Assembly: GCA_949751835.1 (NCBI GenBank)
Contig: CATKHK010000114.1
Coordinates: 1-64,000 of the forward strand
From: Blepharisma japonicum
Taxonomy: Eukaryota; Ciliophora; Heterotrichea; Heterotrichida; Blepharismidae
Direction: 5' to 3'
DNA: 64,000 nt
This document shows, in pieces, positions 1-64,000 of the stretch. The position numbers were made by a program, and so were the translations under genes. The first letter of the stretch is position 1. Every line of letters starts with the position of its first letter. The notes under the pieces are model-generated. The model saw only the letters and a program-made list of their open reading frames with translations, was not told where the DNA came from and made no database searches.

Positions 1-1082
1 AGGATGTTTTTCCTGGAAAAAAACCTTTACATAAACAATATTTTATCAGGATATAATTATTATAAATAATGATACAGCTGCAGAAAGTTATAGATAAATA
101 GCAATAACACTAATAAACTCAAAAACTAATAATCAAAGCCAAATGAGTAAAAGAATGGCATAACGTCTGAATAAATATATGATAATAACTATTGAAAAAA
201 AAATTGCCCCAAACGACGGGAAAAAATCTTAATAAAAATTTTAAAATTAATATGTTTGTTTAAAAAAGATATCAAAATTATTTCAAATTTAAGCATAAGA
301 TGCTTCTAACCAATATAAACCACAATTTCCAGCAAAATCATTCAAAACACGTAATAAACAATAATATTTATATGAGCCAAAAATATCAAAAAATGGCAGG
401 AAAAAACCTTCGAATGAAATTTCTAGAGTTTTTTTCCAGAAAAATCACCCACAACTTTTTCATCAAAAATCCAGGAAAAACCCCTAATAGTAAATTAGCA
501 TTCTTTACTTTTTTTTTACTATTAATATGAAATTAATATAAATGTATTTTAAGAGTAGTAATAAAAATGTGACGCGTCATAAATATTTCCTCTAACAGCT
601 TTTAAAATCAATTTTTAATATACTTCTCAAATTCAAGTTTTTCGGATTGGATAATTTGAAAATTATATCAAAATATTTCATCACATCATAAAATAAAAAC
701 ACAAAGAACTGTAGTAATATCTAGCATCCATGCTAAATAAGCAGATTCATTATTATTTATAAATGAAAATTCAGAAAATAGGCATTTTCAAGCATATAAT
801 AAGAACTCTTTTCTTGATTTTTGATGCCTATGGAAAGATGCTTTTAAGCCATATATATAGACAGTCTTCCTTGCTTACCGTTAGATTTATAAAATTGGTA
901 TTTTAAGTTTATTATAAGGGTTTTTTTAGGGCAACCCGTATTAAAATAGTGTAGAACGATTAAAATGTAATATCTCTTATATTTCTTATTATCAAGAATA
1001 TGTTATTCCTTTATAGGGGCTACGGAAGGATGCTTTTATATTTGATAAATCTATAAGTTTTAAACTCTAATAATGAATTGAT
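1..1082. other. AT-rich stretch, no gene recognised
   Basis: I see no protein-like frame that resembles anything else in the window. The longest open frame (300-530, plus) is low-complexity, Lys/Asn/Phe-rich and looks like chance in AT-rich DNA. Two short similar segments, near 831-846 and 1024-1041 (core GATGCTTTTA preceded by GGAAAG or GGAAGG), are the only internal repeats noticed. The first recognisable gene remnant begins near 1083. Confidence 0.5.
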
Positions 1083-1233
1083 GCAAGGATACTGACCTAA
1101 AGTTATGGATTCCTTTAGTTGCTTCATAATGCCAAACTAAGTGCTCACTGCACATATAAGCTTGTGGAGAAGTACAATTGCATGAATATTCAACATCTCG
1201 ATCGCACCCAGACATAGAGCACTTGTTGCCCAT
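1083..1233 (-). pseudogene. 5' fragment of a B-box-TPR gene
   Basis: Read from 1233 downwards this gives a start and B-box-like zinc finger opening MGNKCSMSGCDRDVEYSC, then TSPQAYMCSEHLVWHYE, closely matching the first 50 or so residues of the gene at 21876-23879 (same unusual MGNK start). The match ends near 1083 with no TPR array behind it, so this is a truncated copy. The 5' flank at 1234-1310 also matches the flanks of the intact family members. Confidence 0.8.
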
Positions 1234-1429
1234 TTATCTATAATTTTATATTTCATCTTATGTTCTAAGAAATTTATGGATTATTTTGAAATCTACAAAT
1301 TTATTAAAGCCTATGTAAATTTTCTAATCTTTATAATTAATTGCTTCTTCCCTTACTTGGCAAAAAGTCCATTGAAAAATCTTTGAAAATTTATCGTAAG
1401 GGGAAGATAACCCGATGTGCGGCTGATGG

Positions 1430-1744
1430 CTTACTTTTTTATATGTGCTGATGACTCTTTAACCAGTAGCTTGAACTAGGAATATATCTCTGCTTTTCAT
1501 TAACAGCTATAATAAGAAGGTTTAATTCTAGCTTTTCGTAAGGAAATTTCTTAGATCCTTATCGCCAAAAGGACGGCCAGGTATCTTTGCATTAACAAGT
1601 ATAGAATCTGAGCCAAAACTTACCAAGATGGGCATAGCAATGAGCTTACCTTGACTTAACTGAGTTTCCCTTTAATTTCTGCCATAACGCTAAAAAAACG
1701 AACTAAGAGGCCAGGCTTGTTTATTCTTTATTTTGATGAATGTA
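1430..1744 (-). pseudogene. Decayed coding relic, unknown family, second copy at about 8812-9130
   Basis: On the minus strand, short frames read like protein: one has SQGKLIAMPILVSFGSDS followed by ILVNAKIPGRPFGDKDLRNF, another has KLELNLLIIAVNEKQRY then SSYWLK. The second matches the relic at 8812-9042 (KLELRLF, KHRYSS, YWLK). Frames are broken several times. I do not recognise the family. In both places the relic abuts the left part of a plus-strand Kelch-TPR copy at an AAGGTCTTGC-like sequence. Confidence 0.5.
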
Positions 1745-2600
1745 AGGTCTTGTAAGATAAGAATTATGCATTTAAGAGCTAAGCATATGTAATCTTAAAC
1801 AGATCCTATAATGATCCAGGAGCAGAACAAAATTTTAGAAGAATTTGCTAATTGTATCAAAACCAAAACTCTTCATTCAGCCCATCACTAAGCGCAGCTT
1901 ATCAAGAATACGTAAGTGTTTATCATAAGATTATATATCGTTATAATTTTTGGCATCAGATGGGAGAGGAAGTTTATTCATTTATGGTACTGAAAATGAA
2001 AGAGAAGAAGTAAAATTACAGAAAATTCCCGAAGAATGGTATGAGGCTAGCGAATCTGCTACTCTAATTTCAAATGGTGAATTATTCTGTATCATTAAAA
2101 ATTTAGAAGACTTTTTTCGTAGTTTTATTGCCTTCATAATGAATCGAAACTTAGCAATTTGTCCTGATCATTTAATAAGAGAGAATTTTTATAACTATTA
2201 ATTTTATAATCAAATCTATGTATAATTTTAAATAATTAAATGATCACAATATTTTGATTAAAGTGTAATAGAAAGGTAAAATTGTCGAAAACTTAAAGAT
2301 TAGGGTGAGGACCATGCTCAAATCAACTTCCAAATGGCGAGCTATTTCACCTTGTTGTAATTCAGCATTTGATACTGCGCTAATTGCTGATAAAAATTAC
2401 AAATTCTGAGTACTACCATCTGGCCCTGTTTTATTTTTTTCTATGAAGAAATCGGACATTAATCTAAAATTTGAATGCAAAGAGAGAGCGACTTACCAAA
2501 CTAAGGATTAATAGTCATAAAGTATTATCGCTCTATTAAATATATTCAAAATCTCTAGGAGAATATTATCTTTTTAGAGTAAAGCGGTGCATAATATATG
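1745..2600 (+). pseudogene. Kelch-TPR gene remnant
   Basis: Homologous to the 5' half of the gene at 9143-11818. The run at 1950-2201 contains ASDGRGSLFIYGTENEREEV and KIPEEWY, matching the start of the Kelch-like region there. A second partly overlapping match at about 2320-2470 repeats the segment with PNGELF-like and VLPS-like residues, so two fragments seem joined. Frames are interrupted and there is no TPR part. From 2600 to 2927 I see only AT-rich sequence and the 3' flank of the next gene. Confidence 0.7.
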
Positions 2601-2927
2601 GATCCTATAAATAAAAATGCAGATCTATAATGGAATTTAACTCAAATTTACATACTATTATTAAGAAATTATCGAAGTTTTAGAGTTTGATTTATCACTA
2701 GTTAATTAATAATAAAGAGATTTTAATAAAGAAATTAGAAACTTTTAAATATTTCATAGGTTTTTATATTACAAATACTGGATAAAACAAGTGATTAAAT
2801 TCTAAAAAGCCCGCTACTTTCCAAATGTCTTAAAGATGCTATTTAAAATACAGGTTAAATAACAAAACCATAAGAGTTGAAATTACTGTAACATAAAATT
2901 TATTAATATATTAAAAATGATATAGGC

Positions 2928-5918
2928 TTATGCAAGTTTTTTTGCTTTTTCAAGTAATTCATTTGCTTCTTGATTTTTGCCTAAACTTCTTAATGCTCTC
3001 GCTTTATTTGTATAATAAACGGCATCATTAGGACTGATTATGATTGCATGATTATAATATTTCGCTGCTTCTTTATATTTCTGTTCATTTTCGAAAATTA
3101 TTCCTATTCCATTGTATGCATCATCTTCATTTGGGTCTATTCTAATTGCTTCATTGAAGCATTCCATAGCTTCATCTCATCTTTTAATATGAATTAGAGC
3201 ATTACCTTTATTTCTATAATAAATTGCGCAATTTTGATCTTTTCTGATTGCGTTATTATAATATTCCACTGCTTCTTCATATTTCTGATATCTGTCTAAA
3301 ATTATTCCTATTCCATTGTATGATTTAGCATGATTTGAGTCTATTCTAATTGATTCACTGTAACATTCCATAGCTTCATATCATCTCTCTAAACTTATAA
3401 GAGCATTTCCTTTATTAAAATAATAAGGAGGCGAATCCGGATCGAATCTAATTGCATCATTAAAATATTTCACTGCTTCTTCATAGCTCTTATTATTTTC
3501 TAAAATTACTCCTATTCCGTTGTATGCTGTAGCTTGATTTGGATCTAATTTAATTGCTTCATTGTAGCATCCCATAGCTTCATCACTTCTCCCTAAACAT
3601 GATAAAGCATCTCCTTTATTAATATAATAAGGAGCAAAATTGGGATCAATTCTGATTGCATGATCGTAATGTTTCAATGCTTCTTCATACCTCTTTACAT
3701 TGTAATTAAAGATATCTCCTATTCCTTTGTATGCACTAACTTTATTTGGATTTATTCCAATTGCTATATTATAGCAGTCAATAGCTTCATCTATTCTCCC
3801 TAGCAATCTAAGAGCACTGCCTTTATTAATATAATAAATAGCCTTTTTGGGATTGATTCTAATTGCACGATTTCAATATATCACTGCTTCTTCATATCTC
3901 TTTTTATTACATAGAATTATTCCTATTTCATTATATGCTCTAACATAATTTGGGTCTATTCTAATTGCTTCATTATAGCATACCATAGCTTCATCTCTTC
4001 TCCTTAACTCTCTAAAAGCATTCCCTTTATTAAAATAGTACAAAGCACAATTAGAATCTATTTTGATTGCATTATTGTAAAATTCCACTGCTTTTTCATA
4101 TTCATTTTCATTGTAAAAGATATTTCCTATTCCATCGTATGCATCAGCATTGTTTGGATCTAATTTAATGGCTTCGTTATAAGATACCATAGATTCATCT
4201 CTTCTCTTTAGCTCTTTAAAAGCATTCCCTTTATTAATATAATAAGAAGCATGATCGGGTTTTATTCTAATTGCATGATTGTAATATTCCACTGCTTCTT
4301 CATATCTCTTATCATCGTAAAAGATATTTCCTTTTCCATTGTATGCATCAGCATCATTCGGATCTATTCTTATTGCTTCATTGAAGCACTCCATAACTCC
4401 ATCTTTTCTCCCTAACTCAGATAGAGCAACTCCTTTATTTGTATAAAAAAGAGCACAATTTGGATCAATTCTAATTGCATCATTAAAATATTTCACTGCT
4501 TCTTCATATCTCTTATCTTTTAGTAATATATTTGCTATTCTATAGTGTGCATAAGCTTCATTTGGATCTATTTTAATTGCTTCGTTATAGCATTCTATAG
4601 CTTCATCTGCTCTCCCTAACTCGTTAAGAGCATCTCCTTTATTAACATAATAAATTACACAATTGGGATCGATTTTGCTTGCATCATTGTAATATTTTAC
4701 TGCTTCTTCATATCTCATATCATTAAAAAAGATATTTCCTAATCCATAATAAGCATTATCTTCTTTTGGATTGATTCTAATTGCTTCATTATAGCATTTC
4801 ATAGCTTCATCTCTTCTCCCTAAATCAACTAGAGTATTGGCTTTATTTGTATAATAAATAGCACAACTGGGATTGATTCTGATTGCATCATTATAATATT
4901 TTAGTGCTTCTTCATATCTCTTATCAAGGCATAAAACCAATCCTACTCCATTGTTAGCATCAGCATCATTTGGATCTTTTGTAATTGCTTTATCGTAACA
5001 TTCCTTTGCTTTTTTATTCATATTTAAAATTAAATAAGAATTCCCTTTGTTTGCATAATAAATTGCATAATTGCGGTTGAGGTGAATTGCTTTGTTAAAA
5101 TATTTTATTGCCTCTTTGCACCTCTTTGCATTATTAAATAATTCGCCTATCCTGTTGAATGCTATATCTTCATTTGGACTTATTTTGATAGAATCATGAT
5201 ATTTATAAAAGAGTAGGCATTTTCAGTAAACCCTGATTGAGTGTCTGAAATAAGGATTTTCTGAAGAATCTACATTCTGAGCCTTCAACAGAGTTAATTG
5301 CTCATCAATTTTGTTTTCATTCAGATCATGTACTTTGAGGAGATTTTCTATTTTCAAAATTCCTTCACCTAATTTACTATTTAGTAATTTTTCATCAATG
5401 AATCATTTAGCCATTTCCTGAATTTCTTCACTTAGCCCACAGAAAAATTCAGTATTGATAAAAGAAACATATGAAATCATTTCTTTAAATTTTTTAATAG
5501 CATCATTAGGTTGTAAAGCTAGTAGGCTCAAAATTGGATCAGTCTCTGATTTTGATAGTTTTTTCGTCTTAAAAATTTTGTCGTAGTAGCTATTTATTTT
5601 TATTAAATCAGATGCTAGCTCTTTGGTTAGCTCTTTAACAATATTTTCTAAACTTCCAATTATTTGGTGAAAGGAAGTCATTAGCTTATTTTTTAATTCA
5701 GCTTTTTTAGAATTTTCTTCAATAAGAAACAGAAGGACTGCTTCTTTAGTCTCTTTAATCTTATACCAAGATATTGGTTTGGAGTTATAGGTGCTGCCAG
5801 TTAATTTTGAATGGCTCTTTAAGTGCTTATTACACATATAAGTTTCGGGAGAAGTACAATCGCATGAATATTCAGGATCACGGCTGCATCCAGGCTTAAA
5901 ACATCGCTTAATATCCAT
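2928..5918 (-). CDS. B-box-like zinc finger / TPR protein, long-linker class
   Basis: A 996-residue protein when UGA is Trp; under the standard code it would be split at 3177, 3381, about 3873, 5247 and 5403, but no TAA or TAG interrupts the frame and it ends in TAA. Residues about 1-45 form a B-box-like zinc site (C-x4-C-x7-C-x-C-x7-C-x2-H-x3-H, start MDIKRCFKPGC). A helical segment of about 180 residues follows, with IEENSKKAELKNKL, then about 22 TPRs. The TPRs alternate between two forms, YYNDAIRIDPNCALYYTNKG-like and CYNEAIRLDPNEDAAYNGIG-like, giving a 68-residue double repeat. TPR arrays are protein-binding scaffolds and the B-box suggests an adaptor role; no partner can be named. Closest relative here is the gene at 17345-19933. 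Confidence 0.85.
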
Positions 5919-6006
5919 TTAACTATCTTTTTGTTGTAAAGCTTATCCATATAAGCTAAAGTAACTGCTGCTAAATTGTTATTGTATTATTAAAATAAAT
6001 TTAGAA

Positions 6007-6633
6007 TTATGCTAAATTGTTTGCTTTTTCATATAATTCATTTGCTTCTTGTATTTTACCTATACTTTCAAGAGCTAATCCTTTATTTCTATAATAAATC
6101 GCACAATTGGGATTGATTTTGATTGCATCATCGTAATATTTCACTGCTTCTTCGAATCTCTGATCATTTTTTAAAATATTTCCTATTCCATTGTATGCAC
6201 CATCTTCATTTGGATCTAAGCTAATTGCTTCATTATAGCAGTCCATAGCTTCGTTTTTTCTCCCTGATGATCTAAGTGCATCTCCTATACTTCTATAATA
6301 AATCGCACAATTGGGATTGATTATGATTGCACCATTGTAATATTTCACTGCTTCTTCATATCTCTTTTCATTTTCTAAAATATTTCCTATTTCATTATAA
6401 GCAGCATCATCATTTGGATCTAATCTAATTGCTTCATTGTAGCAGTCAATAGCTTCATCTCTTCTCCCTAACAATCTAAGAGCATTTCCTTTATTTCTAT
6501 AATAAAGAGTATAATTGGGATCGATTATAATTGCATCGTTGTAATATTTCACTGCTTCTTCGTATCTCTTATCATTGGAAAAGATAATTCCTATTCCATT
6601 GCATGCGCTATCCTCATTTGGTATAATCTAACT
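6007..6633 (-). pseudogene. 3' part of the next B-box-TPR gene, displaced by a 1-nt frameshift
   Basis: Six TPRs and the standard family ending (GKIQEANELYEKANNLA, TAA) follow directly on the gene at 6591-8420, but in another frame. At about 6625-6633 the usual family sequence TTTGGATCTAATC reads TTTGGTATAATC, one base short. Without this change the two parts would form one protein of about 800 residues. It could be a real mutation or an assembly error in repeated DNA. Confidence 0.75.
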
Positions 6634-8420
6634 GCTTTATTATAGCACTCCATAGCTTCATCTCTTCTCCCTAATGATCTAAGAGCGTCTCCTTTATTTG
6701 TATAATAAAGAGCACAATTGGGGTCGATTTTAATTGCATCATTAAAATATTTCACTGCTTCTTCGTATCTCTTTTCATCTTTTAAAATATTTCCTATTCC
6801 ATTGTATGCACCATCATCATTTGGATCTAATCTAACTGCCTGATTATAACAGTCAATAGCTTCATCTCTTCTCCCTAACAATCTAAGAGTATTTCCTTTA
6901 TTTGTATAATAAAGAGCATAATTGGGATCGATTCCAATTGCATCGTTGTAATTTTTCAATGCTTCTTCGTATCTCTTATCATTGTGAAAGATATTTCCTA
7001 TTCCATTGTATGCACCATCCTCATTTGGATCTAATATAACTGCCTGATTTAAACAGTTCATAGCTTCATCTCTTCTCCCTAATGATCTAAGTGTATTGCC
7101 TTTATTTCTATAATAAAGAGCACAATTAGGATTGATTTTAATTGCATCATTAAAATATTTCACTGCTTCTTCGTATCTCTTTTCATTTTTTAAAATATTT
7201 CCTATTCCATTGTATGCACCATCCTCATTTGGATCTAATCTAATTGCTTTATTATAGCACTCCATAGCTATATCTCTTCTCTCTAAATCTGATAGAGCAT
7301 TCCCTTTATTTGCATAATAAAGAGCGCAATTGGGATCGATTCTAATTGCATCGTTGTAATATTTCACTGCTTCTTCGTATCTCTTATCATTGTAAAAGAT
7401 ATTTCCTATTCCATTGCATGCGCTATCCTCATTTGGATCTAATCTAACTGCCTTATTATAACAGTTCATAGCTTCATCTCTTCTCCCTAATGATCTAAGT
7501 GCATCTCCTATACTTCTATAATAAATCGCACAATTGGGATTGATTATGATTGCATCATTGTAATATTTCACTGCTTCTTCATATCTCTTTTCATTTTCTA
7601 AAATATTTCCTATTTCATTATAAGCACCATCCTCATTTGGATCTAATCTAATTGCTTCATTATAGCAGTCCATAGCTTCATCTTTTCTCCCTAACAATCT
7701 AAGAGCATTTCCTTTATTTCTATAATAAAGAGTATAATTGGGATCGATTCTAATTGCATCGTTGTAATATTTCACTGCTTCTTCGTATCTCTTATCATTG
7801 GAAAAGATATTTCCTATTCCATTGTATGCGCTATCCTCATTTGGATCTAATCTAACTGCCTGATTATAGCAGTTCATAGCTTCATCTCTTCTCCCTAAAT
7901 CTGATAGAGCATTCCCTTTATTTCTATAATAAAGAGCACAATTGGGATCGATTCTAATTGCATCGTTGTAATATTTAACTGCTTCTTCATATCTCTCATC
8001 ATTGTAAAAGATATTTCCTATTCCATTGTATGCACAATCATCATTTTGATCTAATCTAATTGCTTCATTATAACAGTCTATAGCTTCATCTCTTCTCCCT
8101 AACTCTGATAGAGCATGCCCTTTATTTGTATAATAAAGAGCACAATTGCAATTGATTCTGATAGCATAATTGTAATAATTCTCTGCTTCTTCGTATCTCT
8201 TATCATTGTAAAAGATATCACCTATTCCATTATAAGTAGCATCTTGATTTCGACCTAATGTAGCATACGAGGATAATAGCCTGAAGTTATGGATTCCTTG
8301 AGATACTTCATAATGCCAAACTAAGTGGTCGCTGCACATATAAGCTTGTGGAGAAGTGCAATTGCATGAATATTCAGCATCTCGATCGCACTCAGTCATA
8401 GAACATTTCTTAATGTCCAT
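6591..8420 (-). CDS. B-box-like zinc finger / TPR protein, short-linker class, C-terminus altered by frameshift
   Basis: 609 residues starting MDIKKCSMTECDRDAEYSC with all zinc-ligand Cys and His in place, then LSSYATLGRNQDATYNGIG leading straight into TPRs, without the helical linker seen at 2928-5918. About 16 TPRs follow. The last residues (RLYQMRIAHAME, TAG) come from a 1-nt deletion near 6630, after which family-like TPR sequence continues in another frame to 6007. The start matches all other family members. The 120-bp spacer upstream faces the plus-strand Kelch-TPR 5' end at 8541. Confidence 0.75.
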   Translation of the reverse strand: MDIKKCSMTECDRDAEYSCNCTSPQAYMCSDHLVWHYEVSQGIHNFRLLSSYATLGRNQDATYNGIGDIFYNDKRYEEAENYYNYAIRINCNCALYYTNKGHALSELGRRDEAIDCYNEAIRLDQNDDCAYNGIGNIFYNDERYEEAVKYYNDAIRIDPNCALYYRNKGNALSDLGRRDEAMNCYNQAVRLDPNEDSAYNGIGNIFSNDKRYEEAVKYYNDAIRIDPNYTLYYRNKGNALRLLGRKDEAMDCYNEAIRLDPNEDGAYNEIGNILENEKRYEEAVKYYNDAIIINPNCAIYYRSIGDALRSLGRRDEAMNCYNKAVRLDPNEDSACNGIGNIFYNDKRYEEAVKYYNDAIRIDPNCALYYANKGNALSDLERRDIAMECYNKAIRLDPNEDGAYNGIGNILKNEKRYEEAVKYFNDAIKINPNCALYYRNKGNTLRSLGRRDEAMNCLNQAVILDPNEDGAYNGIGNIFHNDKRYEEALKNYNDAIGIDPNYALYYTNKGNTLRLLGRRDEAIDCYNQAVRLDPNDDGAYNGIGNILKDEKRYEEAVKYFNDAIKIDPNCALYYTNKGDALRSLGRRDEAMECYNKAVRLYQMRIAHAME

Positions 8421-8540
8421 TTAGAATTTTATATTCATCTTATGTTCTAAGAAATTTATGGATAATTTGAAATTTAAAAATTTATTAAAACCTATGTAGA
8501 AACTCAAAGATAATTTTTCAATATTTCGAAGCTTTTTATA
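8421..8540. promoter_or_regulatory. Bidirectional spacer between B-box-TPR (-) and Kelch-TPR (+) starts
   Basis: A 120-bp interval between two divergent ATGs. Blocks such as AGAAATTTATGGATAATTT and AAAAATTTATTAAA recur at the same distance from the start at 13983, 16974, 23880, 29051 and 35441. The near-constant length (120-122 bp in five copies) suggests a shared promoter. That role is inferred; no experimental element is known to me. Confidence 0.5.
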
Positions 8541-9142
8541 ATGGAACTTATAACTAAAAGCCAAGCCAGCTCGATTAATCTTCAACTTAATTCAGCTGTC
8601 GAAGATCTTAATTGTGAGTCAAAACTAACTCAGTATGAGCTCAATCAAGGTCTTGCACACATTAATCTTGATTACGATTAGACGCCAATTTATTGCTTAG
8701 GTAGTAAACAAAGATTTTCTAAGTAGTTTAATCTCTTTTAACTTTTTATTTTCTTTATCAACTCAAATGATTCTTCAGATGGGATATTTGAGTGTCATTC
8801 TTCATCTTCTATCAATCGTCAAAGGCAAGGGTAGTCCGAAGTATGTCTGATTGGGCTTTTTTTGCTTTTAAAGCATATGGTGGATACGCTATGAATATCT
8901 GATCCTTTAGCCAGTATCTTGGATTAGAAGAATATCTATGTTTACCATTAGCAGCTACATTAAATAGACGTAATTCTAGTTTTAGATAAATCCTTGCATT
9001 GGGAATCATAGAAACTAAGACAAAACATATCTGGGTTCGCATTAATATGAGCTAAAATTGACTCTTGGCTGATTTTCCCTTTCGCCTCCACCATAACGCT
9101 GAGAAGATTGCATGAAGAGGTCAGGTATTAGCCATTATTTTT
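8541..9142 (+). pseudogene. Displaced 5' end of the Kelch-TPR gene, with a 503-bp insert
   Basis: ATG at 8541 opens MELITKSQASSINLQLNSAV and reads to ELNQGLA, then stops at TAG about 10 codons later. The frame GLA resumes at 9155-9160 as LA followed by SQELSIQELNAK. Taking out 8658-9160 joins GGTCTTGCA to AGCCAAGAA in frame. The copies at about 29286 and 38265 show exactly this uninterrupted junction. So the original gene began at 8541 and is now cut off from its body, unless the insert is removed from RNA or DNA. Confidence 0.65.
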
Positions 9143-9160
9143 ATGCATATAAGGCTTGCA
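8658..9160. repeat. 503-bp insert flanked by short direct repeats
   Basis: Bounded by AAGGTCTTGCA on the left (about 8647-8657) and AAGGCTTGCA on the right (9151-9160). It carries a broken minus-strand coding relic (8812-9130: WPLHAIF, then KLELRLFNVAANGKHRYSS and YWLKDQ). Its left end is also found at about 35680 (GCGCATTAATCTT) and its right half at about 1430-1744, but copies at 29286 and 38265 lack it. I see no terminal inverted repeats and no TA-only boundary. It may be an insertion with target duplication, or the other copies may have lost it by recombination between short repeats. Confidence 0.5.
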
Positions 9161-11818
9161 AGCCAAGAACTAAGCATTCAAGAGCTGAATGCTAAAACGC
9201 ACGCAATCTTAAACAAATCCCATAATGATCCAGCAGCAGAGCAAGATTTCAGAAGGATTTGTCATTTGTATGAAAGCCAAAGCTCTTCTTTAAGCCCATC
9301 ACTAAGCGCAGCTTATCAAGAATACGTCACTGCTTATCATAAGATTACATCTCTTTATCTTTTTGTGGCATCAGATGGGAAAGGTAGTTTATTCATTTAT
9401 GACACTGAAAATGAAAGAGAGGAAGTAAAATTGCTTAAAATCCCAGAAGAATGGTACAGCGTTAGCGCATCTGTTATTCAAATTCCAAATGGCGAACTAT
9501 TTTGTGTTGGTTGAAATTTACAACCCTCTTCTATCGAATTAATTGCCTTCATAATTGATAGAAACTCTGCAATTCGAGTACTGCCATCTAAAACGCGTCA
9601 TCGGTTCTCGTCAGCTATCTATTTAAACAAAAGTATCTATTGATTTGGATCAGTAGATGATCAAAATGGTAATACTCTTTGTCATAAATTCAATTTGGAT
9701 GAAAATCGATGAATTAACTTAGTTCCAATGCCGGATGTTGGCAGCAGCTGCCACAGCGTAGCATTTAATGGGAATATATTGATTTCTGGATACAATAAAA
9801 ATATTTTGCAGTATTCAATTGATATAAACTCTTTCTCAATAATTCCTTATGACTTTACAAAGTACAAAAGGAAAATTCTGATAAAATCAGAAGAGAGAAT
9901 ATACTTAATTGAGTACTTAGGATTTATCTATGAAAGCGACATTATGAATGAGTATACTTGGAAGCAAATAGCAAAATCAATAATTACTGAAGATGATTTA
10001 TATAATTGTGATTATAATCAGTTTCACCTTTCATATAATAAGGCAGGAACTTTTATTTCAACTATTGATCAGCTATCCATCAGGGAATATTACAAGTTTG
10101 ATTTAAAACAAAAAACTCTCATTCAAAATGGTTACTATGATAATCATGGAACTGTTAGAAGAGTAGGCTCAGAGATTGAAGTAATGAATTGCAAAAACCA
10201 AATATTTGAGCTCGATATTAATCATGCTGCTTTCAAGAGTAACGACTCTCTTCATAATCTAGGCAGCAAGCTTTGATTAATAAAACCTTGCATGGAGGAA
10301 ATCAAACTTAATCCTTCTGCTGAAGATTACAATAAAAAAGGTAATGCTTTTTCTTATTTGGGTAGACACCTTGAAGCAATAGATTGCTATAGCGAAGCAA
10401 TTAAACTCGATCCTTACAATAATGAATATTATGATTATAAAGGGCATGCTCTGTATAAGTTAGGCAGAAAGCGTGAGTCTATCGAATGCTATAATCAAGC
10501 CTTAAAACTTCGTGGCCATGATAATAATAATGCTGTATCTGCCTATATTAATAATGGGGAAAATAGTTTGTATGATGATTTGGGTAAAAAAATTGAGACA
10601 ATTGAGTTCTATAACGAATCAATCATGTGCGATCCTGATAATGCTATTGTCTACGTAAAAAAAGGCGATATCCTGCTTGAATTGGGCAGAATTCTTGAAG
10701 CAATAGAATGCTACGATGAAGCAATCAAGCTTGATTCTGATTATAGTTCTGCTTATTTTGGCAAAGGGTGTGCTTTGTATAAGTTAGGAAGAAATGTTGA
10801 AGCAATTGAGTCATATAATGAGACGATCAAACTTAATCCTGAGGATAATATGGCTTATCGTAGCAAAGGTGATGCTCTATTGGATATGGATAGATTTCTG
10901 GAAGCTGCGGATTCCTACAAAAATTTTTTCAAACTTGGCCGCCTAAGAGAAATTTGTTACAAAAATTTCAAATATTCTCCCGATGAATTTTTAAGAATAC
11001 TTATAAATATAAATGCTTGTGACGAAGCAATCAAACTGGATCCTTGCAATGCTGATAATTATTTAAAGAAAGGAAATGGGTTAGGTAAAATATTCAAAAC
11101 TCTTCAAGCAATACAATGCTATAACGAAGCAATCAAACTAGATTCTGAGAATGCTGCTTCTTACTCTAATAAAGGAGATTCTCTGTATAAATTAGGCAGG
11201 CATTTTGAAGCAGTAGACTGTTATAATGAAGCAATCAAAATTGACCCTATTAATTCTTTTGTTCATAATCAAAAAGGATTAGCTTTGTTTGAATTGGATA
11301 GAAAGTCTGAAGCAGTAGAGTGCTATGACAAATCAATCGAGCTTAACCCTCAATTTGAAGATGCTTATTTCAACAAAGGAAACGCACTAAACTCTTTGGG
11401 CAGATGTCTTGAAGCAGTTGAGTGTTATAGTGAAGCAGTCAAATTTAATCATTTATATGCAGATGCTTACTTCAATAAAGGTTGCACTTTGGAGTATTTA
11501 GGAAGGAATCTTGAAGCAGTTCAGTGCTATGAGGCAGCCCTCGAAATCAGGGAGAATTGAGATGCTTGCATTGTACATAAAGGATGGGCTTTGCATAAGT
11601 TGGGCAGGAAGTTTGAAGAAATAGAATGCTATGACAATTTAATCGGTTATCGTCGAAGTCGCTGTAACAATCCTGATATTTACATTTATAAAGGAAATAC
11701 TCTTTATGATATGGATAGAAAGCCTGAAGCAATGGAATGTTATGGCAGAGCAATAGAAATAGCTCTTGGCTTTGTTCATGAGTTTTATTCAATAGACGAC
11801 CTATGAAGGTGTTTATAA
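9143..11818 (+). CDS. Kelch-like / TPR protein
   Basis: 891 residues with UGA as Trp; in-frame TGA occurs at about 9512, 9641, 9711, 10274, 11558 and 11804, and the stop is TAA. Residues about 1-70 are helical (SQELSIQELNAK). Residues about 75-370 look like a Kelch-type beta-propeller (GSLFIYDTE, PNGELFCVGW, SIYWFGSVDD, NRWINLVPMP). From residue 384 about 14 TPRs follow (YYDYKGHALYKLGRKRESIE). The TPRs are more diverse than in the minus-strand genes. The last residues are probably off-frame, because family-like sequence continues to about 12150 in another frame. The start used here is the first ATG after the 503-bp insert; the ancestral start was at 8541. This is the only Kelch-TPR copy here with a long open frame. 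Likely a scaffold or adaptor; no partner is visible. Confidence 0.7.
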
Positions 11819-12150
11819 TGTCATAGGATTAGAGTTTACCAATAAAGTTATTTTATTCGATAAGAATTTTAATAAAGCCAAATTTGATTTCTAACCATCA
11901 TCTTTTCTCGAGGTCGCCCTGAGTTTTTACTCATGATCTAAGGTTTTCAGAACGTTTAAAACAATAGATCTTATTCCCAGCCATAGAAATGCAAAGATTG
12001 CGCTCATTTCCCAATTAGCAAAATTAATAACTGTTTTTAAACTTCTTATAACGCCAAGCTACTCAATTATCTTGGTCAAGAGTTAGATACCCTTCAAAAA
12101 GTTTGATGAAGCATATCAATTAATTCAAGCAATCCAAAAAAATCCAATAT
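11819..12150 (+). pseudogene. Decayed 3' tail of the Kelch-TPR gene
   Basis: In a different frame from the CDS before it, 11807 onward reads GVYNVIGLEFTNKVILFD then KNFNKAKFDF and TAA. Near 12100-12150 KFDEAYQLIQAIQKNPIL ends in TAA. These look like TPR helices, so the ancestral protein was longer by about 100 residues and has lost frame near 11800. Confidence 0.5.
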
Positions 12151-12380
12151 TATAATAAGTAGCAGCCTCCAAGAAACTCTTTAGAAAGAAATATAAACAT
12201 TCGCAATGAAAATTTAAAAGATATTTTTTCAATATTCGAAGCTTTATAATGGAACTCAAAAATGTTTAAGCTTAGGCTTCAACATGCAAAAGGATTTATA
12301 TTTTTTGAATTATTATATTATAAATAAATTATCAATATGAGCTAAAAAACTGTTGCTAAATTGCTATTGTTATATTAAAA
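12151..12380. other. Spacer with a Kelch-TPR promoter fragment and the 3' flank of the next gene
   Basis: Around 12226-12255 the sequence TTCAATATTCGAAGC...TATAATGGAACTC matches 8516-8547, the start region of the Kelch-TPR gene, but the frame ends after a few codons. From about 12302 the sequence is the conserved 3' flank (AAATTATCAATATGAGC) seen also at 15295, 33540 and 39740. Confidence 0.5.
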
Positions 12381-13982
12381 TTATGCTAAATTGTTTGCTC
12401 TTTCATATAATTTATTTGCTTCTTTTCTTTTACCTATACTTTCCAGAGCAAATCCTTTATTTTTATAATAAATTGCACAATTGGGATCGATTCTGATTGC
12501 ATCATTGAAATATTTGACTGCTTCTTTATGTCTCCTTTCATTTGTCAAAATTATTCCTATTCCATTGTATGCGCTACCCTCATTTGGATCCAATCTAATT
12601 GCTTCATTATAGCACTCCAGAGCTTCATCTCTTCTCCCTAACAATATAAGAGTATCTCCTTTAATTGTATAATGAAGAGCACAATTAGGATTGATTCTGA
12701 TTGCATCATTAAAATATTTGACTGCTTCTTCATATCTCTTATTATCATAATAGATATTTCCTATTATATAGTAAACAGCATCAGCTTCATTTGAATCTAA
12801 TCTAATTGCTTCATTATAGCACTCCAGAGCTTCATCTCTTCTTCCTAACAATTTAAGAGCATCTCCTTTATTTGTATAATAAAGAGCACAATTGGGGTCG
12901 ATTCTGATTGCATCATTAAAATATTTGACTGCTTCTTCATATATCTTATCATTGTAATAGATATTTCCTATTCCATTATATGCATCATTATTATTTGTAT
13001 CCAATCTAATTGCTTCATTATAGCACTCCATAGCTTCATCTCTTCTCCCTAGCAATCTAAGAGTATTTCCTTTATTTGTATAATAAAGAGCACAATTGGA
13101 GTCGATTCTGATTGCATCATTGTAATATTTGACTGCTTCTTCATATCTCTTATCATTATAAAAGATATTTCCTATTCCATTGTATGCATCATTATGATTT
13201 AGATCCAATCTAATTGCTTCATTATAGCACTCCAGAGCTTCATCTCTTCTCCCTAGCAATATAAGAGTATTCCCTTTATTTTTATAATAAAGAGCACAAT
13301 TGGGATTGATTCTAATTGCATCATTGTAATATTTGACTGCTTCTTCATATCTCTTATTATTATAAAAGATATCACCTATTCCATTGTAACCAGCGTCTTG
13401 CCTTGAATCCAATCTAATTGCTTCATTATAGCACTCCATAGCTTCATCTCTTCTCCCTAACAATATAAGAGTATTCCCTTTATTTGTATAATAAAAAGCA
13501 GGATTAGGATTGATTCTGATTGCATCATTGTAATATTTGACTGCTTTTTCATATCTCTTATTATTATAAAAGATATTTCCTATTCCATTGTATGCATCAT
13601 TATGATTTGGATCCAATCTAATTGCTTCATTATAGCACTCCATAGCTTCATCTCTTCTCCCTAGCAATATAAGAGTATTTCCTTTATTTTTATAATAAAG
13701 AGCACAATTGGGATTGATTCTGATTGCATCGTTGTAGTATTTCTCTGCTTCTTCATATCTCTTATTATTATAAAAGATTGAACCTATTTCATTGTAGCCA
13801 GCGTCTTGCCTTGAATCCAATCTAATGTATAAGGACACGAGTCTGAAGTTATGGATTGCTTCAGTTGCTTCATAATGCCAAAGTAAGTGCTCACTGCACA
13901 TATAAGCTTGTGGAGAAGTGCAATCGCATGAATATTCAACATCACGATTGCACCCTGTCATAGAGCATTTCTTAATGTCCAT
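12381..13982 (-). CDS. B-box-like zinc finger / TPR protein
   Basis: 533 residues, one uninterrupted frame, TAA stop. MDIKKCSMTGCNRDVEYSC and TSPQAYMCSEH carry all the zinc-ligand positions; RLVSLYIRLDSRQDAGYNEIG leads into about 14 TPRs in the alternating double form. It ends with the family tail GKRKEANKLYERANNLA. It lies at the left end of a tandem unit repeated at 15374-16973 and 33635-35440. This paralogue looks functional; its neighbours downstream (14358-15240) do not. Confidence 0.85.
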   Translation of the reverse strand: MDIKKCSMTGCNRDVEYSCDCTSPQAYMCSEHLLWHYEATEAIHNFRLVSLYIRLDSRQDAGYNEIGSIFYNNKRYEEAEKYYNDAIRINPNCALYYKNKGNTLILLGRRDEAMECYNEAIRLDPNHNDAYNGIGNIFYNNKRYEKAVKYYNDAIRINPNPAFYYTNKGNTLILLGRRDEAMECYNEAIRLDSRQDAGYNGIGDIFYNNKRYEEAVKYYNDAIRINPNCALYYKNKGNTLILLGRRDEALECYNEAIRLDLNHNDAYNGIGNIFYNDKRYEEAVKYYNDAIRIDSNCALYYTNKGNTLRLLGRRDEAMECYNEAIRLDTNNNDAYNGIGNIYYNDKIYEEAVKYFNDAIRIDPNCALYYTNKGDALKLLGRRDEALECYNEAIRLDSNEADAVYYIIGNIYYDNKRYEEAVKYFNDAIRINPNCALHYTIKGDTLILLGRRDEALECYNEAIRLDPNEGSAYNGIGIILTNERRHKEAVKYFNDAIRIDPNCAIYYKNKGFALESIGKRKEANKLYERANNLA

Positions 13983-14103
13983 TTATCTAAATTATATATT
14001 TCTTATATTTTCTGAGAATTTATGCATCATTTTGAAATCTAAAAAATTATTAAAGCCTATCTACAAACCAAGAAATAATTTTATCAATATATCTAGGTTT
14101 ATA
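13983..14103. promoter_or_regulatory. Bidirectional spacer, second copy
   Basis: 121 bp between the minus-strand ATG at 13982 and a plus-strand ATG at 14104. It shares sequence blocks with 8421-8540 and is nearly the same as 16974-17094. Confidence 0.45.
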
Positions 14104-14205
14104 ATGAAGCTCATAACTAAAAACCAAGCCAGATTAATTAATTTCAACTCAATTCAGCTCTAGAAGCTCTTATTATTGCAGCAAGTAAATTCTATGTTAG
14201 TTCAT
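14104..14205 (+). pseudogene. Kelch-TPR 5' stub
   Basis: Reads MKLITKNQARLINFNSIQL then TAG; matches the first residues of the copy at 8541 and the copies at 17095, 35563 and 38143. Recognisable similarity fades near 14205 (GTTCATCAGG). No Kelch or TPR part is attached, so any product would be about 19 residues. Confidence 0.6.
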
Positions 14206-14357
14206 CAGGTTTTTGCGGAAAGAAATCTCCTAATATATTACTTATTTCCTATATTTTTTGTTCTATTTATTATATGAAATTAAAAATAAATTATTCATGT
14301 GAGCTAAAACTTTTGTTGCCAAAATTGCTATTATAAGAGAAATGATATAGAACTATA

Positions 14358-15238
14358 TTAAATTGTTAGCTCTTTCATATATTTTTTTTGCTTCTTACTC
14401 TTTGCCTATACTTTTAAGAGCATCTCCTTTATTTCTGTGATAAAGTGCACAATTTGGATTGATTCTGATTGTATCATTGTAATATTTCACTGCTTCTTCG
14501 TATCTTTTATCATTTTCTAAAACAACTCCTATTCCATTGTATGCACCAGCAAGATTTGGATCTATTCTATTTGCTTCAATGTAGCATTCCATAGCTTCAT
14601 CTTTTCTCTCTAAATTAGCTAGAGCATTTCCTTTATTTATATAATAAGTATGATCATTGGGATTGATTCTGATTGCATCATTGTAATATTTTACCGCTTC
14701 TTCGTATCTCTTATCATTGTAAAAAGAGATCTCCTATTCCGTTGTATGCTTCAGCTTCATTTAGATCTAATCTAATTGCTTCATTGTAGCAATCCATAGC
14801 TTCATCTCTTCTCCCTAAGTTTACTAAAGTATTTCCTCGATTTCTATAATAACGAGCACAATTGGGATTGATTCTGATTGCATCATTAAAATATTTCACT
14901 GCTTCTTCATATCTCTCATCATTTTTTAAAATTATCCCTATTCCATTGTAAGCGGTATCTTCAATTGGATTTAATTTAATTGCCTCATCATAGCATTCTA
15001 TAGCTTCATTTATTCTCCCTAAATATCTAAATGCATGCCCTTTATTTGTATAATAAAAAGCACAATTGGGATCGATTTTGATTGCATCATTGTAATATTT
15101 CACTGCCTCTTCATATCTCTTATCATTATAATTTAAGATATTTCCTATTCCATTATAGGCGCTTGCTTCACTTGAATTTATACTAATTGCCTCATTGTAA
15201 CATTCTATAGCTTCATCGCTTCTTCCTAAGTCTACTAA
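14358..15238 (-). pseudogene. 3' fragment of a B-box-TPR gene
   Basis: Near-duplicate of 17345-18225, the 3' third of the intact long-linker gene. It has lost the 5' part: similarity stops sharply near 15238 (AGTCTACTAA then unrelated sequence). It carries a TAA where the intact copy has CAA (GKE-EAKE) and a one-base insertion near 14725. TPR content is about eight units. From 15239 to 15373 there is only spacer. Confidence 0.8.
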
Positions 15239-15373
15239 GGAATTATAGCCGAAAAAATAAGATTAAAAAATTATAATAAATTATTTACTATATTTTTCTG
15301 AATTATTATATTAAAAATAAATTATCAATATGAGCTAAAAAACGGTTGCTAAATTGCTATTGTTATATTAAAA

Positions 15374-16973
15374 TTATGCTAAATTGTTTGCTCTTTCATA
15401 TAATTCATTTGCTTCTTTTCTTTTACCTATACTTTTCAGAGCAAATCCTTTATTATTATTATAATAAATTGCACAATTGGGATCGATTCTGAGCATCATT
15501 GAAATATTTGACTCCTTCTTTATATCTCCTTTTATTTTTCAAAATTATTCCTCCTCCATTGTATGCATCAGCTTCATTTGGATCTAATCTAATTGCTTCA
15601 TTATAACACTCTATAGCTTCATCTCTTTTCCCTAACAATCTAAGACTATTTCCTTTATTTGTATAATAAAGAGCACAATTAGGATTGATTCTGATTGCAT
15701 CATTGTAATATTTGACTGCTTTTTCATATCTCTTATTATCATAATAGATATTTCCTATTTCATTGTATGCTCTATCCTCATTTGGATCTAATCTAATTGC
15801 TTCATTATAGCACTTCATAGCTTTATTTCTTCTCCCTAGCAATATAAGAGTATTTCCTTTATTTGTATAATAAAGAGCACAATTGGAGTCGATTCTGATT
15901 GCATCATTGTAATATTTGACTGCTTCTTTATATCTCTTATCATTAGAAAAGATATTTCCTATTTCATTGTATACGTGATCTTCATTTGGATCTAATCTAA
16001 TTGCTTCATTTAAGCACTCCATAGCTTCATCTCTTCTCCCTAAGTCTACTAAAGTATTTCCTTTATTTGTATAATAAAAAGCACAATTAGGATTGATTCT
16101 GATTGCATCATTGTAATATTTGACTGCTTCTTTATATCTCTTATTATTATAAAAGATATTTCCTATTCCATTGTAACCAGCGTCTTGCCTTGAATCCAAT
16201 CTAATTGCTTCATTATAGCACTCCATAGCTTCATCTCTTCTCTCTAGCAATATAAGAGTATCTCCTTTATTTATATAATAAAAAGCACAATTAGGATTGA
16301 TTCTGATTGCATCATTGTAATATTTGACTGCTTCTTCATATCTCTTATTATCATAAAAGATTGAACCTATTCCATTGTATGCTCTATCCTCATTTAAATC
16401 TAATCTAATTGCTTCATTATAGCAGTCCATAGCTTCATCCCTTCTCTCTAGCAATATAAGAGTATTTCCTTTATTTGTATAATAAAGAGGACAATTAGGA
16501 TTGATTCTGATTGCATCATTGTAATATTTGACTGCTTCTTCATATCTCTTATCATTATAAAAGATATCACCTATTCCATTGTATGCGTTGTCTTCATTTG
16601 GATCTAATCTAATTGCTTCATTTAAGCACTCCATAGCTTCATCTCTTCTCCCTAGCAATCTAAGAGTATTCCCTTTATTTGTATAATAAAGAGGACAATT
16701 AGGATTGATTCTGATTGCATCATTGCAATATTTGACTGCTTCTTCATATCTCTTATTATTATAAAAGATATTTCCTATTCCATTGTAACCAGCGTCTTGC
16801 CTTGAATCCAATCTAATGTATAAGGACACGAGTCTGAAGTTATGGATTGCTTCAGTTGCTTCATAATGCCAAAGTAAGTGCTCACTGCACATATAAGCTT
16901 GTGGAGAAGTGCAATCGCATGAATATTCAACATCACGATTGCACCCTGTCATAGAGCATTTCTTAGTGTCCAT
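15374..16973 (-). CDS. B-box-like zinc finger / TPR protein with frameshifted C-terminus
   Basis: The open frame is 15459-16973 (504 residues, TAA). It starts MDTKKCSMTGCNRDVEYSC, with D-T in place of the usual D-I. About 13 TPRs follow. Near 15492 the family sequence GATGCAATCAGAATC is GATGCTCAGAATC, two bases short. The protein therefore ends QNRSQLCNLL instead of running on to the family tail, whose remains (KEANELYERANNLA) are still present to 15374. It is the tandem sister of 12381-13982. It may still be translated, minus its last 30 or so residues. Confidence 0.7.
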
Positions 16974-17094
16974 TTATATAAATTATATATTTCTTATATT
17001 TTCTGAGAATTTATGCATCATTTTGGAATCTAAAAATTTATTAAAGCCTATCTACAAACCAAGAAATAATTTTATCAATATATCTAGGTTTATA
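16974..17094. promoter_or_regulatory. Bidirectional spacer, third copy
   Basis: 121 bp between the ATG at 16973 (minus) and the ATG of the Kelch-TPR stub at 17095 (plus), which reads MKLITKNQARLTNFNSIQL then TAG. Nearly identical to 13983-14103. Confidence 0.45.
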
Positions 17095-17344
17095 ATGAAG
17101 CTCATAACTAAAAACCAAGCCAGATTAACTAATTTCAACTCAATTCAGCTCTAGGAGCTCTTATTATTGCAGCAAGTAAATTCTATGTGAGTTCATCAGG
17201 TTTTTGCGGAAGGAAATCTCCTAATATATTACTTATTTCCGATATTTTTTGTTTTATTTATTATATGAAATTAAAAATAAATTATTCATATGAGCTAAAA
17301 GTTTTGTTGCCAAAATTGCTAATTATAAGAGAAACGATATAGAA

Positions 17345-19933
17345 CTATATTAAATTGTTAGCTCTTTCATATAATTCTTTTGCTTCTTGCTCTTTGCCTA
17401 TACTTTTAAGAGCATCTCCTTTATTTCTGTGATAAAGTGCACAATTGGGATTAATTCTGATTGCATCATTGTAATATTTCACTGCTTCTTCGTATCTTTT
17501 ATCAGTTTCTAAAACAACTCCTATTCCATTGTATGCACCAGCAAGATTTGGATCTATTCTAATTGCTTCAATATAGCATTCCATAGCTTCATCTTTTCTC
17601 TCTAAATTAGCTAGAGCATTTCCTTTATTTATATAATAAGTATAATCATTGGGATTGATTCTGATTGCATCATTGTAATATTTTACTGCTTCTCCGTATC
17701 TCTGATCATTGTAAAAGAGATCTCCTATTCCGTTGTATGCTTCAGCTTCATTTAGATCTAATCTAATTGCTTCATTGTAGCATTCCATAGCATCATCTCT
17801 TCTCCCTAAGTCTACTAAAGTATTTCCTCGATTTCTATAATAACGAGCACAATTGGGATTGATTTTGATTGCATCATTAAAATATTTCACTGCTTCTTCA
17901 TATCTCTCATCATATTTTAAAATTATCCCTATTCCATTGTAAGCGGTATCTTCATTTGGATTTAATTTAATTGCCTCATCATAGCATTCTATAGCTTCAT
18001 TTCTTCTCCCTAAATATCTAAAGGCATGCCCTTTATTTGTATAATAAAAAGCACAATTGGGATCGATTTTGATTGCATCACTGTAATATTTCACTGCCTC
18101 TTCATATCTCTTATCATTATAATTTAAGATATTTCCTATTCCATTATAGGCGCTCGCTTCACTTGAATTTATACTAATTGCCTCATTGTAACATTCTATA
18201 GCTTCATCACTTCTTCCTAAGTCTACTAATGCATTTCCTTTATTTGTGTGATAAGTAGCTCAGTTAGGATTGATTCTTATTGCATCATTGTAATATTTCA
18301 CTGCTTCTTCATATCTCTTATCATTTTCTAAGATTAGTCCTATTCCATTGTAAGCAGCATCTTCATTTGGATCTATTCTAATTGCTTCATTGTAGCATCC
18401 TATAGCTTCATCTTTTCTCCCTAAAATTGATAAAACATTTCCTTTATTTCTATAATAAATCGCATCATTGGGATCGATTCTGATTGCATCATTGCAATAT
18501 TTTATTGCTTCTTCATATCTCTTATCATTTTTTAAAATTATTCCTATTTCATTGTATGTTTCAGCTTCATTTGGGTCTATTCGAATTGCTTCCTTATAGC
18601 ATTCTATAGCTTCATTTCTTCTCTCTAAATTGAATAAAGCATGTTCTTTATTTGTATAATAAATTGCGCAATTGGGATCAATTCTGATTGCATCATTGTA
18701 ATATTTTACTGCTTCTTCATATCTCTCCTCATCATAATTTAAGATATTTCCTATTCCATTATAAGCAGTATCTTCATTTGGATCTAATTTGATTACTTCT
18801 TTGTAGCATTCTATAGCTTCATCTTTTTTCCCTAAATTTGATAATGCATTTCCTTTATTTCTATAATAATGTGCATGATTGGGATCGATTCTGATTGCAT
18901 CATTATAATATTTCACTGCTTCTTCATATTTCTCCTCATTTTTTAAAATTATTCCTATTTCATTGTATATTTCAGCATTATTTGGATCTATTCTAATTGC
19001 TTTATTGTAACACTCCATTGCCTCTTCTTTTCTGTTTAAGCCATCCAGAGAGCATCCTTTGTTAAGATAATAAAGTGCATAATTTTGGTTGAGTTGAATT
19101 GCGTCATTAAAATACTTTAGTGCATCTTCATACCTCTTTTCATTATAAAAGAAGCAACCTATCCTATTGTATGCTATATCTTCATTTGGAGCCATTCTAA
19201 TAGAATTATGGTATTTATAAAAGAGTAGGCACTTTCAATAAACTTTGATTGCATAGTTCAAATAAGCAGTCTCCGACGAATCTGCATGCTGAGCCTTTAG
19301 CAGAGCCAGCTGGGCATCAATTTTGTTTTCATTCAGATCATACTCTTTGAGGAGATTCTCTATCTTAGAAATTCTATCATCTAGATTAGTTTCCGATTTT
19401 TCTTTAATGTATCATTTTGTCATTTCCTGAATTTCATCACTTAATCCGCAAAAAAATTCAGCATTGCTAAAAGAACCAGAGCTTGACGGAATAATTTTTT
19501 TAAATTTTTCAATAGCGTCATTAGGGTGTAAAGTTAATAGGCTCAAAACTGGATCAGTTTCTGATTTTGATAGCTTTGTAGTTTGAGAAATTTTTTCATA
19601 GAAGTTATTTATATTTGTTAGGTCAGATTCTAGCTCTTTTGTTAGTTCCCTAACAATATTTTTTAAACTTTCAATGATTTGGCTAAATGAAGTCATTAAC
19701 TTATTTTTTAACTCGGCTTTTTTAGAATTTTCTTCTATAAGAAGCAGAAGGACTGCTTGTTTAGTCTCTTTAATATTGTATAAGGATATTGGCTTGAATC
19801 TATGAGTTCCTTGAACTTCTTCGCAATGCCTCTCTACGTGTTTACTGCATATATATGTTTCTGGAGAATTGCAATTGCATGAATATCCAACGTCACGATT
19901 GCATCCAAGCTTAAAGCATTTCTTAATGTCCAT
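17345..19933 (-). CDS. B-box-like zinc finger / TPR protein, long-linker class
   Basis: 862 residues with UGA = Trp; TGA codons fall at 18260, about 19232 and 19409, and I checked the joins codon by codon. The stop is TAA. Start MDIKKCFKLGCNRDVGYSC, zinc ligands complete. The linker has IEENSKKAELKNKLMTSF and SKSETDPVLSLL, as at 2928-5918, and the sequence VYWKCLLFYKYHNSIR joins it to the first TPR. About 18 TPRs follow, ending KELYERANNLI. The linker with its repeated Lys/Glu-rich helices probably forms a coiled coil, as in TRIM-type B-box proteins, but there is no RING finger. Confidence 0.85.
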
Positions 19934-20039
19934 TTAACTATAATTTGATATTTCATCTTACATTCTATCTCCTTAGAAGATTAAATTAAACTATATCACA
20001 AGTATAGTAATGGACTAAGCATAGAGTCAATACCAGACT
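19934..20039. other. Short spacer 5' of the B-box-TPR gene
   Basis: AT-rich 5' flank; no gene seen. Confidence 0.4.
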
Positions 20040-20550
20040 TTTTTTTGCAATGCAAATGCTCGACTAAAGCATCTTGAAAGACTAGACAGATGTGAGCATT
20101 GCAGGAAGCTGAAATCAAGTCGCGTGTCATAGCAATGTCCTAAATGCAATGGCAAAGGAACAACTGGAGAAGAGGCTATCCAAATTAAAAATGAATATAA
20201 TGCGGATAATTGATGGAAACTGCATTATACGAGAAAAATGATTGAAATTCTAATGAGAAGCATAATGGAGGGAGGAGAGAACGATGCTGGGTGGGAGTTA
20301 GACTCACCAATAAACTTTTTCCACGTGGAAATTCTTGCTGAAAGAGCAAGATGTTTCACCAAAGGAAATGGAGAAATTTAGCATTATGTGGGGTAATAGC
20401 AAGAGAGATGAAATGGAAAAAATTTAAGTTGGAATATTTTATGTTAAAGTCGAAATGCCTGCTAGTAGTGCTGCTGATGCTATTCATAATCTCGGAAAAT
20501 TAAACAGCTCAAAACAAATTAATTCTTTAGTGATTTTAATGTGAATCATT
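20040..20550 (+). pseudogene. Decayed zinc-ribbon-like gene fragment
   Basis: One plus-strand frame reads NARLKHLERLDRCEHC, then after a TAG CPKCNGKGTTGEEAIQ and, with UGA = Trp, NADNWWKLHYTRKMIEILM. It goes on to GWELDSPINFFHVEILAE. Near 20460-20520 another frame gives VEMPASSAADAIHNLGKLNS. The paired C-x2-C motifs with CPKCNGKG recall zinc-ribbon or DnaJ-type zinc sites. The frame is broken at least twice. The family was not identified. From 20551 to 20779 I see AT-rich spacer ending in the usual 3' flank of a B-box-TPR gene. Confidence 0.5.
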
Positions 20551-20779
20551 TAAAAAGTTTGCATCCAGTTAAGTTTTTGAGTGTTTTGCTCCTTGAGCTT
20601 ATTCAGTTGCTCTGTATAATAAATGGGTCTCACCTTCGATATAAATTATCATAACTTTCATCACAAATACTCAAGAAATACTATATTTTTTATATGAAAG
20701 TAAAAATAAATTATCCATATGAACTAATATTCTGTTACCAAAATGCTATTATTTAATTATAAATATTATAGAGTTATTC

Positions 20780-21830
20780 TGAATTACTAGCTCTTTCATA
20801 AATTCATTTGCTTCTTATTTTTTACATATCCTTTAAAAAGCATCTCCTTTACTTCTATTATAGATCGCATAAATTGGATTGATTCTGATTGCATCATTGT
20901 AATATTTCACTGATTCTTCATATCTCTTATCATCTTCTAAAATAATTCCTATTTCATTGTATGTATCAGCTTCGTTTGAATCTATTCTAATTGATTCTTT
21001 ATAGCAGTCCATAGCTTCATCTCTTCTGTCTAAGTTTGATAAAGCATGTCCTTTATTTCCATAATAACGAGTACAATTGGGATCGATTCAAATTGCATTA
21101 TTGTAATATTTCGCTGGTTCTTCATATCTCTTATCATTATAAAAAAATTAATCTAATTTCATTGTATGCTAAGCTTAATTTGATCTAATTGCTTCATTAT
21201 AGCAGTCCATGGCTTCATCTCTTCTTCCTAACAATTTAAGAGCATTTCCTTTATTTCTATAATAAAGAGCACGGTTGGGATCGATTCTGATTGCATTATT
21301 GTAACTTTCACTGCTTTTTCATATCTCTTATCATGTTTTAAAATTATTCCTATTCCATTTTATGCATAAGCTTCATTTGGATTGATTCTAATTGCTTCAT
21401 TATAGAAGTCCATCGCTTCATCTTTTTTCCCTAAATTTTTAAGAGCATTTCCTTTATTTTTATAATAAGTAGTACAATTGATTCTGATTGCATGATTGTA
21501 ATATTTCGCTGCTTCTTCGTATCTCTTGCATTGTAATAGATATTTCCTATTTCATTGAATGCCAAATCCTCATTTGGACTTAATCTAACTACTTCATTAA
21601 AGCAGTTCATAGTTTCATCTCTTCTCCCTAAATCATTAAGAGCATTTCCTTTATTTGTATAATAAGTAGGACAATTGAGTTTGATTCTGATTGCATGATT
21701 GTAATATATCACTGCTTCTTCATATCTCTTGTTTTAGTAAAAGATATTTTCTATTCCATTTTTTTCATTAGCTTCATTTGGATTTAATCTAATTGCTTCA
21801 TTGTATCTTTTTGTTGTAAAAATTATCCAT
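20780..21830 (-). pseudogene. Heavily decayed TPR gene fragment
   Basis: About ten recognisable TPRs in broken frames, for example AIRIKLNCPTYYTNKGNALN at 21431-21712. The family tail (AKELYERASN-like) is at the 3' end. There are several frameshifts and no zinc-finger start. It is older or faster-evolving than the fragments at 14358 and 35949. Confidence 0.7.
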
Positions 21831-21875
21831 ATAAGCTAAAGTTACTATTGTTAAATGTTATTCTATTATTAAGAA

Positions 21876-23879
21876 TTATGCTAATCTGTTTGCTCTTTCA
21901 TATAATTCATTTGCTTCTTGTATTTTACCTATACTTTCAAGAGCTAATCCTTTATTTGTATAATAAAGAGCACAATTTGGGTCAATTCTGATTGCATCAT
22001 TGTAATATTTCACTGCTTCTTCATATCTCCTTTCATTTTTTAAAATAATTGCTATTCCATTGTAAGCGCTATCCTCATTTGGATCTAATCTAATTGCTTC
22101 ATTATAGCACTCCATAGCTTCATCTCTTCTCTCTAAATCTGATAAAGCATCCCCTTTATTTGTATAATAAGCAGCACAATTTGGATCGATTCTAATTGCT
22201 TCATTGTAATATTTGACTGCTTCGTCATATCTCCTTTCATTTTCTAAAATAATTGCTATTCTATTGTAAGCATCATCATGGTTTGGATCTAATCTAATTG
22301 CTTCATTATAGCACTCAATAGCTTCATCTCTTCTCCCTAAATTTGATAAAGCATTTCCTTTATTTGTATAATAAGCAGCACAATTTGGATCGATTCTAAT
22401 TGCTTCATTGTAATATTTGACTGCTTCTTCATATCTCCTTTCATTTTTTAAAATAATTCCTATTCTATTGTAAGCATCATCATGGTTTGGATCTAATCTA
22501 ATTGCTTCATGATAGCACCCCATAGCTTCATCTCTTCTCCCTAATGATTTAAGAGCATTTCCTTTATTTATATAATAAATTTCATAATTGGGATCGATTC
22601 TAATTGCATCGTTGTAATTTTTCACTGCTTCTTCATATCTCTTATCATTTTTTAAAATATTTCCTATTCCATTGTAAGCAGCATCATGGTTTGGATCTAA
22701 TTTAATTGCTTCATTATAGCACTCCATAGCTTCATCTTTTCTCCCTAACAATCTAAGAGCATGCCCTTTATTTCTATAATAAAGAGCACAGTTGGGGTCA
22801 ATTCTGATTGCATCATTGTAATATTTCACTGCTTCTTCACATCTCCTTTCATTTTTTAAAATAATTGCTATTCCATTGTAAGCAGCATCATGGTTTGGAT
22901 CTAATCTAATTGCTTCATTATAGCACTCCATAGCTTCATCTCTTCTCCCTAAATCTGATAAAGCATGCCCTTTATTTCTATAATAAAGAGCACAATTGGG
23001 GTCAATTCTGATTGCATCATTGTAATATTTCATTGCTTCTTCATATCTCCTTTCGTTTTTTAAAATAATTGCTATTCCATTGTAAGCAGCATCATGGTTT
23101 GGATCTAATCTAATTGCTTCATTATAGCACTCCATAGCTTCATCTCTTCTCCCTAAATCTAATAAAGCATGCCCTTTATTTCTATAATAAGCAGCTCAAT
23201 TGGGGTTGATTCTAATTGCATCATTGTAATATTTCAGTGATTCTTCGTATTTCTTTTCATTTTTTAAAATAATTCCTATTCCATTGTATGCAGCATCATG
23301 ATTTGAATCTAATCTAATTGCTTCATTATAACAGTCCATGGCTTCATCTCTTCTCCCTAGCAATCTAAGAGTATTTCCTTTATTTGTATAATAAAGAGCA
23401 CAATCGGGGTCGATTCTGATTGCATCGTTGTAATATTTTACTGCTTCTTCATATCTATTATCATTATAATAGATATTTCCTATTCCAAAGTATGCATATT
23501 TATGATTTGGATCCAATCTAATTGCTTCATTATAGCAGTCCATAGCTTTATCTCTTCTCCCTATATATGATAGAGCATTTCCTTTATTTTTATAATAAAG
23601 AGCACAATTGGGATCGATTCTGATTGCATCATTGTAATATTTGACTGCTTCTTCATATCTCTTTTCATTTTTTAAAATATTTCCTATTCTATTATAAGTA
23701 ACATCTTGATTTAGACCTAATGTAGCATACAAGGATACTGACTTAAAATTATGGATTCCTTGAGTTGCTTCATAATGTCAAACTAAGTGCCCACGGCACA
23801 TATAAGCTTGCGGAGAAGTGCAATTGCATGAATATTCAACATCTCGATCGCACCCAGACATAGAGCACTTGTTGCCCAT
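21876..23879 (-). CDS. B-box-like zinc finger / TPR protein
   Basis: 667 residues; UGA = Trp is needed at 23196 and at about 23778, the second within the zinc finger (HLVWHYEATQ). The start is MGNKCSMSGCDRDVEYSC, shared only with the fragment at 1083-1233; other members begin MDIKK. About 18 TPRs follow and the tail is KIQEANELYERANRLA with TAA. An upstream-shifted start is excluded because 23880-23957 is the conserved 5' flank. The next gene's stop is only 77 bp upstream. Confidence 0.85.
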
Positions 23880-23956
23880 TTATCTATAATTTTATATTTT
23901 ATCAGATTTTCTAAGAAATTTATAGATAATTTTGAAATCTAAAAATTTATTAAAGC

Positions 23957-26900
23957 CTATGTATTTCCTATACTTTCCAGAACAAATCCTTTATTTTTAT
24001 AATAAATCGCACAATTAGGATTGATTCTGATTGCATCATTGTAATATTGTACTGCTTCTTCATATCTCTTTTCATTTTTTAAAATAATTCCTATTCCATT
24101 GTATGCGTTATCCTCATTTGGATCTAATCTAATTGCTTCATTATAGCACTCCATAGCTTCATCTCTTCTCCCGAACTCTGACAAAGCAACTCCTTTGATT
24201 GTATAATAAATCGCACAATTGGGATCTATTCTGATTGCATCATTGTAATATTTGACTGCTTCTTCATATCTCTTATCATTATAATAGATATCACCTATTC
24301 CATTGTATGCTTCAGCTTCATTCGGATTGATTCTAATTGCTTCATTATAGCACTCCATAGCTTCATCTCTTTTTCCTAAATATGACAAAGCATCTCCTTT
24401 ATTTGTATAATAAATCGCACAATTGGAGTCGATTCTGATTGCATCACTATAATATTTGACTGCTTCTTCATATCTCTTATCATTATAATAGATATTTCCT
24501 ATTTTATTGTATGCTCTACCTTCATTTGGATCTAATCTAATTGCTTCATTATAGCACTCCATAGCTTCATTTCTTCTCCCTAAACCTGACAAAGCATCTC
24601 CTTTATTTCTATAATAAAGAGCACAATTGGAGTCGATTCTGATTGCATCATTGTAATATTTGACTGCTTCTTCATATCTCTTATCATTATAATAGATATC
24701 ACCTATTCCATTGTATGCTTTGTCCTCATTTGGATCTAATCTAATTGCTTCATTATAGCATTCCATAGCTTCATCTCTTCTCCCCAAAATTGACAAAGGA
24801 TGTCCTTTATTTGTATAATAAATCGCACATTTGGGCTTGATTCTGATTGCATCACTATAATAATTCACTGCTTCTTCATATCTCTCCTCCTTTCCTAAAA
24901 TAATTCCTATTTCATTGTAAGCAGCATCATCATTTGGATCTAATCTAATTGCTTCATTATAGCATTCCATAGCTTCATCTCTTCTCCCCAAACCTGACAA
25001 AGGATGTCCTTTATTTGTATAATAAATCGCACATTTGGGATTGATTCTGATTGCATCACTATAATAATTCACTGCTTCTTCATATCTCTCCTCCTTTTCT
25101 AAAATAATTCCTATTCCATTGTAAGCAGCATCATCATTTGGATCTAATCTAATTGCTTCATTATAGCACTCCATAGCTTCATCTCTTCTCCCCAAACCTG
25201 ACAAAGGATGTCCTTTATTTGTATAATTGCCAGCACAATTAGGATTGATTCTGATTGCATCACTGTAATATTTCACTGCTTCTTCACATCTGTTATCATC
25301 ATAATAGATATCTCCTAATTCATTGTAAGTAGCATCATCATTTGGATTTATTCTAATTGCCTGAAGATAACAGTCAATAGCTTCATCTCTTTTCTCTAAC
25401 TCTAGCAAAGCAATTCCTTTATTTCTATAATAAGCAGCACAATTGGGGTATATTCTGATTGCATCATTGTAAAATTTGACTGCTTCTTCATATCTCTCCT
25501 TCTTTTTCAAAATATTTCCTATTCCATTGTATGCGTTATCCTCATTTGGATCTAATCTAATTGCTTCATTATAGCACTCCATAGCTTCATCTCTTTCATC
25601 TCACAAACTAAGAGCATTTCCTTTATTTGTATAATAATCAGCACAATTAGGATTGATTCTGATTGCATCACTGTAATATTTTACGCAATAGAAAATAAAA
25701 TAATAAGTAAAATTTGGGTCCATATTAATTCAAACATTGCAAAATTTGACTGCTTCTTCATTTCTTTTTTCATTTTCTAATAAATCAATTCTTAGATTAT
25801 TGCACAACATATCCTGATTGGGATCTAATCCAATTGCTTTGTTATAGCATTCCGTTGCTTCATCTTTCCTCGCTAAACGTAATAGAGTGGAACCTTTATC
25901 AATATAATAACAAGCACAATTGGGGTTGATTCTGATTGCATCACTGTAATATTTTACTGCCTCTTCACATCTGTTATCATAATAATAGATATTTCCTATT
26001 ACATTGTATATATTATCATCATTTGGATCTAATCTAATTGCTTCATTATAGCATTCCATAGCTTCATCTATTTTCCCTAACAATCTAAAAGCATCTCCTT
26101 TATTTCTATAATAAAGAGCACAATTAGGATTGATTCTGATTGCATCACTATAATATTTTATTGCTTTTTTATATTTCTTATCATTTTTAAAAATATTTCC
26201 TATTTGATTGTATATACCATCATCATTTGGATCTAATCTAATTGCTTCATTATAGCATTCCATAGCTTCATCTCTTCTCCCTAACTCTGACAAAGCAACT
26301 CCTTTATTTTTAAAATGAATCGCACAATTGGGATCTATTCTGATTGCATCATTGTAATATTTGACTGCTTCTTCATATCTCTTATCATTATAATAGATAT
26401 CACCTATTCCATTGTATGCTTCAGCTTCATTCGGATTGATTCTAATTGCTTCATTATAGCACTCCATAGCTTCATCTCTTTTTCCTAAATATGACAAAGC
26501 ATCTCCTTTATTTGTATAATAAATCGCACAATTGGAGTCGATTCTGATTGCATCATTGTAATATTTGACTGCTTCTTCACATCTGTTATCATCATAATAG
26601 ATATCTCCTATTACATTGTATGCAGCATCATTATTTGGATCTAATCTAATTGCTTCATTTAAGCACTCCATAGCTTCATCTCTTCTCCCTAAAACTGACA
26701 AAGCAATTCCTTTTTTTGCATAATAAATCGCACAATTGGGGTTGCATCTGATTGCATCATTGTAATATTTGACTGCCTCTTCATATCTCTTTTCATTTTC
26801 TAAAATAATTCCTATTCCACTGTAAGCAGCATAATAATTTGGATCTAATCTAATTGCTTCATTATAGCATTCCACAGCTTCATCTCTTTTTCCTAACTCT

Positions 26901-29050
26901 GTCAAAGCATCTCCTTTATTTGTATAATAAATCGCACAATTGGGGTTGCATCTGATTGCATCATTGTAATATTTGACTGCCTCTTCATATCTCTTTTCAT
27001 TTTCTAAAATAATTCCTATTCCATTGTAAGCAGCATAATAATTTGGATCTAATCTAATTGCTTCATTATAGCATTCCACAGCTTCATCTCTTTTTCCTAA
27101 CTCTGTCAAAGCATCTCCTTTATTTTCATAATAAAGAGCACAATTAGGATTGATTCTGATTGCATCATTGTAATATTTGACTGCCTCTTCATATCTCTTT
27201 TCATTTTCTAAAATAATTCCTATTCCATTGTAAGCAGCATAATAATTTGGATCTAATCTAATTGCTTCATTATAGCACTCCATAGCTTCATCTCTTCTCC
27301 CTAAACCTGACAAAGCATCTCCTTTATTTCTATAATAAAGAACACAATTAGGATTGATTCTGATTGCATCATTGTAATATTTGATTGCTTTTTTATATTT
27401 CTTATCATTTTTTAAAATATTTCCTAATTCATTGTAAGCAGCATCATCATTTGGATCTAATCGAATTACTTCACTATAGCATTTCATAGCTTTATCTCTT
27501 CTCCCTAACAAGCTAAGAGCATTTCCTTTATTTCTATAATAAACAACACAATTAGGATTGATGTAGATTGCATCACTGTAATAATTTACTGCTTCTTCAT
27601 ATTTCTTATCATTTTCTAAAATAATTCCTATTCCATTGTATGCACTATCAAAATTTGGATCCAAATCAATTGCTTTGTTATAGCATTCCATAGCTTCATC
27701 TCTTCTTCCTCATGATCTAAAAGCATTTCCTTTATTTATATAATAAGCAGCAATTTTGGGATCTATCCTGATTGCATCATTGTAATATTTGATTGCTTTT
27801 TTATATTTCTTATCATTTTCTAAAATAATTCCTATTCCATTGTATGCGCTGTCCTCATTTGGGTCCAATCCGATTGCTTTATTATAGAATTTCATAGCTT
27901 CATCTCTTCTTCCTAAACGTGATAGAGCATACCCTTTATTTGCATTATAAAGAGCACAATTTGGGTTGATCGTGATTGCATCGCTGTAATATTTCACTGC
28001 TTGTTCATCTTTATTATTATTGTAAAATAAATTTCCTATTGCATTGTATGCCCTATCCTCATTTGGATCTAACCTAATAGCTTCATTATAGCATTCCATA
28101 GCTTCATCTCTTCTCCTTAACAAACGAAGAGCATACGCTTTATTATAATAATAAATTGCACAGTTGGGATCTATTCTGATTGCATCATTGCAATATTTCA
28201 CAACTTTTTTATATCTCTTTTTATTTTTTAAAATATTCCCTCCTCCATTGTGAGCGCTATCTTTATTTGGATCCAATCTAATTGCTTCATTATAGCATTC
28301 CATAGCTTTATCTCTTCTCCCTAACAATCTAAGAGCATCTCCTTTCTTTCTATAATACACAGCACAATTAGGATTGATTCTGATTGCATCACTGTAATAT
28401 TTCATTGCTTCTTCATATCTCCAAGCTTTTATTAAAATATTTCCTATTCTGTTGCATGCGCTATCCTCATTTGGATCTAATCTAATTGCTTTATTATAGC
28501 ACTCCATAGCTTCATCTCTTCTCCCTAACAATCTAAGAGCATCTCCTTTATTTATATAATACGCAGTACAATTGGGATCTATTCTGATTGCATCACTGTA
28601 ATATTTGACTGCATTTTTATATTTCTTATCATTTTTTAAAATAATTCCTATTCCATTGTAAGCGCTATCCTCATTTGGATCTAATCTAATAGCTTCATTA
28701 TAGCATTCCATAGCTTCATCTATTCTCCTTAAATCTGATAAAGTATTTCCTTTATTTGTATAATAAATTGCGCAATTGGGGTTGATTCTGATTGCATCAT
28801 TGTAATAATTCACTGCTTCTTCATATCTCTTATCATTATAAAAGATATCACCTATATTATTATAAGCAGCATCTTGATTTAAATTTAATGCATCATACAA
28901 GGATACTGACCTGAAGTTATGGATTCCTTGAGTTGCTTCATAATGCCAAACTAAGTGCTTACAGCACATATAAGCTTGTGGAGAAGTGCAATTGCATGAA
29001 TATTCAACATCTTGATCGCACTCAGTCATAGAACATTCCTTAATGTCCAT
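23957..29050 (-). CDS. Giant B-box-like zinc finger / TPR protein
   Basis: 1697 residues, about 48 TPRs, the largest member. It is continuous if UGA is Trp, with TGA at 27710, 25730 and about 25605; I checked these joins. Start MDIKECSMTECDQDVEYSC. Near residue 1108 the TPR rhythm is broken by a non-TPR stretch (CNVWINMDPNFTYYFIFY), as if two arrays were fused. The C-terminus ends ...LESIGNT with TAG, missing the usual family tail; its 3' end runs straight into the 5' flank of the gene at 21876-23879, so a deletion has probably removed the tail and the spacer. This is one of few genes here ending in TAG. Confidence 0.8.
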
Positions 29051-29171
29051 TTATCTAGAATTTTATATTTCATCTTATGTTCTAAGAAATTTATGGATAA
29101 TTTTGAAATCTAAAAATTTATTAAAGCCTATCTACAATTAAGAAATAATTTTATCAATATTTTGGGATATA
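29051..29171. promoter_or_regulatory. Bidirectional spacer, fourth copy
   Basis: 121 bp between the ATG at 29050 (minus) and the ATG at 29172 (plus) that opens a Kelch-TPR remnant. Shares the conserved blocks with the other spacers. Confidence 0.45.
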
Positions 29172-30044
29172 ATGATGCTGATAACTAAAAACTAAGCCAG
29201 ATTAATTAATTTCAACTTAATTCACCTCAAGGAGATCTTAATATTGCAGCAAACCAATCAATGTGAGCTCATCAAGGTCTTGCTAGGCAAGAATTAAGTA
29301 TCCAAGAGTTAAATTCTAAAACATATGCACAGAGCCCATAATGATCCTCAGAGATCAAGCTTTCAGGAGAATTTTCCAATTGTATGAAAGTCAAAGCTCT
29401 TCTTCAGCCCATCACTCAGCGAATCTTATCAAAAGCATGCCAATGCCTATCATAAGATTGCATCTCTTTAACTTTTTAAGGTATCAGATGGAAGACTTAA
29501 TTTAACCATTCATGACTCAAAATGAAGAGAAGAAGAAGAAGAAGAAAGTGCTGGAGTTTCCATAATTAGCATATATTTATAGCATAGCTGTTGTTAAATT
29601 TCCAAATGGTGAGCTATTCTGCATTGGTTGAAAGAACTGAAAACCAAAATTCATAATTGATAAAAATTATGCAGAACCCTTTATATATGCACTTTAAACA
29701 AAAGAGTTAGAAATTGTAAAATATTCATTAAACTAGCTAATGATATTATGAGATCAGATCTCTGTGATTACATGAATTGGAGTGATAAATATGAAATGAT
29801 TTCATTCCAAAGCAAACCAAATATTATATCTATTTAAGTAGAAGTATATTGATATTACAAGATAAAAATTGATATAGTTATCACTTGAAGATTCGATTAG
29901 ATTTAAATCGATGGATTAGCTGAGCTCGAATATCCAGTGGTAGCTATAATTGTCTCAACGTAGCATTTTATGGGAATATTGACTTCTGGATATAATAAGA
30001 ATTTAATACAGTATCAAAAAATATAAGCTCTTTCTCAAGTATTG
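29172..30044 (+). pseudogene. Kelch-TPR gene remnant without the 503-bp insert
   Basis: Matches 8541-8657 joined to 9161-9860 of the Kelch-TPR gene. The junction at about 29286 reads AAGGTCTTGCTAGGCAAGAA, which codes GLA uninterrupted. Further traces match ASDGKGSLFIYD-like and PNGELFCIGW-like regions, with many indels. Similarity ends near 30044 in the middle of the propeller (SSFSSI-like), where a block shared with 42042-42330 begins. Confidence 0.75.
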
Positions 30045-30304
30045 CTTTGGTGAAACAAATTATTTTGATATTGATTTCTAGTCGCTATGATGCGGACAAA
30101 ATTAGAAGCAAAAGAAAAAGTGGTAAAATAAAATATTAAAAATTCTTGAATTTCGGCTAAAAGCTGAAACCAAGTAAGAATGCTGCAGTCAAAGAAATGC
30201 AGCAAATTGGAAATAAGCTTTTGAGCTTCAGAGAGCATTAATATCTACTGCCGCCATCTGACAATCTATGCAATATAAATAATTTAAGAAATAACCGTAA
30301 AAAT
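30045..30304. repeat. Block shared with 42042-42330
   Basis: TTTGGTGAAACAAATTATTT and AAAGAAATGCAG occur in the same order in both places. In each copy it sits just 3' of a tRNA ligase gene or pseudogene, so it is the ligase 3' flank. No gene is seen in it. Confidence 0.65.
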
Positions 30305-32385
30305 CTATCTACTTTTAATTAATGATTGTACTTTTTGGTTACTCCTTTCAAAAACCATTGTGGATACAGCTTTAGTGCACATATGTACACTCTCTTTCAT
30401 TAAATTTCCATGGCTCCTGCTTATATTATCCTGCAAATTAGATTGCTCAAGCACATCATTGCTTAATTTTGCAGGCCATTTCCCTAATAGTAATGTAACG
30501 TGAGGATTTTTATTTTCAATCCTAAAATGCCCATCAGTCGACACAGTAGAGGCACAAATAAGTGTTTGTAGGACATATATGTATTGAGAAAGCCTCAATG
30601 CACATTCATTATTTTCTCGAAATTCTCTATTTATATGAAAATCATAAAATAATTTAATTTTAATTTTTCCTTATTCCCCCATATGAAAAATGACGTCAAA
30701 TGCAGAGAATTTGTGAATTTTTATTTATCTGAAACTCTACCAGCCGGGGAGTAAATTCTTACCAGAATTGGCGAGCTCTTTTAAGTCATTTTGTATTGCC
30801 TGCTCTTCTGGGAAGCTTGAAGTCAATGCATCTAATGCAGACGTGATAAATGGTATTAAAGAAGTCCCAAAATACTCTTCAAGATCTAGACCAATATAGA
30901 CAGGGATTTTTTTTGTCTCAGCTTTTTTTCCTTCAATTATTTTATCTTCTTCTTGGATTTTTTGTGGAATTTCTTTGATTTCTTCTCGGATTTTTTGAGC
31001 TGGCTGGATTTCTTTAGTTTTTCAATTAATTTTTGTGAAATTTGTTTTGTTTCTTCAGCTATTTTTATTTCTTCTTCTGGCGACAGAAGGCCAATTAATT
31101 TTCAAGTTCTCTTTCTAAAGTTTCTCCAATACTAATATGAGGCATGGTATATCAATTTTTTCAATTTCTTTAATAATCCCTCTAATGCATCCTCCATTAG
31201 AAGTCTTGCTAATTGCATAGCTCTGTGGCACATCCATCATCAAATTCTCAAAGTTTTTACTGATTTTTATTTTCATCGACAAATGGGATCTTTAAAAATG
31301 TGACTTCTTTTGATAATGAACTTCCTTCATCAAGAAGAAATTTCTATAAAGCATGCACATCATCTTAGCAACTCACCCTTTTTTCCAAGCTACCAGCCAG
31401 CGTCTCATGGATGTCTCTATTTTTTATCCTCAGCAAGTATGCTAGTAGAACTTCCAGATTTATGGAATAACTCCCTCATTCTTACAAATAACTAAAAGAT
31501 TAAGCAATATCTTTGACAATCTAGGACCATTGCTATAAATTTTGCATTTAATTTGTTCATGATCCTTTGATAAATTTGGTGGATGATATTTGTCTAAATA
31601 TATAATTTTCCTCGAAAATTCTTGTCTTAAAGCTGATATAATTTCATCCTGGAAATTTAGAATTTTTTTGGCTGTTTTATCATTGAGAACTTGCACGTCA
31701 GTGATTTCATGCTCTTCTATACATGTATTATATAATTCTTTTCGATTTTTATCAGAACTTATAGAAAAAAACGCAAATCCATTTCTCTCTGCAATTTCTT
31801 GAAAAACATCTACCAGCTTTTTTTTTCCTTTGCGGGAATGTCAAGAGGAACAATAACGCAAGTCCCTTCAGGATAAAACACTTTTGGCTTTGGAAATGGA
31901 AAAAGCAGCCTAAACGTTTCTTCAATTAACCTTTCATAATAAATTAAGTCTACCATGTGAACACTTCTTTATGAAGTTCCTGAGATAAAAGATGGCATTA
32001 TATAAATTTTTATGGCTTCTGAGTTTTAGTTTTTAATACAACTTTTGGCATTTAATGGAATTTCTTCAGTCGAATTCTTCATTTCTTGGAGCTTATTTAA
32101 GGTTTCTGGGATTGAAGAAGTAATATATACCCAGCAAAAATGGCAAGATCATGCAATTGAATTTAGGATTCCGGGGAACATTATTAAAGATTTGAAGAGT
32201 AGATTATAATGGGTTTGTAGCTTTGTATTCATATTTTATATGTGAGCACCCAAGAGTGTTAGAGATACCTTTTAATTGTGTTATTGAATAATAGTAAGGA
32301 GGAGTCAATAATGCTATGAACTTATAATTTGTAATATGATATAAGATGCAGGTATTTTTATGGTTTTTAAAATTTTATTTATACT
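30305..32385 (-). pseudogene. Truncated, decayed tRNA ligase gene copy
   Basis: Parallel to 42331-44405 of the intact ligase. The 3' end is best preserved (30305-30598: HFRIENKNPHVTLLLGKWP, second 2H motif). Further up, traces of the kinase region remain (31460-31696, KIIYLDKYHPPN). Frames are interrupted many times, and similarity stops near 32385, so the nucleotidyltransferase half is absent. It is clearly non-functional as a ligase. Confidence 0.85.
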
Positions 32386-33534
32386 TGGGCCATATAAATA
32401 CACACTGAGTGGAAGTGTTAAAAATACTTTCTTCCAAGCAGATTAGAGTATTTGGTTTCTCAATATGCATGGTGTGCCATATTGCTACTGGTGAGAGCTG
32501 GTCAAAAAGTTGGCTCAGTATTTTTATTTAAAACACTAAAATACCTACCTTGCTTGGGAGGAATTCTTTTTACACTCATATTTATAATGCAGTTTTACAG
32601 ATTGTGGAAATTCAGGGCATAAAATAATTATTATTTTTAGCCTATATGGGATGAGCTATGTAAGAATAGGTATTAAATAGGCCTCACAGGCAATTTCAAA
32701 TATTATAACCTTCACCAAGAAGTGTTATATTTTATATATAAGGAAATCTAGAATTTGAAGATTCTTAAATCTATAGCTCAAATTTATTAAATTTATTGAT
32801 TTGAGTAATTATCGAGATATCTGAATATTTTTGAAAATTAATGGGAAACTTATCGTGATAGAGAAAATTGTGGAAGGAGATCGTAGTATACTGAGCATGA
32901 ATCTTGTGTTCCAGATGGGAGATTGAGAATACTTTTTATCGAAAAGATTATGAACAGAGATTATGGGTATGATGAAGATAAAGACAAAATTTATGGAGAT
33001 ACATGCTTAGATTTTGCAAATGACACTTCTATTTCTATTGGTGAATGAAAATGAAATGTAGAGGTTTAGAAGGTTCAAATGGAGACATGAAAGCACCCAT
33101 GAAATATGGAAATTTGGATTTTGGCACAAAAAATGGAAATGATGAATGTGGATCAGTGCAGCAAAGGAAGGTATAGGTAAAACTGTGTACTCTTAAATTG
33201 ATAGACATTTGAAACAAATTAGCTAATGTGAAAATGCAACTGGATAATTAAGGATGAGATTCATCTATGAAATGACTGTAGCATTTTTGAAGAAAAGAAT
33301 CGAGTCATTGATGTGCTTAGAGAAAACTGGAATGTTAGATAGTGTGAGTAGAAATAGATTCATAGTGCGTAAGGTAATTCTTAATTGTTAATTTTTTGGG
33401 TTCTTGATGGATTTTTGGGTTTTAATGAATTTTGTGGATTTTTGCAGAATTTGGAAAATAATGCATCAGCAGCGTTAAATAATACTTAAATTTCTGTGAA
33501 GGCATGGATATAATAAGCCATTTACTTACTATAT
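32386..33534. other. Unidentified decayed region, partly duplicated at 39345-39700
   Basis: No intact frame. Plus-strand snippets read like protein (for example MNRDYGYDEDKDKIYGDTC near 32950, and RFIYEMTVAF and LEKTGML near 33255-33340). The part from about 33008 to 33400 has a clear second copy at about 39345-39700, with RFIYEMTVAFM and LEKTGML conserved. I could not assign a family. Both copies lie between a ligase pseudogene and a B-box-TPR gene. Confidence 0.45.
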
Positions 33535-33634
33535 TTTTTGTTGTAGATTATATTAAAAATAAAAAATAAATTATCCATGTGAATTAAAATTAATGCTTCT
33601 AAATTGCTATTGTTTTATTAAAATAAATTTAGAA

Positions 33635-35440
33635 TTATGCTAAATTGTTTGCTCTTTTATAGCATTCATTTGCTTCTTGTATTTTACCTATTCTTTCAAG
33701 AACAAATCCTTTATTATTATAAAAAATTGCACAATTGGGATCGAGTCTGATTGCATCATTAAAATATTTCACTGCTTCTTTATATCTCCTTTCATTTTTC
33801 AAAATTATTCCTATTCCATTGTATGCGCTACCCTCATTTGGATCTATCATAATTGCTTCATTATAGCACTCCATAGCTTCATCTCTTCTTCCTAAATCTA
33901 ATAGAGCATCTCCTTTAATTGTATAATGAAGAGCACAATTGGGATTGATTCTGATTGCATCATTAAAATATTTGACTGCTTCTTCATATCTCTTATTATC
34001 ATAATAGATACTTCCTATTACATAGTAAACAGCATCAGCATCATTTGGATCTAGTCTAATTGCTTCATTATAGCACTCCATAGCTTCATCTCTTCTTCCT
34101 AACAATTTAAGAGCATCTCCTTTATTTGTATAATAAAGAGCACAATTGGGGTCGATTCTGATTGCATCATTGTAATATTTGACTGCTTCTTCATATCTCT
34201 TTTCATTTTGTAAATTATTTGCTATTCCATTGTATGCACCACCCTCATTCGGATTTAATCTAATTGCTTCATTATAGCACTCCATAGCTTCATCCATTCT
34301 CCCTAGCAATATAAGAGTATCACCTTTATTTGTATAATAAAGAGCACAATTAGGATTTATTCTGATTGCATCATTAAAATATTTGACTGCTTCTTCATAT
34401 CTCTTATTATCATGATAGATATTTCCTATTCCATTGTATGCATCATTATGATTTGGATCCAATCTAATTGCTTCATTATAGCACTCCATAGCTTCATCTC
34501 TTCTCCCTAAAACTGATAGAGCGTTTCCTTTATTTGTATAATAAAGAGCACAATTAGGATTGATTCTGATTGCATCATTAAAATATTTGACTGCTTCTTC
34601 ATATCTCTTATTATTATAAAAGATATTTCCTATTCCATTGTATGCATCATTATGATTTGGATCCAATCTAATTGCTTCATTATAGCACTCCATAGCTTCA
34701 TCTCTTCTCCCTATATCTGATAGAGCATTTCCTTTATTTGTATAATAAAGAGCACAATTAGGATTGATTCTGATTGCATCATTAAAATATTTGACTGCTT
34801 CTTCATATCTCTTATCATTTTTAAAAATATTTCCTATTCCATTGTATGCATCATTATGATTTGGATTCAATCTAATTGCTTCATTATAGCACTCCATAGC
34901 TTCATCTCTTCTCCCTAGCAATATAAGAGTCTTCCCTTTATTTGTATAATAAAGAGCACAATTGGGGTCGATTCTGATTGCATTATTGTAATATTTATCT
35001 GCTTCTTCATATCTCTTATTATCATGATAGATATTTCCTATTCCATTGTATGCATCATTATGATTTGGATCCAATCTAATTGCTTCATTATAGCACTCCA
35101 TAGCTTCATCTCTTCTCCCTAGCAATATAAGCATATTTCCTTTATTTGTATAATAAAAAGCACAATTAGGATTGATTCTGATTGCATCATTAAAATATTT
35201 GACTGCTTCTTCATATCTCTTATTATTATAAAAGATATTTCCTATTCCATTGTAGCCAGCGTCTTGCCTTGAATCCAATCTAATGTATAAGGGCACTAGC
35301 CTGAAGTTATGGATTCCTTCAGTTGCTTCATAATGCCAAAGTAAGTGCTCACTGCACATATAAGCTTGTGGAGAAGTGCAATCGCATGAATATTCAACAT
35401 CACGATTGCACTCTGTCATAGAGCATTTCTTAATGTCCAT
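33635..35440 (-). CDS. B-box-like zinc finger / TPR protein
   Basis: 601 residues in one frame, TAA stop. Start MDIKKCSMTECNRDVEYSC, TSPQAYMCSEHLLWHYE, then about 16 TPRs, tail KIQEANECYKRANNLA. Closest to the genes at 12381-13982 and 39819-42022: it shares the LYIRLDSRQDAGYNGIG entry with the first and the ECYKRANNLA-type tail with the second. Confidence 0.85.
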   Translation of the reverse strand: MDIKKCSMTECNRDVEYSCDCTSPQAYMCSEHLLWHYEATEGIHNFRLVPLYIRLDSRQDAGYNGIGNIFYNNKRYEEAVKYFNDAIRINPNCAFYYTNKGNMLILLGRRDEAMECYNEAIRLDPNHNDAYNGIGNIYHDNKRYEEADKYYNNAIRIDPNCALYYTNKGKTLILLGRRDEAMECYNEAIRLNPNHNDAYNGIGNIFKNDKRYEEAVKYFNDAIRINPNCALYYTNKGNALSDIGRRDEAMECYNEAIRLDPNHNDAYNGIGNIFYNNKRYEEAVKYFNDAIRINPNCALYYTNKGNALSVLGRRDEAMECYNEAIRLDPNHNDAYNGIGNIYHDNKRYEEAVKYFNDAIRINPNCALYYTNKGDTLILLGRMDEAMECYNEAIRLNPNEGGAYNGIANNLQNEKRYEEAVKYYNDAIRIDPNCALYYTNKGDALKLLGRRDEAMECYNEAIRLDPNDADAVYYVIGSIYYDNKRYEEAVKYFNDAIRINPNCALHYTIKGDALLDLGRRDEAMECYNEAIMIDPNEGSAYNGIGIILKNERRYKEAVKYFNDAIRLDPNCAIFYNNKGFVLERIGKIQEANECYKRANNLA

Positions 35441-35562
35441 TTATATATAATTATATATTTCTTATATTTTCTGAGAATTTATGCATCATTTTGGAATCTA
35501 AAAATTTATTAAAGCCTATCTGCAAACCAAGAAATAATTTTATCAATATATCTAGGTTTATA
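35441..35562. promoter_or_regulatory. Bidirectional spacer, fifth copy
   Basis: 122 bp between ATGs at 35440 (minus) and 35563 (plus). Nearly identical to 13983-14103 and 16974-17094. Confidence 0.45.
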
Positions 35563-35830
35563 ATGAAGCTCATAACTAAAAACCAACCCAGATTAATTAA
35601 TTTCAACTCAATTCAGTTCTAGAAGCTCTTATTATTGCAGCAAGTAAATTCTATGTGAGTTCATCAAGTTCTTGCGCGCATTAATCTTAATTAATGGAGA
35701 GATGGAATTGCTCAGCCATCAAGGACCTCTAGTTATCCAATGTACAATGTTCTTGATTCATCTTCATTGACTCGAATGATCCTTCAGCAGATACTTGAGT
35801 GCCCTCATTTCACCCTTGGCAAGGTATCTA
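35563..35830 (+). pseudogene. Kelch-TPR 5' stub carrying the left end of the 503-bp insert
   Basis: Starts like 8541 (MKLITKNQPRLINFNSIQF, with changes). At about 35680 it runs into CTTGCGCGCATTAATCTT and on through sequence resembling 8658-8800, including CTCGAATGATCCTTCAG against CTCAAATGATTCTTCAG. It ends near 35830 at the 3' flank of the next TPR fragment. Confidence 0.55.
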
Positions 35831-35948
35831 TTACTTATTTCCTATATTTTTTGTTCTATTTATTATATGAAATTAAAAATAAATTATTCATATGAACTAA
35901 AAGTTTTGTTGCAAAAATTTCGATTATTATAAGAGAAATGATATAGAA

Positions 35949-36296
35949 CTATATTAAATTGTTAGCTCTTTCATATAATTCTTTTGCTTCTTGCTCTTTG
36001 CCTATACTTTTAAGAGTATCTTCTTTATTTCTGTGATAAAGTGCACAATTGGGATTGATTCTGATTGTATCATTGTAATATTTCACTGCTTCTTCGTATC
36101 TCTTATCATTTTCTAAAACAACTCCTATTCCATTGTATGCACCAGCAAGATTTGGATCTATTCTAATTGCTTCAATGTAGAATTCCATAACTTCATCTTT
36201 TCTCTCTAAATTAGCTAGAGCATTTCCTTTATTTATATAATAAGTATAATCATTGGGATTGATTCTGATTGCATCATTGTAATATTTTACCGCTTC
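35949..36296 (-). pseudogene. 3' fragment of a long-linker B-box-TPR gene
   Basis: Third copy of the 3' end seen at 14358-15238 and 17345-18225 (IRIDPNLAGAYNGIGVVLE, tail KELYERANNLI). It is cut at about 36296 (TTACCGCTTC, then unrelated sequence). From 36297 to 36470 there is a short segment I cannot match to anything else here. Confidence 0.8.
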
Positions 36297-36473
36297 GGAC
36301 TGCAGCTTTTGTGGATTATTTTTGCCGCATCACAAACCGTTATTTCATTAGCATTCGAAACTAATTTCGCTTTTTAGCATAACACTAAATACTAGTCTAA
36401 TTAATGAAACAAGCATTTATCATCTTTTCTATTATAAATCACGGAGTTCCCATTCTGCTTATTTCCTTTAGTA

Positions 36474-37672
36474 TTAACCTTCCACAAATCCTTTATTTTT
36501 ATAATAAGAAGCACAATTAGGATTGATTCTGATTGCATCATTAAAATATCTCAGTGCTTGTTCATATCTCTTATCACTGTTAAAGATATTTCCTATTCCA
36601 TTATACGCTTCACTATCATTTGAATTTACTCTAATTGCCTGAAAATAATAGTTAATAGCTTCATCTCTTCTCCCTAACTCTGACAAAGCACATCCTTTAT
36701 TTCTATAATAATAATCACAATTTGGATTGTATCTGATTGCATCATTGTAATATTTAAGTGCTTGTTCATATCTCTTATTATTGAAAAAGATATTTCCTAT
36801 TTCAATGCATGCTTCAGCATCATTTGGATCTAATAAAATTACTTTATTATAACATTAAATGGCTTCCTCTATTCTCCCTAACAAACGAAGAGCACCTCCT
36901 TTTTTCTTATAGCAATAAGCACAATTGAGCTCAATTCTGACTGCATCATTGTAATATTTCAGTACATCTTCATATCTCTTATCATTTTCTTTAATAATTC
37001 CTATGCCAATGTATGTATAAGCATCGTTTGGGTCTAATCTAATTGCTTCATTATAGATTTCCATAGCTTCATCTCTTCTCCCTAAACATCACAAAGCATA
37101 TCTTTATTTCTATAAATAATCAGCACAATTGGGATTGATTCTGATTGCATCATCGTAATATTTGACTGCTTCTTCATATCTCTTATCATTATAAAAAATA
37201 TTACCTATTCCATAGTATGCATAAGCTTGGTTTGGGTCTAATCTAATTGCTTCATTATAACATTCCATAGCTTCATCTCTTCTCCCTAAATTTGATAAAG
37301 CATTTCCTTTGTATAAATGATAATAATAATTATTGGGATTGATTCTGATCGCATCATTGTAATATTTTACTGTCTCTTTATATCTCTTATCATTGTAAAA
37401 GATATTTCCTATTTCACTGTATGCTAAATCTTCATTTGGATCTAATTTAATTGCCTGAAAATAGCAGTTAATAGCTTCATCTCTTCTCCCTAACTCTGAC
37501 AAAGCATTTCCTTTATTTGCATAATAAAAACCACAATTGGGATTGATATTTATTGAATCATTGTAATATTTCACTGCTTCTTCATATCTCTTATCACAAT
37601 AAAAGATAATTCCTATTACGCAATATGCTATCGCGTCATTTGGATCTAATCTAATTGTTTTATTGTATAAAC
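36474..37672 (-). pseudogene. TPR gene fragment, frame interrupted
   Basis: About eleven TPRs. A TAA replaces the usual Glu codon near 36857, and near 37085-37115 indels leave TAG and TAA in the frame. There is no zinc-finger start and no family tail. The TPRs carry local variants (AINCYFQAIKLDPNEDLAY) not common elsewhere, so this may derive from a member otherwise lost. Confidence 0.75.
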
Positions 37673-38142
37673 ACTTATAGACACCAAAACATCTAATTTA
37701 AAATATACTGTATTGATAATAACAGTAATAATAAATGATATTTACCATTACTATTATAGCCAAATCATTATTCTGAATAACTAGCTAAAAAATGTTATGC
37801 GTGGCTTCCCCTCCACGACTGATAGAAAAAAGCGCACCTATAATCATAAACTTATTCATCAAATAGAAAAATCGAAAAACAATAATTGATTTCCAAGATA
37901 TCAAATATAACAGTTTGAAGATAAATGTATCCTTTTTGCAGTATCCTTTGAATACTCATGAATAGTCGTTAATTTTCTCATTCCTAATCTCCCTTCATGA
38001 AGTAGCAGATAAATTTACTCTTAGAAGGTTTGCAATAAGTTAATATATAAAATTTATATTATAGAATAAAGGAGACAACGTAAACATAAGCATTTTCTTA
38101 TCAGGAAATATATACAAACTAAGATTAATATTTCTAGGTTTA
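37673..38142. other. AT-rich spacer, no gene recognised
   Basis: No frame of note. The last 30 bases resemble the Kelch-TPR promoter (TATTTCTAGGTTTATAATGAAG). Confidence 0.4.
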
Positions 38143-38712
38143 TAATGAAGATCATTACTAAAAGTCAAGCCAGATTAATTAATTTCAGCTTAATTCAGCT
38201 CTCGAAGATCTTTATATTGCATCAAGCCAACTCACTGTAAGCTCAATTAAGGTCTTGCTAGCCAAGAATTAAGTATCTAAGAGCTAAATTCTAAAACATA
38301 TGTAAAGAGCCCATAATGGTCCTAAGAGATCAAGATTTCAGGAGAGTTGCCAATTGTACGAAAGTCAAAATCCCTTTATTAAAATTAAACTTAGTTAGAA
38401 GTTATAAAATAGTCATTAAACTATCTAAAGCATATTATGAGATTAGATCTTTATGACCTCACTAATTGGAAAGATAAATAATGAATGATTTCATTCCAAA
38501 ACAACTAGCACTCTGCCAAATATTATATCTATTTTAGCAGCAGTAATTGCTTTGGACATGCAGAGGATAAAAATGATGTAGCTCTCTCTTTAGATTAAAA
38601 TCGATGGATTAGCTGAGAGCACCAATGCCGATGGTGGCTATAGTTGCCACAGCATAGCCTTTTATGGGAACATTGATTTCTGGATATAATAAAACTATAT
38701 TGCATCATCAAT
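38143..38712 (+). pseudogene. Kelch-TPR gene remnant without the 503-bp insert
   Basis: Opens MKIITKSQARLINFSLIQL. The junction at about 38265 (AAGGTCTTGCTAGCCAAGAA) is uninterrupted, as at 29286. Fragments of the propeller part follow (GGYSCHSIAFYGNIDFWI-like near 38630-38680). It ends where a ligase fragment begins, near 38712. Confidence 0.7.
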
Positions 38713-39260
38713 AGATATAAACATAATGTGAGGCTTTTTATTTTCAATCTTAAAATGCCCATTGGTCGGCACAGCAGAAGCACAAATCAGTCTTTGTGGG
38801 ATATGATTAAGCTCAGTGCACATTCATTATTTTCTCGAAATTCTCTATTCCAAATTATATTATTTCCAATCAAATAGAAATAATATTAAATTATGAAAAA
38901 TTAAAATTTCAGACATATTGTATTAAAATGCATATAATAATTTGATTTAACTTTTCCTTATTTCCTCCTATGAAAAACGACATCAAATGCAGAGAAATTG
39001 TGGATTTTCATATTATCTGAAACTCTACAAGCAGGGAAATAAATTCTTACACCAGAATTGACGAGTTCTTTTAAGTCATTTTGTATTGCCTGCTCTTCTG
39101 GGAGGTCCTCAGCAAACACATCTATGCAGAGGTGATAAAAGAAATTATAGATTTTCCCGAAATACTCTTCAAGATCTAGACCAAGATAAACTGGAATTTT
39201 TTTGTCTCAACTAATATTTCTCAATAGTTTTAGCTTCTTATTTGATTTGTGGAATTTCTT
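38713..39260 (-). pseudogene. Second truncated tRNA ligase copy
   Basis: Matches about 42500-42970 of the intact ligase: the 3' third with GHFKIENKKPH, and the LDLEEYFG region read from about 39180. Shorter and more decayed than the copy at 30305. A 50-60 bp AT-rich segment around 38850-38930 is absent from the other copies. Confidence 0.75.
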
Positions 39261-39818
39261 TTAATATAGAAAAAAATTATCGATTTCAAGCTCCAGATTT
39301 GTTTAAATGTTATAATTAACTCCTCTTTTAAAAATAGACTCAGATTCTGCAAATGGCACCTCTGCTTCTATTGTGAATCTAAATGCAATGTAGAGGGTTT
39401 AGAAAGTTCGGTTGAAACATGAAAAGTACCCGAGAAAAATGGAGATTTAAACTTTGGGATAAAAAATGGAAATGATGATGTGGAGTAATGCATCTAAAAG
39501 AAGGTACAAATAAAAGTGTGTAATCTCAAGTTGAGAGACATTTGAAACAAAAGTATCGCAAAGTGATAAATAAGAATCAGATTCATCTATGAAATGACTG
39601 TAGCATTTATGACGCTGAAATAAATCGAGTTATTGATAGATTTAGAGAAAACTGGAATGCTAGTGCGAGTAGAAATAGACGTTGTAGTACATGGATATAA
39701 TAAGTTATTTATTTACTATATCTTTGTTGAATTATTATATTATATTAAAAATAAATTATCAATATGAGCTAAAAAACTGTTGCTAAATTCCTATTGTTAT
39801 ATTAAAATAAATTTAGAA
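39261..39818. other. Spacer with the second copy of the unidentified block
   Basis: About 39345-39700 duplicates 33008-33400 (see that entry). The last 100 bp are the conserved B-box-TPR 3' flank. No intact gene. Confidence 0.5.
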
Positions 39819-42022
39819 TTATGCTAAATTGTTTGCTCTTTCATAGCATTCATTTGCTTCTTGTATTTCTCCTATACTTTCCAGAGCAAATCCTTTATTA
39901 TAATAATAAATTGCACAATTGGGATCGATTCTGATTGCGTCATTGAAATATTCCACTGCTTCTTCATATCTCTTTTCATTTTTCAAAATAATTCCTATTC
40001 CATTGTATGCACCATCCTCATTTGGATCTATCATAATTGCTTCATTATAGCACTCCATAGCTTCATCGATTCTCCCTAACTCTGACAAAGCATCTCCTTT
40101 ACTTCTATAATAAAGAGCACAATTGGGATCGATTCTAATAGCATCGTTGTAATATTTCACTGCTTCTTCATATCTCTTATCATCATAATAGATATCACCT
40201 ATTCCATTGTAAGCAGCATCATCATTTGGATCTAATCTAATTGCTTCATTATAGCACTCCATAGCTTCATCTCTTCTCCCCAGATAACTAAGAGTATTTA
40301 CTTTATTTTTATAATAATGAGCATAATTGGGATCGATTCTGATTGCATCATTGTAATATTTCACTGCTTCTTCATATCTCTTATCATCATAATAGATATC
40401 ACCAATTCCATTGTATGCACCATCCTCATTTGGATCCAATCTAATTGCTTCTTTATAGCACTCCATAGCTTCATCTCTTCTTCCTAGCAATCTAAGAGTA
40501 TTTCCTTTACTTGTATAATAAATAGCACAATTAGGGTCGATTCTGATTGCATCATTAAAATATTTCACTGCTTCTCCATATCTCTTTTCATTTTTCAAAA
40601 TAATTCCTATTCTATTGTATGCACCATCCTCATTTAGATCTAATCTAATTGCTTCATTTAAGCACTCCATAGCTTCATCTCTTCTCCCTAGATTACTAAG
40701 AGCATTCCCTTTATTTTTATAATAAAGAGCACAATTGGGATTGATTCTGATTGCATCATTGAAATATTTGACTGCTTCTTCATATCTCTTATCATCATAA
40801 TAGATATCACCTATTTCATTGTATGCACCATCCTCATTTGGATCTAATCTAATTGCTTCTTTATAGCAATCCATAGCTTCATCGATTCTCCCCAGATAAC
40901 TTAGAGCATTCCCTTTATTTTTATAATAAAAAGCACAATTGGGATCGATTCTGATTGCATCATTGAAATATTTGACTGCTTCTTCATATCTCTTATCATC
41001 ATAATAGATATCACCTATTCCATTGTATGCATTGCCTTCATTTGGATCTACTCTAATTGCTTCTTTATAGCAATCCATAGCTTCCTCTCTTCTCCCTAGA
41101 TAACTAAAAGTATTCCCTTTATTTGTATAATAAAGAGCACAATTGGGATTGATTCTGATTGCATCATTGAAATATTTGACTGCTTCTTCATATCTCTTAT
41201 CATCATAATAAATATCACCTATTCTAATGTATGAACCATCCTCATTTGGATCTACTCTAATTGCTTCATTATAGCACTCCATAGCTTCATCTCTTCTCCC
41301 TAGATATCTAAGAGTATTCCCTTTATTTCTATAATAAAGAGCACAATTAGGGTCGATTCTGATTGCATCATTAAAATATTTCACTGCTTCTTCATATCTC
41401 TTTTCATTTTTCAAAATAATTCCTATTCCATTGTATGCACCATCCTCATTTGGATCTAATCTAATTGCTTCTTTATAGCAATCCATAGCTTCCTCCCTAG
41501 ATAACTAAAAGTATTCCCTTTATTTTTATAATAAAGAGCACAATTGGGATTGATTCTGATTGCATCATTGTAATATTTGACTGCTTCTTCATATCTCTTA
41601 TCATCATAATAGATATCACCTATTCTATTGTATGAACCATCCTCATTTGGATCTAATCTAATTGCTTCATTATAGCACTCCATAGCTTCCTCTCTTCTCC
41701 CCAGAGATCTAAGAGCATCCCCTTTATTTTTATAATAAAGAGCACAATTGGGATGTATTCTGATTGCATCATTGAAATATTTGACTGCTTCTTCATACCT
41801 CTTATCATTATAATAGATATTTCCTATTTCATTGTAGCCAGCGTCTTGCTTTAAATCCAATTCAATGTATAAGGGCACCAGCCTGAAGTTATGGATTCCT
41901 TCAGTTGCTTCATAATGCCAAAGTAAGTGCCCACTGCACATATAAGCTTGTGGAGAAGTGCAATCGCATGAATATTCAACATCACGACTGCACCCTGCCA
42001 TAGAGCATTTCTTAATGTCCAT
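39819..42022 (-). pseudogene. B-box-TPR gene with a 7-nt deletion
   Basis: The 5' frame (41456-42022) has a perfect zinc finger (MDIKKCSMAGCSRDVEYSC) and four TPRs, then goes out of frame (GRKLWIAIKKQLD, TAA). The 3' frame (39819-41486) continues with about 16 TPRs to the tail IQEANECYERANNLA. The break is at about 41490: the family sequence CTTCCTCTCTTCTCCCTAG (as at 41087) is CTTCCTCCCTAG, seven bases shorter, between short CCTC repeats. It is otherwise undamaged, so the loss is recent or is a sequencing or assembly artefact. Confidence 0.8.
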
Positions 42023-42330
42023 TATCTATGTTAGAGAAGCATTTATTACTTTGGTGAAACAAATTATTTTAAAATTGATTTTCTATATAGTCGCTATGAT
42101 GTGGACAAAATAGAGGTAAAAGACAAAATGATCAAACAAAACATTAATAATTCTTAAATTTTGGTTTAATGACTGAAGCCAAGTGAGAAATTGCAGTCAA
42201 AGAAATGCAGTAAGTTGGAAAAGAAACTATTGAGCATCAAAAAGGATTAATATCTATTGCATCCATCTGAAAATCTACGCAATATAAATGAATTTAACGA
42301 AATAATTATAAGAATCTATCTAATTTCTAA
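42023..42330. other. Spacer, ligase 3' flank
   Basis: From about 42042 it matches 30045-30304. It abuts the B-box-TPR start directly, so the usual 121-bp spacer and Kelch stub are missing here, unlike at other family members. Confidence 0.5.
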
Positions 42331-45300
42331 TTAATGATCGTATTTTTTTGTTACTCCTTTCAAAAACCATTGTGGATACAGCTTTAGTGCATATATATCC
42401 ACACTTTCTTTCATTAAATTTCCATGGCTTCTACTTATATTATCCTGCAAATTAGCATGCTCAAGCACATCATTGCTTAATTTTGCAGGCCATTTCCCTA
42501 ATAGTAATGTAACGTGTGGCTTTTTATTTTCAATCCTAAAATGCCCATCAGTCGACACAGCAGAGGCACAAACCAGTCTTTGTGGGACATATACGATATG
42601 AGTAAGCCTCAGTGCGCATTCATTATTTTCTCGAAATTCTCTATAATAATTTGATTTTAACTTTTCCTTATTTCCTCCTATGAAAAATGATGTCAAATGC
42701 AGAGAATTTGTGAATTTTCATTTATCTGAAACTCTACCAGCCGGGGCATAAATTCTTACACCAGAATTGACGAGCTCTTTTAAGTCATTTTGAATTGCCT
42801 GCTCTTCTGGGAAGCTTGAAGCAAATGCATCTAATGCAGAGGTAATAAAAGGAATTAAAGATGTCCCGAAATATTCTTCGAGATCTAGGCCAATATAAAC
42901 TGGAATTTTTTCTGGCTCAGCTTTTATTTCTTCAATAATTTTAACTTCTTCTTCGATTTTTTGTGGAATTTCTTTAATTTCTTCTCGGATTTTTTGAGTT
43001 GGCTGGATTTCTTTAGTTTCTTCAAGTATTTTTTGTGGAATTTGTTTAATTTCTTCAGCTATTTTTATTTCCTCTTCTGGTGCTTTTATGCCAATTAAGT
43101 TTTCAAGCTCTCTTTCCAAAATTTCTCCAAGGCTAATATGAGGCAAAGGAATATCAGTTTTTTCAATTTCTTCGATAATAATTCTAATACATTCTTCATT
43201 AGGAGTCTTACCAATTGTATAGCTCTGTAGTACATCCGTCATCAAATTCTCGAATTCTTTGCTGATTTTTATTTTTTCATCGACAAATGGAATCTTTAAA
43301 AAAAGTTTAACTTCTTTTAATAATGAACTTCCTTCATCAAGAAGAAAATTTTTATAAAGCATATACATCATCATAACAACGCCAACCCTTTTTTCTAAGC
43401 TTCCAGCTAGCGTCTCATGATTGTCTCTATTTTTAATCCTCAGCAAGCATGTTAGTAGGACTTGTAGACTCATTGGGAAGAAATGTTGGTTTAAGTAAAA
43501 TTTTTGGCAATCTGGAACCATTGCTATAATTTTTGCATTCTTATCCCCTTTTTTAATTGTTTCAAATGACCCCTTGATAGCATTTGGTGGATGATTTTTG
43601 TCTAAATATATAATTTTCCTCGAAGATTCTTGTCTTAAAGCTGATATAATTTCATCTTGAAAAATTTTAGTAGTTTGTTTGGTTGTTTTATCATAGAGAA
43701 CCTGTTCATCAGTGCTTCCGTGCTCTTCTATATATTTATTATATAGCTCCCCTCGAATTTTATCAGAACTTATAGAAAAAAACGCAAATCCATTTCTCTC
43801 AGCAATTTCTTGAAAAACTGGCACCAGTTCTGTTTTTCCTAATGCAGGAATGCCAAGAGGAACAATAACGTAGGTCCCTTCTGGATAAAACACTTTTGGC
43901 TTTGGAGGTGGGAAAAGCAGCTTAAGCGCTTCTTCAATTAACCTTTCGTAAGAAATCAAGCCAAAATCATGTGAACACTTCTTTAAGAAGTTCCTGAGAG
44001 TAAAAATGGCATTGTATAAATTTTTTATGGCTTCTTCTGGATTTTGGTTTTTAATGTAACTCTGCGCATTTAATGGAATTTCTTCAGTCGAATTTTTCAT
44101 TTCTTGGAGCTTATTTAGGGTTTCTGGAATTGAAGAAGTAGTATACCCAGCAAAAATGACAAGATCATGCTCACTGAATTTAGGATTCTTAGGAACATTA
44201 TTAAAGAAATAAAGAGGAAATTCTAATGGATTTGTTGATTTGTACTCATATTTTATATCTGAGCATCCAAGAGCGTTAGATATGCCCCTTAATTGTGTCA
44301 TTGAATAGTAGCAAGGAGGAGCCAATAATACTATGGATTTATAATTTGTATTGGGTCTGATATAAGATCCAGGTATTTTTACAGTCTCCAAAACTTTATC
44401 TAGAAAATCAATATATTTTCCTCTATTTTTATATAAATTTGGATTTCTTTCTATTTCTTCAAAAGCTTTTCTTGCTACCTCAAAATAATACTCTAGGGGC
44501 TTTGGCAAACTTTGTCCTGCCGCAAGCTCATTAACTTCTTTTACAAATTTTTTGTGAATATCATTTGCATTATTTTCAATATTTTTTGTTTTTTCTCTGA
44601 TTTTTCTAAAAATTCTGTATTCAAGTGTTTTTAATTTCGTTAATGATAAAGTTTCTTGATTTTCCAAAGCCTCGTTAAACTCCTGCTCACTTGGCAAATT
44701 CCCTGTGTTTTTTAATAGAAAATTTTCTGCTGCAGCCAATATAGGGTTGTCTTGTGCTTTATTTTTTACAAAATATAGAACAGCTCCTTCTTCACCTACC
44801 TCTAAAGTTTCTGAAGACACCTCACAAAACAGCCCTTTTAGCCTCTCATATAAATCCAAAACACTATGAAAATTTCCGAATTTCTCCATTTTTACGTGAT
44901 CAAGATTATATTTCCTGAAAAATTGTAAAGCTTTTAATGGTGGCTTACAGGTGATTACAGAATTATTGTCAACTAGTGCAAAAAATACCAAAGAAATTTT
45001 GCTGTACCTAATAAGATGCTGGAAATCCTGATTTCCTGTGTATTCACCGACTAGAGTATGTCCTGATAATTCTTGTTTAAAATTATTTACTACATCAAGT
45101 CTCATACTTTCAATGATATTAAACCACTCATTTGCAATTAATACTGCAAAATTAAATCTAGGAGCTGAGAATGATTTTATATCTTTTCTATTCCTTGCTA
45201 TTAAGCTCACATTTTTGCTTGCAATAATTCATGAGTCCAATGGCTGAAAATATGAAACTTGTGCATTTTCCCCATTAGCTTTGACAGTTTTATAGACATC

Positions 45301-45870
45301 CACAGTCTCACCATTTCTTATAGCTTTTTCTACATTATCAAAAATCACTTTTCTCAGCTTTTCTTTATAAGCTTCAGTTTTCCCATAATTTAAACTGAAA
45401 TTTCCAACAAAGCTCCCTACTGTTTCTAAATCTTTTGTGTCAGACTGATTTAAAAACTCAAAAGACATGTCAAAAAACTTATACATGCCTCTTCTTGCCC
45501 AATAAAGCTCTTTTATCTCATATCTTTGTCCCTCCCAAACTACAGATCTCAGCTTATCTTTGGCTTGACCTTTAATAGGCTTATAGAAGACAATGATGGT
45601 GTTTCCTCTTCTGATGTTGTTTCTAAGCTTTGGATTCAAAGCAAATTCTATGTCTTCTTCAGCACCTTTGGATTTTGTGGATAGGTCATAGAGGACATAG
45701 TCAAAATTAAATGGGACACTGGTCTCGACTGATTTAACTTCCCGCTTAGTTGTAAATCCCCAATGGAAGATATCGAGGATATCCATATACTCATTGGCAG
45801 TGTCAGATGAAGATGTGAGAGGTTCATAGTAATTTTTCTTTGAGCGCTTTTGATTATATCTTCTGTTCAT
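42331..45870 (-). CDS. Trl1-type tripartite tRNA ligase
   Basis: 1179 residues with UGA = Trp at 45229-45231 (W214) and 42718-42720 (W1051). The nucleotidyltransferase shows motif I KANG with K197 as the likely AMP-accepting lysine, GEYTG with E276, and EGAV at 361-364 followed by K369. The kinase has Walker A GIPALGKT at 673-680, SSDKIR near 701 and YLDKNHPPN near 755. A linker of repeated EEIK/IPQKI units (about 950-1000) precedes the third domain, which has two 2H-type motifs, HLT at 1058 and HVTL at 1119. The order ligase-kinase-cyclic phosphodiesterase is that of fungal Trl1, which heals and seals exons in tRNA splicing. Assignment is by motif and order. The EEIK linker is unusual. Two pseudogene copies lie at 30305 and 38713. 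Confidence 0.85.
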
Positions 45871-46313
45871 ATTTATTATGATCAGTCTAGCTTAATAAAG
45901 CTTACATAAATATCAATGTGAAAAAATTAGGTTAAGTGAACATAGAATTTGCTAGGAATTGGAAAGATTATTGTGAACAGATTGATTCAGTATATGGAAT
46001 GTCAAAATATTATATATTATTTTTCGATATGTAATATTGAAAGCTTATTCATATTTATTAAGTCTAATTTTATATATAAGTCTATATCTTAGTTTTTAAT
46101 ATTAAATTTTTATAAATCTGAAATTTAATTATATAAATTTTCAAAAATAATCATAAATACATATATCAAAGCTTTTATTATAAAATGCTTAGACTTTTTT
46201 GCTTATATTTATTATAACTTTTTCCCCTTGAGTAATTTCCCTGAACTCAGAATTTTCCATAATATCTTCAAAACTTTTCCCGTCTTTTTTTATTATAATT
46301 TGAAGTTATAACT
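45871..46313. other. Divergent intergenic region
   Basis: AT-rich, between the ligase start (minus) and a coiled-coil gene start (plus). Probably holds both promoters; no distinct element recognised. Confidence 0.4.
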
Positions 46314-47759
46314 ATGAAAAGGTCAGAAGATACTTTCGCATTAACCTCGATTGATGACAAACTAAACTCTCGCTCGGCTATGAGGAACCCTAAACAAGTC
46401 CAGCTTCCAAATATCAAGTCAGTCCCTCTTTTTATCAAGCCTTCAATGACCCCATCCACAAAGGCAACACCCAGGGCAAACTACACTTCAGTTCCGTCAT
46501 CAAGAAAAGCCCAAAATCGATCATCAGTGACTCATGATTTACTTAGAAATATACAGCAGAGAGCGAATCAGTAATAGTTATATAGAGAAATCGAAGAGCT
46601 ATTTACTCTTAAAGCAGGAGATCTTGCGGATACAGTGAGAAAGTTGGAAAAATCTAAATATGTAAAAGAAGTGATTAAAGATTTATACGATCATGTGCTA
46701 AAGAAAAAGAAAGAATATAACTCTCTAAAGCATGAACAAAGTTTATTAAATTTTGAATTGAATTCATTACATCAGAAATATGACGATTTAACACACATTG
46801 AAAAAGATAATACAGACAGAGTAAAGTATATAGAACAATTGCAAGAAAAATATGACAAATTGCAAAATAAAATAGATTTAGAATCAATTTTTACCGATTC
46901 TTTAAACCACATGGCAAATGTTAGATATTTGAATTTGTGCGCGATCAAAGACCCAACTCGACTCTTGAAGTCTCAAATTGTGCATACTCTAGCACAGAAT
47001 AGAAATTTGGACAGAGGAAGCGAGTATCATTTAACATCTGCATTAGAAACAAGAGGAAAACTAGGCAAAATCCAAGAAAATATCAACTCTCAGCGCACAA
47101 GAATGAGAGAGCTGCTGAACCAAGAATTAAAAAAATATGAAGAAAGAAGCAAAGCCATCGCATTTTATAAGCAAGAGCAGCAGCTTTGATACCGACAAAA
47201 AGAAGCAGAAATAAAAGATCAAGATATTGATAATTTAGTTAAAATTGACAATGAAGTAAGAAAAGGAGACAAGCTCAGAATAGAATTTCTTGAAGCAAGC
47301 CAAGTCCTAGCTGCAAAAGAAGGCGAAATTTCTGAAGCACTTCGAATTACAAACTCAAATTCAGTTTCTAATCTTTTCTCTCAGCTTCAAAAGCTCCGAG
47401 TAACAAAAGAAAGCCTTGAATCATTAAGAACTGACTTAGAAGCAACCCTTCGACGGCAACAAAACGAAATAGAAAGACTTAATAAAGAATATGATAATTT
47501 AAACTTGCAAAAACATCAAAAAGATGAATATGATTATCACACTCTTTATGATTTAGAAGTAAACCTTGCGAAACGAGAACATGATCTGCAAACACATTCA
47601 GAAGACATAGAAAAAATCAAAGCTGATTTTTCGACTGGATTGCTCGGCTTAAATCGAATCATCCAAAAAATAGGAGACAGCAGCGATATCAGAGAAATAA
47701 GAAGTATAAAAGACGCAATTGAGTATATTTGTGACAAAATTAATCATTTGACTGAATAA
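46314..47759 (+). CDS. Coiled-coil protein with a 15-nt intron
   Basis: Join of 46314-46570 and 46586-47759 gives 476 residues; UGA is Trp at about 47188 (QQLWYRQKE). TAA stop. The N-terminal 80 residues are basic and low-complexity (SVPLFIKPSMTPSTKATPR). The rest is almost entirely heptad-rich coiled coil (about 90-470). It shares an arrangement with the protein at 52860-54329: KLEKS, then KK-YN-L about 30 residues on, then LNHM and LCAIKDP against LLHM and LCSLSRP. It might be an axonemal or intraflagellar-transport type coiled coil, but I cannot assign a named family. Confidence 0.8.
46571..46585 (+). other. 15-nt spliceosomal intron
   Basis: GTAATAGTTATATAG. It contains in-frame TAA and TAG; its removal joins AAT CA to A GAA (N-Q-E) and keeps the coiled-coil frame open. 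Its length and ends fit heterotrich introns. Confidence 0.85.
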
Positions 47760-47884
47760 ATTCTAGCTTAATATCTTTTTAATATAATTAAATGGACCAC
47801 AACGCCAACATTTTTTTAACACCTTATCGCTATCTTTTACAAAACTGGATTTAATAGGGAGATTTATTAATTTAAATAATCACC

Positions 47885-48322
47885 ATGAGCCATAAAGAAG
47901 CTTCAAAACCTTCTCCTCAATTTACCCGAAGAGGTTCAAAATCAAAGACTTTAGCCTTGCTTTTTTCGCAATCACAAATGTTTAATGACATCCAGCCATC
48001 CCTTCCTCGTCCTCTAGTATATCGAGGATTAAATTTACGAAGGCTTTCTTTTCGTGATTTATCGGAAGAAATTGAAAGAATGGAATACCATCCCTCCCAT
48101 AGATTTGATAGGCAAGATTTCACAAGTGACGAAATTCGGGCTATTTTTCGAATGTTTTGTAAGCAAAAAACGATGATTTCTGAAGAAGATTTATATGAAA
48201 TGATGAAGTCGGTAGGAGAAAATGTTAGTCTGGAAGAGGTAAAAGAGGTTTTTAAAGCGGTTGATGAAGATGGGGATGGGATGATAAATTTTCATGATTT
48301 TTATCACTTGATGAATTCATAA
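47885..48322 (+). CDS. EF-hand protein, centrin/calmodulin-like C-terminal half
   Basis: 145 residues, TAA stop. A basic N-terminus of about 60 residues (PSPQFTRRGSKSKT) precedes two EF-hands. The first (about residues 80-110) lacks clear calcium ligands. The second has the canonical loop DEDGDGMINFHD. Probably a calcium sensor acting through its last EF-hand. An upstream ATG at 47792 gives a 20-codon frame ending in TAA and is not used here; it could be a short upstream frame in the leader. Confidence 0.75.
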   Translation: MSHKEASKPSPQFTRRGSKSKTLALLFSQSQMFNDIQPSLPRPLVYRGLNLRRLSFRDLSEEIERMEYHPSHRFDRQDFTSDEIRAIFRMFCKQKTMISEEDLYEMMKSVGENVSLEEVKEVFKAVDEDGDGMINFHDFYHLMNS

Positions 48323-48641
48323 GAAGCAAGAGATCAAAAATTATTGAAATTATAAACACCGAAAAATATTAGAAAAGCTATTTTATTTAATTATTAAAAG
48401 CGTTAATACAAAAAATAAATAAATTTAAATGAATATAATAATGGGAACGCTTATAGTCTAATATTTAATATTCCATTTTAATGTCAGTTTTTTATTATTT
48501 TCATAAAATTTTACATCATTCATAAAATTCTCCTAAAAGCTTTATCCTGATTATGCACTTATTTATTTTATTTTTCTTATTGACTTTTGTCATTATTTCA
48601 AAAATTTTAATAGATTCGTTTTACACCAAAAATTTATTTGT
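48323..48641. other. Intergenic, no gene recognised
   Basis: AT-rich; 3' flank of the EF-hand gene and probable promoter of the next gene. Confidence 0.4.
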
Positions 48642-49163
48642 ATGGGAACAGTATGTACTCGACGAGAAACTTGCGGATCAAAAATCTCGCAAAATTTTCC
48701 TATAGACTCGAGTCCTACAAAAATTGGTAATTTAATCTTCATTGACTACCTTCGGTACACTGACAACTGCTGTTCCCTTGACGATTTAATCGAAATTATT
48801 CCTGATTGCATTCCGACTGAAATTCTTTGCTACTCACTCACCAAAGATTCAGATTCCAATAATCGGTCCTGCGTCGCTGTAATTGGTCTTCATCCCGATA
48901 CTTCATTTTGCTATAGCATGCTTATCGAAATTCACGAAAACTGAGCATTTATTCAATTCGGCACCAAAGAAATGATAGAAAAAATTCGCCAAAAAGACAA
49001 CAATAATATCGAGTTTCTCCACAATCCGCTGCCAAAATTCTCAAAAATCGGTTTTCACGAGATAATTGGCCATGTGAACGCCATGATTGATTTAGAGATA
49101 AATAACTCTCAAGATAACTATGGAAAATACCTGTATAGAAAATTGAAAAATTTGATGGGATAA
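48642..49163 (+). CDS. Unknown protein with possible N-myristoylation
   Basis: 173 residues; UGA = Trp at 48942 (HENWAFIQF). TAA stop. The start MGTVCTRRE has Gly2 and Cys5, as in myristoylated and palmitoylated proteins. The body is a compact alpha/beta-looking sequence (VAVIGLHPDTSFCYSMLIEI). No family recognised. It converges with the glutathione S-transferase gene, 28 bp between stops. Confidence 0.65.
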
Positions 49164-49191
49164 TGTAATTTTAATTATTTATTTTTAATTA

Positions 49192-49854
49192 TTAGCCTCT
49201 CCAGCCACATTGAGGGGGTTGGAAATGTGGCCTATTAGGTCTTGATATAAATTCTTCCACATGTTCTAAGTTTTTAACATTGTTTTTATAAGCAGCAAAT
49301 AAAGGAGAGATTCCTGCAGTGTAACTTGGATCAATGGCATCTAGTTTATCAAGAGTTTCATAAAAATAAAAATCAACGTATGTAGGATGGTCACCAACTA
49401 AAAATCTTTTTCCTTCAAGATATTTGGCAAATCGCACCATGGTAGGTCTTGAGGCGTTTTCAAGAGTTTGTGGAAGCAGGGTATGGGCATCTGGGCTATA
49501 TGCTGCATAATTGATTTGAACGTTAAAATCTCTAAGAACACCAGTTAGCATTGATACATGTGCTTTTTCAGCAAGTGTATTGCCGAGGTATGATGGGTTG
49601 TATTTTGCACAAATATATTCGAAAATAGCTAAAGATTCACTTAATTTGATATTTTCGTCAATAAAGTAAGGCAGATTTGGGAATTCTAGACCTACTGTTT
49701 CTTTAACATCGAGCCAGTTTGATTTGTCAAAATTTGGAGCAGGACCAAAGTGGTATTGCTTGTCTTCAAAGGCAACCCCGAAGTGAGTAAGAAGCATTCT
49801 GAAAGGCTCAGCAAAGCCACGAATCTCCCAGTATCCTAATATTGGCTGTTGCAT
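49192..49854 (-). CDS. Glutathione S-transferase, mu-class-like
   Basis: 220 residues, TAA stop, normal length for a cytosolic GST. LGYWEIRG at the N-terminus with Tyr8 as the likely catalytic residue, then FPNLPYFID and the SESLAI motif that contacts the glutathione gamma-glutamyl group. Residues 90-210 form the helical domain (VGDHPTYVDFYFYETLD). These features match mu-class enzymes, which conjugate glutathione to electrophiles in the cytosol. No UGA codon is used. Confidence 0.9.
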   Translation of the reverse strand: MQQPILGYWEIRGFAEPFRMLLTHFGVAFEDKQYHFGPAPNFDKSNWLDVKETVGLEFPNLPYFIDENIKLSESLAIFEYICAKYNPSYLGNTLAEKAHVSMLTGVLRDFNVQINYAAYSPDAHTLLPQTLENASRPTMVRFAKYLEGKRFLVGDHPTYVDFYFYETLDKLDAIDPSYTAGISPLFAAYKNNVKNLEHVEEFISRPNRPHFQPPQCGWRG

Positions 49855-49946
49855 AATTAAATTAATAACTCACCAAAACAAATAATATTTTTAGATAATC
49901 TTATTTCTATGTATTTTCATCTGAAAATATAGAGATAATTGTAATT

Positions 49947-50420
49947 TTAATTAATTAGAAAAGAACTGATTATCCTCTCCAGCCACTCTTTATCAACTTC
50001 TGTAAAATACCCTAAAACATCGCTGTCTATATCTAAAACAGATGTGACTTCATCATTATGGAGAACTGGGACAACAATTTCACTTTTAGAAGCACAGTCA
50101 CAAGCAATATAAGTCTCGAATCTGTTTACATCTTCGACAACAATAGTTTGTTTTCTTTGGGCAGCAGTCCCACAGACACCATTTCCGATATCAATTTTGG
50201 CGCAAGCTAGAACTTTGCCTTGGTATGGGCCGACTTCGAGATATTTCACAGCATTGGATTCACGAGTAATATAAAATCCGACAAAAACAAGCTGAGGGAA
50301 TTTCATATGAATCACGCTGGAAATTGTCGTCATTATTGCTATATCAGAAAGGTTTTGATAGTGACTAAAGAACTCTATAAGCTCATTGAGAACTTCTTGA
50401 TAAAGCTGTGACTTTTCCAT
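49947..50420 (-). CDS. Free methionine-R-sulfoxide reductase (GAF domain)
   Basis: 157 residues, TAA stop, a single GAF domain. The three cysteines of the fRMsr family are all present: VLACAKI, GVCGTAA and YIACDCAS, followed by SEIVVPV and VLDIDSD. The enzyme reduces free L-methionine-(R)-sulfoxide with thioredoxin. It lies next to the GST in the same orientation, 92 bp apart; both act in redox defence, but co-regulation is only a guess. Confidence 0.9.
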   Translation of the reverse strand: MEKSQLYQEVLNELIEFFSHYQNLSDIAIMTTISSVIHMKFPQLVFVGFYITRESNAVKYLEVGPYQGKVLACAKIDIGNGVCGTAAQRKQTIVVEDVNRFETYIACDCASKSEIVVPVLHNDEVTSVLDIDSDVLGYFTEVDKEWLERIISSFLIN

Positions 50421-50827
50421 TTATGGAGAACTAGAAATTGTTGAAAATATGAAAAGATCATTAAGTAATTGTTAATTCTTTGTAGCGATAGAAGAAAGTC
50501 AAAAAAGTTATAATTTTCTTTAGATAAGTGCCCATTAAGAAGCAAATTCTTGATTAATCTATTATTTCTTAGAAAAATAGCACTTAATGTGCACTGCTCT
50601 TCAAATGTGTATAATCAATTTAATAATTTTTGATATAAGAGCACAATTTTAATATAATTTTTCCAATCATAATTGTATAATATCATAAGCATTTTGGCTA
50701 TATGTAGAATATTTAACAAATATAATTCCTCAAAATATCAATAAAAAATTAAAAAATTGCAGTTTAAGAAGTAAATTTAGACCTGAGAGGTTATATTTGA
50801 ATAAGTAATTCATATAAGTTTAAATAA
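50421..50827. other. Divergent intergenic region
   Basis: AT-rich; holds the promoters of the fRMsr gene (minus) and the kinesin gene (plus). No other feature seen. Confidence 0.4.
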
Positions 50828-52783
50828 ATGGATTACTCAAAGACAAGCATTGGTGTCGCTATTCGAATCCGACCTTTGCTGCCAGAAGAAGCACTAAAAG
50901 GGCATACAAATTCATATATAGAAGCAAACTCATCTTCTCAATCAATTATGTAAATTTTACCTAGTGTTTCAAATATTCAGCAAAATATTAATAAAAGATA
51001 CAAATTTGATGCAACCTTAGAAGAAACTGCAAGCCAAGAAGAAGTCTTTAATGAGCTAAAAATTGAAAGTTTAGTCAAAAAAGTCGTCGAAGGCTTCAAT
51101 GCAACAATTTTTGCATATGGACAAACAGGGTCAGGGAAAACGTTTACAATGGAAGGATATGAATATGACAGCCGTCTTAGGCCAATAATAAAAGACAATG
51201 AAAATATTGGACTTGCTCCAAGATCTATAAAAGCCCTTTTCAATGAGCTCCAAAATAAAAAATCAACGGATTTTACTGTGTACTGTACATATATCCAGCT
51301 CTACAAAGAAAATATTTATGATTTATTAAACCCAGCCCACACCAAAGCAGGGCTTAAGTTGAGGTGAAACAAGCATGAAGAATTTTATGTGGAAAATGTT
51401 TTTATGCACCCTTGTCACACTGCACAAGAAGTCTTAACTTATTATCACCAAGGCCTGAAAAACAAAATCATGGCTTCTCACAATGTAAATGCAGCGTCCT
51501 CTAGGTCCCATTCCATTTTAAGCTTAATTGTAGAAGCAGTTAATAATAAGGTTGGGAAAATCACCACAAGCAGAATGCAGCTTGTTGACCTTGCAGGAAG
51601 CGAAAAAACTTCTTTGACTGGAAATGAAGGGGTAGCGCTAAAAGAAAGTATAGAAATAAATAAAGCCCTTTTTACGCTAAGGCAAGTTATTAGTGCTTTA
51701 TCTACTGCAAGGATAGGTGAGCCAAGCTTTGTGCCTTATAGAGATTCAAAGCTGACAAGCTTGCTAAAACAAAGCATTGGAGGAAATAGTTATTGTGTTA
51801 TGATCGCGTGCATTGCTCCAGTTGATGATTATTTTGATGAAAATGTCAGCACTTTATTATATGCTACCAAGGCTGGAAATATTGCGAACGAGCCTATAAA
51901 AAATTTGGACCCAAAAACTAAGGCTATTAAAGAATTGAAGAAAGAGCTGAAGAAAACTAAAGAAGAATTATCACAGGCTAATAAACATATAATAATTTTG
52001 ACAGAGCTGATAACGCTTGATAAAGCTCAACAGATTTCTAAGCTGAAAGAGTATGAAAAGCAGCCGTTACGGAAGTCGCAGATAAGAAAAATTCAAGATT
52101 TGAGGTCTACATTGGAAAATTTTGCACCAGATAGGAGATCGACTTCTCCTGAAAAATATCCAAAAGTTGCATTTAACGAAAATTCAGCACAAAATACTGA
52201 AGAAATAGGAGAAAAACTTTATGACAGTGTAAAAATGATACGAGACCTAATGGAGCATAATAAAAAGCTCAAAGTAGCTTTAAGAGATCAGACTTCTGTT
52301 AGGAAAAACAAAGAAGCTGAAGTATTGCAATTGCAATACGAAAACAGAGAACTTATTATGAAAATTGAAAACCTAGAAAACCTATTAAAAGAAGGTGGAA
52401 GAACCAATAGAAATCTTATAGAAATGCAGCATGCTAAAGAAGACTTAGAAAAAAGGGTAATTCAGATGGAAATTGAAAGAGAAGAAGAAAAACCCAAAAG
52501 AAAATGGGCTTCCAAGCGCGTTGTAAGGGACGAAAACTACATAAAAACAGTAAATTTTGAAAAGCCGGCCTCTACCAGCCCATCAAGAATAAGAGATTCA
52601 AAATCTCAAATGAGAGAAAGTGAATACAAAATGCCAGCAATTCAGAACAAAACTTTACAGAATTTCGATTTACGGCCGATTTCTCAAGATAGGCCTATTG
52701 AAAATATGTCAAAACTGGATGCTATAAAAGCCTTATCAATGATGCTTCGAGGCCGTGCTGAAGCAGCTAAGAAGTTTGGGTAA
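50828..52783 (+). CDS. Kinesin, N-terminal motor
   Basis: Join of 50828-50949 and 50965-52783, 646 residues; UGA = Trp at about 51367 (LRWNKHEE). TAA stop. Motor domain at about 8-360: IRIRPLLPEE, Walker A GQTGSGKT at 93-100, SSRSHS switch I, LVDLAGSEK switch II, and VPYRDSKLTSLLKQSIGG. A neck and coiled coil follow (KAIKELKKELKKTKEELSQA), with a basic tail to 646. Plus-end motor activity is usual for N-terminal kinesins, but the class cannot be fixed by eye. Without the intron removed, the motor would lack its first strand. Confidence 0.92.
50950..50964 (+). other. 15-nt spliceosomal intron
   Basis: GTAAATTTTACCTAG. Unspliced it gives ATG TAA within the motor domain; spliced, ATT AT joins T GTT (I-I-V) and the kinesin fold continues. 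Confidence 0.9.
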
Positions 52784-52859
52784 TGTCATAAATAATGATT
52801 TATATTAAATTGTATATTTTAAAAATAGGCCTCTTTATCTCTATTTTTACTAAAAATAT

Positions 52860-54329
52860 TTATAATTGTTTAATTTTTGACTTAAGATTTACAATCTTTT
52901 CTTCAAATGAAGCTAAAATTTGGACTATGTTGTGTGAGTCCACTTCTTTAAAATCAGTAGAATCTTGCACTTGGAACATTAATCTTGCCACAATGCTGCT
53001 TAATTCTGCAATTTCCTTTTTTTGCTTGTACTCTTTTTCTTGCAATCATTGCAAATGTTGATTTTTTTCCATAAGGCTGTTCTCAATTTGTTCGATTTTT
53101 GAAGCTGGGACGTCTTCGTCTGTATTATTGATGAAGCTGATGCCGTTATAAATTTCTTGGAGATCTTCTACCTCCTTGCTTGCGTTTCCGATTACATGTT
53201 CTAAGTGGAGCTGGGTATTTCTTAGAACTTTCTCTGTTTCTTTTAAATAATTAAAATTTGATACAACTGAATCAAGCGACCTTACATTAGTTTCTCTTTT
53301 CAACTGGCTAAAAATTGCTTCTTGTCGCTTGATATAAGTTTTGCAAGCCTGAATTTCTTTATTAATCTCTTCAATATCATCCACCATTGCCAATGCATTC
53401 TCTAACTCTTCAACCTCTTTTTCATTTTCACTTATTTTATTCAAAATCTGCCTTTGTTCTTTCTGCTTCTGTATAAATTCATTAGCCATGACCCTTTCTT
53501 CAAATCTCGCCAGGTCTTCTTTTTTCATTTCTTCCTTTTTCTCTTTAATTTTCTCCGTTTTGGCAGTCAGATCATCCATTTGTTTTTCTGTATCTTTAAA
53601 AGACTGATTCGATTTCGACATTTCTCTCGAATAATCTTTAATTTGTATCGAAATTTGTGATATTTCTTTCCTTAAATCCGAAATTGGCCTAGAAAGTGAG
53701 CACAAAGACCTTTGCCTACAAGAATTCATATGCAAAAGAATCCCAGAATAAAGATTTTCTTGGTAAATTTTTTCTTTAATATCATATATATTATTTTCCA
53801 ATTCATTGATTTTTTCGTCAAAATTTATTTCTTTTACTTCGTCTAATTTCATTATTTGGTGGTCTTTTTGTATAAGGTATCGTAAATAACTGTCTTTATT
53901 TCTTCTTTCATATCTCAATGTGTTATAATTTTGTTTTTTTATGTTCAAAATTTTTTCCAAGCTTCGGAATTGGTCTTTTATGTTTCCACTCTTTTCCAGT
54001 TTTTTAATAGCATCTATTAACTGACTAGGTTGTGAATATAAGTCATCAAGCTTGATTTGGACTTGAGATTTGATTGTGCTGAGCTTTTCTCTAGCTGTGC
54101 TTACAGAAGATCGCTGTCGTTGAGAATTAGCGGTACTTATACTTCGGAAAGTAGGCTGGGATGTCCTTCGTGTGCCTAAATTTTTAACTGATGCAGTTAT
54201 ATCGGCTTTTGGTATGGATACTAATTTGAAAAGTTTTGATTCAGACTCAGAGCTTTTTAAGTTGGATTTTAGTAGTCTATTTGCTCGAAGTCTTACTTGT
54301 GTTAGTGAAAATGTATCTCCTGGGTTCAT
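52860..54329 (-). CDS. Coiled-coil protein, paralogue of the one at 46314-47759
   Basis: 489 residues; UGA = Trp at about 53046 (HLQWLQEKE) joins the last 61 residues. TAA stop. N-terminal 110 residues are basic and Ser/Thr-rich; residues about 120-480 are coiled coil. It shares landmarks with 46314-47759 (KLEKS, KKQNYNTLRYE, LLHMNSCR, LCSLSRPISDLRKEI) and a similar end (IVARLMFQV). The pair probably arose by duplication and may form a heterodimer. Convergent with the kinesin gene, 76 bp apart. Confidence 0.8.
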
Positions 54330-55018
54330 TTTTGTAATAAATTAACAATGGGAATTCAGCATAACTTTTATAGCTTATATAAGAAAATAATTAAAAATCT
54401 GATAAAAAGACAATAATAATCCATATGCATGTAAATATTATGGTCCCAAGATTTTTCTACTTATTTTATTGTAATTAAATTCAAGAATATATTAAACTTT
54501 TATAAGATTCTGGCATTGTTTTAAGGTCTTAAATTAATTTTTATATCCATTAATTTTGATTATTTTCCATATAAATGACTTAACAGATAAGAATTACTAA
54601 CGATTAGCCATTATATAAAATGGTAATTGTGAGAATGACCAAATTTTGAGTAAGATAAGTTAATGAAATTTTAAAATCTGATGGAAAAATACCATATAAA
54701 TGCCAATAAATATATATAATTAACCAGTCCTCATATAATTATCTTATTGCTTCTTTAGGTCATTTTTAATTATTTAATATCAGAAGCAAATTTTTTGGCT
54801 CCTGGGAATAAGGCAAGAACAATGTTTATTAAAAATAATTTCCTGGGCTAAACTCCCTCTAATTTTTTACCATTCTTTTCCTCTCTCTTATTCATTCAAA
54901 TTTGACGTTTTGCTCTAGATTTCGTTCTCTCTTGAAACATATTTTAGAGAAAAAATGCTATGGCACTGGTATTTATGGTCATAAATATTACCATTTAAAT
55001 TGCCATCTCAGAAATATT
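54330..55018. other. Divergent intergenic region
   Basis: About 690 bp, AT-rich. A pyrimidine-rich stretch lies near 54875-54930. No gene or relic recognised. Confidence 0.4.
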
Positions 55019-57028
55019 ATGAAATTAATCAGAATTTGGTTTGCCCTTACATTAATAGCGTGAATATTTCTGTTCGCAATTTTCTATTTTTCGATAAACC
55101 AAAATTCAGTTTCCAAAGAAATTGCTATTAGAGACCTTCCAAATCGAGGAAATAATAAAGTCGCGAATATTATTAAATACCCAAATTTCTCTAAATTGAA
55201 AGAAGAAATCCCACCAGATTTAAACTATTATGATGATGAAGACTCAATTTTCCCCTTAAATATTGCCTGCAAACCTGATAGTTTTGGCTATACTTTTTCT
55301 GAAGCAGAGAGATGATTTCCCTCAAAAACTTACCCTAGATGTGAAACCCTATATAATTCAGAGCCTGGCATGATTGATATTAATAATACAGAAAATAAAT
55401 TCTACATGAACTGCTCAGGATGATATGCATTAGGCCCTAATTTTGAAGAAATAGGCTCTATGCCGTTTCTTAAGCCACTTTTACCTTATAAAAATCCTGT
55501 AAATCTAACCAATCAAGAATACGCTTTCGGGACTTGCGATAAATCAAAAACAGACAATCTTGAACACTTTGTCTATAAATTACGTCCAAAGGAGCTAGCA
55601 CAAAAAAGGGCTGAAAAATATTTTAAAGGAGAAAAGCCCTTAAATATTGTAATGCTGGTCGTCGATTCTTTAAGCAGAAGACAATTTTTCAGAAAACTCC
55701 CTACATCACTGAATTTTTTAAAAAATTTGTCATCAAATTACTCTTTTTTTGACTTTAAACTCAACAATGTTATGGGAAGAAATTCTCATTTTTTTATTAT
55801 GCCTGCTTTATTTGGAGATATTAAATATGAAGCTATATACAGTCCTTATAGAGAAGATTATCATACAGAAGCTTCAATATGGAAAAAATTGCATGAAAAA
55901 GGCTTTATTTCATTTTTTGGATCTGATGGCTGTGTTGATAGTTTTTCTGCATTTTTAGGTAGAGCGCCTAAAATTGACCATATAATGGGCAGTGTTTTTT
56001 GTGCGGCAAAAAGATTTTATGGGTATGACCAAGACTTGAAATCTCAAAGATGCATTGGAAATAAAAATGCCCATAGGCTAATAATGGACCAAATTTTACA
56101 GTTTTCTGAAGCTTATAAAAATGTTTCAAGGTTTTCTTATGCACATATTAATACAAATCATGAGTCTACAGGCACAGTAATTTCTACCCTTGATTTAGAT
56201 TTAGCTGATTTTTTAGCTAATATTACAAGCAGAAATGAAGATTTAGTGCTTTTTATTAAAGGAGACCATGGACTAAGAGAAGGTGGCTGATTCCAAACAA
56301 CAGCTGGAGCTAATGAGCATAGAATTCCTTTAACTTTCCTTATAGCCTCCAATTCATTTCTTGAAAAAATCCCAAACAGCCACCAAATCTTATCCCACAA
56401 CTCAAAACGACTAATCAGTAATTTTGACTTTTATAACACCCTTCTCAGTCTTGGACACCCAAACCAAACAATTTTCATTGATAATTCAAAAAATACATCT
56501 ACAAGATACAAATCTTATAATTTATTTAAGGAGTACATCCCAGCCAATCGAACTTGTGCAGATATAGGAATTCCATTAGAATGATGCTCTTGTTTACCAG
56601 TTAAAAATATAGACGAGCGACATTTAAATGATCCTTTAATTTTGATGATTGCCAATGAAGTTTTAATGAAACTTAATCAGATTAATAAATGCAATAGACC
56701 AACAGATACTTGTGGCTGTAAATATTTAAGTCTTGGAAGTATAGTTAAAGCAGGGATTGTAGATGAAAATAATGATGTGTATTTTAAAATCACGTTTACT
56801 ACTAATGAAAGCAAATATGCAGTGTTTAGAACAGATGTGAGATTATCAAAAATAGAGATTAAAGTGGAAGGAAATGATATATTCAAGTCAATCCCAATCA
56901 CAATAAAAGACATGAAATATATGAAAATTATGAACGTTAACAGAATTGATGCTTATGAAAACAAATGCGTGATTGAAAATAAACTTAATAAAAAAGATCA
57001 AATGTATTGCTTATGCAATAAAGCTTAA
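55019..57028 (+). CDS. DUF229-type sulfatase-like membrane-anchored protein
   Basis: 669 residues; UGA = Trp is used repeatedly (about 55062, 55312, 55421, 56288, 56582). TAA stop. Residues about 5-28 are a signal anchor (FALTLIAWIFLFAIFYFS). The alkaline-phosphatase-like core has NIVMLVVDSLSRRQF with D216 and S217, GSDGCVDSFSAF, and GDHGLREGGW with D416 and H417 as likely metal ligands. This fits the DUF229 branch of the sulfatase superfamily, whose substrates are largely unknown. A cysteine-rich C-terminal region (CGCKYLSLG, CLCNKA) is likely extracellular or luminal. Confidence 0.82.
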
Positions 57029-57132
57029 ACTGTATAATTACTGCAAACATTATTTATTAATTTCTTCTCATAATAAACTTAAAAAAGACTCGATTATTTA
57101 CAATTTTTATTATTAATTAAGATAAGTAATCA

Positions 57133-59172
57133 TTAATTAGCAGTACGCTTTGCAACATTTTGCCACTTTTCAAACCCATCTTTTTCATGCTTCACTAGGA
57201 AACTTTTAATATTTTTAACCAAAACTTGAAGGTTTTTCTTTTTAAGAATTCTATCTTGGGCCTTTTTTTGCCACCCAAACAGAGCAGCATTTATAAGTGA
57301 CGATTTTTTCAATTTGGTATTATAAAGATAAGAAACAATATTCGGAAGGCCATCAGGTATATCTTCTGGCGAAATATTTCTGATAAAGCTTGATGTATCA
57401 AGAGTAGAGTTATAAAAACTTTCTCCTGAGCATATAAAGGAAATCTTTTCTGAAAAGCCAAAAGCTTCAATTCTGCAAATTGGCTTAGAAGAGACTTGAT
57501 AAGAAATAAATTTCTTTTCTATATGTTTATTAACTGGAGATATAGAAATTGGCTGGTTCCATCTAGTCCAGGCTTGAAGAACACAGATCATAAGAATATG
57601 GTCGAGATTTCTGAGAGCGGCTTTTATAATGCGATGGGATTTTTTGGCTGGCTCTGCAGGATGTTCTTCTTTATATTCTAATGATGAGAAAATTCTTTGT
57701 TTTGGGATAAAGATTTTGACACATACAATTTGGTCGACCCTTGTGACGATATTTTTGGTGACTGTTTCGACCTCTTCTACCTCTTCAATGTAGTCAGGGT
57801 TTTTCCAGGTCTCAAAAGCTCTGGCTAGGTCTCTATTTATAATGAAATTTAAGTTCCTTAGGATGGTCTTTCTAAATCTCAGTCTTTCTGAGTTTTGGAG
57901 AGTTTGGTCTTGGGGTAAAGTTTTCCATCTGAAAAAGGCGGTTTTTATATTGTATTTTACAATATGAGCTAAATTAAGTAAATGGGATTTTCCGTTTGGA
58001 GCTTCTACTGCTTTAGGCTTTTGCAGTCTTATTAGCCAGTTCCTTAAGCTTTTTTTAAGCAAGTGTAGCAAGTGTTGAATTTTGCATCTCATAATTGTCA
58101 GCCTAAAAGACCTCATTTTTAACTCGTCAAAGTAATTTGTTTTTTTCGCTGAAAAAATTTTTGCTAATTCAGCAAGGGCTATATGCTGTGCTGAACCAAC
58201 ATATCCTTCATATTTCTTTTGAGTTTCGCCAATTTCTGCCTTAAGAACACATTGTTTCCATCTGGAAAATCCTTCGGACATGCTTAAATACTCATTTGCG
58301 TGGAAGAAATGCACGCTGGCCAAGCTAAGCCTTTTTAGCCACTTTACTGTAGCTTGGTTCTTCTGTATTTGTTCAATTTTTTCAAAAAATCCGTCAGTGC
58401 TTTCTTTCCATCTTGTTAAAATTTGTCTTAAATGTCCATGATATCTGATTGTTCCACATCGTAAAACATGGTCTAAAATCCCGATACCTGATTTTAGCCT
58501 TGAATGTGGTAAAATATTATATTTTGGGACATGGACGTGGGATTTTATAGTTTGGAAGTACCACCTTCATAGGGAAATTTGATCATAGTTGATTTGAACT
58601 GTTAAAACAAGCCGTTTAGCTGACTCCAGTAAGATATTTTTTTTCTCTGCAGGGGTTAGCTTGATTTGTTTGAAACTTTTATGGACATGAGATTGGAGAG
58701 ACTTTATTCTTAGCAACTGGGCCTGATTTTTTTCAAATAAAGGATACGCTAAAAGCTTAAAAATGCGATTATAGCGCCTTCTAACAATTTTGGTAATTGA
58801 TTGTGACATTGTTAATGTTTTGTACTCAACTGAATCATCCGCATAGCCAATAGATTCACTATGGAATGTTGAAGAATCAGTCGGATTTGGTGGTGGACTT
58901 TCACTTTGCTTGTAGGGGATCTCTTCACAGTAACGTCTAGAGTCCTCTCTCTCCATTTGGACTTCTTGTGACGGCGTGGATCTGTGGGTCGGCACTGGGA
59001 GTTTTTTGATCACAGGCATAGAGGCTTCATGCTCAGTTTCTTCCAACTCCTGTGAAACTTTTTGGATGCATTGGACTGCTAGGTTTAAATTTTCAGACCT
59101 CGATAAGGTTGATATAAAAGAGTAAGCTTCATTTGTACAAGACTGCGATTTTTGGCTTCTATATCCTGCCAT
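57133..59172 (-). CDS. Sfi1-like repeat protein (putative centrin-binding)
   Basis: 679 residues; UGA = Trp at 58567 (QISLWRWYF) joins the two halves. I checked 58324-58566 codon by codon and found no TAA or TAG. The C-terminal two thirds carry a spaced Trp motif: LTRWKEST, VKWLKRL, FSRWKQ, LRNWL, FFRWKT, FETWKN, WTRWNQ, FGWQKK, FEKWQN, often 30-50 residues apart. This is the pattern of Sfi1 repeats, which bind centrin in centrosomes and basal-body fibres. The N-terminal 200 residues are Ser/Glu-rich and probably disordered. A role at ciliate basal bodies or contractile fibres is inferred. Confidence 0.75.
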
Positions 59173-60324
59173 TCGGTTATTTTATTATAAAATTTTGGAA
59201 GGGATTTAATTGAAACGCAGACCTTTAAAACTAATTTGAATTTAGAGCATCGAAAGCAGTAATTAAATACTGAAAAAAGGAGTAAATTATAAAAATGGAT
59301 TTTAGTATTTTTTCCAGACTGTGCGTGAAGATGGTGGCAAATTTATGAATTTATTAAATATAATGTGGCTTAACTGAAGTTATTAAATTATGAAAGAGGG
59401 TATTTAATAATAGTTATAAAAGAGAATATATTAGAAATTATTATTCAAACTTGAGAGGCTCTTTTTGTTTGATAAAGTTAATAGAAATTTTTCATAAAGC
59501 GAGCTTAAAAATTCAATTGATGGAGTTGATTAATAGATTAATTTTTATGATAGAAATTTAAAGAAAATTATATTAGAGTCTAAAATTAGGGAATTAAAGG
59601 TTAAATAAATAATTTATTGTTTAGTTTAATAAGTTAAGCTTTAATCAAAAGAAAAACTTTTTAAAATATTCAAATTTACTTACACTCCTCAAATTGTCCA
59701 AATTTATGTTTTTCCATATCATCAAAAATTCAGAGGTTTTCTCATGCGAAATCCGTTCCACTTGTTAAGTCATAATCCTTCCTTATCTCCTATCCATTTA
59801 CTTTCTTTATACATAGCTACCAAGATTTCAATTGAATTCCATATGTCTTCCAAAATACTTCTAAGTTCATTTTATAGACAATGTTCTAGTATCTGAATTT
59901 TTTATTAGCGAAAATCAGATAGCACATAATTATGATATTTTTCGTTCTTTCTGCACTCTCTGTCTTTTTCTTTCTGCTTTTTCTTTTGTTTGTATTTTTT
60001 CTTCCAAAATAGCTAAGAAATCTATATTAATTATTAAGTAGCATTTTATAAATGATTTTAAATTTTAAATTTTGACTTTTATAAGGCTTGCTTTAAAGAA
60101 TATTTTTAACTATAATTTTTTCGGATTGGACATATAGGGTAGCAAATTTTATGGGTTTACTAGAGCTAATGCTTTGAATTTATTGATAATATATTTATAA
60201 CAGAATAATTTACTTAATTCTAATGATCTCTTTTTAATTCTCATTATGGTCAGATAATTTAATACTTTATTATTTCGTTAAAATTTCCTAGCTTATTCGT
60301 ATAAAAATTGCATAATGATATACA
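59173..60324. other. Long divergent intergenic region with a coding relic
   Basis: AT-rich overall. See the minus-strand relic at 59704-60005. The rest (59173-59690 and 60006-60324) shows nothing recognisable. Confidence 0.45.
59704..60005 (-). pseudogene. Protein-like relic of unknown family
   Basis: At 59704-59871 one minus-strand frame reads NELRSILEDIWNSIEILVAM, YKESKWIGDKEGLWL and NKWNGFRMRKPLNF, with UGA as Trp, then TAA. Upstream at about 59927-60005 another frame reads ILEEKIQTKEKAERKRQRVQ. The compositions are unlike random AT-rich DNA. Stops separate the two; I found no 15- or 16-nt intron that would join them. Could be a decayed gene or a small gene with unseen exons. Confidence 0.4.
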
Positions 60325-60861
60325 ATGAATTTACCAATCCTAAATGAAAAAGCGTTTGAAGCTTATAAGAAGATAATGCCTTCCTCTTCAATTAGGCAAT
60401 CATCACCTATCAAAACAATTCATTCTAATCGTCATTTTTCTCAAGACTCTCTCAGGAAGCAAAGCACAAGTAAAACTGAATTGAGAAGAGAAATGAGCCC
60501 TGTCAAATCTAAAAATGCAAAACAACGAAGCTCAAGCTACGTTAACTTAAAGGTTCTTTCTAAGCCAATTTTGGGAAAAATGAATATAGAAAGAAACAGT
60601 TGGCTCGAGACAAATCCAGAACCAATTAAGCGACTTAGCCCAAAATATAACTCCACTCAATTATATGAACCAATCGGAAAACTTTGAAAATCCAAAGGAA
60701 TAGACATAGAAAGCTCAAATGCGGCTCAGAAAATGCTTGAAAATCTTAGAAAAAAGCTTATATTAACCAAAAATCATCAACTCAGAAAATCAACTGTAAA
60801 TGTTCTCGCTTCAGTTTATAAAGTAAGCCCTGAAAAACTAATTAAACATAAACAATTATAA
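60325..60861 (+). CDS. Small basic protein, unknown
   Basis: 178 residues; UGA = Trp at about 60685 (PIGKLWKSKGID). TAA stop. Ser/Lys-rich first 120 residues (SSSIRQSSPIKTIHSNRHF), then a helical C-terminus (NAAQKMLENLRKKLILTK). No family recognised. The style is that of ciliate cytoskeleton-associated basic proteins, but this is only an impression. Confidence 0.65.
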
Positions 60862-61069
60862 TTTCATTTCTCTTATGCTTATTTAAACGCAGAATTTAAA
60901 ATTTAATCAAAAATATAATAATCGATTTTCCTCAAGCCTAAATTAGTTAAATTTATCTTAAATCAAATATATACTTCTTGAAAGAGAATGTGCCTATTAC
61001 ACTATAAAAAATTCTTATGAAAACTTATCTTAATTTTTATAAGTATAAAATAATTCAAAATTTCAATAA

Positions 61070-61898
61070 ATGGGAAATGCATTTCGCAGCCAAACTGAGG
61101 AAGACCACATTATGGAGCTAATCCAGCTTTCACACGACTCTCTCACAGCTGAAGTGATCTATGACACAATAATGAAAACAAACTGTAACGCTAATAATAG
61201 ACAGTGCTAAAGAACTAATTGGGCTTTATAAGCGTTTCACTGAGTTAGACACTCAGAAACGAGGCACCTTGACAAATCAGCAGTTTTTATCAATGCGGGA
61301 GCTCATGTATAACCCTTTCCGCCACCGATTGAGGGTTGCTTTGCCTCTAAAAAATGAAGCGTATATAAAAGGAATTCCTTTTGCTGAAGAAGTCAAAATT
61401 GAAGGTGCTCCTGACAAAGACGAGCTATTTACTAAGGTCCTGCCAAAGCCGCCACCTGCTACTGCTTCTTCTAAAGTAGCTCCTGAAGACGAAAAGTCTA
61501 AAATAGAGCCCCAAGTGAGCGAAAAAGAATTGAATACTGTAAAAATGGATTTTGAGTCTATTGACTTTATAAGCTACATTTCTTTTCACCAGTTTTGCTT
61601 ATATTTGACTGTATTTTGCCCTAGAACTCCTATAGATACCAAAATCACATGTAATTTTTATATAGTTTTATTTAAGCTTTATGATTTTGACGGAGACGGA
61701 TCTATAAGCACTGAAGATTTAACTCAGTCAATAAAAACAATGACCCGTGAAAATATGTCAAAACAGGACATAAAAGAAGTCGTGAGGTACATTTTTAGTG
61801 AAGTGGATACTGCAGAAAAAGGGAGTATTGACAGAGAGGAATTTCAGAAAGTTTTGTGGCTGACTGATTTTGATCAGAAAACAAGTCTATATTTTTAA
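61070..61898 (+). CDS. Calcineurin-B-like EF-hand protein with a 16-nt intron
   Basis: Join of 61070-61184 and 61201-61898, 270 residues, TAA stop. Start MGNAF gives a myristoylation-type glycine. A first EF-hand-like region (KRFTELDTQKRGTLTNQQFL) has an imperfect loop; a later loop DFDGDGSISTED is canonical, and EVDTAEKGSIDREEF is a fourth, weaker one. The arrangement and FNPFRHRL-like segment (YNPFRHRL) recall calcineurin B and CHP proteins, but a Pro/Lys-rich insert at about 105-150 makes it longer than the usual 170-190 residues. Confidence 0.75.
61185..61200 (+). other. 16-nt spliceosomal intron
   Basis: GTAACGCTAATAATAG. Removal joins AAC T to AC AGT (N-Y-S) and restores the EF-hand frame; unspliced, the frame closes at a TAA about 25 nt on. 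Confidence 0.85.
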
Positions 61899-61911
61899 TT
61901 AGTTTAATAAG

Positions 61912-64000
61912 TTATATGTCAACTGAAAGCGCTCTTTTGCTCCAGTGAGATTGAGGAAGGATTGAATCAAACATGAACCAGCAGTCAAGCTTTTCGTGGA
62001 AAAGTGGGCAGAAGATTTGATTTCAGAGATGGTGGGTTGATTTTGTCTTGGTTTTGGAGGATGGAATTGACTTGCTTAAGGCTTCAGCTAAAGAATTAAT
62101 TCTGGTTTCTCGAGATATTTCAGTTGTATTAGGGATAGTTGAACTGTTTGAAGCAAGATAGACAGTAAGACCTTTTGGCATTATGTCGTAGGAGCACATT
62201 ACTTTGAGAATTAGAGGAGGCAATACAAATCTCAGCTCTTTGTTGTCAGCATTTATTATAAGTCCATCTTCTAGCAGCGCATTATTAATTGATAATCCTG
62301 AAACAACCAGACCATCACGAGCTCCGTCATAAATATAGGCAGAAATGCAACAATCATATAGATTCCAGTTATTTTTCATAGCCTCGTGCCGCAAATACAG
62401 CCATAAAAGCCTATAAGGGCTATAGCAAGATCTCAAATCAATAACTGGGACTTTAAAATTCAGCTCTTTTACACGGTTGAATATATGACTTAAGAAATCT
62501 TTTGAGGATTCATGAGTTCTTGAACAATAAGGTCCCTTTTTGCTCCATTCTTCAGGGATTTTTTGATTTATAATATCAGACAGAATCTGCCAATTTGCTT
62601 TGGAGATTTTAGCTGTTTTGTAATTGAGGTAAAAATAAATTTTTTCTAAATTGTCTTTTATGATAGTTGTTATATTATTGAAATCTTTTTTCTCATAAAC
62701 TTCAATTATAGATATAAAATCTCCCGAATTATCAAGAGGTATTTCTGGGATCTCAGGGATCATAGCCATCAGCTCTTCTATCGTTCTAATAGCTTCTTTA
62801 TAAGCCTCTGCTGCCTTTTGAGTCTGAACTGCAGCTGCATCAAGCCCAAAAACAGGTGCTGTGATTGTATGTAAAAATGGCTTAATAATCTGCAGAACCA
62901 TTTTTGCATTATTTGTTTCTTGGTCTATATACCACACATGTGGCAGCCCTGCAAACATCAAGTGATCCTGATATGGCGTACTGTCAATTAGTGCATCAAT
63001 AGCTCCTTCATGGCCTATTTTTTCCATATGATAAAGAGGGTAGCTCAGCGAGCTCTTATTAGGCAGCCAAAATATCAAATTTTTCTTTTCAGTAGAAATT
63101 GTGTGCTTCAAAAAATTCAGCAAGGCGTAAACCTTATATGGATTATCATCTAAATTCCAAAAAGTCCCAAAATTCAAGCTTACAAAGCTGACAAAATCTT
63201 TAAAGTCTGTAGTCTGCATATGCTTGATGCTCAAACTAATAGCTTCTTCTACGATTATATGCATATCTCTTGAGGGCAAAATTTCTGATTTGTTAATAAA
63301 TTTGGCACGAAGGGATAAAGCTGCATAAACCACTCCGAAATTGAATGTTAAGGCTTCTTTGAATTTTTCATGGACAAGCTCTGGGGATTGGACTTCCTGC
63401 TCGTTTTTGGCTTCTTTTGAACCCTCTTGCTGGATTTCTGGGTAAATGATAGCCAGGGCATTTTTTATTTGTTTGGAAAATAATAATGATGAAGGCAGCA
63501 TTTTGGTTGATGACTTTTTATATTTAGAAGCTCTGCTAAATAAAGCTTGTGTCGCAGTAGGGTTTGATGAAATATGGAAATGATACTTATTAATAACCTT
63601 ATCTCTGAAATGTATATAATAATCTTGGTCACTCGTCATATACCAATGTACCAGCTTTTCCTGGCTCGATTTCAAAGCACTAAAATGAAGCTTCAACGAG
63701 TTTTTAAACAAAAGCCACAAATGTGGAGAATTTTCCAAAGATCCTTCATGAATAATCCATAGTCTAAAACTCGGCGATATTTCAGGGTTTTTCATGACCT
63801 CGTCTATAACAGTATAAAGCAGCTCCACCTCGATTTTATTTAAAATTTGTATATTGTCTATAATGACCCATTTCCTCATTTCTGAATTTTGGTGCAGGGT
63901 TTGGATAATTGGCCTGACGTTACTTTTCATAGCGATATCTTTTTTCTCTTTGCCTATTTGGCCTATCATAAGGGGCTCAATGACTTCAAAAGGAATTGAC
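61912..64000 (-). CDS. Divergent dynein heavy chain, C-terminal part (5' end outside window)
   Basis: The last 695 residues of a longer protein; the frame is open to the window edge. The AAA6-side sequence KWVIIDNIQI then SPSFRLWIIHEG resembles the dynein WVLLQNCHL and FRLFLT motifs. Near the end, DGLVVSGLSINNALLED and LRFVLPPLILKV match the dynein C-terminal domain. The frame passes TGA at 62023 as Trp (THHLWNQIF) and ends MFDSILPQSHWSKRALSVDI, TAA, like the usual LPS-x-P-x-HW-x-RG ending. It is strongly diverged, so its class is unclear. Its stop is 13 bp from the calcineurin-B-like stop, on the opposite strand. Confidence 0.82.

Follow-up and report, generated by a model that had tools for sequence, protein, structure and literature searches.

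Repeat receptors that evolve fast are known from fungi, plants and animals alike, and TRIM proteins combine a zinc finger, a long helix and a variable C-terminal domain in a single chain. For the TPR repeats of Podospora NLR proteins, shuffling of repeat units together with change at specificity positions has been described (PMC4986451). For the 90-bp-exon LRR genes of Tetrahymena, a role in recognition was proposed by the authors, and most of the genes were reported to be under purifying selection (PMC6564038). The locus analysed here is an array of zinc finger-TPR genes in the ciliate Blepharisma japonicum, located in a window that comprises the first 64 kb of a contig (C114; 123,255 bases) in an assembly of 45.2 Mb and 224 contigs. 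Direct observations concern the architecture of the genes, the duplication of their repeat units and the contrast in substitution rate between the faces of the TPR part. The multigene family as a whole is, in the reading to which we incline, a diversifying repertoire of binding proteins, in which selection keeps the scaffold and the positions of the groove change.

Gene content of the array and its surroundings

Translation with TGA as Trp resulted in long minus-strand frames, which the standard code breaks (ORF comparison in the window). Ciliate code 6 (TAA and TAG as Gln) was rejected, as the longest frames then scatter on both strands, whereas TGA as Trp joins the TPR frames. Neither tRNA genes nor Rfam families were matched within the window. 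Ordinary neighbours of the array are a kinesin motor gene (50954-52783, plus strand) and a DUF229/sulfatase-like gene (54863-57028, plus strand).

Between positions 1063 and 42025, the minus strand contains ten finger-bearing gene starts (1224, 5918, 8420, 13982, 16973, 19933, 23870, 29050, 35440 and 42022) and three headless fragments. Six of the starts belong to open frames, three to frames with a single small frame change and one to a truncated copy, which bears out the inventory of an earlier note on this DNA (about six intact members, frameshifts of 1, 2 and 7 nt, and fragments). Two architectures were distinguished, type A with a finger, a spacer of ca. 200 residues and TPRs, and type B with TPRs immediately after the finger. 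The open type A genes are 2928-5918 (996 aa), in which Tyr replaces the finger's last His ligand, and 17345-19933 (862 aa), and the open type B genes are 12381-13982 (533 aa), 21876-23879 (667 aa), 23957-29050 (1697 aa) and 33635-35440 (601 aa). The 1697-aa frame stops about 14 residues short of the C-terminal cap present in sister copies. Single frame changes, with sizes judged by eye from the frame pieces, were found in the type B genes 6007-8420 (1 nt), 15459-16973 (504 aa; 2 nt, near the 3′-end) and 39819-42025 (7 nt). Introns of 15-16 nt were ruled out by eye as their explanation, because the changes are small losses relative to sister copies. The truncated finger copy (1063-1233, finger match at 1224) has 57 codons. 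Of the headless fragments, 14359-15262 is 97.0% identical in DNA to the 3′ third of 17345-19933, the closest of the seven pairs compared, and the other two are TPR relics, one in several frames (20752-21802) and one in pieces (35949-37697).

The 34-residue helical-pair repeats fit TPR models (TPR_1 match with an E-value of 1.8e-27 at 41456-42025), and Tandem Repeats Finder returned units of 102 and 204 nt across the genes of the array. TPR numbers run from 14 for the 533-aa protein, whose structure model shows 28 helices beginning at residue 59, to about 48 for the 1697-aa protein (length divided by 34), close to the range of about 13 to 48 given earlier.

The members had been described as lying side by side on one strand. 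This is true of the ten fingers, all on the minus strand, but kelch-TPR sequence of the plus strand is interleaved with them: a relic in two frames (1786-2159), a gene head-to-head with that at 8420 (9056-11818), a relic in several frames (29261-30014), and partial DNA copies of a finger-gene upstream region and the kelch-TPR gene (38124-38722). The kelch-TPR gene has its N-terminal piece at 8541-8681, ca. 500 nt away from the remainder (from about 9155). This separating stretch (about 8651-9160) is missing in the copy at locus L016 on contig C138, and part of it recurs, by eye, at 1583-1744. At L016, both members of a head-to-head pair are long and open, the finger-TPR frame with 939 aa and the kelch-TPR frame with at least 996 aa, a minimum since it extends to the locus edge. 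Among 42 fingers for which 150 nt or more of upstream sequence was present, a kelch match was head-to-head in eight, on the same strand in two and absent in 32, as counted up to 2.5 kb upstream, the full 2.5 kb being absent for some fingers. The idea that finger and kelch genes are paired head-to-head as a rule was therefore rejected, with only 8/42 fingers so arranged; these are next to a kelch gene or relic at 1221, 8405 and 29035 in the window and at loci L014, L016, L018, L024 and L027. As an arrangement of a minority, it recalls the paired receptors of plants.

The array is adjoined by a gene of 1186 aa (42331-45891, minus strand), for which Pfam gave only AAA_17, below its cut-off, and whose motifs we take to recall tRNA ligase. 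Its 3′ part was copied into the array at 30040-32381 and 38724-39261, with 82-87% identity. Duplications thus took along pieces of the next gene, 30040-32381 being 84% identical to 42044-44402.

Zinc finger head and distribution of the family

The family finger has the spacing Cx4Cx7CxCx7Cx2Hx3Hx7/9H. It was matched in 45 frames with E-values below 0.01, and 42 of these meet the strict spacing. All eight ligands are kept in the alignment of the 42, the strict spacing itself being part of their selection, and to this extent the finger is constant, as had been claimed. Excluded were 2928-5918, for its Tyr, as well as L022:4895-5440 and L017:4127-5578, the start of which is cut or altered. A weaker match (L017:6955-8649, E-value 0.22) is without one Cys.

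The earlier label of B-box did not withstand any test, and the finger was rejected as a B-box. The zf-B_box profile (PF00643) matched 0/42 fingers even at an E-value of 10, the finger profile had no match among PDB sequences, hhalign of the finger with four genuine B-boxes from this genome gave 0.5%, and the genome's 65 B-box places all lie on contigs other than that of the array. The order of the ligands presumably resembles that of cross-brace fingers, with different spacing. After the finger, a helix is predicted at residues 54-118, in a model of finger and spacer with a mean pLDDT of only 47.7.

The array belongs to a much larger family, dispersed over at least 201 places on 93 contigs. 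These were obtained by merging the hits of two protein queries, a finger query (best 150 of 394 candidates scored) and a spacer query (best 150 of 286), by the rough rule of no more than 900 nt between hits on one strand. As the best 150 of each query were merged, 201 is a lower bound. A neighbour within 10 kb was found for 115/201 places, and 17 of the 87 places on contigs C1-C77 are no more than 10 kb from the contig start. The telomere repeat CCCTAACA, in three consecutive copies, had 77 and 91 matches on the two strands of the assembly versus 0 for the control. Together with TGA as Trp, a repeat of this kind probably points to Blepharisma. Among the telomere-bearing contig ends listed, 5 of 13 have a family place at a distance of at most 10 kb (C5, C6, C11, C17 and C36; hand count).

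Members share a plan of finger, often a helical spacer, and a following part made of TPRs, of a kelch-like domain or of the two together; frames of the fetched loci included TPR arrays, coiled coil with kelch-like domain, and kelch with TPR. At the extreme end of contig C6, a finger-TPR frame (L018:3-1547, minus strand) enters the stretch 'AEFLSRPNNRELEMDFRATC', typical of kelch genes, and this junction is either a fusion or an assembly fault. A finger gene on contig C199 (L022:5673-7604) has a long repeated coiled-coil run (Pfam tropomyosin, E-value 1.6e-12). No description of a finger/TPR/kelch family was found in the literature searched, which excluded the Blepharisma somatic genome paper.

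Repeat units and substitution rates of the TPR faces

The TPR part was modelled as a superhelix with a pLDDT of about 90. Its best match among solved structures was O-GlcNAc transferase (7yeh_A, E-value 1.7e-21), and its closest folds were O-GlcNAc transferase, SPINDLY, Ski3, APC/C and BBSome.

In total, 217 double-TPR units, each 68 codons long and identical to the consensus at 28 or more positions, were taken from 47 frames and assigned to group B (165 units, from the window and contigs C57, C133, C138, C112 and C6) and group II (52 units). Between units and their nearest relatives, the median DNA identity was 0.907, i.e. the repeats are near-identical tandem repeats. The nearest relative was in the same frame for 84/217 units and in another frame for the others. 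Within the 1697-aa gene, identities are 96 and 95% between units 11-12 and units 21-22, 96% for the match of units 8-9 and 95% for that of units 18-19. Both the blocks and the nearest units in other frames support the repeat gain and recombination that had been suggested.

The concave, ligand-binding positions of a TPR are given as 2, 5, 9, 12, 13, 33 and 34 (PMC1261162). In both groups, the highest entropies included positions 2, 9, 12, 13 and 34, and position 5 of the second TPR. Variation was also seen at position 6 in the first TPR (2.30 and 2.82 bits) and, for group B, at position 14 (2.17 bits). For the rates, units were paired, each of them once only, with the nearest unit of their group (greedy pairing, recombination inside units being ignored). 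The codon model fitted to the pairs took its mutation frequencies from fourfold sites, and its synonymous rate was shared. In group B (57 pairs), omega was 1.16 at concave and 0.36 at other positions (LRT 176.7 for two omegas versus one), and in group II (19 pairs) 2.20 and 0.41 (LRT 169.4). Tested against 1, the concave omega gave an LRT of 3.35 in group B and 29.3 in group II. Positive selection at the concave positions is thus clear in group II and marginal in group B.

With different-gene pairs only, concave omega was 1.19 (B) and 2.55 (II). For pairs with at most 31 differences, the values of concave, convex and remaining positions were 1.35, 0.49 and 0.38 in group B and 2.55, 0.43 and 0.49 in group II, when the exposed convex control comprised positions 15, 16, 18, 19, 22, 25, 26, 29 and 31, our own choice. 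Single positions deviated: the concave position 33 was slow in the two groups (0.38 and 0.43), position 5 had 0.93 in group B, and the convex positions 24 and 25 reached 1.75 and 1.98 in group II. A simple count with kappa 1 gave 1.61 at concave versus 0.45 at other positions in group B and 1.57 versus 0.64 in group II, the concave values being lower (1.40 and 1.28) with another site count. With kappa 1, among 2000 random draws of 14 positions, the concave value was attained once in group B and 172 times in group II. For units of the window (43 pairs), concave omega was 1.35 (interval 1.05-1.75) versus 0.38, with an LRT of 4.5, and with pairs of at most 31 differences (32 pairs) the concave interval was 0.93-1.65, spanning 1. 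Pairs with a frameshifted copy (16) had 1.05 at concave positions and kept 0.38 at the others, and from this it follows that the frames broke recently relative to the divergence of the units.

These rates bear on the alternative of neutral birth and death, according to which unequal exchange expands the family and a little-used groove drifts near-neutrally under a purifying selection that keeps the fold. The numerous broken copies, the tandem duplication of units and the group B concave omega near 1 would all suit it, and drift of an unused groove stays a rival because the excess over 1 in group B is marginal. Nevertheless, we consider it unlikely in view of the group II concave omega and of the 0.38 that the other positions of frameshifted copies still have. 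Moreover, exposed convex positions remain at 0.43-0.56 with all pairs, so exposure by itself does not explain the concave rates.

Possible role of the family and comparison with known systems

TPR arrays often act as scaffolds, and the closest folds listed above would agree with members that organise the cell's own partners, e.g. cortex or cargo proteins, the groove differences following those partners. This is improbable, as recent close copies with decay, and the group II omega above 1, suit changing partners more than a fixed internal set. It is highly improbable that misassembly or sequencing errors made the copies or the frame changes: the window begins at a contig end where no telomere repeat was seen, and repeats may have interrupted assembly near the contig starts where family places are common, but the compared finger genes are 10-18% different in DNA and relatives are spread over 93 contigs; a single frame change may still be a sequencing error. 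Assembly duplicates, as envisaged in the earlier note, are unlikely, as judged from the assembly, because the four compared finger-gene pairs are only 90.0, 88.4, 86.5 and 81.9% identical in DNA.

In the favoured reading of a diversifying binding-protein repertoire, the constant N-terminal finger would be an anchor or signalling head, and the long helix after it may drive self-association in many members. The variable part would be the TPR superhelix, the kelch-like domain or both, with a concave TPR groove that probably binds varied ligands. Diversity would arise as 204-nt (two-TPR) units are duplicated, lost and exchanged among genes, and as whole genes are duplicated in tandem, some copies decaying. 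Selection would keep the scaffold and permit or drive change at the concave specificity positions. The proteins are presumably intracellular, and their ligands, instead of being internal partners, may come from outside or be non-self. A recognition or scaffolding role had earlier been called speculation; of the two, recognition gains indirect support from the concave-position rate contrast, and it is, at the level of sequence, the best reading of a constant head, a changing TPR groove and unit shuffling. More tentatively, the roughly 200 or more genes might form a ciliate recognition system (immune, symbiont or self/non-self), with an unclassified zinc finger replacing the STAND NTPase, interchangeable TPR grooves and kelch-like domains, and unit shuffling under positive selection. 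As the family is defined, with a constant head, and the groove positions can be tested singly, the question of a recognition repertoire in ciliates is directly testable.

The best solved-structure match likens the TPR part to that of O-GlcNAc transferase, yet the modelled 533-aa protein has no transferase domain. With TRIM proteins, the family shares the order of zinc finger, long helix (here a low-confidence prediction) and variable C-terminal domain. It differs in that the proteins scanned had no B-box match and no RING, the latter among the families listed for eight proteins (for one protein, 25 of 59 families). Like the Tetrahymena 90-bp-exon LRR genes, it is a very large, tandemly duplicated, repeat-based ciliate family near chromosome ends, but the repeats are TPR instead of LRR, and a shared finger head is unmentioned in the excerpts of that paper drawn on here (PMC6564038). 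From fungal NLRs, the array family differs by its zinc finger head, and neither NACHT nor NB-ARC was found in two sets of seven and eight proteins scanned; the whole genome had 12 NACHT and 7 NB-ARC matches, none on the contig of the array. Because the head differs and the proteins scanned have no NTPase, the family is filed neither as NLR nor as TRIM. With the fungal NLRs of highly conserved WD, ANK or TPR repeats, as far as described in the excerpts of that source, it has in common near-identical tandem repeats, their exchange within and between genes, a varying repeat number, and rapid change at positions of the concave face of the TPRs (PMC4986451).
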